Assembly (NCBI GenBank): GCA_030295235.1
Contig: AP026151.1
Span: forward strand, 1-64,000
Direction of reading: 5' to 3'
Origin: Fistulifera solaris
Lineage: Eukaryota; Bacillariophyta; Bacillariophyceae; Naviculales; Stauroneidaceae
Length of the DNA: 64,000 bases
A program made the position numbers and the translations under genes. The stretch's first letter is position 1; each line of letters begins with the position of its first letter. Under the pieces are notes generated by a model. The model saw only the letters and a program-made list of their open reading frames with translations, ran no database searches and had not been told where the DNA came from. This document shows, piece after piece, positions 1 through 64,000 of this stretch.

Positions 1-150
1 TCTAACCCTAACCCTAACCCTAACTAACCCTAACCCTAACCCTAACCCTAACCCTAACCCTAACCCTAACCCTAACCCTAACCCTAACCCTAACCCTAAC
101 CCTAACCCTAACCCTAACCCTAACCCTAACCCTAACCCTAACCCTAACCC
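1..150. repeat. Telomere, (CCCTAA)n array
   Basis: About 24 head-to-tail CCCTAA units, so the TTAGGG strand is the minus strand and runs off the left edge. One unit near base 24 is shortened (CTAACTAACC). The array ends sharply at base 150 and is followed by unique sequence. The window therefore starts at a chromosome end. Confidence 0.98.
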
Positions 151-857
151 TTCTCTTTCATGATGTCGTCAGTTGCAGCAGAATGTAAGACATTTGACGC
201 TAGATATCTGTGATTTCTCTTTGTAAAGTATCTACTTGTTGACTAAGCGCATCAACTACATCTTTCATTTAATGTACTGAGCAATTAGAGATGTTTTCGC
301 ATCATTACGGCACTTTTGATCTAGAACTATATTGACGAGGAAAAATGTGAGATAAACTCGAGTCAAAACGCCACGATCAAAGCCATCTTGAACTCCGTTC
401 ACGTAAGCTGTTAGTTTCCAGTCAATAGATTAAGGCATTAACAAGGTGATACCGCAATAATATTGACAAAATATTGAGGAAAACCTAATGCCTCGCAATA
501 GCAAAAATTCATCTAAAAAGTGACCCGCTCGGTTTTCATAGACCCGCCAGTACGGATGATGTACAGTTGTTCTAAAAAGAGCAATTGGAAATAGCAATCT
601 GATTTGCTGGAGCAATTGGAAGTATGATTCTGATTGGTCAAAGCAATTGACCTCTTGGATATTATGTCGCTGTGGTATGAAATTCCCCTATGTAATCCCG
701 ACGATGGACAATGCAAATGGGTCCACCAGCATGGTTGCTGCTTTTTCTCCTTCGTCCATCCGATCCTTTCCAACCGACACCGACGACAATGCGCGATTTT
801 GTCAATGCTCTTGTCTGTTTGATTCTTTTCGAATAAGCAAAGTGATAGACACGAAGA
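151..857. other. Subtelomeric spacer, no gene seen
   Basis: There is no convincing coding sequence on either strand. The short element AGCAATTGGAA recurs around 580-650. The right end is presumably the promoter and 5' leader of the plastid DHDPS gene. Confidence 0.6.
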
Positions 858-2078
858 ATGACTTTCTCACGCATTGTTTCTTTTGCGACGGTAATTGCTT
901 TTGCTGCAATCACATCGAGCCGCGGTAAGTGAAAGGAATCGACGGAGGCCATGATCGCTCACCGCTTGAGATTCCGTTAACTACTACTTCTTGCTAATGC
1001 CTTATTACAGCCTTTACTTCAATACCAACAAGTAGGCGGATACAGAGTCCTCAACTGTCGAGTACAGCGTCGAACAATGAGCAGGTGAGATCTTAGTTCG
1101 AAGCCGTTGTAAATAAATGTTTCGATTATTGATCGACTAATTCAATTTTAAACGACCGCTTGCCTTTTCTAACATCTCGTTGTTCAGATACCTCTCAACA
1201 AAGGATCTACCGTTGCAATGGTCACGCCGATGTCAGAAAAGGGAGACATCGACTACGATGCGACCCGAAACTTATTGCAATGGCACATCGATCAAGGCAC
1301 CGATAATTTATGTATTTTAGGGACGACGGGAGAAGCGAGTGTGCTAAGTGCAAAAGAAAGAACCCGCGCTGAGATTGGCAGTCGAGGTATGTAAAGGAAA
1401 AATTCCTATCATTGCCGGCGTCGGCACTATTGATCCGCAAAAGGTGAAAGATATGACGCTGGAGGCAATGGATTTGGGATGCGATGCAGGATTGCTGGTC
1501 TCGCCATACTACGTCAAACCACCGCAGCGTGGCTTGTTGAAGCATTTTACGTCAATCGCGGATATAGGTCTGCCAATTGTGTTGTATAATGTCCCCGGAC
1601 GAACCGCCGTCGACATTTCCGACGAAACAATTGCGATGGCAGCTGAACACGACAACATAATTGCAGTCAAGGATGCAACTGGCAAAGTCGAACGCTTAGC
1701 TAGTTTAAAAGTTGAACTAGAAAAGCGTGGCGTTGCGAATTTTCTTACTTACTCGGGTGATGATGCGACAACTTTGGAGTTTGTGCGGTTAGGGGAGATG
1801 GTGGTATCTCTGTAACCGCGAATTGCGCTCCTCGACTGATGCATGAAATGATTATGGCTGCACAAATCGGCGATCTGGAACGCGCGACTCTCTTGAACCG
1901 ACAGTTGCAGCCTTTACATGACAATTTATTCTGCGAAGCGAATCCGATCCCCGCGAAATATGCCATTTTCCGGATGGGTAAAGCTACTTCGCCGTTTTGC
2001 CGTCCGCCTTTGGACGCATTGGATCCATTGCTGTACGGCAAAGTCGATGAAGCACTTCACCATGCCGGTGTCTTGTAG
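858..2078 (+). CDS. dapA: Dihydrodipicolinate synthase, plastid-targeted, three exons, two apparent frameshifts
   Basis: Class I aldolase of lysine synthesis that condenses pyruvate with aspartate semialdehyde. I place exons at 858-924, 1011-1084 and 1188-2078, with GT-AG introns of 86 and 103 bp. The joined exons total 1032 nt (343 aa). The first 22 residues are a signal peptide (MTFSRIVSFATVIAFAAITS); the exon 1/2 junction creates SSRAFTS, the A/F cleavage motif of diatom plastid preproteins, then a Ser/Thr/Arg-rich transit peptide. The mature part has GTTGEAS, PIIAGVG, SPYYVKPPQ, YNVPGR, the Schiff-base lysine in AVKDATG, YSGDD, and NPIPAKYA near the C-terminus. Reading frame slips one base near 1368 (one extra base) and in the G-run at about 1793-1796 (one missing). 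The two offset each other in length. The conserved sequence on both sides suggests consensus errors or very recent damage. Confidence 0.9.
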
Positions 2079-2707
2079 ACCAACAGGCTGCAAAAGGCTG
2101 CAATACGGGTACCTGTAGGCAAAATAATGATTGAGTCTGTGTATGCCGGATTTCTAGAGAGTCATTGCTCCTTCCTTACTTGTTCGAGATAGACGCTTAT
2201 GATAAGAGAAATGCTTGTGATTTCTTTTTAAAAAATTTTACTTGGAATAATTTGACGGTGGCGTCATAGTCATGATAAAGAAACTATTCCGTATCATTAT
2301 TTTTTGCATGGAAACTTAAAGCTTGTAACGAGTCACGAGTACGAGTAGAGGACAGACGACAGACCCATTCTCAATCTACAATATAGAGTCTCCAGTTTGG
2401 CGAATAGTCAATCACACATCGTACTTCCAGTGATATACTCGGAAAGGTTACTTATTTATAATGGCGCCGTAGCGGTTTCAAAATTGCAAGATATCTATAT
2501 TTGCGTTTCGCTGATTAGTACGTAGTAGCCACTAAAGCCACACGCTATGCATTTGAAAGTTGCAAAAAAAAACGCGGAAGAGACTCGAGACCGAGAACAC
2601 CAAGTAGAGCAGTCACGGCCATCATTATTATCCCCATAACAATTAAAGCAAACTGTTTTCATCAAAGGCATAACGAATCAACACTTACTTAGGAGGAGCA
2701 GAGAAAA
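2079..2707. other. Intergenic spacer
   Basis: No coding sequence seen. A purine-rich AGGAGGAGCAGAGAAAA leader lies immediately before the next start codon. Confidence 0.6.
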
Positions 2708-4716
2708 ATGAAGATCGCGATAGCAGTAATTTTGTCAGCGTTTGCGTTGGAAACACAGGCTGCATTTGTGAGCCCAACACGAAAGGCGCATAGGGCAACG
2801 TTTGCTCTTTTCAGTGAGAACGACGACGGAAAGGAAGGACCATGGCTATCTGGGGAGGTTGATGGGAATGGACATATCATCGACGGAAACTTACAGGCTA
2901 AGTTTCGAAAGATGCAGCTGAATTACGAGTCGGATTGTCAGCCAACATGGAAGCGTGCTCCTAATCCGCCCAAAACCACAGCTGACTTTCTGCAGCATTT
3001 GGAGACTGTCAGAATCGGCGAGGAGGTTGGAAAGCCTACGAAGAAAAACCCATTTGGTACTTACGAAAGCCGGTGTCGTCGTGGATAACTGAAACTCCAC
3101 GTCGACCTTTGAAGGTGATATTTTGGCGCATCAAACTGCACCAGCCCCGAGTGCCTCCAATTCCGCTCCGATTGACGTTCGCACTAAAATGGCTCCACAG
3201 CATCCCCCATCGTTTTCTCCATGGATTGACCACACACCGCGAAAGCCATTGGCGGGCGATTTCTCCGTCCACGAGTATGATATGGAGGAAAAGAAGCGCA
3301 ATTTACCACCGTCTCGGGCAGAACAAAGTAAAGAGTTGAAGCTCCCGATCCATGACCAGGCTTCTTCTTTAGATCTGAATCCTTCGGCATCCGTACCATT
3401 GGCACCGCTACCATTGAAGCGACCTGGCTCGACTTCCCGATTCAGCCCGGAATACCATAGTGGTCACCACCCTTCGTGGTTCCATTTTTCCACATCCGAT
3501 GCTCTCATCGGAGGATCGACTTTGAAGAGAATCCGCATTACAGAACAATCACCCTTTTATTTCGGTCAGTCGTCAAATGCGAGCGCTAAGCCTGTTACAG
3601 ACGAGCAAGAGATAGCCAGCGGACCGTCAACTTTCGTAGACGCAGAGTTTGAAGAGGATGAGCTAGCCTCAGAAGTAACGAGATTGAGAGAAATGGCATT
3701 GGAAGCAGCCGAATCTGCGCGTGTAGCCGAATTGGAAGCTGCGGAAAAATCACAACAAGCCAGAAAAGCATCCGAGGAAGCTCGATTAGCGGAACTTCAT
3801 GCGGTTGAAAAAGCTGTTGCAGCGAGAGATGCAGCACAGACAGCCCGACTTGCTTTGGAGAATCTAAGAAAAGTTCGCGAGGAAGAGGCTGCCCGCCTTG
3901 CGGAGGAAGCTCGATTGGAAGCTTTGCGTGAAAAGGAAGAGCAAGCAAGACTAGAGGCCTTAGAGAAAAAGCGTGAGCTTGCCCAACAAGAGGAAATCGC
4001 CCGTGAAATGAAACGGAAACAGGACGAACTTTTACAACTTCAAGAGGAGCGCGCTAGGAAGGGGGAAGAGATTGCTGCTAAAGTTAAAAAGGAGCAGCAG
4101 GCGCTTTTGAATGGTCAACGCGAGCGCACGATACAAGAGAAAAGCGCTCGGATATTTGAGGAGGAGCAGGAAACGGAGCTGAACGTGCAAAATGAACTAA
4201 TCAATGAGCAGGATATTGATGAACGAACAGACAATAAACAAAGCTCATCTGAGCTGGAAGGAACAACGTGCAGACATTAAAAGTGAAGTAGAGGCGGCTA
4301 GGTTGCGTGAAGAGTTCCGCATAGCGCAGATTGCAAAACAGAAGATGGAAACCGAAAAAGAACAGAAGAGTAGTCTCGCTCCCTTAAGTGCCGAAAAGAT
4401 TCAGACGTCGACAATACAAAATGATCATGAGGAGGTAGAAAGACTGCTTGCTTTGGCCATAGATAAGCAAAAGGAGTTGTTTAACCGGTCGAATGATGTG
4501 GAGTCGGTTACAATTAACGGAAGCTCGACGAAGAGAGACTATCAACGCAACATGAAAAATTCGTTTCGACGGGATGAGCGGACGTCCGGCGATGATAAGG
4601 AAAATTCGACGCGAGACGACAAGTCTCCAGAAACAAGCTCAAGCCAGGATATTTCTGAAGAAGAAGAAGAAGAAGAAGTATTACGGTCTAAAATTGATAG
4701 TACTATGGGACACTGA
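2708..4716 (+). CDS. Plastid-targeted (predicted) coiled-coil protein, apparent frameshifts
   Basis: Not a family I recognise. The protein begins with a signal peptide (MKIAIAVILSAFALETQA) followed directly by AFVSPTRKAHR, a textbook diatom A/F plastid cleavage site plus basic transit peptide. Two related short repeats follow, SSWITETPRRPL and SPWIDHTPRKPLAGDF (W-I-x2-TPR-x-PL), near 3075-3265. From about 3640 to 4400 the protein is almost entirely Glu/Ala/Arg/Lys heptads, a long coiled coil, and it ends in an acidic tail encoded by GAA repeats near 4660-4680. The frame moves three times (about 3065-3080, 3110 and 4260). Each time the next frame continues the same composition, so I treat it as one gene of about 660 aa. 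The downstream neighbour has the same plan, which suggests an old tandem pair. Function unknown; a structural role in the plastid is only a guess. Confidence 0.65.
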
Positions 4717-5477
4717 AATGATTCCGAGGGAAACTCCAAGGTGAAAAGCAAATAATTGCGCTGCGAAAATTGAAGCTTCGGTAACTAAACAAATGAAGAC
4801 GGTAGTGATTATTATTATCCCGCAAAAATTGCTACCAAGCTTCGAAGCCTTTCCGTGTCGTTACTGATGATTTCCACGAGTGAAGACATTGCCGTGCAAA
4901 AAAGTTACTGTAATCAATAGACAATATGTTTGGAAATCTAACTTCACTTTGTAGAACTCACAAACATAGATCGACACGGCAATCTGCGAAGCAGGATGGT
5001 GTAGGTGCTTTTGTATCCACTTCTTTTGCTTGTTAAGGTACATTTTACATGCAGGAGGAGCATTGTGCTCTTGATTCTTGATTATCAACAGAGATAAGAA
5101 AATAAGAGCACGCTAAATTCTCAATTTTATTTTATTTTATTTACTGTACCGGTACGATGTACGAGTTCCGCTTAATGGACCGGTACGACATTTCCCGTTA
5201 TACGTGACACGTAAGCATTGCATTGGGAAAGATCGGACTTTCCGTAGAAAATGTACGAGAGATCGCCGCATCGAAACCAATGCAACAGTGCGAGCGAATA
5301 GGGGCGAACATATGCCTCCCCCGCTCCAGAACGTATTATTTTGTTGTTTTGCAAAGATCAGTGTCATCTCTTTCTATTTCAGTTATACTTCACATTTGAA
5401 CAGTTCCAATAACATTGTGTTTGTTATTGTAAGACGACGACAAGAGGTTTGAAATAGGAATCGAAGCATTATCGATC
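4717..5477. other. Intergenic spacer
   Basis: No gene recognised. It contains two ACCGGTAC palindromic patches (5148-5155 and about 5180) and AT-rich stretches. It probably holds the terminator of the upstream gene and the promoter of the next. Confidence 0.5.
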
Positions 5478-8400
5478 ATGAAGTCTCCGTTGAAACACTC
5501 CCTTTCCGTTTTGCTTCTTTCGGAAACGTTTCTCGCTTCGAATGCTCTGTCATCAAATTTCAACGGCAGATCACAAAAGTCAGAATTTGATGCGTCAAAG
5601 GGTGCTACAGGAAAGAGCTCGAATGATTTACCAATTCCTTCTAAATCAGGGCTTCCTTCTCGTACGAACGGCTGGTCGACGACTCCTCATGTCATAGGCC
5701 CAGATCAATGGTTAAACAGCGTCTCTTTGTCAAGAAGTCCCAATTACTTTCCACAATCATGGTCAGGGCCGACTAACGGAAGGAGTAGCGGTTTCTCTCA
5801 AAAAGGAGGCAATAATAGCCTTTTTTCGCAGCCTTCAACTACTGCTTCGGAGCCACCTGCATCAAATGGTTTGATGTCTAACGGACAGTCCCCAATAACG
5901 GCTAGTCAGCTTTCGGAAGAAAAATCCCAAAAACCTGTCTCTTCAACAACATCATGGACGCAAGCTTCGATTTCAAACGGCGCGATGCAAGCGGATGTCA
6001 TCAAGAAAGTTGGACTGTACGACTATCAGACTTCGAATCCTTGGAGTAGCGCGGAAGCTCAAGCAGCCCGCATGGCCGAACAGGCTAGAAATGCCAGACT
6101 TTTAGCAGAGGAAAACGTACGTAGATTGAAAGCAGAGGCCGAAGCGGAGGCTAAGCGGTTGGAAGAACAACAAAAGCGTAAAGCTGCTGCGGAAGAGGAA
6201 GCTAGAGCAAGAAAAGCTGCCGAAGAGATAAAAAGGCAACGTATCGCTGCTGAAGAGGAAAAAGTTAGACTTCGGAAGGCGGCTGAGGAAGAGGAGAGGA
6301 GACGTATTGCCATTGAAGAGGAAGCTAGAGCACGAAAAGCCGCTGAAGAGACAGAAAGGCAACGTATCGCTGCTGAAGAGGAAAAAGCTAGACGTCGGAA
6401 GGCGGCTGAGGAAGAGGAAGCAAGAGCTCGAAAAGCTGTTGAAGAGCAAGAAAAGCAACGTATCGCTGCCGAAGAGGAAAAGGCTCGACTTCGTAAAGCG
6501 GCTGAAGAAGAGGAGATGCAACGAATCGCTGTCGCTGAAGAAAAATCTCGACCTCTTAAAATTTCCGCCGAAGAGGAAGCTAGAGCACGAAAAGCTGTCG
6601 AAGAGAAAGAGAAGCAACGTAGTGCTGTTGTACAGGAAGAAGCTCGACTTCGCAAAGCAGCCGAAGAAGAGGAAGCTAGAACACGAAAAGCGGCCACCGA
6701 GGAGGAAGCTAGAGCACGAATGGCCACTGAAGAAATGGAGCGACAAGGAGTCGCCGAGGTGGAAGAAGAAGTTCGATTGATCAAACTTGGAGCAGAAGAG
6801 GAGGCTCAAGCTCGTGATTCTGCAGCAAAGGAAGAAGAAATGCGTCTTATTGCTGCTGCAGAAGAGCAGTGGCGAAAGCGTGTCGCAGCTGATAAAGAAG
6901 AAAAGCGTCGGTTACAGGTCCAGGCGGAAGCTGAAGCAATCCAGCAAATGGCTGAAAAGCTAGACTCGCCCGCCTTGCAGCCGAGGAAAATGTCCGCCGA
7001 CTTAAGGTTGAGGCCGAAGCGGAAGCTGCTCGTCTTTCCGCAAAACAGCGTTCGTCTAAGAACGGTTCCCTCATAAATTCTCACCATAGCGTCGATGCAG
7101 AAGACGAAACAGTACAGAGTTGGGAAGCGTCACCTAAGGAAGAAGAAAAAGGGCGAAATGTTGAGGAAGCATGCCGAAGAATTCCGGTTGCAGCTGAAAA
7201 TGAAGCGCATCGCTCGCAGGCTCAAACGGAAGCTGAAGCAATACGAATGGCCGAAAAAGTTAGAAATGCTCGTCTTAGAGCTGAAGACAATTTACGTAGA
7301 TTGAAGGTTGAAATTAAGGCAGACAGTGCTCATGTGGAACAGCAATGCAAGAGCGAAGCTAATTTAGTGTCGACGGAACGAACTGCTTCGGACAATTCAA
7401 TTCGTTTGCTAAAACATAAATCACCGTCGAACAAGCAGCCAAGAGAGGCCCGTAGTAAACTAACAAGCCTTCGACCAAGACCAAAAGGTTTTTCGGTACT
7501 CAATGAGAATAAAAAGAAGACACCTAAAGAGAAGACGCATTTACGTGTAACGGAGCAGCGGTCGCAATCCACCATTACAGGGTTAAGTTCTGAAACAAAA
7601 CTTGAAAGCGATTCCAAGGAGGTAGAGGAGCAATTGACGCTAGAGAAAGCGGAGAAATTCCACTCGGGGGCTATTGATGCAGCAAAGCACGATGAATCTA
7701 CCAGACGAGCATTGCTGCGGTCCCGCTTATCCGACGAAGCCAAAAGGAGAGAAATTTTCAGGCAGCAAAAAGTGGAGAAGGTCAAAGCCGCGAAAGCCCG
7801 TGCAACAGAGGCCACTAGACGAGGATTGTTGCAATTTCGCTTATCCGACGAAGCCAGAAGAAGAGAGATTTTCAGGCGACAGGAGGAGGCGAGGGTGAAA
7901 GCAGAAAAAGCCCGTGAAGAGGAGGAAACAAGGCTGGCAGCTATTGCGACAGCAAACCACGACGAGTCGACCAGGCGAGGATTGTTGCAGTTCCGCTTAT
8001 CCGACGAAAGCAAAAGGAGAGAGATCGCCAGACAACAGGAAGAGGAGAGAGTGAAAGCAGAAAAGGCCCGTGCAGAGGAGGAAGCAAGGCTGGCAGCTAT
8101 TACTGCGGCAAAGCGCGATGAAGCCACCAGGCGAGGATTGTTGCAGTTCCGCTTATTCGACGAAAGCAAAAGGAGAGAGATCGCCAGACAACAGGAAGAG
8201 GAGAGAGTGAAAGCAGAAAAGGCCCGTGCAGAGGAGGGAAGCAAGGCTGGCAGCTATTACTGCGGCAAAGCGCGATGAAGCCACCAGGCGAGGATTGTTG
8301 CAGTTCCGCTTATCCGACGAAGGCAAAAGGAGAGAGATCGCCAGACAACAGGAAGAGGAGAGAGTGAAAGCAGAAAAGGCCCGTGCAGAGGAGGAAGCAA

Positions 8401-10485
8401 GGCTGGCAGCTATTACTGCGGCAAAGCACGATGAAGCCACCAGGCGAGGATTGTTGCAGTTCCGCTTATTCGACGAAAGCAAAAGGAGAGAGATCGCCAG
8501 ACAACAGGAAGAGGAGCGAGAAAGAGTAGAGACGGATCGTTTACGAGAAATAGCTCGCTTGGAAGCAATTGCACAGTTTGAAGAGAAGCGACGACTTGCT
8601 GAGCAAGCTCGAAAAGAAGACGAGGCTCGAATGGTCGCGATAGCAAGGCAGCAAGAAATTGAGCGGAGTAAGCAGCTTGCCCGCGAAAGGGAGCTTGCGA
8701 GACTTCCTTTGCTCGCAAGGCTAGAACTAGACACGCAGATGACCCTACGTCCTGCGGATAGTCCCTGGCCGACATCGACTGTGGTTGGGAGCGATGAGAG
8801 GGCTAATGGTAGCAACAGAAATGTCAATCAAACCGATCCTTCTCCTCTTGTCGGTATTCTTAATGTTACTGATGGGGCCGGTACGCAATCCTCATCTTCC
8901 TCCGTGCAGCAACCTAATCCACATTCTATTGGAGCTGATGTCACGAGCAGACAGTTTTCCAAATCCGTCTACGAAAGCATGGAGCGAGGTAATGTGAAGC
9001 GCGGTAGCTTACTCTCAAAGTCGAGATCAAGTCCAAAGAGAAAAGTAGAGCAACTTTCGCAATCGGGACGTGGGTTTTCTAAAAGATTCGAAATCCAAGT
9101 TAAAATCGAAGCGAGCTGCTACGTTCAAAAATGACCCCAAGAAAGTTGATGCACAACCGACAAAGAATGCGGCCGATCTTGAACCATTTTCTCCTGCAAA
9201 TAGTGAAGAAATTAGTCGCCAAGATTTGCCACGAGATAGATTGCTAAACGGTTCCAACGCCACACGAACAGGGCTCATCGATCAAGAGGCAATTACGGAA
9301 GCTTCCGACTCTGCTCCCAATAGCGGAAATGGCTTGATCCCGTCAGTTACAAAGCGCGGAGAGGCGACGCGCCGAGGTTTGCTGCAGCATCGACTGTCGA
9401 ACGAAGCCAGCAATAAGCGAGCTGCTCAAAAGATCGAGGAAGCATTCACTGAGATTAGAGATGGCTTGGACACAAACGCAATTAGTCAGACTCGCGATGA
9501 AACCGCTAAGCTTTTTTCAATCGCAAAGCGTCAAGAAGCAACCCATCGCAGTTTATTGCAGCACCGCTTGCTGATCGAGGCCAACCGAAAGCAACTGGCT
9601 CAGCAAGATATCATCGATTTAGAAAAGGGTCGCATAAATACTACTGCAATCCATTGTGCAAGCGACTTGCTTGAATCAGCTGCCAAGCGTCAAGAAGCAA
9701 CCCATCGTAGCTTGCTACAACACCGATTGATGAACGATGCGATCTCCAAGAAGTTGTCTCGGTCTGAGCCAAAGGAAGCTTCTGTAGTGGTAGCGAAAGT
9801 CCGAGTGAATTATACTGAAACACCAGATCGAGCAAATAGCGAGGGCGCAGTGACTAGTGCACACTCTCACGAATTGAACCAACGGGCCCTTTTACAGTAC
9901 CGTTTGTCTTCGAACTCACGTAATGACACTATGATCGAGGTCGAGAAAGAAACGAAAGCCAAATTGGCCGAAGAGGAAGCCCAAGCAGCTGTCGAGCTGG
10001 CAGAATCGATCTTAGCTTCCATCGACGAGACTGAAATTCCAACACGGACACGCAAAGGTGCATCGTTTGTCGGTTCCCTTCTCTCCAATATTGAAAGGTC
10101 GAAAGAAACTGGGAAGCTCACGATTGAAGTGGCACGCGGTGTATTCAACATTGTGAGTAGATTTCTAAAAGACGTTGCCAAAGATCACACGCCAACTGTC
10201 AGCGTCGTCAATAGCAACGATATTATTCTCGAAGAGAAAGAAGAAAATGCACGAATCGCTGCTGAAGCTGCGCGATTAGCGGAAGAAGCTGCTCGTTTGG
10301 AAGCAGCACGCTTGAAAAAGATCGAAGAAGCGATCGAAGCAAGAAGGAAAAAGGCCCAACTTAGCGCGGACAAGGCTGCCGTGCGCGAAGATAAGGAGAT
10401 GACCGAGCATAGCCACACAAAAAGAAAAGTGCCTTTCTTTGCAAGCCTTACGAGTGACGTAGACTCTCATCAGACTAGGTTTTAG
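5478..10485 (+). CDS. Large secretory or plastid coiled-coil repeat protein, apparent frameshifts
   Basis: Unrecognised protein of about 1,670 aa. A signal peptide (LSVLLLSETFLASNA) precedes a Ser/Gly/Asn-rich, Trp-containing region to about 6040. Next is a coiled coil of EEARARKAAEEE-type units (6050-6950). Three copies of ARxARL-x-AE(E/D)N(V/L)RRLK lie near 6090, 6965 and 7265. The following region carries ten copies of an R-x-LLQ-x-RL motif: six at 7691-8510, four of them in a 156-bp tandem repeat, and four diverged ones near 9370, 9545, 9695 and 9880. The C-terminal 150 residues are helical and charged. The frame slips near 6957 (an A-run), at 8236-8238 (one extra G relative to the adjacent repeat copy) and near 9075, with no plausible new start, so one gene is more likely than four. 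The repeated motif faintly recalls actin-binding RPEL repeats, but the defining Pro is absent. Confidence 0.65.
7961..8516 (+). repeat. 156-bp coding tandem repeat
   Basis: Near-identical units begin at 7961, 8117, 8274 and 8430; the last is partial. Unit length is 156 bp (52 codons), except for 157 between 8117 and 8274, caused by one extra G in a G-run. More diverged units start at 7691 and 7808. Each unit encodes TRRGLLQFRLSDESKRRE and a Glu/Lys/Arg linker. Confidence 0.9.
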
Positions 10486-10568
10486 AACTTAAAATGGTCT
10501 TAAGATGAGTTTTTTTCATTACCTGGTTTACATCCAAAATCACGCTGCGCAAATGAAATTGCAGCTTT

Positions 10569-11452
10569 TCAAACCTCTAACTGTGACTCGAGCGGCGTTT
10601 CTTGTCCTCTATACTCCTCTTTCTTGATGCGGATCGATTTCGTACCATATGAAGGCGTGGTGTCGTCAAAAACTGGCACATGATCTTCCTCTGTGGGAGA
10701 AAGTGGTGCTACAATATCTTCTAATACAACATTTTCACTGCTCGTCGCGTCGGCAGAGGGTAAGGAAGTTTCATTCACAGAGGAACTTAAATTCAAATGA
10801 GGGAAACCCATGGCTCGTACTCGCGCCTCTCCCAAGACTTCCATGGCGGCAGCGCGCAACTCAGAGGCGGTAAAAGTTCTCGCCGACAATACGGGCATTC
10901 GTCGTGTTTGGTTAGCCACTCCATGCAGCACGAATAGTGGAATGTATGCTGGCAAGTAGTTCCTTTCAGAATGTGCACACCAGGTTCGTAGGGTAGGAGG
11001 CAAATACAACACGCCCGATCATGCTGCAAGTCCGTCAAAGGGTCTTCAGCGGTTTCTGCTAAGGAAGCTACCGGTAGTGGCGTTTCATCGGGTTGCCAGC
11101 AAAGCGAGGAAGGAAAGATTCGAACAAGAAGCTTTGCTCGTTCGCTCAAAGTTAATCCAAATAGTTGCGCCTTTCGACTCACCAGCCCCTGATCCATCTC
11201 TTCTGGCTCATATACACAGCAACAGCAACAGCGATCCATGAAATGATTTAATACATAAGTCGCCACTATGAATACACTTAATAAAAAGAAACCCCAAAGG
11301 AGAAGAAGCCCATATTCGCGTGCTTTTTCCTTTGACGTTCGAGTCTCTTCTTCCGTTTGCAGTGCTCGAAGATTTCTATGCAAAGCACCTTCAGCGATCT
11401 GAAGGATCCAAAAGAAGAGGAGAATCACTTGAGGTCGATAATGTACGCTCAT
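10569..11452 (-). CDS. Membrane-anchored RING-H2 protein (probable E3 ubiquitin ligase), one apparent frameshift
   Basis: Predicted E3 ligase at a membrane. The N-terminus has a hydrophobic segment (LLFFWILQIAEGA), then LLLLWGFFLLSVFIVATYVL as a transmembrane helix near residues 50-70, followed by a CCCCC run that could be palmitoylated. The RING-H2 is complete: CCIC, then CQHTFHYSCC, then CPYC, in C3H2C3 order. After the RING the frame changes at an A-run on the plus strand (10872-10875). The paralogue at 48221-49090 reads through the same point as CRQELFTADEWRAAA, and here one added base would give CRREL-F-TASELRAAA. The C-terminal tail is acidic. It is transcribed divergently from the heat-shock factor across a 1-kb spacer that holds a large ACGT palindrome. 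Confidence 0.8.
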
Positions 11453-12490
11453 TGAGGGTGCGGTGTCGTAATCTTATTTGCTGCGTCTGCGACGTCTTTC
11501 GTCTTGTCAATTATTGATAAGAGACTCTCTAGAGACTCCGTAGCGTCGTGTCTTCAAATGAGATCAAAAGCAAAGAAGACAGCCCCCGATGTAAGGTTAC
11601 AAGGAAGCCTCTTCAGAGTCTATATGCTCTATCCTGCTTTAACTTTCACATCCTTCATGTTTCATGTTCATTTGTCATCGTCATCGTCTCTTCATCAAAC
11701 TTCCGCCGAAAAGTCGGAACTGTTGCCGAGATAGGAAGCACTCGGAACCTCGGAACAAAAGAAAAAGAATGACTGTGACACGTCAATAATTGACGTGTCA
11801 CGTGTCACGTGTTAACCTTCATTTCTGTGCAATTTTTTAATTCGAAAAAGGAGTAATATCATATTTGCTAGGTTTCAAATTACGAAAAAGGCAAATAAAT
11901 AGTTAACAAATAGATAATTCAAAACATTGGATCTTTTTCGCTGAATCCGAGCAGGTTTTGTAGTAAATCACGTCTGAAAATGCAAACTCAACATTACACT
12001 ACTGTTTATTGGATCATAGTCGATAGTGGATAGTACACCATAAGAGAAACGAATTTCGAAGGAATAGTACCTGGTACCTGGTACTGGGTACTGACATTCT
12101 TCTTTACTCTTTTCAAGCAAAGAATTCGATACATTTAAGTTGGATACACATTCATGTTATGGTAAAAGCATCTGTTATTTTGTCGTTGGGCAAAAGGCCA
12201 AAGCACAAACTGACCGAGCGAACAGCTAAAAGCTAAACTTAATAGTAAAGTGGTGAAAGCAACAAACAACGGGCTACATGGTAACCCAGCCAAAGGCCAA
12301 ACACCAAACACTGCTCAGCGCTTGAAAACAAAAGGCCCCACTCGGAATAACCATCGAAAGGCCTCTATTGATGTTCTGTTGCTCATTGTAGTTAACAGCA
12401 AATCCTTCATAGCCTTTGTTATCTTGGTTTCTGGCTTATTTTCCCCTCGATTGTTGAATTTCAATTCATTGATTTTCGCACGATCTCAAC
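11453..12490. other. Divergent promoter region
   Basis: Spacer between the minus-strand RING gene and the plus-strand heat-shock factor. No coding sequence is supported. It contains the ACGT palindrome at 11775-11811 and a cluster of TACCTGGTA motifs at 12068-12091. Confidence 0.6.
11775..11811. promoter_or_regulatory. ACGT-core palindrome with paired CACGTG boxes
   Basis: GTGACACGTCAAT (11775-11787) and its exact reverse complement (11789-11801) flank a single A, a perfect 13-bp inverted repeat. It contains TGACGT/ACGTCA cores and is followed by two overlapping-phase CACGTG boxes at 11799-11804 and 11806-11811. Such cores are bound by bZIP and bHLH factors, and TGACGT is the core of the diatom CO2/cAMP-responsive element. 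It lies about 320 bp upstream of the RING start and 680 bp upstream of the heat-shock factor start. Confidence 0.6.
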
Positions 12491-13579
12491 ATGTCTGATT
12501 CGCTGCTTACCGGAGGACCCGAATCGTTGCGGTGCGGCTCTTCTGCACTTGGCATCGACGCGGCAAGCATTCTCCCTTTGATCGTGTCTCTCCAGATCAA
12601 TATCCAGCGTTTGCCCGTGAAAACGATGCTACGCTTTCCTTTCCGGAAAAGGTAGGCTAAAAAGGGCGTTTTAAGTTGTTAAGGAGGTTGTTTACTTCAT
12701 CGTTTACTCACTCTTTCATGCTGCAAATCGACTCAACGCAACACAATATCAAAGTTAATTATGATGCTCATGCACATCGAGCACGCGTGCATCTCGACGG
12801 GACGAAAACCCGAAGAAGAAGCGATTCATTGGACAAAATCGGGAGATGCTTTTGTTGTTCGCGATGAGAAGAGACTTAGTGCGGTCTGGCTTCGTGTCTT
12901 TTTCGGGGATACCAAGTACAGTTCGTTCACGCGCAAGCTCTATAGATGGTCGTTTCACAAAATTAGTCCGTCAGTCTACAATCTTGATCGTAGTCAAGTC
13001 ACGGTATTCGGAAGTATTAACTTTCATCGTGAGAAGAAGCATCTTGTCTTGCAAATGGAAAGTCAGACTGCCGCAAAGCAGCGGCGATCTATCATGGCAC
13101 AGCAGCGAAAGATCAAGCAACAGCAGCTTCTGAAAAACAAAGAAATCAAGACATCTTTCAACGCTGTCCCCGAGAAAGACCAGCAGACCAATTCGTCATC
13201 CGACACGTTACTTGATGGATTCGCGAAAGAGAGAGTGCCGAAGCCAGTAAATACGCAGTCTTCTTCCAATCGTTTCTCAACGCATGATCCGCATCATGAT
13301 ATGATGGAGAGACTACAGAAAGGTCTGGTTCTGGCCAACTTTCTCCGCGAAGGAGGTTATCAGGGATCGCTTTCGAGCTTGCAGCGTTTGCTAGAGCACA
13401 ACGGGACTCAGCACAGCCTTGACGCTGGTGTGAACGCCAGTTCAGCATCAATTGCGGACCAGCCATCACTCGCCATGCAGCTGTTGAAACAGAGAATTCA
13501 GCAGCAACAGGTGCAATACGAGCGTATGCAGATGCAAGCTTTGGCGGCAATGATTCGCAACCGCTTTGCTCAAGAATGA
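12491..13579 (+). CDS. Heat-shock-factor-type transcription factor
   Basis: Nuclear DNA-binding protein of the HSF family, which is greatly expanded in diatoms. I see a GT-AG intron at 12652-12754 that splits the DNA-binding domain as ...LSFPEK | LIMMLMHIEH. The rest of the domain follows: IHWTKSGDAFVVRD, LRVFFGDTKYSSFTRKLY, RWSFHKIS, then NFHREKKHLVLQMES. After the domain come Gln-rich helical segments (KIKQQQLLKNKEIK and LLKQRIQQQQVQYERMQMQA) where other HSFs have oligomerisation repeats. The start is uncertain: ATG 12491 is in a different frame from the spliced domain, so either a one-base indel lies near 12560 or the real start is in an undetected upstream exon. Confidence 0.85.
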
Positions 13580-14491
13580 GGTTTGCCCGACGAAGACCGG
13601 CTCTTCGTCGGTCAAGTCGGCATTATTCCGGCAGTAGGATAAGCTTTCTGTGTGCCTGCATGCTGGATTTGCCCCTCATGTTTTCTGCAGGGTCGCAGTT
13701 CCCGACTGATTTCGTTTCTCGTACAAAACGTGACTCCACGCAAACGATGGATCACCCGGGAACGGAATCAACGTCACAGAGACCTGCGCTCTTGCTAACC
13801 ATGGTGATTGAAACGATTTTTTCTCGAATGACTTCACGCTTTGGCGTGGACGACACTATGAGACAGGAATCGAGATCACCGACCCTTTGTGAAACGTGCG
13901 ACGGTGAATGTTGTTGGTATTCGTCACATGTTACTACTACGTTTTTCATTGATTAGCAACAACTTCGAATGCTGAAGCTATTCGATTGCAGGACATACCT
14001 TGACTGTTTTGTCGAATGACTTCATTCACATGTGTGTGACTGAACGAAATGACGGAGCCGTACAGTGTGCTTGTAAGCTATAGCCGAGCAAAACTTTACA
14101 TTCTATATAATAAATATTAAACATTTAATGTGTAAAAAGGCGATATTGAGAAGAACGAGGAACACTACAAGTACTTGCTGGAAATTTGATCTCTTACTTG
14201 TTTACAGGTCTGCGCTCTAAAAGCCACATGGTGTATCATGCGCAATCTCGTTTGTATTCTCGAAGTCTTCGCTTTGACTTTTCCAATTGGAACAATGCTC
14301 GTGCTCTTACTTCGTTACAGCGATTCTCCACAAGATCACGTGGCGAAACTTGCTTCCGCTTCGAAGGTTGCACGTCATGTTGTTCTTTGGGCGATGAGTG
14401 ATTGTCAGCAAAGTGCCCAGGCACGGAACCTCCGTCTGGTCTAACTCGACTTTTCGTCGAGGCTCCAAAGAACGACACTATTGGTACTGAT
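13580..14491. other. Spacer between convergent genes
   Basis: Presumably the 3' ends of the HSF gene and of the minus-strand gene. An open stretch at 14236-14478 on the minus strand (RARALFQLEKSKRRLREYK at its end) could be the frame-shifted C-terminus of the next gene. No other gene is supported. Confidence 0.5.
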
Positions 14492-15544
14492 CTACTCGCG
14501 AATCATCATTCGTCTTTTCGACGAGGGATGCAATACAATCCACGAAAGCGAGAGAGGTTCGTCGGGTGTCATTTCATTTTCTCGTCGACTTGGCAATAAG
14601 GGCTGGTTAGACGTATCTTTATCTGTAGTTCTGCCTTTCGATCTTCGTCCGGGAAACTCTAACATGGATTCGGAATTTCCCGTCTTAAGTTCGATCATGA
14701 GTTTATCATACCAGAGATGGGTAAGGTGATCTACCTCGATAGCTAACTCTTCCTCCTTCTTCTCTTCGTGAACAATCAGTTCTAAAGCTATTGGATCGTT
14801 TCCAACAGGCTCTTCTTCAACGCTATGTTCAAAATCTTTCAGTTGACGGTCTACTATCTTTCTTCGAGCTCTGAGTTTCTTGAAAAGCTCATGACTGAAG
14901 GGCAAAAGAGGAAGGCCAAAGCTATCCCTGGGAGGTGTCGAAGCTTGACTAGTACCACTAGATCCAGATTGAGGGCTCGCTGTCCCATGCGCAACGTTGT
15001 TAAGGAAACGTTCCGAGTCTTCATTCGCCCCAGCAATGTTCCTGTCGCTGAAAGAGTCCGAGGTTGAATGAGTTGTTGAGTGACTTGCATACATCGCATC
15101 GCTTCCATTAACGGAGAATACAGTATGCAACGCCGAGTAATGACTCGGAGGCGATGACAATGTTTCATTGTTAGATAATAGAGTGATCGATGAATCATCA
15201 CGGCGATCATCAAAGTCTTCCCACAGGTCTAGCGATATATTCAACAAGTCATCGTCCGGATTCGACAAGTCCATGTACTCTTCAGCTTTCGCAATGTCAA
15301 GCAGACTATTTCGGTATGATTTCGGATGATTCGCCGAAGTTCGCGTGCTGTATGTTCCGCTGCTAGTTGTGCTGTAACTGTTGTAGCTGTCGACACTTTT
15401 CATTTGATTCCCCCAAGTGGGTGCAGCAATTCCAACGAGACCCTCATTCTCGTTGCCCGTGACATTGACTGCAGTATCTCTTGCCGATTGTATCAATATC
15501 TGAGAAGGCGAAAGAAAGTAAGTTGGTTTCGTTTCTGCGTTCAT
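14492..15544 (-). CDS. Uncharacterised Ser/Thr-rich protein
   Basis: A 350-aa protein I do not recognise, with a normal ATG. The first 200 residues are polar and probably disordered (runs of S, T, N, D), with an acidic patch YMDLSNPDDDLLNISLDLWEDF cut here to its key pattern: DDDLLNISLDLW. A more ordered helical segment follows (LFKKLRARRKIVDRQLKDFE, then EELAIEVDHLTHLWYDKLMI). The Cys-free, Ser-rich character suggests a soluble regulatory protein. A one-base shift at the end would add about 75 basic residues. No membrane segment is seen. Confidence 0.6.
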   Translation of the reverse strand: MNAETKPTYFLSPSQILIQSARDTAVNVTGNENEGLVGIAAPTWGNQMKSVDSYNSYSTTSSGTYSTRTSANHPKSYRNSLLDIAKAEEYMDLSNPDDDLLNISLDLWEDFDDRRDDSSITLLSNNETLSSPPSHYSALHTVFSVNGSDAMYASHSTTHSTSDSFSDRNIAGANEDSERFLNNVAHGTASPQSGSSGTSQASTPPRDSFGLPLLPFSHELFKKLRARRKIVDRQLKDFEHSVEEEPVGNDPIALELIVHEEKKEEELAIEVDHLTHLWYDKLMIELKTGNSESMLEFPGRRSKGRTTDKDTSNQPLLPSRRENEMTPDEPLSLSWIVLHPSSKRRMMIRE

Positions 15545-16075
15545 TCTTTTAGCTGTTTAGGAGTCTTCCGTTCGTCTGTTGTCTAGGTTGATTTGCTCAG
15601 TGCGCCTTAAATTTGACGAATCGCGACTTTGCCACTTTCAGCTTTCAACGTAAGAAGATCGATTCAATAGAAGATCGATTGGATTGCTTTATCTTGAAAA
15701 GTCTCAATCACTGGCTTTTTCATGAGAGGAAGAGCAATAGCAACGGTGATGCGATGAAACAGAAAACAAAGCCGGCATAACAAACAGCGGTTGGATTTTG
15801 AAAAACAAGACTACTTGTGAGTAATACAGAGCTTCTCAGGTATCGCTGGTTAAGTAGCAAGCGGTACAAAAATAGGCTATGTGAAGAGGCGGAGCTTCGC
15901 AACGTACAAAAATACTTACAAGCCAAAGGAATTTACTTAGGTGAGTGGGTACACGCAACGTTTTCCGGATTCGGCCATCAGTTTCAGTCAAGGGTCAAGG
16001 GTAATAAAACACCACTGATTCGACTAGACACTCTAGACGGATGCAGTCATGCCTTAAAACCAACTATGTTATGAT
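15545..16075. other. Intergenic spacer
   Basis: Promoter side of the upstream minus-strand gene and terminator side of the PqiA-like gene. I see no supported gene; the short open frame at 15817-16074 resembles no known family. Confidence 0.5.
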
Positions 16076-18026
16076 CTAGTCACTCGACCTATCGACGTCT
16101 AGGACGAGACCGCCAAGCACTTTGGTCCAAAGATAGTCTATCTGATAATAGGGGTCATGATTGTAGCGTGTTGCGGCAGCGCTGTTGACGAAATATTGGA
16201 CGAACCCCGAAGAAATAGAATACGCAAGAAGAAGAAAAAATCCCGGACCCATTTCTCCATTGACGCCTAGAATGTCAGATCCTGCATCGCCTGCTAGACG
16301 ATTAATTAATGCATCGAATTTGTACTACCGACGCGGACGAAGCGTGAGAAAATTACAATGTTGTCAACAATGCGCGATCAAAACCGTACCTGAACAATAT
16401 AAACTCCCATTAACAATACGTCAACACTTGCAAATGTCCAAATCGAGTCGCCAAGCCGTAAGATCATGCTATTGGAAACAGCACCGAGCAATGCCAGCAT
16501 TTGTATCAAATGCACAACAAGAGGCGACACGACCACAAGGAGCAAGTACGCCATACATAGTGTCCACATGGCAGGTTCCGCGGAACTGTCACGCATCGCT
16601 TCGTCACTTAAAAGTTCCGTTCCTAAAGTGAAAACGTTGTAGCTTCTCTCGCAAACAACATCTCGTTGCTCTCCTTCGGTTGTTTGAAAACGCAATATTT
16701 CTGAAATCGACCCAACAACATAGAGAGCCATGCTCGTCGCCCATGAAAGCCCAACAAAATAGAGTGCAAACGTCACGCTACGACAAGAATGTCCGGGATT
16801 TGAAGAGTTGTACGCATTTTGAAATTGTAATGCAGCCAATAATGGTCTTTCGACGTCGGCCGTTTCTTGTGTCTCATGGTCGGCCTCCTTATTGTGTTCC
16901 TTCAACGACTCTTGATGCAAGGCTGCCATCCATTCAATGTGCCAAAACTCCCAGAAAGTGGCCACGAGAAATGCAATAATCGCTGGACGTGCTTCGCCAC
17001 GAATCTTAATCGTAGTTTCGCCTATCAACGCTTGGAGCCAAACCCCAACCAGAAGAATGAGAACCACCTTTCGAGCCATAGTCCTGTTAGACACGATGCA
17101 GCATTCATCAACCATTCCTTGCGATGCATACTTACGTAGACGTCAACGAGCGTGTATTTGCCCAGTCGCTTGAGCCATTTCAGCAACCTAGATCTTGTGT
17201 CAATCGAATGTGTCATCCAGGCAAACATGAGCAGAACGTTTTTGAGATACGGCCAAAGTCCCGAAAAGATCACAACGAGAAAGGCCAACAGCTTGGCGTC
17301 TCCATTCCACGCATCTTGCAAAGCGTTCAGAAACTTGATTTCGTACACTGGATAGTACTCAATAGGAGTTCCTTCTTGTTCTTTAGGATCAATGATTATG
17401 CAAGTATCACTTTGTTCTTCTTGTTCTCGACGACGATGACGGTACACATAACGCGCCGAAGAAAAGAATCCAGTGCAATTGTAAAAAACCTGTTGACAGG
17501 GAAGATTGCATGTTTGGCATTGATCTGATTGAGAATCTTGGGCACAGGCAAAGGCACATCCATTCTGCAATCCACACTGTGGCAAGACTGCAAAGCATTC
17601 TGCACATGCGGTCGAATAGCCGAAATTTTCAACGAAGCATTCTGTATTGCATTGCACATCAACAAGACAACCTGTTTGTTGCGAACAGAATGAATTGGTA
17701 ATGCTGCGATTCGCGGCTCCTCCCAGTGCATTCCAGATCTCTGTGTCTTTTAGAGTGCAAGTGCCCGTAGCATTATTTGTTGTGTTTGTATTTATATCGA
17801 CACGAGGCTGATTCGAATAAATGACACCCGAAACTCCCAAATGAGCGTACAGCATTAACGCCGCATTCAAAACCAGTGAAAGCGTTTGTAAATATCCCGT
17901 TCTCTGACTGTATTTTGAAGCCAAAGAAAAGGATGATGACAAGGACGAATCGTCCGTCCGAATATCATCGCTTCGTCGATTTTTCTGCTGCAAATCTTCA
18001 TTCATGTCGTCATTCGTTGCACTCAT
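16076..18026 (-). CDS. PqiA-like multi-pass membrane protein with luminal Cys-rich domain, introns
   Basis: Resembles the paraquat-inducible protein A family of membrane proteins, known in bacteria as parts of lipid-transport systems. A cytosolic polar N-terminus precedes TM1 (LQTLSLVLNAALMLYAHLGV). A domain of about 120 residues with some 18 cysteines follows (GCLVDVQCNTEC, ACAECF, CQTCNLPCQQVFYNC). Next is LLAFLVVIFSGLWPYLKNV and the family signature RLLKWLKRLGKYTLVDVY. A consensus intron (gtaagt, branch ctaac, cag) appears to end that exon near 17137. The second half has more membrane helices (VVLILLVGVWLQALIGETT, LYFVGLSWATSMALYVVG) and DSIWTFASVDVLLMGVYIV, a second signature-like segment. 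A last exon around 16281-16076 gives GVNGEMGPGFFLLLAYS, which fits the family's end. Exon phases disagree by one base at both junctions, so boundaries are approximate. Confidence 0.65.
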
Positions 18027-18466
18027 TCAGTCGCTCGACGCTAAAAAAATCAAAGGATGATTATAAATTAACAAAAAATAAATCATTTTTTGTTCTTGCC
18101 TCTTATTATCGAAAGAATGAAGGCGCCTTCGCACGTTGAGTACCAGGTATGACTATATAAATCGAAGTATAGGCTCGACTTTTCCACGACTAAATATCAT
18201 TCATGAAGTTATGATGCAAGACTCATGACCGAAAAGCAGTCGTGGGAACGGTTCAACCAACACTTTGGACCATAGTACTGGTTGTCGACAAGGAACTGCT
18301 GTCGAAGTAGCAGCGCTCGACATTTTTTTGCTGCTTTCATTCACCATTCATCAGCAACATCATCAATTGCTGCTGCTTACAAACTATTCATTCGATCTCT
18401 TTCCCGTCATTTCATTTCATTTTTTTATCAAAACTGCAACACGTAAACAGAAAGAGGATATTTAAG
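18027..18466. other. Spacer with a TACCAGGTA site and a hairpin motif
   Basis: 5' side of the PqiA-like gene and 3' side of the fasciclin gene. It holds TACCAGGTA at 18141-18149 and one copy of the dispersed hairpin motif GACTG...CAGTC(G/T)TGG at 18221-18245. Confidence 0.5.
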
Positions 18467-20152
18467 TCAATGCAATTGGGGAAGAAGGACTTGATCGATC
18501 GTAAAGACATTGGCATTGCAAGCTCGACTGTTTTCGCTGACAATCCGCGGCAAAGCATCCCAATCGTTTCCTTGTCCCATTTGAAAGATAGAGTCATTGA
18601 CGCAGAGCGTATGCGTATTCTTTCCGTTCACCATTCTCAAATGCTCGTCGCAAACGAGATCCGTTGAATATAAAACATCCTCAACGACAAAATGAAACAA
18701 GAGAATTTTAAGAGGAAGAGAATGCGTTGAATCGAATGTACTTCCAAGACTCGCAAAGGCGTCATTGTTTGGAGCGAAAACAGTCCATTCATGATCTTGT
18801 AAAATCGATGCGAGGTCGCTCTCCGTCAAAATAGCGCAAAAGGTCGACAAATCGTCCGTGTTACACAGCGTCTCGACTGCGATGTTGTGAGAGATAATAC
18901 AAGACGGTCAATCCGAGGCATTCTATTATTTCCAACTTCCATCGTGCAAGGATCAATGCTACGTACCAACGGTTTCACACTCATCTTGAGTCTGCTCTTC
19001 GGGATCGCTAAGGCTTGACGAATTTTCGAGATTTGGAAGGATAACTTGGTTCGTCAAGTGCAGGAGGCCGGAACACGCTTGGATGTCAGGAAAAACGATT
19101 TGAGGCTGCAATTTCTCGGCATTGGCCTCGCCCCGTTTGGAAGATCGTGTCACCATCACACATTGTAGTCGTATTAACGCCATTCGTCATGGCGATGGAT
19201 ACATTGCACTGCAAATCAGAAGAAGATACAACTCCTTCCGTTAAATGATAAAGAAGAACGTTGGTGAGCAGTTCCGTTTCGGAAGCAATGCTGTCTAGTA
19301 AACCGCCAAGAGCCGTGAAAGCTTCGTTGATGGGCGCAAATAATGTCCATGATCCTTCGGCTAAGACATTATCGAGGCCAAGCTGCGTAATCAGTGTGCA
19401 AAGTGTCGACAATAGACTCGAGTCGCATACCATGTCGGCTATTTGATTGAAAAGAAATATGATGTGAGAGATTATGTGGTCGTAGATTCAGCGCAATGCG
19501 TAGATGCAGACGCACCGATGGTTTTGCAATCTGGAACAGTTTGAGGCACCGGTTCGAAAGTCGCTGGTAGGATCACTTCATCTATGATATGAAGGACAGA
19601 ATTACACGTGTTGATGTTGCTGGCGACAATTTGGGGCAGATTGTCCGCACTATTACCGTCTCCGACTTGGTATGTTGTATCGTCTTGACATACAGTGCTA
19701 CTGGTTTGTCCATTCGCCATTTGTATACTGCTTCCGCGAAAGCAAATCGTCGACGAATAGCAATCCGTCAAATGCATGAAACAGAATCAAATCGGTTAAC
19801 ACGTCAGTGTTGTTGAAAATACTCCCGAGATTTTCTCCTATGTTGAAAAACGCATTGTTAGTTGGTACAAAGATGGTCCAGTTGCCCTCGTTCAAAGCAG
19901 ATTCGAGGCCAGTTTGCGTGATGGAAGCAAAGTGTCGATAGAGAGCTGACGCGACAGACAAGTTCACCTGTCGAAAACATAGAAAGCGGAATGAGAAAAT
20001 AGGTAAGCTCACACCCGTCACGTGCTGTCGTCCTTACCGACACTTAAGCACTGCGCCCTTGCAATAGAAAGAATTGAGGCCGTACTCAGAAGATAGCAGA
20101 ACATCATGACTGTGCTTTTGATCCCCAACATGATGCGAAAAGTGCAAGCCAT
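18467..20152 (-). CDS. Secreted protein with three fasciclin (FAS1) domains, one per exon
   Basis: Secreted or surface adhesion-type protein, about 480 aa. Exon 1 (20152-20038) encodes only the signal peptide (MFCYLLSTASILSIARAQC). Exons 2 (19967-19516), 3 (19438-18967) and 4 (18876-18467) each encode one FAS1 domain, with introns of 70, 77 and 90 bp, all in phase 1. Each domain shows L-x-STLC-x-I at the start, then WT(I/L/V)FAP-N-(D/E)AF, LLYHL or equivalent, a short Cys pair and the closing H-x-(I/V)-D-x-V-(I/L)-LP motif (IIDEVILP, LTNQVILP, TIDQVLLP). Linkers end in CKTI or CETV just before each junction. Frame changes of one base occur within exon 2 (at least two) and exon 3 (one). Uniform phase and domain-per-exon layout suggest growth by exon duplication. 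Confidence 0.85.
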
Positions 20153-20559
20153 GTCGACTGAAAATGTTTGTTGACATGTGTGAAGTCTCGATCCAATCTT
20201 GTGTCGATTGGTGTTTCGCAGATACGTGCTTTCGGAGTGGTGATTCGTGCAGAATAAAAATGGGCATAACATGCCGAGGACATTCGTTTTTGTGTTTTAC
20301 GTCTCATGAAAGCTCCACATGGCACCCTGTCGCAGAATCTCTTCGACTACTACACTATGCCCCATCACTACGTCGAGATATCAAAGAATGCTAAGGCCGA
20401 TAGAAAACGGAGAGACATGCCATCGAAAGCAATTCGCATGGATTGGAGTGCCACTGGCATTGGAAAGATAGAGAATCTGATTTGAAAAGAATTCAACGTT
20501 GCAGTTAATCCTAGTTATCGATGAGAATTTTATAAAACGGAAGTATGACCCGATCGACG

Positions 20560-21743
20560 GCGCAAATCTATAAAAAAACCTCGCTTAACATTCAATCCGA
20601 CCCAGCGTGCGTGATGGCTGCACAGTGTCGAAAAGTCAGCGGTGCTACAAGCCATCTCAACTAAATGAATGGTGAGAGGAAGTGGCGTTTCATTAACAAC
20701 CCAAAAAATTCTTACAAGTTAGCAACTCACCGATTGTCCGACAGGAAGTTGGCAATGCTTCTTCATTGGCGCCCGTGTCGTACACTTCGTCCGCCTCGTC
20801 ACGTGTCTTGTAGTCACTGCTATCATTACGTTCGTCCTCCCGTAACTGGCACAGTCTCCTCAGCTTCTTTTTCAACAATTACGTCTTCCATGCTGGGGAA
20901 AATGACTTGATTGACTATTGACGACGAAAACCTGGCCATTGCAGGCAGGGACTGCCAATTGGATTTGCGGCATTGCATCCGGAGAGTTTCCTGCGCATGT
21001 TTGAAAGATTGCGTCGTCCACACATGCCATTAGCCATCGTGATTCTACCGTTGCATTCTAGATAGGTTGAGAGCAACGCGTCATTGACGACGTGTGCACA
21101 ATGCCAAGTGTGTTAGGCGATGTGATCAACCTTTGCAAATGGATGGTTGGAATTGGTGACGAATGAGGAACGAGCTTCACGAATCACCGAACGTTAAGGT
21201 GGAGTTAAAGACGGAATTCTTACTCAAGACTAAGTGGCTCTCAGCTCTCAGTCGATGCAAATCATTGAGCTTGTGCACGAACACTTGTGCCGAGTGCCAA
21301 GTGTGTTTAGCGATGTCATCAACCTTTGCAGATGGACGGGCTCCACCTCGGTATAAACTCCCTTTTGAATGTAAATAGTATTATCAACGAACGACTTACA
21401 ACATTGGAAGAATGACTTCATCTACAGCATGTACCACACTGTTATTACAAGCCGCAAGATCCACAAACGACCAAAGGTTATGCGGTTGCGTCGTTGCCTT
21501 GACCCGCTAGAAAATATCTTTACTCTCACAAAAGGTGCCACTCGTTTGACCATTGGCGATTACCACCTCGCTATCGCATCCTAGATCCGTCGAGTAGACG
21601 GCGCCTCCAACTAAATGATAAATTAGGATGTCGGTCAGGAGATCATTGTCGGAATGAAAGAGTTCGACTAACAACTTACGTGTGATGTGACTTTTGTAAG
21701 AGAAATGTGTCGCAAACATCATCCTCGCAAACATCATCCTCAA
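20560..21743 (-). pseudogene. Decayed tandem copy of the fasciclin gene
   Basis: Fragments of FAS1 domains in the same orientation just upstream of the intact gene. From right to left: LLTDILIYHLVGGAVYSTDL with VVIANGQTSGTFCE, then NNSVVHAVDEVILPML, then CVDDAIFQTCAGNSPDAMPQ with NSQVIFPSMEDV. A linker ending TSCRTIG and a phase-1 donor follow, then the opening of a third domain (ACSTADFSTLC) that trails off by about 20560. First halves of domains are missing and the order includes in-frame stops, so this is a remnant of a tandem duplicate rather than upstream exons of the intact gene. Confidence 0.6.
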
Positions 21744-22573
21744 TCTTCAATCTAAAGTCAGAAAACCAAAGTCAAACTAAAGTCTCAGTGGTATTTGGTC
21801 ACTGATAACTGTTGAATGGCTGGTGACGTGACTTTGACATTTGACATGGAACCTGGAATTGGGATACCTGGTACAGTACCTGGAATTTATTTGTTTGAGG
21901 TTTGAGGCTTGAGGAAATCAACCATCAATCACAGAGTACAACCGTCTAGTCACAACGAGGCATAAGGCATAAGTCACTGACTGTTTTGCTTTATAGAAGA
22001 GGAATACAGCAAAGTGTATAGTAAACAAACACACAAGACACAATTCAGAAACCCTGGAATATTGTTCGTAGTCTCTCTGTCTCTACGATCTACGATAAGA
22101 CGATAAATGACCAACAGTACCATTGATTTGCCCAACAATTTACGTTACCGACAATCGTACATCGCTGGTCGCTGTTCAAAGTTCGACGTTCAAAATTGAT
22201 CGTATTACATATTACATTGCGACGCTTTTCGTATTATATAGAGGGAGAAACTTAAGCCCTCACAGTACGAGGGTTAAGTCTAGTTTACGAATGTCTTGTT
22301 TGTTCACGATTCATCTTGGATTAGTACTTATGTAAAGTGTTCAGTTTTATCGCTGGGCCAAGGGCAGTTGTTGGCATTTATTACTTCAAAAGATGGCGAG
22401 TGGCGAGTGCAATAGTTTCGAACGTTTCCAGCTCGTGAAAATCGCGTTGCCTTAGTTTTCGGCAGCTCCCCCCAAGGACCCAATCGTTGCGCAATTATGA
22501 TCAAAGTTATTTAGAGCAGGATCTCCATGAACTCATGGAAGAGAAACATTGCTATTTCATTTGACGGCTGAAC
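21744..22573. other. Intergenic spacer
   Basis: No gene is supported. It contains TACCTGGTA at 21865-21873 followed by a second GTACCTGG. Many short direct duplications of 6-10 bp are visible. Confidence 0.5.
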
Positions 22574-23287
22574 ATGTACATTCCGGCAAATGAATCCTCG
22601 ACACGTACCGTCGACGACGATTGCCCTTGTGAGCTCCCGATGCCGCTCTCTCAGGAAGAATCCCGGTCACGGAATCAAAGGAAGTCAGTGTCGTTTGCTT
22701 CGGAGGCCTTACTTTATTCTAATCCTTACTTCATAGATGAGATCCGTGCGCTATGGTACAGCCAGGACGAATACTTATCGCTGAGAGAGGAGCGTCGCAC
22801 TGCAGTCAAACTTCTTCGATTCTACGGCGTTGAAGCAGTGAAGAGGAAAGTTTGTCTCCGAGGTTTGGAAGCGTACTTTTCAGTAGAGACGAACAGAGCG
22901 ATGAAGGAGGCACGGGATCTAGCTGTTGTCAGTGTTTTGCACGAACAAGATCTACAGAGAAAACTAGGCTATTACGATGCAGAAGGCTTGCGAAGTGTTT
23001 ACGTTCCCGCAACGCAAAATATGCGTGATTTTGCACGACAACTAGCGCGTAATAATGACTCCCTCTCGGCTGACAAGTTGGGACTTCCTTTGACGCAGCC
23101 TATTCCGATAAATGCAAGAAATACTTTTCAAGACGCCATGACTCAACAACGTTCACAGAAACGGCAATTACGGGAAGACGTTGAAAGCATGGATAGAATA
23201 ATTTTAAATACCAAAGCACTCGACATCAACACGTCGAGTCGAGCATGTCACGACGAGTTCGCACATGTTCGCATCAACCGGATTTAG
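22574..23287 (+). CDS. Uncharacterised WYS/RGLE-type protein
   Basis: A 237-aa protein with a clear ATG and one intact frame. The recognisable core is KSVSFASEALLYSNP, IRALWYSQDEYLSLR, CLRGLEAYFS and VSVLHEQDLQRKLGYYDA, ending in QNMRDFARQLARNN. From memory, many uncharacterised diatom proteins share this succession (a VSF start, a WY(S/T)-x2-E(Y/I) block, a (C/T)RGLE block and a Q-R-x-x-G block). It is helical and soluble, with no signal peptide. Function unknown. It is convergent with the next gene, 160 bp apart. Confidence 0.75.
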   Translation: MYIPANESSTRTVDDDCPCELPMPLSQEESRSRNQRKSVSFASEALLYSNPYFIDEIRALWYSQDEYLSLREERRTAVKLLRFYGVEAVKRKVCLRGLEAYFSVETNRAMKEARDLAVVSVLHEQDLQRKLGYYDAEGLRSVYVPATQNMRDFARQLARNNDSLSADKLGLPLTQPIPINARNTFQDAMTQQRSQKRQLREDVESMDRIILNTKALDINTSSRACHDEFAHVRINRI

Positions 23288-23450
23288 GTTTCATAGGAAA
23301 GCTAATACTTCAAACATTCAACAATTTTGTTTCTTAATCAATGTAACTTAACTCAAAAGGCATCACAGATCACGCGTGCTGAAGCTGCGTCGCACATTCC
23401 TCATAAGTCTGATTTAATACAACTGACATTCGTTAGACTACCCAGTCAGT

Positions 23451-24278
23451 CTAAATACGGCGGTTGGGGGGAGGAATTCGAATTTGTGTTGCCTGATCGC
23501 TAGGTGTAGCACCCCACCAACTCGAACGCGAGACCCACATCATGGCACTCATGATCAAGCCCGCTGATTTAGAAAATCCCTCATCAGGCGCTTTGGCGGA
23601 AGCTCTTTGTTGTGCTCGATTGGAAGAGTGTTTGCGCTGATTTGATCTGACATGTCGAATGTCTTTCCCTCTCTTTCTGTCACTCTGTCGAGCATGAATT
23701 GGTTTGGTGATATTCTCGGACCCTTTCCTGGTAGCATCCTTTCCGATCGCATCGTTGAATCCTTTTGCTCTGTAGACAGCTGCGCGCAGTTCTTCTCGAT
23801 GCATCGCGATTTCTTTCAAAACAGAGTCGTTCGTTTTTACCCGTATCGGACGAAGCTGAAAGCGATCGCACGTATCAGCATCCCACTTTCTTTCATTTCT
23901 CGGTAAAACAGGCCGATGAATGTACTGTGACTTTTGCATCGGCTGCGCTTTCGTCCACAATCCCTTCTGTTTTGCTTCACGCAATGCCTTTTCGAGCTCT
24001 TTCTTTTGCTGCCATAGAAGATCAATATCGGTTCGAATGTCGACGTGGTTGCTAGACATTTGATCGTCTGTAATAAGACTGTCGAGAAGATCATTGCAGC
24101 TGCTGCTGTAGTCGGGAAATGAAGTATTGATAATACCCGGCTTGGTGACGCATGAATCTGATCGACTCGTAAGATCTTCTTGTGTCGTAATCAACGAGAA
24201 AAACTCAGAATCCAGGGAAATCGACACCACAGATTTTCCTTCCTCTTCATTTTCATTTTTGCCTCTAACTTCTGTCAT
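23451..24278 (-). CDS. Uncharacterised basic protein
   Basis: A 275-aa single-exon protein that I do not recognise. The N-terminal 90 residues are acidic and Ser-rich. A short coiled coil follows (DLLWQQKKELEKALREAKQK), then a basic region with VLKEIAMHREELRAAVYRAK and a Lys/Arg/His-rich stretch (DRKRGKDIRHVRSNQRKHSS). The C-terminus is unusual: SAGLIMSAMMWVSRSSWW, a hydrophobic patch that could sit on a membrane or in a partner. No organelle signal is visible. Confidence 0.6.
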   Translation of the reverse strand: MTEVRGKNENEEEGKSVVSISLDSEFFSLITTQEDLTSRSDSCVTKPGIINTSFPDYSSSCNDLLDSLITDDQMSSNHVDIRTDIDLLWQQKKELEKALREAKQKGLWTKAQPMQKSQYIHRPVLPRNERKWDADTCDRFQLRPIRVKTNDSVLKEIAMHREELRAAVYRAKGFNDAIGKDATRKGSENITKPIHARQSDRKRGKDIRHVRSNQRKHSSNRAQQRASAKAPDEGFSKSAGLIMSAMMWVSRSSWWGATPSDQATQIRIPPPNRRI

Positions 24279-24921
24279 GGTGACTTTTGCGAACAGTTAG
24301 CTTCTGAAGGGGAAAATTAGAATATGCTTTCATTTTTGTTTGCTGCTTGTGCCTTACGAATCCTTATCGAACAAGCCGCTTAGACAGGACCGTGAAAGTC
24401 CTTCAACATCTTTTTTGCTTACATTAAGCTCTCATTCGTTTGTATTTGACGTTATTTACGATATTCCTTGAAACCTGAAACTAAAAAAAGTATCGCCAGC
24501 CGCGAGGGTGGATGCTTTTTTACTATACTCGAAGTAGTAAAAAATAATGGCTCCTACAAACACTAAGGATAAAGATTAAATTGTGAGTCAACAATCCTCA
24601 ACCTTGTAAACCTTGGCTGACTATCGGGCATCACGAATAATGAATAACCGATCAGTGCATTGCGCATTATGAAAAAGAAGTACACGAGCAGCAAATGTAT
24701 CTTAACCGGTTTGCACAACGAACAGAAACGGGGTAAGAGTCCAGCAAGAAATACGAACAATAAGTTGTTCGTGACTGAAATGCAATCGTGGGAAAGTCCA
24801 GTGTCCATGCGGAAAAAATATCCGCGAATCAATCCATAGTGAAAAACGGCTACTAGAATTCTGGAACTTTTGCTTGTGAAACGGAGAAACCTTATGACAA
24901 AGACAAAGCCAATTGTTAACC
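24279..24921. other. Intergenic spacer
   Basis: No supported gene. It holds a copy of the dispersed hairpin motif (GACTG....CAATCGTGG) at 24770-24791. Confidence 0.5.
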
Positions 24922-24929
24922 GTTTTGAC

Positions 24930-25500
24930 TATAGTTCGTCATAAACATGTTTATGAAAAATCGTATGCAGTTTATGCAAGTTTATGCATGTTCATGCAAG
25001 TTTATTCAGTTTATTGTCTGTCCCTCGTCCCGCTCGCACCAGAAGAGGTTATCCCGTCTTTCAATGATTTTAGACATATCTAAGTATGTTAAATTGCTCC
25101 ACATTTGATTGGTCAACAACTATTTTGATGGTCGCTTTGAATGTTGTACGAATTTATGCACCTTTTCAACTTTTTTAACATCATATCTATATTGAGCGGA
25201 CTTTTGGTTGATCAGCAACCCGGCTAACCAAAGCACAACGAATAATTTTTAGGGCATTCAAGCTTTCCAAGTTGTTTGTGTTGTCAGTGTTTAGCTGGTT
25301 CAATGCCCAGGGCTTAAAAAACCATGATTAGGTTGCTCTGTAATAATTCACGCATGCAAACAAAGCACGCACAAACCCGTACCACGGACAGACTCTAAAA
25401 GCATAAACATGTTTATGAAAAATCGTAAACGAATAAACACGTTTATAAACCGTTTAAACAGTTTATGTTTATTGACCAAATAAACACGTGCCGAACTATA
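24930..25500. mobile_element. Non-autonomous hAT-like DNA transposon (MITE), 571 bp
   Basis: Termini TATAGTTCGTC (24930) and the inverse of TATAGTTCGGC (ending 25500) form an 11-bp terminal inverted repeat with one mismatch. An 8-bp target duplication GTTTTGAC flanks it exactly (24922-24929 and 25501-25508). Both ends carry subterminal motifs, GTTTATGCA-type repeats on the left and AATAAACACG-type on the right. A 26-bp direct repeat with the palindrome ATAAACATGTTTAT occurs near 24940 and 25402. No transposase is encoded. An 8-bp duplication points to hAT or a related superfamily; the terminal TATAG is not the commonest hAT end. Confidence 0.85.
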
Positions 25501-25585
25501 GTTTTGACTACAATGCACAATAAGTATTTTTATTGTCCAAGAGTTTACCAGTAGGGTAAGGTTTCCGACAAACGAGCATGCCACG

Positions 25586-26171
25586 TAGGGTCCCGACCGG
25601 GTTGTACCCGTCCATGACTGTTCCCCGTCCGGAAGGGTGGAAGGCTTCGATGGAAGGGTGGGTTGGCAAGACCCGTCCATGGAAGGGTGCCCGTACGTAC
25701 GTCGTCCCTACACTTGGAGGAGATAGAAGATATAAAGATATTATGCACTAACTGCGCAGAGGGCGGCAAACGTCAACTTGAACGAAAATTTTCTTCGGGT
25801 GGTTTCATGTAATCATTTTCCTCAACATCCAACATACAAATAGGATATTCAAATTATTGCCCCATGGTCTCAACCCACAATCGTCAACAGAGCAGTCATC
25901 TCAGTGATAAGCGATGTATATTCAATAATAATAGCTGCAGACTTCTGTTCTATTAGTAGCCTAGCTTATAAGGATCAATTGTTTTTTGGATAGTGTTTTT
26001 TTAATTCGCCTGCGGCTGCTACTGGTACGTAGGCTCCACGAAGGGTTGAGTCCCGCGGTCGGGGACGAGCGGGACTGGAACCCTTCCGCGGGACGGACCC
26101 GGACGGGTATGGAGGGCCTTCGGACCCTGTCCGTGGGACGGGTGCAAAATTTCAACCCGGTCGGAACCCTA
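25586..26171. mobile_element. Non-autonomous hAT transposon (MITE), 586 bp
   Basis: The left end reads TAGGGTCCCGACCGGGTTG and the right end is the inverse of TAGGGTTCCGACCGGGTTG, a 19-bp inverted repeat with one mismatch that starts with the hAT-type TAGGG. The 8-bp duplication ATGCCACG flanks it perfectly (25578-25585 and 26172-26179). Subterminal regions are GC-rich and packed with ACCCGTCC/GGACGGGT repeats, as is usual for hAT transposase-binding sites; the middle is AT-rich. No transposase is encoded. It lies 85 bp from the other hAT-like element. Confidence 0.92.
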
Positions 26172-26179
26172 ATGCCACG

Positions 26180-27347
26180 GCGTCCAAAAATATTTTTCGT
26201 CCTTAACCTAGCCTACTGCTTATTGCTTATTGCCTATTGCCTATTACCTATTGTAGATGTATGCGGTATACGAGCATTAGTCTAGTGCAAAACTGTGAAT
26301 TATTCAAACAATGCAAGAAGCAAGAAGCAACCATGTCTCGTGACTTAAATCGAGTCGCAAAATTATGGGCTACAATAAAGAGCACATTTCTGAACCAAGA
26401 ACAATCGAACAATCGAACGTAGCGAGAAAGAAATCAAATACTCTAGGAGCTAGGAGTAATATTATCGAAGATCCAAGATCCAAGATATAGTTTGCGTGTC
26501 GATGGTAGAGAGTAGAGACTGTTCCTTGTGACTTCTCTGTATCTTATTGCCACCGGAGAAACGAGAAACGAGAAAACGGCAAAGCGCGAACAGAATCGAA
26601 CCACCAAATCACAAATCACCAAATACCAAATACTGGTACCAAATGTGAAATAATGTGAAATGTGAATCGACCGTCCCCACTTCCCACACAAACACTGATA
26701 CCAACTTTTCAATGTATCCTGTATCCTTGATCCTTGCTCCTTGCTCCAAGAGTACTTTTTATTTCAGAAACAAGCAATACTGGGACTGGACATTTAGCTC
26801 CAAATTTTTGAACGGGTCATTACACCAAAAATGAAAAATTGATGCTAGTTTTGGAAAAACTCTTTATTCTCTGTTGCAAGAAGAAGTCATAGCGGTACCA
26901 ACATATAGTGTAGATTGTTTTCGAGGACGGTTTATTGAATGCCCATTTTTCGATGAAAAGACAGGCCGGCAAATTCTTACAAGATTTGCATGAAATACCT
27001 TATTGTTTCGAACCAAAGCTGTTTTTTTCTTTTTTCACTCAAAGCTTTTTTTTGTAGTTTGATTTGACTAATAATCATTGAGACGCTGTGCAATTAGCTG
27101 TACTATGAGTCAAGACACACCGAACTCTCCCCGATCTCTGCATTCCCTACAGCATTTCCTTGTGTTGGTAATCGTGGAGGTCTGATTGATTGCATTGCCA
27201 ACTGCACACCCCTTCTGTACTATTTTTGATCGACCGTGATCGAACCTTGACAAGTCATCTTCAATTGTTTGTTGTTGATGCAATCATAAATGCAAAGCAC
27301 ACGAGCTTCTTCGTTCATTTTCCCCTTATAAAACAGAATAATACACC
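26180..27347. other. Intergenic spacer
   Basis: No gene is supported. Short tandem duplications occur (CTATTGC near 26216-26250; CCAAATAC, GATCCAAG and CTTGCTCC near 26470-26750). The last 300 bp presumably hold the promoter of the zinc-ribbon gene. Confidence 0.5.
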
Positions 27348-28004
27348 ATGATTGCCGATGCCTGGAAAGATGACTTAGTAATCGACTTCAACAATCAACT
27401 AGTCGATCTCTCCAATTTGCTCTCAACTCGAGCACAAAGGAGGAGCACCCTCAAGGAAGTGCCTTTATTATCACCCAAACGCCCGCCTCGAAGACGCTTA
27501 TACCCTATTGTACCAACAGCTGATTCTATCGAGAAAGAACAGCTTACGAAAGAGATGGAGCAACTAACACTTGAGAATAGCTACGCTCCGAGAAAACACA
27601 ACCTTCGTGACACATATAACCTACAAAGCGTCCCTTTACTTCAAGAAGACTATCCACACCCTCCGCTTTCGCCACCTCCTCGTCCCGGAACAGCAACCTT
27701 CTGCTCACCGAGATGCTCGCTAAAAGAAGACGAGAAGATTGCAAAAATTTCCAAGGAGAACGGATCTTACGGATCTATGCAAATTGAAGTGTATCCAGGC
27801 GTATTCGCACCACTGAGGGGCGCCGAAGAAACAAGCCGAGCATTCGCGCTTCAACGATTTAGGGACGCGACCTGCTTTGATTGTTCTGCCAAGTTAAGAT
27901 GCATACAAGACGCCGAGTACGTACTATGTCCCAAGTGCAAAGTCATCAGTCCACTTTTGACTGAAAATGGACACGGAATCGGCCTAGGTTTAATGATCGG
28001 ATAG
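27348..28004 (+). CDS. Zinc-ribbon protein of diatom type
   Basis: A 218-aa single-exon protein. The first 120 residues are Pro/Ser/Arg-rich and disordered. The C-terminal 75 residues form a compact module: MQIEVYPGVFAPLRGAEET, then CFDCSAKLRC, then YVLCPKCKVISPL. The two CxxC pairs (CFDC and CPKC) should bind one zinc, and a Cys in between (LRCI) is typical. I recall the same module, E-(V/I)-(A/Y)-PG-x-(Y/F)-x-PLRG-x2-ET followed by CxxC...CPxC, in many diatom proteins of unknown function. DNA, RNA or protein binding are all possible. Confidence 0.75.
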   Translation: MIADAWKDDLVIDFNNQLVDLSNLLSTRAQRRSTLKEVPLLSPKRPPRRRLYPIVPTADSIEKEQLTKEMEQLTLENSYAPRKHNLRDTYNLQSVPLLQEDYPHPPLSPPPRPGTATFCSPRCSLKEDEKIAKISKENGSYGSMQIEVYPGVFAPLRGAEETSRAFALQRFRDATCFDCSAKLRCIQDAEYVLCPKCKVISPLLTENGHGIGLGLMIG

Positions 28005-28251
28005 AGCATTAACACTATTAATCAGTTCAGTTTTGTCATAAACTGAATGTTTATTCTTGCTTTTCGTGCCTTAAATTGATCCTCGCTTGCTGGAACCATT
28101 ACAGATGATCGAGACTTCACGGAAATAAAATACTCCTTTCAATTCCGAAAATAAATACGGAGTAATCGATGATGCTATAGAGCGCAGAGGAGTAATACGG
28201 GTTCATTTATACTTGAATCGATGCAAGTAAAGGGTAGCTACCGATTAAGTA
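28005..28251. other. Spacer between convergent genes
   Basis: A short 3'-to-3' spacer; nothing recognised. Confidence 0.5.
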
Positions 28252-29581
28252 TCACCTTTGATCGCTTTCAAGCGAGAGTAGCGAGAACGAGTCGTCCTCG
28301 AAAGAAGCAGCGCGATACGGAATTGCTGGTTGTTGGTCGGTGCTTTTGGCGCCAAGCTGGTCTGAAGTTGATGTCGATGGCCGTTTCGATGCCCTACAGG
28401 TGACCTCCTTCTGAGCTGGCTTTTCCCAAATCTCTAGTTCCGAGAAAAGGGAACCAGTCTCCGAGACAAACGTACCAACAAAAGTATCATCCTCTTCAGA
28501 TGAAATACATTCACCTCTTGCTAGTTTGATCGAATCGACGGCCGAACAAAAGGGCTTCGGGTTAAGTGAAGAATATGAATCGGCGAAGGTGCCAAGAGCC
28601 GTATCCTCTTCCGAAGGCAAGTACTCGCGTGTCGCCGCACGAGCACTTTCAGAAGCCATCGACATTTGAGCCATTTGCTGGCTAATGAGTACAAGGGGTT
28701 CAATCTCGTCGGGACTTGAGTGTCTTGCTGGTGGCCGCGGGGCAGCTCGGTTTACCGAAGATTGTTTAACATCACTCAAGAACCTATGTGTGTTTCTTTC
28801 CAAATGGGAGCTACGATGATGAAGCTTATCTTCTGACTGATGCTGGGAGTATTTGAGATCGAATGAGGGTTTTTTTGAATTGATGATTAACTCATGAGCC
28901 GGCACTACGTGTCGCTGATCGTCTCGTACGGGGCGCTGCTCTCGACTTTTTCTTTTCTCTTTCGATCTGCAGTGCAATCTCCATGTCGATTTGTTTCTGT
29001 TCTTTGAGTTTTTGTTGAATCAACTTTAAATCTCGCTTTTCTTGCTCGCGCGTATAACGCTCTGCGTCACCAGAACTTCGATGTTTACTTTTTGTCAAAC
29101 TAGCCCTGCGCTCCTTTTCTTTTTCTTCCTTAATCATCTGTTTCATTCGCTTTTTCCGTTCATTTCGCTCTTTTTTCTCCTGCAATTCACGTTCTAGCTG
29201 CGCATGCATAGTCTTGAGCATTCTGATGGTAGTATCTTCATCTTCAATTTGTAACACAGGTCTTCCCTCCAACGGAAGTATCATTGCAGCCTTTTCTCCA
29301 GGTACAGGTTGCGGTTGCTCGTAAGTCTCAACAGGGCTCTTTTCAACAATGGTGGATGCAGTGAGGCTCTCTTGCCGTCGAACACGTCGATTCGTAGGTG
29401 CAGCATTGACGTTCTGCAGCGGTTCTAAGCCCGTCAGTCCGCTGCGAGTCGTAATAGTGCTTGTGCTCGATATGAAAGTGTTGTCCTCATCGCGAAGACT
29501 CGCCAGTGTATCGGCATGACGTACTTCAATCGTCATAAACTTTCTCGAGTCTCGTCGCTGTATAAGATCTTCGGGGATCAT
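28252..29581 (-). CDS. Charged coiled-coil protein, one apparent frameshift
   Basis: About 440 aa and unrecognised. The best start is ATG at 29579-29581 (MIPEDLIQRRDSRKFMTIEV). The middle is a strongly charged helix (QLERELQEKKERNERKKRMK, then LIQQKLKEQKQIDMEIALQI). Near 28950 the frame moves by one base in an A-rich run, and the charged stretch continues without a gap (KSREQRPVRDDQRH). The C-terminal half is acidic and Ser-rich, with two similar blocks, LPSEEDTALGTFADSYSSL and ISSEEDDTFVGTFVSETGSL. These SEED-x-x-GTF repeats look like short linear binding motifs. No signal peptide or membrane helix. Confidence 0.65.
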
Positions 29582-29857
29582 TTCTGAAGAAGGATCGAAA
29601 AGAAAGAGCGCAAAAGAACTTTTCACCTTTGATCACCTTTGATCGAACGCAACTTCGTCAGACTGAATACCTCTATCACTATCACTGTGTGAAGTACTGA
29701 AAGATCGGTAGGAATGAAAAGAAGCAAGAGGCTCTCTACCAGATGATGATTGAAGGCGTTTCGTTTTCTTTCTCTTTCATCGTCCAAAACATAAAAACTC
29801 AGCAAGCGCGATGCCGGATGCATGTGTGCATGCCCACGATCGAAATATCACGCCCTC

Positions 29858-30095
29858 CAAGTAAAATATGCGGTCTATTCGGGTATGTCTGTCATGGTAC
29901 GGCATATTCCCTCACCACGTCCGAGAGGTTTTCGTCCCTTCGGGGTTTCCTCTTCAACACCTTGCTGCTAGCCTTTAACGCACAATTACTCTAAGACGTT
30001 TTTACGACCTTACGAGCTTTAGCATCTATTGCATTCTTATCTTTCTCAGATATCTTTATCCTCGTAAGTAAAGCCCTAACGACAAGGGAAACTTG
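29858..30095 (+). repeat. 5' LTR
   Basis: 238 bp, bounded by CAAGT and ACTTG, a perfect 5-bp terminal inverted repeat in place of the usual TG...CA. I see no difference from the 3' copy. Sequence immediately after it (TGGTTTATCAGACCC, overlapping the edge) could serve as primer-binding site, but I could not match it to a tRNA with certainty. Confidence 0.85.
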
Positions 30096-33000
30096 GTTTA
30101 TCAGACCCAGCCACCGCGGAGCCGGCAGCACAACGTAAACGAAAAAAAAAAAAAAAACGACGAAGCGATCTGGCATGTGCCGATCGTTGCATCTACCGAT
30201 AGAGGTGCAAAGTGACCGGTATTTCGATACTTGAGCACATGCCGTTGTGCATGCTTTGCGAGTCACAGACCAACGGAATGGTCAAGACGGTCGGGACGAA
30301 CCGGCAACGACAGCCGTCAGAATGCGCTGTCCGAAGCTGGCCATAAAAAGCCGCTTGAAACGAAGTAAAGGAGAAGTATTTATCTCTTCCTTGTGTTGTA
30401 TGCATTACGCGGATGCGATGCTCACACAAAATGGATCGTGACGAAACACGATTACGAAAACGACTAACGAACTCATTTATCTATTTTATTATTTCAGGAC
30501 ACCATGGAACAGTTGCCTCCCGACGCCATTCCCCAGACCGTGACCCAGATCATGGCCCTCTGTGGCATCCCTAACGCCCCTCCTGTTGATGCGAACATGG
30601 TTACTCCTGCTCGCTTCATCGCGTTGGAGATTTTCGGTGACTCCTTCGCCAGGCTCGCAACATTAAGTTTGAGCAGTTGGAGAAGGAACTTGCCGAACTC
30701 GCTCAGATCCCTGAGCAGCCTTTCCGTGTTCCTCCCTCGCGCACGCAACTGCATGAAGGCGTTCATTGCATGGGGCGAAGGAGTGCGAGATCTGTGGTTT
30801 CGATCCGGCAACGACGGTGTTCCCAGTGCAGGCGGCGCCGGAACTCATCGAGTTGGCTGGAGTCCGTGCAGCATTCATTGCTAATGCAAAGATCACTGCC
30901 ACAGCTGCCAAGCCAAACCCGTTCAAGTCGAGCGATACGTGGGCGAAGTGGGCGCCGTTGGTGGTTAACTTCTTGGGCGCCAGGTTCCTAACGCGATGGG
31001 CATTCCTTTGTCCTATGTCATTCGTGACATTGAGCAGCCCATTTATGATGTGACTCTTGGTCCTGAGCGTGCGCTCGACCGTTATGTCATGGCTGCCCCT
31101 CTTGATGGTCCGCAGTTTAAAGCGGATACGTTACAGGTCCACACCTATATTGCCAGCTTTATTGCAGGTAATACTAAAGCGGAAGCGACGGTAAGCACCA
31201 TGCGGCTAAGGCCTGTGGCCGCACGGATTGGGCAGCATTAAAAGCGACATACTGAAGGGACTGGCGTGTACCGGGTCGAATTGCTTGACGCAGAACGTGT
31301 CATTGACGGTTCGTTCTTCGCAGGAGAAAAAGCGGGCTACACTTGGACGAAGTTTGAGCAAGAGCTGGTGACTGCTTTTCATGTTCTCAACTCCAACGCA
31401 GGAGATGGTATTGTTCGTTACTCTGACACGGACATGACGAAGCTATTGGTGAAGAAGACGAGCTCTTACCAGCCTCTTGTCGCTGACGAATGCCATGATC
31501 ATGGCTGGCCTTTCAAAGCCAGTTCCTGATATGAGCTTTGAACAAGCTCTTGCCCTAACCCGTCAAATTGTTCAACAGCATGTGAAACCAGGAGGCGTTT
31601 TCCAATCGCAACATCAGGTCAGCAACGACGCAGAAGAACAACGAAAAGAACGCCTCACAAAGCCAAAGGTAAAAATGCGAGATTTAAAAACAGGAAAGGA
31701 CGTGGGACGCGCAACCGCGAACGATGAGTATACAATTACTTTGAAAAATGGTAACAAGTTGAACGTCCATCCATCTTATGATTTTTCAGACGACGAAATC
31801 CGGCAGATGCAGCCCCACGATTGGCAGAAGATCCGCGACGCCCGAGCAGCATATAAAGCGCAGCGACAGAACAACCGTTCTATCAATGCAACTAACACAG
31901 GAAATCAGCAAATGGACGCAGCAACATTGATTTCAGCATTGACTGGCGCTACTTCTCAATCTCCAAATGCAGGTTTTACAATTACAGTCGCACAAACTAA
32001 CACCGATCCTGTTGGTACAGTTCATGGTGGACCTAAACGAACAAGCAATGATACGTGGCAATCGTTCTATCTCTTATTTCCAATCGACTCGCTCCACTGC
32101 CAACGACAGATCAGTGCAAGCGACGCGCAGTGCTATTCCGCAACCCGGCGTATCGGCAGCAAACGAATGTGATTCCAATGCCGACACGTGTTGCGCCGGT
32201 AAGAACTTTGTCGTTATCTCTTACACTAATCGCACTGCCAATGTTTATCCATATGACGCATCATACGAACCGGTGCGAGGCGTGCCAATTGTTTCGGCCG
32301 CGACAGCTTGGATGAATCCAGTGACTGGCGAAACAGTCATCCTTGTCTTGAATGAATGCTTGTATTACGGCTCAAACTTCCCCACACTCTCTGGAATCCC
32401 AACCAACTACGTTATAACGGCGTCACCGTCAACGACAACCCCTTCGACCCATCAGAAGACCGCTTGACGCTGCAGATCGATGACTTGGTGGTTCCGCTTG
32501 AGTCCAGTGGCACAAAGATCCAATTCTTCTCCCGCACGCCAACACAGCACGAACTGGATACCTGTCGTCACTTGCATCTCACCAACGAAAACGAATGGAA
32601 CCCACGCTGACGTTCACGCTGCAACCAGACATTCCTTTTGTCTCTCGTACCTCATCTTTGCACTTTGATATTGTACAGGAGCCCGGCTTGTTCGACGTCT
32701 CTCCAGCCCCTCGTCGCTCTTAAAGAACATGCTATCGCTTCTGTCAGTGTTACATCGGATGAAGAGATTCGTGTTTCATCTACAGATGTTTGACTCGCGA
32801 CTTCGGCCTGAGGGGACCGAATTTGAGGGGACTTCAGCGCCGGAACCGAGACTTGGATTCGAAGACCTTCCAGCACGACGTACATTTGAATCTTCTGAAC
32901 GACATCCAAAGGTGACGCCCGATACATTTAAGTGAACAATGGAACATCGGAGAAAAGCAAGCAGAAGCAACCTTACGGGCCACACGGCAACGCGGCACGC

Positions 33001-36000
33001 GATCAGCGATTTTACCACTTGCCCGACGTTACCGTGCCGACCGACGCTATATCGTGCCTCACATAAAAGGTAAAGTGTCCACTGACACATTGCATGCCGA
33101 CGTTAAGTCCTTGACAGGAATGAAATACGCTCAAGTATATTGGAAGAAAGGCGGCTTATCCGCAGTGTACCCAATGAAAGATAAAACAGGCGACTCAATT
33201 GGTAACTCATTGCATTCTTTCTGTCATGAGTTTGGCGCACCTGAATGGCTAACCCATGATGGTGCGGCGGCTCAAGCACGAAGCTAACACGCTTTCAGCA
33301 GATGATGCGACGCTACGACATCCTATCTCATGTAACAGAAAAGGATCGACCGAACCAGAACCCAGTGGAGCAGGGAATCGGACAGCTAAAGATGAAGCTT
33401 TACCGAGCCATGCACAAGCGTAATGTGCCACGACGGCTTTGGGACTACGGCCTTAAGTGGGTGTCAGAGATCGGCAATCTAACTGTGAATTCATCGAAGT
33501 ATTCCGATGGACGGACGCCGTTGGAATGCCTGACAGGCGAAAGACGCCCGACATCAGTGAGTATACTGACTTTGGCTTTTATGATTATGTTGTTTATCGC
33601 AGCAACGCCGGACTGGGTGAAAACAGTCTGGGGCGCTGGCTAGAGTCTCACACCGCGTTGGTAACTTAATGGCATATTGGGTCCTACCGGAGTCCGGCAT
33701 CCCTATTTCAGTCACAACAGTCCAACGGTTAACGCGGCTCGAGATGCAAACGGACGAGTGGAAGGCACGGATGGCCGACTACGAATGCAGGCTGAAAGAA
33801 CGGCTTGGCGTGAAACGCCACTCGAGGTACCGAATGATATACCCGGACGACTTGTGTTTGGGAGTGCTGGAATGGGAAAGTCAAGCCTTCCTTGACGAGT
33901 TCCAACGAGTGATTGATGACCCAGCTGTGCCGCACGGATCGGACGACTTAATTGGACCAAACGACGACACATATGTTGATATGAGACTTAGCTTAAAACG
34001 AAACCGCGACGGCAAATTGGTAGCAGCAAGAGTGGTCAAAGGGCAACCGATGAAGACGGCAAACCGCTTGGGACACCGGACGATAACCCACTCCCTCGAT
34101 ACCAGCCAATACGTGGTAGAGTACATTGACGGCGTTTGCGAAGTGCTTACAGCTAACACCATTGCACAAAATATTTTATCCCAGGTCGATGATAACGGCT
34201 ATGGCGGCCGCGAGTTAGACGAGATCCTCGACCACCGAACGACCGACAAAGCGGTACCGAAAGAAAAAGGGTGGATAACAACGGGGACGGGAACTCGGAG
34301 ACGCATTATCACGACGAAAGGATGGGAAATACTGGTGCAATGGAAGGACGGCTCTTCAGATTGGATAGCATTGAAAGATTTAAAGAACACGTATCCGGTC
34401 GAGTTGGCTGAATATGCAGTGAAGCATGAGTTGCAGGAAATGCCGGCGTTTGCATATTGGTACAAGCATGTGTTAAAGAAGAGGGACCGAATCTTGTCGA
34501 AGCTCAAAACAAAGTATTGGGAACGGACTCATAAGTACGGCATTCGGATTCCTAAGACGATGAAAGAGGCGTTGCAACTCGACAAAGAAAGCGGCAACAC
34601 CTACTGGTATGACGCAATACGTAAAGAGATGAAAAACGTGCGCGTGGCGTTCGAAGTCTACAACGGGCGATTAGAAGATCTCATTGGTTACGAACAGATC
34701 ACTTGTCATATTATCTTCGATGTCAAATTGAGCGAAGGCTTCCGACGAAAAGCGCGATTCGTTGCCGACGGCCACAAGGTAGAGACACCGCCAACGATTT
34801 CGTACAGTTCTGTTGTGTCTCGTGACTCTGTTCGCATTTGTTTATTACTTGCGGCTCTTAATGGAATTAAAGTGATGTGTGTTGATATTCAAAACGCGTA
34901 TCTCACCGCACCGAACCGAGAGAAAGTTTATATAAAGGCCGGTCCGGAGTTTGGAAGTGAAGAGGGACTCTGGATGCTGGTGGTTCGGGCGCTTTATGGC
35001 TTGCGTGGTGCAGGAGCTTCCTTCCGTGCCTACCTTGCTGAAGTTGGAAGAGATGGGATTCGTGCCTTGTGTGGCGGACCCTGACGTTTGGATGCGACCA
35101 GCAGTGAAAGCCAATGGCGATGAATACTACGAATATATTCTCTGCTATGTTGACGACATTATGTGCATCAGTGATGACCCGGTTAAGGTATTAAAGGAAT
35201 TGGGTCAGAGCTTCCAGTTTAAGAACGACGAGATAAAGGAACCAGATATGTACCTCGGAAGACATTAAAACAACGCACATTGGACGGCGTTCCCCGATGG
35301 TCTGTGACGGCGAATACCTAAAAGCGGCAGTCGAAAATTTGGAAAGACAATTGGACGAAAAGAAATTGAAACTACCGAATGCGCTAAGTGCACCGACAAA
35401 CAGTAACATTGTGTTTGAACTCGATGACTCACGTTTGCTTGATGAAGAGGAGATCACTCACTTCCAAGAGTTGATTGGCATCTTGCGATGGGCAACGGAA
35501 CTTGGGGCGAATCGATATATTGCTTGAGGTCTCACTGTTGTCATCCTTCCAAGCGATGCCGAGGTGGAATCACTTACAGGAGGTCTATCGTATCTTTGCG
35601 TTTATTAAAAAGAATCCGAAGTTCTCTCTCTACATGTCGCCGGAGTTGCCGAAATTCGAATTAATGCAGATGACGAGGCAGGCGGATGACTTCAAAGAAC
35701 ATTATAGAGACGCAAAGGAAGAGTTGCCGCCCACGAATGCCGAAGCCACGGGGTAAGTCTGTGGTCATATCTGCATATGTTGATGCATCGCATGCGCGGC
35801 GAACCAGGTTACACGACAATCGCATACTGGGATTCAGATCTTCGTCAATCGAGCGTTGACGATGTGGTTTAGCAAGAAGCAGTCGACGGTTGAATCCAGT
35901 GCATTTGCGAGTGAATTTATTCGCGATGAAGACGTGCATCGAGATGATTGTTGGTTTACGATACAAACTACGGATGATGGGAGTACCGTTAGACGATGAG

Positions 36001-36297
36001 CCAAGTAAGATCTTTTGCGACAACAACTCGGTGGTATTAAATTCTTCCCAGTTTTCATCGACGTTATCTAAGAAGCACAACTCAGTCGTACCACCTAACG
36101 GCGTTGGCATGTGGCGGCTGGGATAATCGAGGTCATATGGATTCCTACGCACAAGAATCTGGCTGACACGTTCTGAAAACGATTAAGTAAGTATACGCGC
36201 GATACCCTCTTTGGGGATATTGCTTACTATTAACAATAACTGGCGTGGGGTGAATAACAAATCGTCCAACACGGGATGATGAACGATTTGAGGGGAC

Positions 36298-36535
36298 CAA
36301 GTAAAATATGCGGTCTATTCGGGTATGTCTGTCATGGTACGGCATATTCCCTCACCACGTCCGAGAGGTTTTCGTCCCTTCGGGGTTTCCTCTTCAACAC
36401 CTTGCTGCTAGCCTTTAACGCACAATTACTCTAAGACGTTTTTACGACCTTACGAGCTTTAGCATCTATTGCATTCTTATCTTTCTCAGATATCTTTATC
36501 CTCGTAAGTAAAGCCCTAACGACAAGGGAAACTTG
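36298..36535 (+). repeat. 3' LTR
   Basis: 238 bp, apparently identical to 29858-30095, preceded by the purine tract GAGGGGA and followed by CCTC, which matches the bases before the 5' LTR. Confidence 0.87.
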
Positions 36536-37842
36536 CCTCTCCACCTAACCTCCACGCCCGTCCACCGCCTCATCCAAAATGTTCGATGTTACTACAGTAC
36601 GAAGCTACATTAAATATCACAGTGTTGACGAAAGGCTTTCTTTATTGCTTAATTCCAAAAATACAACAGGTAGGCATTTAAGGTCAATCAAGGCCGAGCG
36701 GTACACATGGTTTTTCAGAAATCAAAGTTAAGGCGTTCTCATCCCTCATAGTCTCTCTAGAATAGTAAATCCAAAGACGTTTTTTGCACCTCCATCATTG
36801 ATCGCCATCTTGTTGGTTGCACGCAAGAGTTTTGCTATGAAGACTCAATCTGCGACTACCTTTTGAATGAATTGCGTTTGACACTCGCAAATGGCTTGGC
36901 ACTGTTTGTCGGACAAGACAATTTGGACTTTTCTTCTAGTCTAGATGTAGGGCGGGAGGAGCATTTCCAAATATCCGGTTCCTAACTCATACCGAATACC
37001 TTATTATTTGAAGAATAAACTCTTATTTTCCATTTCCATTCCCTCGCCGCTCGCGGTAATTTTGGTTCTCCGTTGTTCCGTCTCAAAATTAGTTTTCTTT
37101 GCCTGCTAGTTGTTCGTTCAATAAATATCTAATTCTTGCTTCTCGGTTGGCTGGGTTGAAAGCTGGGAAAAGAGAGCAATGCGCGATTTGACTCAAGCGA
37201 CTTGCGGCTTGTGGTTTGCGGCTTGCGGTGCGGGGTGCGGGGTGCGGGGTGCACTGTGGCGAAGAAATAAAAAATACACAATACACAATACAGAATACAG
37301 TAGGCAGTAGGGTAACTCCGCAACATGATTACTAGAATCATTTGACTCTTGCGAAGTACTGGCATACACAAGAGTGGGCTCGAAGGTCGTACTTATGATT
37401 TGCAATGTGTCGGTACTTCAAAAGTCATAGAGGCTGGATTCAATGAATAATCAATCAATAATCAATGTCAGAGCGAGGTTTCCCTACTACGTACAATAAA
37501 AGCTCTTTATAGTCGATAGTCGAAGCACCCGGAAAAGGAGACAGATGGTCCATAAGCTTGTAAGCTTGACAAATTATTCGCTGATGAAATTTCTTATAGA
37601 CTTGTAGATTCCTCAACACTCTCTTACGGGCTTTAAACACAGATGAATTCGTGCTTGGGGTTGATGGTTTATGGTTGATCATTGACGCCTGGAAAATTTC
37701 TTCTGACACTCCCGAAGATGCGAAGATTTCTCGTCTCGTCTTTTGTCCATAAAACACTGAACACATTTTGTCAACGCAAAATACATTCCCCTTGTTACGA
37801 AATGGACAAGACCTTTCTTATTAACCTGAAGCTGCATTGAAC
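36536..37842. other. Intergenic spacer with simple repeats
   Basis: No supported gene in 1.3 kb. Low-complexity blocks: TTGCGGCTTG and GGGGTGC repeats at 37197-37255, and AATACACAATACAC-type repeats at 37270-37305. The rest is AT-rich. Confidence 0.5.
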
Positions 37843-38760
37843 ATGTCAGACAAACTAAACGACTGTCCAAGGGCAAGCCGTTCTGCCTTACCAAGCGTCG
37901 CCGATCCGCTAAAAACGCCGTGTTCTCAAAAAGAACATGAAATGCCAAAACAAGAAAATACATTGATGCGCCTCAAAAGAATGGCTTACAACCTGGAACG
38001 AGCTATGCTCATTAAACAGCAACGACTGCAACGCCTGTCCAGGACCTTGTCCGCAAGTTGCACCGCGGAGGACAACTCCTCGCCGTCATCGTTGTCGTTA
38101 ATGACCATCAAGCAACCTGGTTCAACGTGTAGTACATGTGGACGGAGAGATGAGGCACCTATCACACCCCAGCGACGTCTGTCAAAGGGTGATCTATCGG
38201 GCTGTTTTCGAGAAGGAAAGGTTACACATACTCCTCACACAGATGGAGATTGCGAAGATTCGCATTGCGCAAACAATCCTCAACAGATTGTTCCTCTTCC
38301 ATGGTGCAACACTGATAGTGAGAATATTATAGAAGTAGACACGCAAGAAAAGATACCTTGCTGCAGCTCAGGGGTTTCGCCGATAGCAGTATCTATGTCC
38401 GAATCATCTTCATCTCCACATGAGTGTCTGCTCACATTTTCATCTGTTGGCAAAAAAACACGGATCCTGGACATACCATGTGATTGCTCATCAGCACACG
38501 ATTCATCTTCTTCCTCATGTGACTGCGATGGAGATATCATTCCCTACGCGGATTGCTCGGCCAATTTATCGACAATTAAACCACTTCAGCATACTGAAAG
38601 TATAGGAAGCACCATTGAGACGAAAGACAACAGTAGAAAGTCGTCTCTCCAGATGGCGTCATATTTACTTTCCTCGCTTTTTCTCCATGACGAAGATGCT
38701 TCCATAACTTCATTGTCAAGTACGGCAACAATTCGTGCGAGTAATCGTAAGCTCGTATGA
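37843..38760 (+). CDS. Uncharacterised Ser/Cys-rich protein
   Basis: About 305 aa, from ATG 37843 in one frame. A basic helical segment (LMRLKRMAYNLERAMLIKQQ, continuing RLQRLSRTL) is followed by a long polar region with scattered cysteines: CSTCGRRDE (a CxxC), DCEDSHCANN, PCDCSSAHDSSSSSCDCDGD. The spacing does not match a zinc-finger family that I know, and runs of Ser suggest disorder. Near the C-terminus, SLQMASYLLSSLFLHDEDAS is a short amphipathic stretch. No targeting signal. Confidence 0.6.
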   Translation: MSDKLNDCPRASRSALPSVADPLKTPCSQKEHEMPKQENTLMRLKRMAYNLERAMLIKQQRLQRLSRTLSASCTAEDNSSPSSLSLMTIKQPGSTCSTCGRRDEAPITPQRRLSKGDLSGCFREGKVTHTPHTDGDCEDSHCANNPQQIVPLPWCNTDSENIIEVDTQEKIPCCSSGVSPIAVSMSESSSSPHECLLTFSSVGKKTRILDIPCDCSSAHDSSSSSCDCDGDIIPYADCSANLSTIKPLQHTESIGSTIETKDNSRKSSLQMASYLLSSLFLHDEDASITSLSSTATIRASNRKLV

Positions 38761-39587
38761 TCTCAACGAGGCGTATTCATGCACATACTAAAGGGTAACG
38801 TTTTCACTCTTGAATTGCATTCTTATTCCATTATTCACAAAAATAGTTTGAATTTTTATTTGGACTTTATTCACTTTGTTTTATTATCAATACCTGGTAA
38901 TTGTTGCAGTCGCAAGTCGATGGAATGCAATGAGAGATGAGATCGCGTTCTTCGTCTTCCTCCCACCATAAGTGAGGTATTAAGGTTGAGGGTTCAGGGT
39001 TTAAATTTGGGCGAATACAACTACTATCTCAGTCTACCGTACCTGGTACTGAGTGCAGTTGTGACACATAATCTATGACCCTTATCCCTTATCAAAAGGA
39101 CCTAAGCTTACATTGATCAAATAGATACTGATTTGTGACCTTTGTCGGTTTGTCGGTACCTTATTCAAGATGCTGGGGAATGATTTCCACCATCCCTTCT
39201 TTAAGTGCAGTAGGAACTTATCACAAAAGTTACTATTGCCCTCCCTAGCTATTAAGGTACTTACTGATCACGGGTGCGATGGATTTCTGCTTTTTCTTGG
39301 ATACTTCTTGATTCAATTATTCAATTTTCACTATCAGGATTCCAAGTGCCAAGGCTTTTTATTCCTTTCATCTCCCTTTCCCACTTCCTGCTTCCTGCAT
39401 CCCACTTCGATCGACGACGCATCTTCGTCGTACCAGGTACCGGTATCGGTACCGGTACCTGGTATTCACTTCATGATGCGTTTTCCACCCAACATTTTCA
39501 AATTTGATAAAAATTCTTACCTTTGTCGCTCGCAAATCATTGAGAGAAATCGGCACATGAAGCATCAAACTCTTTGAAACCCAAGCA
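38761..39587. other. Spacer with four TACC(W)GGTA motifs
   Basis: Intergenic region with TACCTGGTA at 38891, 39040 and 39456 and TACCAGGTA at 39431; the last two flank a GGTATCGGTACCGGTA array. This is the densest cluster in the window. No coding sequence is supported. Confidence 0.6.
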
Positions 39588-40087
39588 ATGAAAGTTTTCG
39601 AAAAATTTACGCTGAAACGATTACGCACGCCTTCCGCGAAAGCCGTTCAGCAAAACATCCTTTACATGACACGTTACCCGATTTGTCGCCTGCTGATAGT
39701 TACTCGATATCGTCATCGAGCGTTGCCGGCAGTGACCGTTCCGTATGTACAAATGCATCAGTTCAACAACAAAACGGTATCGTGATACAAACTCGATCCT
39801 CGCGAATCGTAAAGGAAATCCAAACCGATCTTCGACAAAGCATACAAATACGTCGGAAACAACGCAGCGCCAGACAGCAATGGCTCGGAGAACAATCACC
39901 GGAGTCTCAGTCGAGTGAATTCGTCATGCAGGAGTCTGTTCGAAGAGACTCTCAGCAATCCATGTCGTTTCTTCCCGAGACGCTGCAAGTCAAACGAAAA
40001 CTTGTTGCAGTTCGGGAACAACAAGTCCGCAATTTACTCGCGACAGAGCGTCTCATGCTACAACAAGTTGCTTTATCGAAACGGTAG
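39588..40087 (+). CDS. Small basic Ser/Gln-rich protein, apparent frameshift
   Basis: About 165 aa, unrecognised. ATG 39588 opens MKVFEKFTLKRLRTPSAK. A one-base shift near 39655-39670 leads into LPDLSPADSYSISSSSVAGS and on to the stop at 40087. The C-terminal half is a basic helix (IVKEIQTDLRQSIQIRRKQR; later VKRKLVAVREQQVRNLL). Alternatively translation starts in an upstream exon, because the downstream frame stays open back to 39578. Similar in style to its disordered neighbours. Confidence 0.5.
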
Positions 40088-40642
40088 ACAGCAGCATTCT
40101 TGACCGCCACTATGTTTACTCAATGATGCCGTCTGTTTTCGGAAAGAATAGCAGGCGCTTTCAACATAATGTACTACGTAAAAGAGAGGATTGTTGACTA
40201 AAAAGAAGTAGTTTTAATTGATGCATTTTATAGGATAGTTCTGAGATCCGACTAGTTGTCTCCAGACTAGTGACTGAAAAAGGTGACTGAAAATCCGTCT
40301 CTGTAAGACAATGGTACAGATGATTCTAGAGAGAGAGTACCAGTACGGTACCTGGTACAGTTCGAAGTCCGCGTCAACAGTTACTTAGGCCCTTGAACTT
40401 TGGAAAGAAAAATGAGGGTGCCGTTTGAATTGCCCGTGCTGCTCGGCGCGCCGCACGTCTTCGAAACGAAATTCGCCCCCGCTTTGTGTTCTTTGATTGC
40501 TTTGATTACCGTCGTCGACCATGATCATCCTTCAAGCCTTCGCAAACGAAAGTATCCTTGCCTACTTACAGCTTGTTCACTCATTAGAAAAGAAATCTAT
40601 GGTGCATCGTTCTTCCAAGCTTTCTTACAGCCACAAAATTGA
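40088..40642. other. Intergenic spacer
   Basis: It contains a GTACCAGTACGGTACCTGGT cluster at 40337 with an exact TACCTGGTA at 40349. Possible 5' leader of the next gene; no independent gene supported. Confidence 0.5.
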
Positions 40643-41806
40643 ATGAATCATCGTCCGTCGCATATCATCCGCAATCGTCCTCTCGCCGCGGCTAACGCTT
40701 CGTTAGAAAACGCAAACACTCAGCAACAGGAACAAGCTTTGAGTGGCTTTCTCTTTCGTCTGGAATTAGAATTAGAGACAAATAGGCGAAAAAGGAATCA
40801 GCGGCATTCATGGCATCCTAGTGACACTGAGACTTCGAATATCGTAATCCCTCAGCAAACAACTGTTACCGAACCTCATGTAGATCGAATATCTGCGTCG
40901 CCGAAGCTGAATGAGCTAGAGTCGTCTCGTCACACTTGCACGCATAAAAAGGATTCAACAGTAAAGGAAAAAGCAGAGAAACGTGCGGAAACAAAATTGC
41001 GACAGAAGCCGCAACATATATTAGATCGCCTACAAAAACGCACATCGACGGGACCCGTTTCGCCGGTCAAAGATCATTCAACAATCTGCAAACGATTAAC
41101 AGGAACGATGTTGACACCTAAAAGTCCACGGAATGGACGACGGAGATCGATCAAGATCTGTACTATACGATCTATCCCGCTGCTTGATTCGGAAAGCGAG
41201 CCTAATTGTCACGACATTGCTGCATCCGCCTCGCCAACGGACGAGCCGCTGGTTAGTAAACCCGTTTCCCGCACCAATTCTTCTACAACCGATCAAGGTG
41301 ACAGCAGTCAGAGTAGCGCCTCGCACTTGACTGACCTTTCGCACAACAGTGAGAAACTGGCTTTGCCGAAACAGCATGCGATTAGCGTCCGAACAAGTAC
41401 TATCGCAAGAAGATTATCCGCGAGCAGCCGTTTCAATGAAAGCTTGACGAACCTAGACTGTACCAGCGATACTCCTATGAATCTGTTCCAAACAAAAGAC
41501 GCGGATCTATTGCCAGCCGGAGGCGTGCACGGAAGTAGTTTGAGCCTTTTGCACACGAGCTACAGCAGTTTGCCGATCGACGATACGGACGGTCTTCAAG
41601 GCAGTCCTATCAAACGCCAGCGCGATCCGTTGCGCCGCAATCGAGAAACTGCTTCAGCGACCTTACGGCAACAGCAGCGTCAGCTAGCGGAAACCTTGCG
41701 ACACATTCAAGAATCTCCTACGGCAAAGCAGGGAGCTGAGTACTCGTCAGGAAAAAAATCAATTTTGAGATTTGGTAGAAAGAACCGGAACGGCTCTGCT
41801 ACATGA
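40643..41806 (+). CDS. Uncharacterised basic disordered protein
   Basis: A 387-aa intact single frame from ATG 40643. It is rich in Ser, Arg, Lys, Thr and Gln. Recognisable pieces: QEQALSGFLFRLELELETNR near the start (the only strongly hydrophobic segment), a basic stretch TPKSPRNGRRRSIKICTIRS that resembles a nuclear signal and includes SP/TP sites, and a C-terminal helix LRQQQRQLAETLRHIQES. The sequence shows no enzyme motif. A phosphorylated nuclear protein would fit, but that is inference. Confidence 0.65.
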   Translation: MNHRPSHIIRNRPLAAANASLENANTQQQEQALSGFLFRLELELETNRRKRNQRHSWHPSDTETSNIVIPQQTTVTEPHVDRISASPKLNELESSRHTCTHKKDSTVKEKAEKRAETKLRQKPQHILDRLQKRTSTGPVSPVKDHSTICKRLTGTMLTPKSPRNGRRRSIKICTIRSIPLLDSESEPNCHDIAASASPTDEPLVSKPVSRTNSSTTDQGDSSQSSASHLTDLSHNSEKLALPKQHAISVRTSTIARRLSASSRFNESLTNLDCTSDTPMNLFQTKDADLLPAGGVHGSSLSLLHTSYSSLPIDDTDGLQGSPIKRQRDPLRRNRETASATLRQQQRQLAETLRHIQESPTAKQGAEYSSGKKSILRFGRKNRNGSAT

Positions 41807-42578
41807 ACGGCTTCCTTATAACGAAAGACCGGGGTGATACTGTTAGATAAACTAGATCAACGGGGGAGAATGATTTCAGGATGCTTTTATCTAGGTAATT
41901 TGCGAACATTTCAGTGTGCTAGTAGATCCTGCTAAACTAGGCCACAGCGCTACCTTGGAGCATTCACCCGCAAATTCCATTCCAAAGGAGCGAATTTTCA
42001 ACTATGAGTAGCCGCTACCGCTACCTCTAGAGCCTAGAAACTAAAGATCTCTTCAATCACATCAGAAGACTTCCGATCACACTCCAGACTCCAGCACCAA
42101 GTAAGTACATCGTTTGTGAAACAGTGATAAAGCAATCAAGGGGAATTAGTCCGATGACTTGTTATAATCGGAGCTGACACTTGACACGAACCGTGACACA
42201 TGGGCCCATTGCTCGCAATTCCCTATCAATGCGAAATGCCAAATGTGCCGATCCGTGAACCGACGAGTTTTTGGCGATAGACGATGGCTGATTGTCTGTG
42301 TGTAGCGGCGCTGGCGGGAAACGGCACTGCACTATGGTCAAGAGTATAAAGAACACGACCAGCAAACGAACAGGGATTGTACTTTTCAAGGTATAGTCAC
42401 TACATCAGAAGGAGGCTGTGTTTCACGAGTTCAATGCGCTGCACGAGGTGCGCCATAAAAGCAAAACAGATGCAAAAAAAAAATCGAAAAAGTTTTATTC
42501 ACGGTCAACGTGAACTAAAGATCCTTGTTAAAATAAAGCGTCGCTCTAATTCGACTTTTTACGACTAGTTTGCTATTG
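41807..42578. other. Intergenic spacer
   Basis: No gene seen. A hydrophobic open frame on the minus strand at 42162-42389 lacks an ATG. Confidence 0.5.
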
Positions 42579-44045
42579 ATGCCACTCAAGTCTCAAGGGA
42601 TGGCTGAACTATCTGGCTGTTCGCATCATAGCAACAATTCCTTACAAGATTTATTCGAAAGCTCGCTGAATCGTTTTCTCGATGAGCCGGGCCATTTGAG
42701 TGCGTTAGAAATGGTACTCAACGATTCGTCCTATTTGAAGAACCATTACTCGAACAACTCGAGCAGGTCTCTTCTTGGCAATGATACTAAATTGCTGGAA
42801 ACCTCGTCGTCCTCGTTTGATCCGGAAATAAGTCAAGAATTTGTGAAAGGAGAAGTCGCCGACATCATCATCAATCGAGCGAGGCAAACGGATATGGAAG
42901 AGGAAATCAAGAAACTAAGAGAGGAGAAGATCAAACTAGAAAAGGATCTCAAGGCGAAGAGAGAAAGGAAGAAAAGACGGGCTTTGAAAAGAAGAGAAAT
43001 GATGCAAAGAAGGAACAGCAAGAGAACGAAGTTTCACCAGTTGATGATAACCAGGTATCTCTCGCAAACAAAGACGAGATAGGTCAGGAGAAAGCACCCG
43101 AGAAGATTGAAGATGAATTGAATCGAGACGGGGCGAAAGAGGTTCAAGCCCCGATGGGTTCTGTAATCAAAGTCGAAGTCGAATCACCCAACAAGACATC
43201 ATTCAAGCGAATGGTTTCGAAGAAGGAGTCCAGTCGGCTTCGTGAACTATACACAGATACTGGTAGTCTTCTGCTCGAAGGATACATTCGGGTCGACGGT
43301 AGCCGACGGCGGCATTCATCTCATGAAAGGCCCACGTGCGTCTTATCAGACTTTACTAACAGCGAAGAGGCGGAGACAAATCCCGAGAAGGAATCGACCA
43401 AGGCTTCTGTCAGTGAGCAATCTAATACGAGAAAGGAGAAACGAAGACACTCTTCTTGTGAAGTACCTCGAAAAGCCCAAGAACGTAGTACTTCATATCC
43501 TATTCGAGAGATTAAAATTGTGAAAAAGTCAAAGAAAGATCCGTCGAAGAAGGAGGGCACACTGCAAGAGGAGGGTATCAAAGCACAGGCAAAAAGACGA
43601 CGAAGGAAACATCAAAAAAGGCAAAACAACGAAACATGTAAAAAAGGTCAAATGTAAAGACGAAACAGCCCCGAAGGCGACAAAAACGAAGGGGGAAGTT
43701 ACTTTGATCGAATCAGAAATGATCGTCGTCAAAGACGAGGAACCAGAACCAGCAGCTCTGCTTTCGAAAAAGGAACGTTTGAAGAAATTTGAAACAGAGA
43801 GAGGGCTTTCCTCGTCGCCTAGTAGGATTCGATCAAAGAAAAGAGCTGGTCTTGCAAACAACCCTCCTCCGAAATGTATATTGGATGCGCTAAACTGGGC
43901 GTCGCGAAATGGTATCTTCGGAATGAACAATGATCAGACGAGGCGAGCAAGGTTGATTGCTGCTCACCGTCGTGAGAAATTTGAGGAATTAGTGTCTGAG
44001 TACGATCAAGGTGTAATTCGTCGTCGGCATTCCGTTTCAAGTTAG
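42579..44045 (+). CDS. Lys/Glu-rich protein, two apparent frameshifts
   Basis: About 485 aa from ATG 42579 (MPLKSQGMAELSGCSHHSNN). The N-terminus is Ser/Asn-rich with LQDLFESSLNRFLDEPGHLS; a charged helix follows (MEEEIKKLREEKIKLEKDLK). The frame slips near 42985 (A-run in TTTGAAAAGAAGAG) and near 43615 (the six-A run), and the composition continues each time. The middle is Lys/Arg-rich and probably nuclear, with RRRHSSHE and KRRHSSCE phosphosite-like repeats. The C-terminus is more ordered and could be a small domain: CILDALNWASRNGIFGMNND, then RRARLIAAHRREKFEELVSE. Unknown function. Confidence 0.65.
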
Positions 44046-44159
44046 GTTAGCTGTAGAGCTGCTGTATCACTAACAGTTAGTGAACGAAAGCAATGCCATT
44101 GCTTGTTGTAATAATCGTACCGGTACGCGTACAAAATAACTTGGGCAGTAATATTATTT

Positions 44160-44700
44160 GTCATTCGTCAAGACTTTCTATTCATAGACTACTTGCTACT
44201 GAAATCCAGTCGTGGTAAAACAAGAACAACTCTAAGATCATAATATACTGAAAAGATGATCCGTTACGCATTTCGAAAAAGCATTGCACCAAAAGATTTC
44301 TTGAAATAATGTCTCAATTAATTCTTTACGATGGTTAGACTAGTACGAGTAACGCAAGATTGAACCATGAATATTGTCTCGTGATTGAAATTCAGTCTTG
44401 GTGAAATACGGATAACACTCCGGGAAGATAGTAAACTAAAAGGGGTCTGCGACGCATTTCGAGACAAGGATCAATACATTTTTCAATGCAAAATATATCC
44501 AACGGTTCAGCAAGCACTTTTACATAATTAAACATGAGGTTTGCTACTGCTAGTAGTGCATAATTGATCCATCAACTATGTCTCATGACTAAAGAACAGT
44601 CTTGGTTTAAAAAAGTAATCTACACTTTTTGGGTATACGAACTAACCCGTAACCTTTTTGAGACCCAGTAGAACAGGTTCGCTTCGTCAGAACGGTTCTC
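44160..44700. repeat. Three degenerate ~190-bp intergenic repeats with a hairpin core
   Basis: Cores at 44197-44215, 44380-44401 and 44584-44605 read (T)GACTGAAATNCAGTC(G/T)TGG with variation, spaced about 187 and 204 bp. Flanks are also related (GCATTTCGA after the first two; ATTGA-CCAT-A upstream of the last two). The surrounding 44046-44847 spacer has no gene. Confidence 0.6.
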
Positions 44701-44847
44701 GTTGGTGCGAAGAAAAACGATGTCACTTTTTCGATAACATTACTTCTTTTCCGAGGCGAATACGATTCATTGCATTCTCATAATAATTTATCCAAGCAAC
44801 ACATTCTCAAGAAATCAAAAGAAAGAGAGGGAACTGAAACGTTGAAG

Positions 44848-45269
44848 ATGCTTTCTATTGCACGCAAAGCCGTAATCGGCAAAGCACCGGTCATGACGGT
44901 CGCAGCATCGCGAGCGATGTCCTCCTGTCAAAGGCCGTTTTCAACATCGATAGGCGACATGTTTCACATTAAGGTATGTAGAAGTACTGCTATGTACGAA
45001 AAAGATTGCAATCGAAGACTCTAAGGCTTTTCTTCTATCGTTCCTATCAGGAAAAAGTCGAAGAAGACAGATACATACGCAAGATGGAACAGCATGGTGT
45101 CGAGCATCGTGACATGGCAAATCCTCAATGGAATAGCATACCGCCTACCGACACCAGCAAAACACCTGAGCAACAAGCCATGCAAGAAATTCGGCTAATA
45201 CTGAATGAGAAAGACTATTTAACTTATCCCACACTGGAAGCGTTGGTGCAGTGGAAGTTAAAGAAGTAG
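44848..45269 (+). CDS. Small mitochondrial-type protein, possible IF1-like ATPase inhibitor, two exons
   Basis: 114 aa. Exon 1 is 44848-44973, the GT-AG intron is 44974-45050 (77 bp) and exon 2 is 45051-45269; the joined frame is clean. The N-terminus (MLSIARKAVIGKAP...SRAMSSCQRPFSTS) is an Arg/Ser/Ala presequence of mitochondrial type with an RPF-STS processing-like site. At the junction the protein reads IGDMFHIK-EKVEEDRYIRKM, which resembles the F-x2-KE-x2-EE-x-Y-(I/F)-R core of ATPase inhibitor factor 1. Downstream it lacks the long IF1 coiled coil and ends with IRLILNEKDYLTYPTLEALV. IF1 identity is tentative; another small inner-membrane-associated factor is possible. Confidence 0.6.
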
Positions 45270-45413
45270 TTGCTTTCCAGATTGTGTGATATCTTGCATC
45301 ATCCAAGTCTCTGGTGAAATTCGACATTTCGTTATCACTATCTGCACATAATAACTAATCCTAATTATATAATACAATTTTAATTCGTTTGCGGTGCTCT
45401 TGAAACTCAGCCT

Positions 45414-47837
45414 CTACAATGACGTTTTCAGCGGACGCGTAACTGATGCATCGAACAACGCGGCACGAGTGGCTTGCGTAGCACGCAACCATTTGGATAC
45501 TTCGTCCGCCACAATCTCGGGTACTTCATCATGTGGGCAATGACCTGCTTGAATCGGAACTGCTGTTACACCCGCTCGTAATGCTGCAAAGCGCTCCATT
45601 CGATCTTGTGCATCATTCAAGGGGTCTAATACACCTTGTGCGATCAACACAGGGCGGTTCGCGAACGATGACTCGGGAGATTGCGTGTCACCCGCTCCAG
45701 CGTCGGCTTGTAGCAGTTCGTTGGCCGTACGAGGAAGCGGTAACTTTGCACCGGCCATCATGACATAAATGGCGCCTGGATCCAAAGAGTCTCGTCGAAT
45801 ATTCTCGCATAAATCGGAACTGACAGCAGACGGATTGGTGGGATATAAATTCACACAAATCGACTGTATGCGAGGCCGCAAATATTGTAAGAGAATATTA
45901 CCAAAGGCTCTTCCCACCCAACGAGGCGGCGGAGAACAGGGAGGTAGTAGTTGTTGTTGCGTTTGCTGGGCGACACTAAGTTTTGTCTTGTCACCCGCCA
46001 TAATTTCCTCCTTCGTCATAACCGGACCGGCAGAATTGAGTAAAATCAATCCTGTGCATGATTTTGTTCCAGGAGCTCCGCTGGCCGACAATGGATTTGT
46101 CGAGCATGCCATGTCACTGGCGGCCAATGACAATGCTGTGTATCCACCGATACTGTTGCCGCCTACAGTATACGTATCATGTTCCATAATTTCTTTCACA
46201 AACGCCAACATTTGACTCTCCCACAGGTATCCAGTGTAACTTAGGGCAGGTTTCTCGGAGTGACCGAACCCCAACAAGTCGGGACAAAACGCTGTATGAG
46301 CAGTATGTTGCTGAGGGTTTTGTTTCTTTAGGGCTTCCACTGTCCCTTTCCATTGCGCTCCCGACGCACCGAAGCCGTGGACCCATAACAGCGCTTCCTT
46401 GGGAGACTGTTTCGAATGTAGAGGCGGGTTGTTTGTAAGATCAGTTTGAAAGTAACGACACAGAAAACCATGATAACGCCAATATTTGGCCGATGGCTCC
46501 TGTCGCAAATGTTGCGTCGCCAGCTGAACATGCCATTCACGTGCCAATATCATGGACTGCAAAGGTGTTTCGTTCTTGAAGATAGCAGACCAAGGTTGCT
46601 CATTTGATGCTGTTAAAGAATGAATGCGTCGTGGACTGACGGTCCCCAAGAACATGGGCGCACTCAAAAAGCGAATGATACTTTCCCCTGGAAGCCAATT
46701 GAGTGGTTTTCCAGAATTGATATCACTCTCCCTATTCGAATATGAGTTACTGCATTGCAGCTGCCATTCCATCGCCGCATGCTCTAAGCTATTCGGATTG
46801 GCTCGTGCGATTGCCCGTTTCGGTGAGAAGAACCACGCGGTATCATCTTGTTGATAGTCTTGTACATAAGATCTTACTTGATTGAGAGCAAATCGACATC
46901 CGACCGAGTCGTACGCTAAACCTCCCCAGTGGGTTGCGTACAGACCTGTATTGCGACTATTGGCGCTGCTGCTCGCGTCAACACCGACTTGTTCCATGAG
47001 TTCTTCAGCGTTAGGGATGGTGGTGGACGTAGATAAGCACGTGTAGGACGAAGATGAACCGGAAGAAGCTGGAACAACATCCAATGGTGCCTCACATGGG
47101 ACAGACGCATACTGCGCTTGATACGACGGATAGTCATTGGGAATGGTTCTAATGTCATCGATCGGAATTTCACGCAACGATGCTTTCCACGGTCGAATCG
47201 TCACATTATCGTTGGTTGTTGTTTGCTCCATTTCTGACAGGAGATGCGGATAGGGACCATATTGTATGGAGTTATCCGCAGGGCCCAAATCACAAACGTG
47301 AATGCAAATATTCGGGGTTTCGTTGCTGTCATCGGCCCTTTTCGACAAAGCCTTTCCAACGGTCTCTTGGATGACGGACAGGAATGACGATTTCTTCCTA
47401 CTAGTCGCATTCGTGTCATTCGTATCACATGACACATACGATAAGTTCAAATTCAAATCTTGTTGCAGTGATTCTTGTAATTGTTGCATGGCTTCGCTCA
47501 CTAAATGACAGGTATCATAAGTATGCGCTTTCATTCCCGGAATATTCTGTAGCATTTGAGTTTGCCCAACGAAGAGAGGTAATATGAAAGAGCGTTGTGC
47601 ATTGCCGTTTACAATTTCCTCTCGAGTTGTTTGTATCGCATTCCATAAACCAACATGGTCGTCGACACGTAAGTCACCGACTCCAAATAAAACGACTTGT
47701 ACGTTCGTTGACGTTGTCTTTGCAGATACGGAAGGCGTCCATGCGTGCACTTTGGTGAAGGACGAATATGTGCAGAGACAGCACAAGACGTACAACAAGA
47801 TGTACCTAGGAGAGTGCAACTGTTGAAGATTTCTCAT
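45414..47837 (-). CDS. Photolyase-like/alpha-beta hydrolase fusion, plastid-targeted
   Basis: 807 aa from ATG 47837, intact and intronless. A signal peptide (YILLYVLCCLCTYSSFTKVHA) is followed by WTPS, an A/W plastid cleavage site. Residues about 45-240 are a photolyase/cryptochrome N-terminal domain (VQVVLFGVGDLRVDDHVGLW, FILPLFV, HVCDLGP). The middle keeps only traces of the FAD-binding half (GLAYDSVGCRFALNQV, PMFLGTVSPRRIHSL). The C-terminal 330 residues are an alpha/beta hydrolase: LLWVHGFGASGAQWKG (oxyanion), VGGNSIGGYTALSLA (nucleophile Ser), RPVLIAQGVLDPLN (Asp) and IQAGHCPHDEVPE (His). The same fusion is known in plants (Arabidopsis At4g25290). Substrate unknown; photorepair is unlikely given the degraded flavin region. 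Confidence 0.88.
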   Translation of the reverse strand: MRNLQQLHSPRYILLYVLCCLCTYSSFTKVHAWTPSVSAKTTSTNVQVVLFGVGDLRVDDHVGLWNAIQTTREEIVNGNAQRSFILPLFVGQTQMLQNIPGMKAHTYDTCHLVSEAMQQLQESLQQDLNLNLSYVSCDTNDTNATSRKKSSFLSVIQETVGKALSKRADDSNETPNICIHVCDLGPADNSIQYGPYPHLLSEMEQTTTNDNVTIRPWKASLREIPIDDIRTIPNDYPSYQAQYASVPCEAPLDVVPASSGSSSSYTCLSTSTTIPNAEELMEQVGVDASSSANSRNTGLYATHWGGLAYDSVGCRFALNQVRSYVQDYQQDDTAWFFSPKRAIARANPNSLEHAAMEWQLQCSNSYSNRESDINSGKPLNWLPGESIIRFLSAPMFLGTVSPRRIHSLTASNEQPWSAIFKNETPLQSMILAREWHVQLATQHLRQEPSAKYWRYHGFLCRYFQTDLTNNPPLHSKQSPKEALLWVHGFGASGAQWKGTVEALKKQNPQQHTAHTAFCPDLLGFGHSEKPALSYTGYLWESQMLAFVKEIMEHDTYTVGGNSIGGYTALSLAASDMACSTNPLSASGAPGTKSCTGLILLNSAGPVMTKEEIMAGDKTKLSVAQQTQQQLLPPCSPPPRWVGRAFGNILLQYLRPRIQSICVNLYPTNPSAVSSDLCENIRRDSLDPGAIYVMMAGAKLPLPRTANELLQADAGAGDTQSPESSFANRPVLIAQGVLDPLNDAQDRMERFAALRAGVTAVPIQAGHCPHDEVPEIVADEVSKWLRATQATRAALFDASVTRPLKTSL

Positions 47838-48220
47838 TGTTTGAATTATACGACGATCTTTCCGTTTCATCTCTTTTCTTTCTTAATTCCGACTGCAACA
47901 CGCTTTCCGCAACGTCTTTCTCACTTGTGTCCTTGAAAGAAGAGAGAAAGATTCTTTTTATTTGCAAATGGGAATTATTTGAAAGTAGGGGGCATAAGAT
48001 AATTGTTGCCATGCAATACTTTTTTTTTTCTCGCGTTGCATTTTTTTGCGCTGACGCGAAAACGCACACGATGGCCGATCGGCGTGTCAGTGTCTACTGA
48101 GACATCAAGACGTTCTGCGAAATGCAAGTCACTCCGCATTGGTAACCACCCCTGTCTTGAATAAATCTTGTTTTTTTTCTGTCGAATGATATAGCCCTAG
48201 CTCCTAGCTTTTAATACGAC
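47838..48220. other. Intergenic spacer
   Basis: Promoter side of the fusion gene and 3' side of the RING gene, with poly-T runs near 48020 and 48170. No gene seen. Confidence 0.5.
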
Positions 48221-49090
48221 TCACGGCTCTTGTTCATCTTCCTGTTGATGTTGCTGATGCTCAATTACAGAAGGTACGCCACCATCTTCGTCTGGAATTC
48301 TCGTCGTGATGGTGAGTTCGACTGATTGACTCGGAGGAGGGACTTGTTGCTCCAACATGAGTTCCATATTGAAAACACGCGATTCTCCTATTACATGGAT
48401 TGCCGCAGCACGCCATTCATCAGCCGTGAAGAGTTCTTGACGACAATAAGGGCACTCATCGTGCTGCTTTTCCATCCATTCCATGCAACATGAATAATGA
48501 AACATATGTTGACACGTGGCGCCTCTCAGAATATGCACGCCCGACTTGAATGAACTCAAGCATATTGAGCAGGAACCATTGTCCTCTGAATTATTGCGCT
48601 GTTGCATTTGCGGTCGCCATCGCTCCGATTTGGGAAAGATTTGTGCGAGGATTTGGGATCTTTCACGGTTCGTCATGTAAGGAGAATATCGACCGGTTCC
48701 TGATGGCGCCCGATTTACGTCACGATTTGATTCTGGTGTATCCAGAGAACGTTGTCGTGCACAAAAGGTATACCACAGCCAATATCGGTAATGAAAAATC
48801 GCAAAGGCAATCACAAGGACAAACGGTCCTATCAGCGTAACCCATTTGTGCCAAGTGCTCGACGAATCATCATCGTTGTCGGACGTAGACGACAGATCGC
48901 GCTGCTCTTTGAATACTCTTTTTATAATGATGAACGAAGCATATTCATTACTTGATCCTTCCTTTTTATTGTGTCGCGATCCTCGTAATAATACATCATT
49001 GACACAGATGATTGACTTTACTTGCAACAGTAGCGATATAATAAGCGCGAAATTCCTATCCGAAAATGAAAGCAACGGAAAGAACCGCAT
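48221..49090 (-). CDS. Membrane-anchored RING-H2 protein (probable E3 ubiquitin ligase)
   Basis: 289 aa, intact, paralogous to the gene at 10569-11452. The N-terminus has a signal-anchor-like segment (FALIISLLLQVKSIICV) and a second helix (WVTLIGPFVLVIAFAIFHYR). The RING-H2 reads CSIC, CQHMFHYSCC, CPYC, with GVHILRGATCQH shared with the paralogue almost residue for residue. The post-RING motif RQELFTADEWRAAAIHVIGE is a conserved extension that the pair shares. The tail is Gln/Glu-rich. Expected role is ubiquitin transfer at an endomembrane, with the RING on the cytosolic side. Confidence 0.85.
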   Translation of the reverse strand: MRFFPLLSFSDRNFALIISLLLQVKSIICVNDVLLRGSRHNKKEGSSNEYASFIIIKRVFKEQRDLSSTSDNDDDSSSTWHKWVTLIGPFVLVIAFAIFHYRYWLWYTFCARQRSLDTPESNRDVNRAPSGTGRYSPYMTNRERSQILAQIFPKSERWRPQMQQRNNSEDNGSCSICLSSFKSGVHILRGATCQHMFHYSCCMEWMEKQHDECPYCRQELFTADEWRAAAIHVIGESRVFNMELMLEQQVPPPSQSVELTITTRIPDEDGGVPSVIEHQQHQQEDEQEP

Positions 49091-49924
49091 TATTTATAAA
49101 AAGATGGATGGTCGTATCATGCTTTTATGCGTTACAACGGCGAATATGTTTTTGCAATCAAAGACCAATATCCGGGGAGTTAAAATTCTGCCATCCAGTA
49201 CAAGATTACACGTAGCGTCCACGACAAGACAGAATTTTAACGCCGTTTCTTGCCTCGCGTGTCGATAATTTTCCCTTCCAGGTAAAAGAACTATTACGTT
49301 CCAGAATTTCCGTATTAGTTATCTCTGGTAATACAGAAATTCTGGTTTGTTTTAGAAATTCTGGACCAGTCTTCGAGAGTCCTGACCTGCATGCTTTTAC
49401 TACCATCCAAACTGTAGTCTTGAGCAAATTCACGACTGGATTTCTGTTATGAGACTGCATCGATCCTTTTGTACATGCAGCCTGCAGCGCGAATTCTTTT
49501 GTCTTTTTTTCGCCTTTGCTTACAGTCTCATTACAATCATCAGTATTCGACTCGACTCACTTTTCCGCCGTCACATAGGCGTCAGCAACAGTTCTGGACA
49601 CGGTGCTTCGGATCATGACGAAAGAAAGCGATGTTCCAGAAATTCCGGACTGGTTATTTCTGGTAATACAGAAATTATGTAGTCGTCCAGAAAATCTATG
49701 TCTGTAAGCCTTTAGCAATTTCTTTGTCGAAACTTATTTCTAGGTTAATGAACAAGATATTACGTTGTCGTTATATTTTCCAAATGCGCCGCCTTGTTTC
49801 CTTAAGTTCCTTCCCATTTCATCTTAACCAATTTTTTCCACCAACCCTTCGATCTGTTCACTCAATCTTTGCTAACTGCTTCCTTCCTTCCATAACCTTA
49901 CAATCAATAGTCATGCAACTATTG
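49091..49924. other. Spacer with inverted and direct repeats
   Basis: GTTAAAATTCTG (49179-49190) and its exact complement CAGAATTTTAAC (49230-49241) form a 12-bp hairpin stem. A roughly 45-bp direct repeat built on CTGGTAATACAGAAATT occurs near 49302-49350 and 49632-49678. It could be a decayed element; no coding sequence. Confidence 0.5.
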
Positions 49925-50882
49925 TTACTCCGACGGCAAGTAACCATGTTCAACGTTGTAACGTTGGAAATAATCTTGCAAAAAATGACGTCCTTCGTGA
50001 AATAACGACAAACTGATAATGGCCTTGGCAATACCGATTCCTTGTCCACGGAAGATACCACGCATACCAAACGTGGTCATATCGTGAAACATTTCCTTGA
50101 CGGCGTCTTGCACCGGAATCGATTTCCCTTGAATCGAGTTGGTTTGCATAATCACTTCCAGACGACTCAATGGATTCGTCACCACGACGTAGATGGGAGA
50201 CACGACACTGGAAGCAATCAAACCCGTGGCGGAACGTCCCCAATTGGTCTTGTCGCCGACTTCCTTTTGAATGTACTTTTGCAATCGCGGTTGACCGACC
50301 AAACCGAGCAAGGCCGATGCCATGGAATGCCCCATAAGCGGGATGGATCCACGGAAGAGAGGAGCGAACTTTTGGGCGGCAGATTCTTTAAGAATATCCC
50401 AAATGGGCTTGGCTTTTCCGGTTTGTCGGAAATAGGCGCGTTGCTGCTTTTCGATCATGCGAATGGGGTTAATGAAAGGAGCCGAGAGAATAGAAGCCGC
50501 AGTAGCGGCAGCGAAACCAGGATTCTCGCCTTCCCCAAGGAAAAAAGAAAAAGCCGAGAAGGATACCGAATTTGGGAACTCGTTTAAAGCCGACACCGAT
50601 CAAACGCGGCGTGACACCCGAAAGGGACGCCGAAATAGGATGAGCAACAAACACAGCGCGTGCTTCTTTCACAGCTATGCGGGGATCTACCGGCTTCCCA
50701 GCGGCATCCTTCGCATATTGCTGCACAAGCTGACGGTAAGCAGTCACAGGATTATCGACGATAGTTTGAAAAGCAGAGCCTCCCAAGTACGCAGTGAGTG
50801 CTTGCGCTTGCGAAAGACCTGTCTTTTTCACGACGAAAAAGTCAGCGGGGATAAACGGAATAGAGGAAGCGTTTGAACTCAT
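49925..50882 (-). CDS. Mitochondrial carrier (SLC25) family protein, one apparent frameshift
   Basis: About 318 aa, the usual length for a six-helix carrier. Three related repeats are visible, each starting with a P-x-x-x-x-R/K type signature: VDNPVTAYRQLVQQ, SAPFINPIRMIEKQQRAYF and VVTNPLSRLEVIMQTNSIQG, each followed by a Phe/Gly-rich amphipathic segment (LFRGSIPLMGHSMASALLGL; MRGIFRGQGIGIAKAIIS). The canonical P-x-(D/E)-x-(K/R) residues are replaced in all three, so it is a divergent member. The frame slips once near 50540, in a run of A on the plus strand: SGVTPRLIGVGFKRVPKFGI leads into FSFFLGEGENPGF. Substrate unknown. Confidence 0.75.
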
Positions 50883-51288
50883 ATTGTAAGCTTATCGTTT
50901 GCTTTCGTTGCTTGTTAATTCAGAGGAAACGAAAGCTTCTTGTCTTTCCAAAAATGAAAGACAATAACAGCAACAAGAGGTGACGACGACCAGAAAATGT
51001 CGACGGCAATGCTGCGCACTACGGTACATTATGCGCAACCGTTGCTTTTTTCAAAATGACCGGTTTGCCGCGATGATACGTTTGCGCTTTGCGAATACAA
51101 TAATGTACGTTCTTGATTGCTGCGACACTGACGATGCAGGTATTACCCTAGGTATGAAGTTTGACACTTAGCCATGAAACACGATTCGGAATTCGATATA
51201 GCCTGTTAAGTAGTCTTGGGGACCGTTGATTAGCTACAATTAACATGTAATCTGTGTGTAACCTTTAACCTTACTGATTGTTTTTTCC
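50883..51288. other. Intergenic spacer
   Basis: 5' side of the carrier gene and 3' side of the channel gene; nothing else recognised. Confidence 0.5.
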
Positions 51289-54200
51289 TCACTCCTCTTT
51301 GTCGTTGCAGTATTTATTGGCATCTTTCTTTTCAAACATGGCCATGATGGAATCTAAATCGGAAGCACTGTGAATGTGACGACTGGCCAATCTGTTGTTG
51401 GTAGACTCTGGCAAAGCCATCTTCGTCGGGTCTACATCTTCTACCGGTAGAGAAGGCATCATCGACGTCATTCCTTTGTCACCAGACATCACGTTCAAAT
51501 TGACCGGCAATGGTGGACTCTTGTAACGCATATCCAACTTTTTCGACAATTCTAATCCGAACGAAGCGACTTCGGCTTTGCTGGCTAAGACGGCACCCAC
51601 ATCTTGCCAAGCTTCGCGCTGTCATTTCGATAGGCATAATAATTATGGAGTTGGTAAAATGGGAAGAAAGAACAAAAACAAGCAAACAATCAATCAAAAC
51701 ACACAATCAACTTACATGAACCAGGATTGTAATGTATTCTACGATTAGCAGAACAAACCATAAAGCGCGTCAGAAAAGAAATGGATGTGCATGTACATGA
51801 AGGACTCCTGCACTCCAACACATATTTATCATTAGGAGAGAGAGAGTCGAACGTACGTACCGATGTAACCTTGATCGGCCATGATTTGTGTGGGCCGAAA
51901 TGCGCCGAAATTGGCCCATTCACGTGGCCGGGCTCGCACAAATTTGCGCAAGGCTTGCTGGAATACCTCAACTTTCTCGTATTCTACTTCCACGGAAAAT
52001 TTGAAAAATACAAATACCTGGGCGTTCGGAGAACGTGCCATGTTCAAGATGCGTGAACTCGCCATGGAGGAATTCGACAAAGTGGCACGCTCGTTCGTTA
52101 CTCCGTAGATGAGGGTCGTATTAAACAATGTGACGTCCTGCAAAATATGGATAAAAAGGATGAATTGAAGTGGAGCGACTACACAAGACACGGATGACGA
52201 GGACACCACTGCAACGTACCTTAACAATCCAACCAGGGCTTCCGTCGGAACTCGTGTCTACTTGGACATTCGAAACATGAATTCGATCACCAATGTCATA
52301 GGGACGCTGCAACAAGATAAATAACCAACCTTCAAACATCTTACTCATGGCCGAACCAATTACAAAGGCAAATGCAAGAATGAACGAAGACATCGAAATG
52401 AACAGTGCCATGGGACTCACTCCGGATTGACTCAACAAGATACAACCCAGCGTCACGTAGAAAATGACATTGATCACATTTTCGAAGGCGCGGTCGACCT
52501 TCTCACTGTTGTGCACCGCTGCCCGTAACAGCTTCGCTTCCCTGTAAACTGCGTCCACGCTCTTGACAAACTCCAATAGTGTCAGATAACCTTCACGGTC
52601 CGGACGCAACAGTCGAATCAAATCCTTCAGTAGTTGTGGGTCGATTTCGCCGGTTTCGTCCACCGTCGCCAACGCCAAGACGTCAAAGCGGAGAACGCTT
52701 GTATCGGGGTTAAACACATTGAGTCGGTGATACACTTCTTGCGACGAAATAATGGTGCTTTCGCGTGTCGACGTGTCACCCCAAGCTATACTGAACAGGA
52801 ATCGATTGTCGAGGAAACTCAGGCTCTGGCGGAACTGGAGAATGGCATCAATCGAAATGGAATCTTCGACACCCATTTCTTTTTCGGGATCTTCCCACGC
52901 ACCGAGGTATTCGTTGATACGATTACGATCGGCCTGACTCAAATCTCGTGGATCGTTAGCCTCGATAACGCGTCCATTGAATTGGTCGAGAGAATCGGGG
53001 GCTGGAGCAGTGATATCCTGTGCATTGTGTAGATCTTTTTCGGATTCGGTGCGAAGCAAACCAAAGTATTGTTCTTCACTAAACCCATAGTTCTGGAGAG
53101 CAATCACACCGCTTTGATTTTTCTTGCGCCGTGCACTACGACGCGACAAATCTCGTGCGACAAAAGCGACACGCCCGAGCAAGAGAATCTTTTTCATAAG
53201 TTTGGCCAAATCTTCCGAGTAGTTTCGATAGATCTTACGACCGAGCATGAATCCCACCCAAACACGTTTGACAGAGATTGCCAATCCCACACCGATGCCC
53301 ATGATCAAAAGACGACGATACCAATCTTCTCCAGGAATACCGCCACTGGGATTTGCTTCTGTGAAAATGGACAAATAGCTCTCGAAATAGTACGTCTGCC
53401 ATTGACCCCAGTGCTGCGCAAAATCTGTATTGCCTTGCAACAACGCTAAATTCCACAAAGACCAAAAGAACATGTGGAACGGTATTCCCCGCGACTGGAT
53501 CACAAACAAGGTAAAGAGCTGTCCAAAGGCACTGACAAAGATCCGTGTACTGACGCAACAGAAATCAATAATGATTGCTTGGCACATTTTGGCGAGACTC
53601 AGGGTAATGATTTGTCGGACACAAACAAAGAGAATCCACCAACTCGCCGATGCCGTTTTCGCATCGAACTGCTCTCCGTCGGTATTGACGAGAATGGTGG
53701 TATTCGTCTCAAAATCATATACCAGTCGTGAGTCCTCCTCAATACGGCCCGTCGGAGGATTTCCCGCAAGATAAAACAGAATGAACGATATTCCAATCGC
53801 GGGTAAAACGACGAGCATCAAAGTCCACAAGTAGGCTCGCAATGCACCTTTTCGCTGTTGCGTGAACTCCTTGGCGTCACTGACCAAACTTTGTCCAGCT
53901 TGTTTGATGGCTTCTTTCTTGGTCTTTTTGTTGCTATTCTTGTTCTTTGTCTTCTTGTTCTTGGATTTATCATTGGAGTCGGTTCCCCTTGGGCCACCCA
54001 GATTTCCACTACTACTACTACTACTACTACCCCGCTGACCTTCTTCCATTTCCATCAAGGCCGAATTGGAAGCAATGGGCGCCAAAGGTGTCTTTAAATC
54101 TCGCTCTTCGTCTTCAGAAAGCATTGATTTCATTTGCAAGGTCGTTTTCAAGGCACCCCAATGCTTATTCGCCTGTGCTTTGGCCTCCTCTTTTCCGCAT

Positions 54201-55242
54201 CCGTTTTGCCACGAAACACCAAGGTAGCACTTTGATCGAACGGTGATGTAGCCGCTGTGGTGTGAATAGGAGGATCATTCTCCAAGTCATCATCCGAATC
54301 GGACGAATCATCATCGGATACATCCCGACTCCCATGTTCCTCCATACGATGCATCGCCGCCATGGCTTGTGTCAATCCAAACAAGGTAGATTCCATCGTT
54401 TTAGTGCGGCGGTGTTGAATATCCGAGGAAGCCGAGTGCTTGGAGGCGGCGGTGGAACTGATTTTGGACGCCTTGGTTGATGATGTATTCGAACGTGCAT
54501 CGGACGAGGTATCTTTCGTGGGCGTGTTTGCTTGAAAAGCAGCGGTATCATAGGGTACATTTTGCAAGATGCGTGTCCCTGAATCAGTCGAAAAGCCTCG
54601 ATCTCTTTGATTGGCCCGTTTTTCCATGGCGTACACAATGGATTCAATCGCCTCGACTTCATGATTGCCACCGCGGACGTCAGCCAAAGAAACTTGCGTA
54701 CGTACATCTCTTTTCGGTAATGGTGGTTCAATGTCGGGAAGCGATGGGGGTGGAGGAGGAGGCGAAGAAGAGTTAAGAGAAGGATTGTTCGATCGCGGAG
54801 GAGAGATGCCGTATCGTTGCGTGGTTGCATTGGAGGCTGGTGTAAGAGGACTGTAGGGTTCTTCCTGATCCTGTATTTGTGCGTTTTTGACCATGGCGAT
54901 CCATCGATCGGTTGTATTGGAAGTTGAAGCGCGCGAAGTGTCATTAATGAGTGAAGGACGTTTGAGCAGCGGTGAAGTATTGAGACTTTGTGCAGTCTGT
55001 GGACTCATCATTGCGGGCTGTTGTTGCTGTTGCTGTGGTTGCTGCCATTGCTGATCACCCCACGACAACTGTCGACCTTTTGCTATTTTCGGCTTTGAGA
55101 GCGAACTTACAAGCGGTTCATCTTCTTTTTCTTTTTCTTCGCTTCCGGTCGTTGTAGCTCGAGCGACGGAGGGGTTGGTGGGAGGTTTTCCTCCTCGATT
55201 CTCACAACCGCTGTTGTTCATCTTTGTTGTTTCCGAATTCAT
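51289..55242 (-). CDS. MscS-type mechanosensitive channel with EF-hand-like segment, copy 1, one apparent frameshift
   Basis: 1,217-aa eukaryotic MscS channel. Exons: 55242-52220, 52137-51861, 51738-51716 (a 23-nt microexon) and 51618-51289. The frame closes exactly if one base is added in the T-run at 54191-54194 (plus strand). A disordered N-terminus (about 420 aa) has KIAKGRQLSWGDQQ, a kinase-site-like motif. Four or so membrane helices follow, including LWTLMLVVLPAIGISFILFY and FGQLFTLFVIQS. Next is an EF-hand-like pair (TVDETGEID, RPDREGYLTLLEF), then the pore helix (SPMALFISMSSFILAFAFVI), the beta-domain start RPYDIGDRIHVSN and the cytosolic VFVFFKFSVEVEYEKVEVF. The C-terminus carries RHIHSASDLDSIMAMFEK. 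The plan resembles fission-yeast Msy1/Msy2, calcium-linked osmotic channels. Confidence 0.9.
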
Positions 55243-55870
55243 CGCTGTTTCCCTTGCCTTCTCTATTATCTAATCTGTAAATGATTCACTGAATGTCAAT
55301 GAATCATTAAGCCTTCCTTGTCTTGTTTACCAGGTAGTATACTCCGTAATAAGTAACAATTGTTTTGATTTTATGAGCTCTCGTGTGATTTCTTCATATG
55401 GTTTGCTTTTTCGTCATTATTTTTCGACGACGAAAATCGGAAATCATAACAAGATCTTTGGAGACCTGATACAAATCAGTACACTGATTCCGGGAATCGA
55501 ACGAAACACGATAGAACATCGATCCAAATAGAATTCAGCATTTCTTGGAATGACGACCAGATTGTACACTGTGGACGTGCTGACGTTCAGCGACGACGGG
55601 TCGAGTAATAGGTAACTTTTGTTGGATGTTGGATTTACAGATTTCAGTCGATAAAAACTACTGAGTAGACTATATTATATAAAAAAATACTGGAGTATAA
55701 AGAGGAGGTTGAAAAAATTAACAAGAGGGTCTCTGTCTGTTGCCTTGAATCTTATTTGCCAAGTTTCGATCGATTCAATACGCGAGGCAGACCAGCGACC
55801 AGCGTTTGTTGTAGTTTCTCTAGCTAGAGTAGAGATTTAGACTTCGACGAGAGAGAGAGAGAGACAATCA
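55243..55870. other. Intergenic spacer
   Basis: Promoter of channel copy 1 and 3' end of copy 2. TACCAGGTA at 55328-55336; GAGAGAGAGAGA microsatellite at 55850-55864. Confidence 0.5.
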
Positions 55871-58800
55871 TTACGTCGCATTTTTCTCAAACAAGGCCAT
55901 GATGGAATCTAAATCGGAAGCACTGTGAATGTGACGACCAGCTGGTCTATTGGAGGAGGAGGTTTCATGCGTCTCTATTTTCGTCGATTCGAAATCCATC
56001 AGCGGTCCCACTCCCTTGTCACCAGACATCATGTTCAAATTGACAGGCAATGGTGGACTCTTGTAACGCATATCCAACTTTTTCGACAATTCTAATCCGA
56101 ACGAAGCGACTTCGGCTTTGCTAGTGTTCACGGCGCCTACATTTTGCCAAGATTCGCGCTGGATTGCAGAATAACATTCGAGGAATGAGACGTCGTCAGC
56201 GAAAAAATAATCGGCAACAAGAAAGCGCAAACGATTAACTTACGTGAACCAAGATTGTAATGTACTCTACCGCACAACCAAAGGAAGGAATAACCCATGT
56301 GAGATACCAAGCTTTAAGATTGCGACATTAGACATTAGGTCCTTCGTGTCGAGTTGCACGTACCAATGTAGCCAAGGTCGGCCATGATCTTCGTAGGCCG
56401 AAAGGCCGCAAAATTCGCCCATTCACGCGGCCGCGCACGCACAAATTTGCGCAAGGCTTGCTGAAATACCTCAACTTTCTCGTATTCTACTTCCACGGAA
56501 AATTTGAAAAACACAAACACTTGCGCGTTGGGAGACCGTGCCATGTTCAGGATCCGTGAACTCGCCATAGAGGAATTCGACAAAGTGGCACGCTCGTTGG
56601 TTGCACCGTACACGAGAGTCGTGTTGAACAACGTGACGTCCTAAAGAATATGGATAAAAAGGGTGAATTGAAGTGGAGCGACTACACAAGACACGGATGA
56701 CGAGGACACCACTGCAACGTACCTTAACAATCCAACCAGGGCTTCCGTCGGAACTCGTGTCTACTTGGACATTCGAAACATGAATTCGATCACCAATGTC
56801 ATAGGGACGCTGCAACAAGATAAATAACCAGCCTTCAAACATCTTACTCATGGCCGAACCAATTACAAAGGCAAATGCAAGAATGAACGAAGACATCGAA
56901 ATGAACAGTGCCATGGGACTCACTCCGGATTGACTCAACAAGATACAACCCAGCGTCACGTAGAAAATGACATTGATCACATTTTCGAAGGCGCGGTCGA
57001 CCTTCTCACTGTTGTGCACCGCTGCCCGTAACAGCTTCGCTTCCCTGTAAACTGCGTCCACGCTCTTGACAAACTCCAATAGTGTCAGATAACCTTCACG
57101 GTCCGGACGCAACAGTCGAATCAAATCCTTCAGTAGTTGTGGGTCGATTTCGCCGGTTTCGTCCACCGTCGCCAACGCCAAGACGTCAAACCGGAGAACG
57201 CTTGTATCGGGGTTAAACACATTTAGACGGTGATACACTTCTTGCGACGAAATAATGGTGCTTTCGCGTGTCGACGTGTCACCCCAAGCTATACTGAACA
57301 AGAATCGACTGTCGAGGAAACTGAGGCTTTGTCGAAATTGAAGGATGGCATCAATGGAGATAGATTCCTCGACACCCATTTGTTTTTCGGGATCTTCCCA
57401 CGCACCGAGGTATTCGTTGATACGATTGCGATCGGCCTGACTCAAGTCTCGTGGGTCGTTCACCTCGATAACGCGCCCCATGAGTTGGTCGAGCGAATCG
57501 GGGGCTGGTGCAGTGATATCCTGTGCATTATTCAGGTTTTCTTCGGATCCTGTACGAAGCAATCCGTTGTATTGCTCCTCGCTAAACCCGTAGTTCTGGA
57601 GAGAAATCGTGCCGGTGAAGTTTTTCTTGCGTCTCGTGCTCCGTCGCGAGAGATCACGCGCGACAAAGGCGACACGGCCTAGCAGAAGAATCTTTTTCAT
57701 AAGTTTGGCCAAATCTTCCGAGTAGTTTCGATAGATCTTACGACCGAGCATGAATCCCACCCAAACACGTTTGACAGAGATTGCCAATCCCACACCGATG
57801 CCCATGATCAGAAGACGACGATACCAATCTTCTCCAGGAATACCGCCACTGGGATTTGCTTGTGTGAAGATCGATAGATAGTTTTCGAAGTAGTACGTCT
57901 GCCACTGCCCCCAGTGTTTTGCGAAATCTGTATTGCCTTGCAACAACGCCAGATCCCATAACGACCAAAAGAACATGTGAAACGGTACACCACGCGACTG
58001 AATGATGAACAAGGTGAAGAACTGTCCAAAAGTGTTGACAAAGATCCGTGTACTGACGCAGAAGAAATCAATAATAATCGTTTGACACATTTTGGCGAGA
58101 CTTAATGTGATGATCTGTCGAACACAAAGAAAAAGAATCCACCAACTCGCCGATGCTGTTTTCGCATCAAATTCTTCTCCATCGGTATTGACAAGAATGG
58201 TGGTATTGGTTTCGAAGTCATATACTAACTTCGAATCATCCTCAATCCGACCCGTCGGAGGATTTCCTGCCAAGTAAAACAGAATGAAGGAAATCCCAAT
58301 GGCTGGAACAACTAGAAGCATCAACGTCCACAAGTACGCCCGCAATGCACTTTTGCGCTGTTGCGTAAACTCCCTCGCATCGCTCACCAAACCCTGTCCT
58401 GCTTGCTGCATGGCCTTTTTCTTTGCCTTCGCTTTCGTCTTGCCCTTTCTTTTGTCCGAATTCTTGGAGCTATCATTTTCATTCGTACGACTTGATTCAC
58501 CCAGCGCACCACTGGTTTGGCCTTCTTCTATATCAGTCAAAGCCGAGTTGGAGGGAATGGGTGACAAGGGCGTTTTCAGATCTTTCTCTTCATTTTCGGA
58601 AAGTACCGTTTTCATTTGCAAGGTTTTCTTTAGAGCACCCCAGTGCTTATGAGCCTGTAACTTGGCTGCTTCCTTTTCCTCGTCCGATTTGCCCCGATAT
58701 ACTAACGTCGCACTTTGGTCGAAATGTGAAGGCATTGCGGATGTACTTAGATGGTGAATATCATCGTCTTCGCCATTATCCGAACCATCGTCACTCCCTT

Positions 58801-59656
58801 CTTCCATACGATGCATCGCTGCCATGGCTTGTGTCAATCCAAATAAAGTCGACTCCATGGTCTTGTTGCGACGGTGCATGTCCGAAGTATGTGATTGTTT
58901 CGAGGCCGCTGCTGAACTAATTTTCGAGGCTTTGGATGTCGTTGAACGTGTATCTGAAGCCTTTTCCGGAGGTGACTGCTGTTGTTGAAAGGCCGTCGCA
59001 TCGTCCGGTACATTTTGCAAAATACGAGTCCCCGAATCCACCGAAAAGCCACGATCTCGTTGTTGATTTTGATGAGCCAGTTTCTCCATGGCGTACACAA
59101 TGTTTTCGATCGCTTCCGCTTCGTGATTCCCGCCGCGCACATCCGCCAGCGACACATGCGTTTGCATCTCTCGTTTCGGTGGGGGAGGCTCAATGTTGGG
59201 GAGTAAGGGAGGTCGATCCGATGGGGGGCGCTGTGTTGTCATGTACGTCGAAGCCGGTGTCAAAGGACTGTAAGGTTCGTCTTCTTCTTGTACTTGTGCA
59301 TTCTTCACCATTGAAATCCATCGATCGGCTGTATTGAAGGTAGAAGCGCGTGTTGCATCATTCACTGCTACAGGACGGGGCGGAGTTGTTGTTGTTGTTG
59401 TTGTTGCTGTTGTTGGAAGACGATTCACCGTCTCTTGACTCATGGGAATCGGCGGTACTGGTTGCGATGACTGTTGCTGTTGATCCCCCCACGACAGCTG
59501 CCGATCTTTCGCTGTTTTCGGTTTCGAGAGAGACGTAACAAGCGCCTCTTCTTCGTCATTTCCGACAGTTGTAGCTCGAGGAACTGGGTTGGTAGGAGGT
59601 TTTCCTCCTCCTCCTTCATGGCCGTCTTTATTCGTCTTTGTCGTTTCCGAGCTCAT
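55871..59656 (-). CDS. MscS-type mechanosensitive channel with EF-hand-like segment, copy 2
   Basis: 1,173 aa, intact. Exons: 59656-56723, 56640-56364, 56266-56244 (23-nt microexon) and 56158-55871; they total 3,522 nt with no shift. Same plan as copy 1: TAKDRQLSWGDQQ N-terminal motif, LMLLVVPAIGISFILFYLAG, KRVWVGFMLGRKIYRNYSED, EF-hand-like RPDREGYLTLLEF, pore SPMALFISMSSFILAF, RPYDIGDRI, and C-terminal RHIHSASDLDSIMALFEK. Reading on past 56723 stays open through the intron by chance, so the end of the first exon is set by the paralogues and by GTACGT. Stretches that include the intron are almost identical to copy 1 while others are much more diverged. Confidence 0.93.
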
Positions 59657-61284
59657 CTCTTTCGCTTTCTCTAATCTAAGTTTGTAAGGCTTGCTTTAAT
59701 TGTTCTATTGTTTGTTTAATGAATTCACTGAACGTCAATGAATCTTGCATTGTGTTGCTTATCTAGTTACTTTTATGAGTGGGCTCTCGGGTTTCCATGT
59801 TGGTTGCGTGATGTTGCGCCTAAAACTCCGACGAAAACGAGATCCGTTGAGACTGGATACAATCTGTACACGGATTCCGCGAATGGAAGAAACACGACAG
59901 ACATCGATCCAAATGGAATCCAGGAACGGATTGGAATGCCGATCAAATTGTAGGAAAAGGACAGGCTGACGTGCGACTGGTTATCGATTATTCCGATAAA
60001 TAGATGAGTCTTGCCAAGTTTTCTCAACAAAATCCTCAAATACCTGGTACTGTACTGGTACATGAGACCGATGACCGATCACTCGTCATCGAGACTGACC
60101 TAAAGCCCGAAATTTCTTTTTTTTCCTAGCCCTAACTTTTCAGACGATAGAAACGCCCTCTCTTAGAGAAGGAAAAAATGCCAAGACTTACGTAGACAAT
60201 TGAAGCGATCCATCTTTCATCCTCATTTTTTGATTTTGTATTCGAACTATTGTCGGTTGTTGTCTCTTCAAATCCATTTGCAATGGTGGTAAATCCCATG
60301 ATGGCATTGTCGGCATAATTGTCTGAAGAATGGGATGATGATAAGTGTCGTACGAGGCCTACGTGAAATACGCGTAGACATACGACGCGTTGCATCTGTC
60401 GTGTGATCAACGTTTTATACGCGCATTGATAACCATTGATGTTGCTGGGAATACCACAATGCAGTTGAAGAATGTAGTTATGACAGCCATGGCAAAGAGC
60501 AAAGAGACGCAATAATTGGTGCGGTGGAATGACAGCGATATCCGGGGTCCCCTCTGTCGATAAATTTCCCTACGAGACCTACGTGGAACTCACGTAGACT
60601 TTCGAAGTGTTTTGCTTTTCATCGTGCCATGATCCCTTTAAATACGAATTAGTGTGACTTATTGTTTGAAAATAAAAGCAATTAATTTGGCGCAAACTAG
60701 ACTACTACGTACAATGACAGTTCGAGGCAAACACACCCCAAAATGAGCCAGGTCGCAAATTTAGATTATCCGGGTCAGCCTACGGCGATAAATTTCCTAC
60801 GAGCGCTACCTGGTAGCATATTTCATTTTTTCAGTTGTTTTTCATGAAACTTTCGCTTTTGTTTCGATTGTTGCCTGGTAGCGTTGATGACAGGGTTGAC
60901 ATGCGTTTTGAAGGAGAGGAACCATGACGTAGTCTATGTTGTTCTATAAGGTGTCAAAGTTTGAACCTATTAACGAACACAAGCGTTCTTATCGAGCATT
61001 TGGTTCCTTATGGCATGATGATTGCCGTAATACAGTTCAAATACGAAATTGGCGGACCGAGAAAGAGAGGCCTTGGGGGGATGAGATGTACAGGCGCACG
61101 TCCTGTCTTTGGCACAAGACGTGCTTCCCATTAAAACTTGTGCGCTAAAGAAATGAGAATTAGTTGCCGACGATCGCGAAATCTGAACTCGTTTCATCTT
61201 CATCTGATTCCGTCATACTCGTAGTAATGAAGGACGAAAACAATCGAATTCACGAAGCTAAAAAAGACAAGAAGCACGGTTTCA
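59657..61284. other. Intergenic spacer between channel copies 2 and 3
   Basis: 1.6 kb without a supported gene. TACCTGGTA at 60041 and 60807. A 30-bp repeat at 60351-60380 and 60571-60600 contains the hairpin CTACGTG-gaact-CACGTAG in the second copy. Confidence 0.5.
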
Positions 61285-64000
61285 TTACGCTTCTTTCTTG
61301 TCGAATAACGCCAGGACAGAATTCATATCAAACGAATTACCATGAACTGGATGTCCAGGACGACCGCTTGTGCTGTTGTTTTCGTCTAAATTCACGCTTC
61401 CCATGCTACCAGTGTTGGCGGCCAGTAAGCTCAGTGTGACGGGTAACGGTGGACTCTTGTATCGCATGTCCAATTTCTTCGATAATTCGTTCCCAAACGA
61501 AGCAACTTCCGCTTTGCTTGTCAAGACAGCCGTCACATTTTGCCAAGCTTCGCGCTAATAAGAAAGAGTGAAAAGAGAAAGAAAATTGAATGTGAGGAAG
61601 ATGCAAAACGGAGATGCATGCGATACTCTTCTCTGGACGTACGTGAACTAAAAAGGTAACATATTCAATATACCCGAGATCGGCCATGATCTTGGTCGAT
61701 CGAAAAGGCCCCAAAGTTGGCCCATTCGCGAGGACGTGCACGCACAAAACTACGGAGGGCTTGGTGGAAGATTTCAATCTTTTCGTATTTAACTTCGACG
61801 GAAAACTTGAAATACACGTAGACTTGAGCATTGGGAGAGCGAGCAAAATTTATCACTCGCGAAGTGGCCATGGAAGAATTGGAGAGGGTGGCTTTTTCGT
61901 TTGTACCGCCGGATAGAATGGTGGTATGAAATAAGGTTACGTCCTTTGGAAAAAAGAAAACACGTGAATGGAGTAAGGGGAAAGGACGACGACACCAGTA
62001 TATCGTTTCCCCGACAATCCTATCGTACCTTGACGATCCAGCTCGGATTTCCATCCGCGTTTGTGTCTTGTTGCACATTGGACACGTGAATGCGGTCGCC
62101 GATATCGTACGGACGCTGCAAAGAATAAAGAGCCAGCCTTCGAACATTTTGCTCATAGCTGGGCCGATAATAAAGGCGAACGCCACTATGTTCGTCGACA
62201 TGGCCACAAAGAGTGCTGTTGGGTTTACTCCCAACTGACTCAACACGGCAAACCCCAATATGAAATAAAAGGCAATGTTAATGACGTTCTCAAACGCACG
62301 ATCCACTTTTTCACTGTTCTGTACGGCCGCTCGTAACAGTCGCGCTTCTTTGTAGACAACATCCACGCTCTTTTGAATTTGATTTTAATGTTGAAGTAAA
62401 GCTGAGTGAACGCTTAAACAGACAAACAGAGTTCTCAAATATTGAATTTACCTTGACGAATTCAAGTAGCGTCAAATTGCCATCTCGATCGGGGCGAACT
62501 AGTCGAATTAATTCCTTCAATTGCTTGGTATTGATTTCACCGTCTTCATCGACCGCCGCTAGTGTCATAATGTCAAAACGGAGTGTACTGGAGTCGGGAG
62601 ACATAATGTTCAGCTTGTGAAAAACGTTTTGGGAAGCCATGATTGTGCTCTCTCGGGTTGATGTATCGCCCCAAGCAATGCTGAACAAGAAGCGATTGTC
62701 CAAGAAACTGAGACTTTGACGGAACTGCAATATGGAGTCAATGGAAATATCTTCAGCAATGCCCATCTCCTTCTCCGGTTCTTCCCAGGCGCCAAGATAT
62801 TCGTCGATACGGTTCCGCTCAGCTTGTGTTAACTGTAAAGGATCTTCGCTGTCAATGAGTTGTCCCGAGAATTCATTCAGATCTTCATGCACTGTTTCAT
62901 CAGAGCTATGTTTAACCAGGTCGTCATCGGAATTGCTACGAAGTAAGCCATAGTATTGCTCCTCGCTGAATCCATATTTGTTGATGGAAAGACTTTTCAC
63001 GAGCTGTGCGTTGTGATAGGATGCCCGGCGAGCGACATCGCGTGCTACGAAGGCAACCTTTCCCAGTAAAAGTAGTTTCTTCATTAGTTTAGCCAAATCC
63101 TCCGAGTAGTTTCTGTAGATTTTCTTTCCCAACAAAAAGCCCAACCAAACACGTTTGATGGCTACCACCAATCCGACGACCATCATCAGAATTAAAACAC
63201 GTCTGTACAGCGGTTCATCCGGAATACCGCCGCTTGGATTGTGATAAGTGAATAGCGTCAAGTATGACTGCCAATAACCCCAGTGGTTGACAAACTCTGA
63301 ATCGCCTTGCAGCAAACCAAAATCTAGTGACGCCCATGTGAACATGAGAAAGGGCCATCCACGTGACTGAATCACAAATAAGGTGAACATTTGTCCAAAT
63401 ACATTGACAAACGTCCGATTACTGACACAGAAGAAATCAATGATAATGACTTGTAGCATTTTTGCCATGCTGAATGTTATGACGTGCCGCACACAAAGAA
63501 AAAAGAATCCACCAACTAGCTGATGCTTGGTTTGCGGCAAATTCTTCTCCATCCTCATTGATCAAGACGGTCGTATTTGTTTCGAAATCAAAAATCAGTT
63601 TCGTGGAGCTATTGATACGTCCCGTTGGTGGATTGTCGGCCCAATAAAATAATATAGCAGCAATGGTAATCGCTGGAGCGATCCAGAGTGCCACAGCGTA
63701 CAAATAACCCCGGAAGACTGACCAACGTTGTCGGGTGAATGCCCTTGCATCGCTGATAAGTCCCTGCCTCACTTGCGCCTGGAGAGAACGTCGCCGTCTA
63801 CGCATTTTGTTCCACCGACTCTGACGGAGACTCCCATTTTGCCTTGCCGATGGTGTTTTCTCATCCTCGCATTGGACAGCTATTTTCACCTTTCCTTCTT
63901 CCATTTCCGTGATAGGTGTATTCGCGCCAACGCTTGGCGTCGTCGCTTCCTCTGGATGCACGCCATGATCTTCATCGTCTTTACTATGTGTTCGGCCACT
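61285..64000 (-). CDS. MscS-type mechanosensitive channel with EF-hand-like segment, copy 3 (5' end outside window), two apparent frameshifts
   Basis: Partial; the N-terminus lies beyond base 64000. Exons: about 64000-62452, 62369-62029, 61943-61643 and 61554-61285. It differs from copies 1 and 2 in having an extra 82-bp intron after LLEFVK (62370-62451), inside the EF-hand-like region, and in lacking the intron before the microexon, so GYIEYVTFLVH is encoded without interruption. Its EF-hand loop is nearer to canonical (RPDRDGNLTLLEF). Pore NPTALFVAMSTNIVAFAFII and cytosolic VYVYFKFSVEVKYEKIEIF are family-typical. One-base shifts occur in A-runs at 63499-63504 (one extra) and 62120-62122 (one missing), judged against the two paralogues. 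Confidence 0.88.

Follow-up and report, generated by a model that had tools for sequence, protein, structure and literature searches.

The 9-mer TACC(A/T)GGTA (TACCWGGTA) in the allodiploid marine diatom Fistulifera solaris is probably the excision scar, or footprint, left by a cut-and-paste transposon of the Tc1/mariner type that inserts at TA, and a family with CCATTCGGGTCAAATGAG ends is the likeliest source. The original prediction, made on the 64-kb stretch analyzed here (the window), had offered a relic of a small repeat among its readings, in keeping with this conclusion, and had preferred a dimeric protein-binding site, which the comparison of homoeologs described below does not support.

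TACCWGGTA is abundant and confined to non-coding DNA

Twelve exact copies had been claimed for the window, and all 12 are present at the positions given, compared with 0.16 expected in dinucleotide shuffles (largest shuffle, 2). As had also been proposed, the copies lie outside genes: 0/12 overlap any ORF of 150 aa or more on the ORF list, or a coding segment called by a self-trained coding model. In the whole genome (51.7 Mb), where the control for each word was the same word reversed, TACCWGGTA occurs 4365 times compared with 328 for the reversed word. This ∼13-fold excess is limited to the A/T centre, and the form with a C/G centre is near the control genome-wide (TACCSGGTA, 349 versus 286 reversed; 3 seen versus 0.34 expected in the 264-kb sample described next). 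The zero-spacer form TACCGGTA is also enriched genome-wide (2766 versus 877 in the control).

Coding and non-coding DNA were separated in a 264-kb sample consisting of the window and two 100-kb stretches, C1 and C2 (200–300 kb of each), with the self-trained model run at two switch penalties. The called non-coding DNA contains 36 copies, where an order-3 Markov model predicts 0.62, and the called coding DNA (159 kb) contains none, so that the predicted restriction to intergenic sequence held well beyond the window. At either switch penalty, 0/37 sites in the window, C1 and C2 fell in called coding sequence; an overfitted order-4 model, run first, had put 2/37 there (C1:225136 and C2:206081). 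With 29 loci counted >1 kb apart, TACCWGGTA ranks first among the non-coding 9-mers of the sample. The enriched words TGGTCCAGAA and CCCATATTTT were set aside as tandem arrays (C1:239.8–240.8 kb and C2:214.9–215.5 kb) that are not dispersed. We also rejected an RNA gene, as the window has neither an Rfam match at the gathering score nor a tRNA, and a small repeat with common flanks, as the flanks of the sites appear, by eye, unrelated. The extension to GTACC(W)GGTAC that had been described is real but not general: G precedes 20/40 sites and C follows 24/40, with both flanking bases at only 13/40. In the literature, six spellings of the word gave no diatom title among the matches listed, and the T spelling, TACCTGGTA, together with "diatom" was unmatched.

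A palindromic, clustered word restricted to non-coding DNA could also be a promoter site that a dimeric transcription factor binds and that turns over fast between the subgenomes, a reading that concerns predicted binding and that we regard as improbable. Consistent with it, 2/37 sites lie between convergent genes compared with 10% of random non-coding positions, and 15/37 lie between divergent genes compared with 26% (significance not computed for either). Further, TACCGGTA is listed as a predicted promoter motif in oomycetes, as P. infestans M94 in Phytophthora (PMC3597505) and as P. halstedii streme-5 in Plasmopara (PMC10031896), and motif-9 of Seidl et al. (PMC3520976), the sequence of which is given as GTACCGGTA in PMC10031896, is described as an inverted repeat that 1,284 genes carry upstream. 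TACCWGGTA itself is absent, by string search, from the main text of these three papers. Against a binding site, near-variants are barely enriched: one-mismatch variants are only ∼2-fold in excess (29 versus about 15 expected, non-coding DNA, summed), which is stricter than a binding site would suggest.

Many sites are insertions relative to the homoeolog

Homoeologous contigs occur in pairs in F. solaris, a pairing that came to light through a PF00504 search, and the homoeolog of the window is contig C26. Relative to the homoeolog, 18/36 sites lie inside an insertion compared with 44/375 TA-N5-TA control words (p = 1.8e-7, which is optimistic because the 36 sites include neighbours in the same insertion and reciprocal pairs seen from both sides). 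In the subset with a flank identity of at least 0.6, the proportions are 4/13 and 22/258, respectively (p = 0.026). The other 18/36 sites show no insertion, and two of these, the paired sites C1:209723 and C2:191922, have the same sequence in both homoeologs.

Several of the insertions have the anatomy of a footprint. At three sites (window 18141, C2:209140 and C2:286790), the longer allele is the shorter allele plus a clean 7-bp CCAGGTA at a TA; at C2:228393, the difference is 14 bp, or two units; and one site in the window carries a 32-bp run of units. Clean 7-bp non-coding insertions in general, however, lack TA flanks in 20/25 cases, which counts against the scar reading. We read these differences as probable gains rather than losses. 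Slippage or duplication acting locally on short units bounded by TA, with no transposon involved, would account for the runs of units and for the tandem pairs (three neighbouring pairs spaced exactly 7 bp among roughly 100 TACCWGGTA places listed) but is very unlikely to be the general explanation, as the clean differences at window 18141 and C2:286790 are single and the shorter allele there has no CCWGG unit to serve as template.

In the window, three 7-bp units (TA CCTGG TA CCTGG TA CTGGG TA, 12068..12090), which include the sites at 12068 and 12075, form a 21-bp insertion relative to C26. Close by, TACATGGTA at 12275..12283 probably represents an old scar that both homoeologs share, with a change of one base; its homoeolog, TACCTGGTA at C26:13110, carries an additional 33-bp insertion at its own TA. 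The clean CCAGGTA insertion at 18141..18149 (TACCAGGTA) is at the junction of GTA and TGAC, where C26 has GTTGAGTATGAC. In the homoeolog alignment, TACCTGGTA lies at 21865..21873 within a 25-bp insertion, in which ACCTGGAATT is repeated as well, and at 38891..38899 within a 16-bp insertion; the copy of TACCTGGTA at 39040..39048 shows no insertion and aligns with TAACTGGTA, 8/9 bases being the same. The two-site run TA CCAGG TA CCGG TA TCGG TA CCGG TA CCTGG TA (39431..39464) is the 32-bp insertion mentioned above (39433–39464), made at one TA where C26 has TTCGTCGTATTCAC. A further run, TA CCAG TA CGG TA CCTGG TA (40338..40357), includes the site at 40349 and aligns as a 27-bp insertion that is partly a GA repeat, and the run TA CCTGG TA CTG TA CTGG TA (60041..60060), with the site at 60041, lies outside alignment gaps (5/9 the same). 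TACCAGGTA at 55328..55336 lies within a 24-bp insertion with poorly aligning flanks, and TACCTGGTA at 60807..60815 comes from the exact-copy count, its homoeologous place not having been located.

Conservation above background, which a binding site might have shown, was not found between homoeologs: 4/21 sites were conserved within 12 bp compared with 24/116 random 9-mers, and 0/21 were identical in place compared with about 20% of all non-coding 9-mers. Three other dispersed motifs were conserved little or no better (4/15, 2/13 and 4/12). Moreover, point mutation of a transcription factor site does not produce clean 7-bp differences at a TA.

Units between two TAs fit a proposed joining of trimmed element ends

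The scar model would work as follows. The element would occupy a duplicated TA; on its departure, a few bases from each end would remain, and the break would then be joined. CCA of one end with GG of the other, or CC with TGG, would give CCWGG between two TAs, turning an empty TA into TA-CCWGG-TA (+7 bp). Loss of one further base would give TA-CCGG-TA, TA-CCAG-TA or TA-CTGG-TA, and repeated visits to the same TA would build runs of units. Scars in non-coding DNA would survive, and those in exons would be purged, because a 7-bp insertion is a frameshift.

The units seen between two TAs are CCWGG (36 seen, 0.6 expected), CCGG (18 and 1.1), CCAG or CTGG (15 and 4.1) and CAGG or CCTG (4 and 1.8), the last two comparisons resting on small numbers. 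This order of enrichment fits prefixes of CCA joined to suffixes of TGG. Full retention of both ends, TACCATGGTA, was seen 69 times compared with 53. As a rule, a footprint matches the overhang, so that ends with CCA would predict TA-CCA-TA or TA-TGG-TA. The bases retained in TACCWGGTA are not the 3-nt CCA or TGG, and this three-base form is not enriched (12 versus 11.4 expected); therefore, either the join must drop exactly one base, an end-joining habit that the scar model presumes, or a different element, itself ending in CCWGG, is the source. TA-CTACG-TA (11 and 0.58) and TA-CTCCG-TA (7 and 0.55) are also enriched and are left unaccounted for by the CCATT element.

The second option, which we consider unlikely, is the scar of a different TA-targeting transposon with 5'-CCAGG or 5'-CCTGG ends that leaves 5-nt overhangs; these would anneal except for a single A:A or T:T mismatch at the centre, which repair would turn into A or T. 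It would account at once for the A/T centre and the uniformity of the scars, as in the Sleeping Beauty footprint, and CCGG would be the product of losing the mismatched base. However, the excess of CCAG/CTGG over CAGG/CCTG, small numbers as these are, is not predicted, 5-nt overhangs are longer than the 3-nt ones of mariner and Sleeping Beauty, and no exact 14-base inverted repeat starting TACCWGG was found in the 264-kb sample of the 51.7-Mb genome, in which a rare element could be missed.

A family of near-identical elements is the candidate source

An inverted-repeat search of the window, C1 and C2 led to a family with terminal inverted repeats, its 5'-CCATTCGGGTCAAATGAG ends next to TA and most copies about 2.0 kb long. 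The copy at C1:207345–209380 has perfect 25-bp terminal repeats, TA included, starting TA-CCA. In the genome, 20 exact ends (over 20 bp) pair into 10 elements, compared with 0 for the reversed control, and three further elements (on C5, C32 and C38) bring the paired-end total to some 13. TA flanks both ends in 12/12 elements read, although the search patterns themselves contained TA and no intact element yielded a clean empty site; for a second element, the flank at C1:2587240 continues into another repeat. A 254-aa transposase piece is 100% identical in 7 copies, and two copies of the element are 98.6 and 99.2% identical across the two parts compared.

The transposase piece matches the IS630-family profile NF033545 (E 1.1e-4) and DDE_3 (E 0.0024), both under the curated cut-off, and has a presumed catalytic Asp pair, on our interpretation of the residues, separated by 39 residues. 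Across 132 aligned columns it is 26% identical to a C31 protein that matches HTH_Tnp_Tc3_2 (E 2.3e-4, under the cut-off); it has no PDB relative, and for the N-terminal piece the only profile match was at chance level. A genome-wide DDE_3 profile search found nothing and was blind to the present element at its E value, and a DDE_1 search likewise found nothing, as in control genomes. The inverted repeats, the TA at both ends, the presumed Asp spacing and the sub-threshold IS630 and DDE_3 matches tentatively liken the element to Tc1/mariner/IS630 transposons with a DD39D-like transposase.

Two observations speak against this source. By our own count, G before or C after the TA occurs at 7/24 positions for 12 elements compared with 44/80 for scars; little of the scar flank bias thus seems to be present at element insertions. 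The ratio of scars to source is also large, about 4000 excess copies compared with some 13 paired-end elements, which we nevertheless suggest are the makers of the scars.

Discussion

Overall, the evidence favours transposon scars over a gene switch as the origin of TACCWGGTA. Like the footprints of Sleeping Beauty and mariner, the scars have a duplicated TA target with element-end bases between the two TAs, and their A/T centre resembles the CAG/CTG footprint of Sleeping Beauty, TACWGTA, with its A/T alternatives at the centre. Unlike those footprints, the F. solaris scars keep five bases (CCWGG), not three, and are present in thousands of copies from a source that we infer. For mariner and Sleeping Beauty, the nick is described as lying 3 nt inside the element and leaving 3-nt 3' overhangs, from which the footprint is made (PMC7827188, PMC4505599), and a CAG footprint is described for Sleeping Beauty (PMC8151067).

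As the most enriched dispersed 9-mer of the intergenic DNA sampled, TACCWGGTA would look like a strong dimeric site in a promoter-motif screen, and, if the scar reading is true, scars could provide a correction for motif discovery in diatoms. The oomycete promoter motif TACCGGTA is the zero-spacer form of TACCWGGTA and is enriched in F. solaris as well; unlike it, the W form in F. solaris behaves as an insertion. As the oomycete motif was found through over-representation, the question arises whether it has a similar origin or shares a protein. If the scar reading is true, scar counts would also measure past transposition, datable between the subgenomes. We tentatively propose that this clonal diatom genome, with about 4000 scars of one mariner-like family and few intact copies by comparison, might serve as an event recorder datable against the homoeologous subgenome, in which the thousands of uniform palindromes seeded near genes may be adopted as binding sites.

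TACCWGGTA is enriched across the genome and lies in non-coding DNA

The original prediction placed twelve copies of TACC(A/T)GGTA (W form) in the window, more than chance allows and all between genes, and each was found exactly where it had been placed. Dinucleotide shuffles gave a mean of 0.16 copies and a maximum of 2, and all twelve observed copies fall clear of the listed ORFs of 150 aa or more. Genome-wide, TACCWGGTA occurs 4365 times compared with 328 for the reversed control; the corresponding counts are 349 and 286 for the C/G-centred TACCSGGTA, 2766 and 877 for TACCGGTA, and 69 and 53 for TACCATGGTA. With a simple coding model trained on the window and on positions 200-300 kb of contigs 1 and 2 (C1 and C2 stretches), the expected absence from exons was borne out, with 0/37 sites inside called coding DNA (2/37 under an earlier, overfitted model). 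Non-coding DNA (105 kb) contained 36 copies compared with 0.62 expected, coding DNA (159 kb) contained none, and TACCWGGTA was the top non-coding 9-mer in these stretches when scored by separate loci. Further dispersed non-coding words in the same DNA, CATGACTGAA (15 copies of the 10-mer, with 12 loci for CATGACTGA) and CCACGACTG (15 copies, 11 loci), are possible regulatory motifs.

Homoeologous regions and conservation of the sites

The assembly comprises 51.7 Mb in 61 contigs, and the window (contig 25, bases 1-64000) is a telomeric contig end, with CCCTAA repeats at bases 1 to ~148 and a G+C content of 45.6% (base counts); a published description of F. solaris gives 42 homoeologous chromosome pairs and a G+C content of ~45% (PMC5935921). 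A published 25-base primer for F. solaris (PMC13276009) has a single, exact match in the assembly. A genome search found light-harvesting protein genes paired at similar positions on C1/C2, C13/C14, C19/C20, C36/C37 and others, as in an allodiploid. C1:217.7-300 kb and C2:200-282 kb form collinear alignment blocks (77-94%), and 85% of aligned non-coding bases agree in this homoeologous region. The homoeolog of the window was located on C26, of which short stretches were compared.

Several repeats were seen alongside. Window stretches ~51313-52963, ~55871-57466 and ~61666-62826 all match one C26 piece (47.9-49.5 kb) and so form a local duplicated family in the window. The ~65-75-bp stretch at window 18204-18277 has 16 more genome matches at 77-84% identity, several spaced 217-240 bp apart on C5, C23, C27 and C38; an Rfam scan of the window, this stretch included, gave no match at gathering score. 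Minisatellite-like arrays at C1:239766-240770 and C2:214965-215489, with units TTCTGGACCA (~53 bp apart) and CCCATATTTT (mostly 30-41 bp apart), are each missing from the homoeologous 100-kb stretch examined.

In the C1/C2 homoeologous region, an identical TACCWGGTA stood at the aligned place for 0/21 sites, compared with ~20% of all non-coding 9-mers, and a copy lay within 12 bp in the homoeolog for 4/21 sites compared with 24/116 random 9-mers. Because three other dispersed motifs were also little conserved in this test (4/15, 2/13 and 4/12), poor conservation by itself does not set TACCWGGTA apart; its distinguishing trait is the shape of the homoeolog difference, i.e. insertion.

These data bear on the proposal that the motif is a dimeric protein-binding site; we regard regulation by the W form as a minor possibility. 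Sites lie between divergent genes in 15/37 cases compared with 26% of random non-coding positions, and between convergent genes in 2/37 compared with 10%, an apparent skew that fits promoters or insertion into open chromatin alike. The TACCGGTA form, in contrast to the W form, has three copies whose position is preserved between the homoeologs (C1:246365, 264938 and 265091 and their C2 counterparts). In oomycetes, three reports predict TACCGGTA to be a promoter motif (PMC3597505, PMC10031896, PMC3520976), and here 6/14 of its non-coding copies, making up three pairs, have a homoeologous copy no more than 12 bp away, so this form may include real, older sites.

Half of the located sites lie in insertions

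Homoeologs were located for 36 of the 40 sites with enough flank. Inside an insertion were 18/36 sites compared with 44/375 TA-N5-TA controls (p = 1.8e-7), and at flank identities of at least 0.5, 0.6 and 0.7, respectively, 9/22 compared with 32/320 (p = 3e-4), 4/13 with 22/258 (p = 0.026) and 2/5 with 8/167 (p = 0.028); these p values are optimistic because members of one run were counted separately, as were the two partners of a homoeologous pair. Flanks aligned more poorly at the sites, 12/36 passing the score limit compared with 235/375 controls; among those passing, deletion of CCWGGTA raised the alignment score at 3/12 sites compared with 7/235 controls, the other sites being eight ties and one that scored better with the full site.

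Clean 7-bp insertions (inserted bases in brackets) were found at window 18141 (GTTGAGTA[CCAGGTA]TGAC versus GTTGAGTATGAC), C2:286790 (ATCGTA[CCAGGTA]TCTTG versus ATCGTATCTTG) and C2:209140 (GGGTA[CCAGGTA]TCTTTG versus GGGTATCTTTG). Two units make up a 14-bp insertion at C2:228393, and at window 39433-39464 a 32-bp insertion (CCAGGTA CCGGTA TCGGTA CCGGTA CCTGGTA) faces one TA in C26. Of 186 clean non-coding insertions of at least 3 bp, 20 are TA-flanked, and CCAGGTA accounts for 3/5 of the TA-flanked clean 7-bp insertions. Some observations do not fit this picture: 20/25 clean 7-bp insertions lack TA flanks, the alignment has no gap at window 39040 or 60041, and one site is common to both homoeologs (C1:209723, C2:191922). 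From this comparison of the two homoeologs, we infer that the 7-bp difference is a gain, not a loss. We favor reading TACCWGGTA as the excision footprint of a Tc1/mariner-type transposon.

A candidate source element

Scanning the window and the C1 and C2 stretches for exact 14-base inverted repeats starting at TA gave four hits: two in a minisatellite, one at window 24942-25415 and one at C1:207345-209380. The window repeat, beginning TAAACATGTTTATG and spanning 474 bp with TA at each end, may have arisen by chance or mark a small element. C1:207345-209380 is element-like (2036 bp), bounded by perfect 25-bp repeats TACCATTCGGGTCAAATGAGTTTCT; it contains open-frame pieces, and a DDE-like domain is present in one of them. 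Its ends occur 38 times genome-wide with at most 3 mismatches, compared with 0 in the control; the 20 exact ends delimit 10 elements, of which five measure 2035-2036 bp, two 791 bp and the others 2027, 2750 and 7903 bp. Another three pairs, whose ends carry 2-3 mismatches, are found on C5, C32 and C38. Seven copies encode a 254-aa transposase piece at 100% identity; the piece is broken in an eighth copy, on C23, and a single distant relative is on C31. Two element copies share 98.6 and 99.2% identity over the two parts compared. Locus L061 (C31:500401-504400, minus strand) carries a 324-aa ORF like a Tc1/mariner transposase; its matches to HTH_Tnp_Tc3_2 (E 2.3e-4) and IS630 (E 7.1e-6) both fall short of the curated cut-offs. 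A search for exact terminal repeats up to 4 kb away yielded none that was convincing, and the ORF may be a remnant or a gene that has been domesticated.

Element ends and scar forms

As described in PMC7827188, PMC8151067 and PMC4505599, Tc1/mariner excision nicks the non-transferred strand 3 nt inside the element, and the 3-nt 3' overhangs form the footprint. Such a footprint combines gained element-derived bases with a duplicated TA, and the TACCWGGTA insertions would be of this kind. With CCA and TGG ends, units between TAs would consist of a prefix of CCA plus a suffix of TGG. In non-coding DNA, CCWGG was seen 36 times between two TAs (0.6 expected), CCGG 18 (1.1), CCAG or CTGG 15 (4.1), CCG or CGG 15 (9.8) and CG 33 (19.5), whereas CAGG or CCTG, which such ends do not predict, was seen 4 times (1.8); this order, in small numbers, supports CCA...TGG source ends over CCAGG ends. 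Because TA-CCA-TA, expected of a canonical mariner footprint, was not enriched in non-coding DNA (12 seen, 11.4 expected), nor was full retention of CCA plus TGG genome-wide, either end joining here would regularly drop one of the six end bases or a different element made the scars. A G before or C after was found in 44/80 positions beside scars, a bias weaker at the 12 elements read (7/24) and stemming, we think, from neighboring units in runs. Unrelated TA-bounded units, dispersed in the window and the C1 and C2 stretches, are enriched too: TA-CTACG-TA (11 seen, 0.58 expected) and TA-CTCCG-TA (7 seen, 0.55 expected), which different TA-targeting elements may have left as scars.

Under the favored footprint reading, ~4000 excess copies set against ~13 elements with paired ends would mean ~300 excisions per surviving element copy, which would be plausible given a fast-dividing cell.
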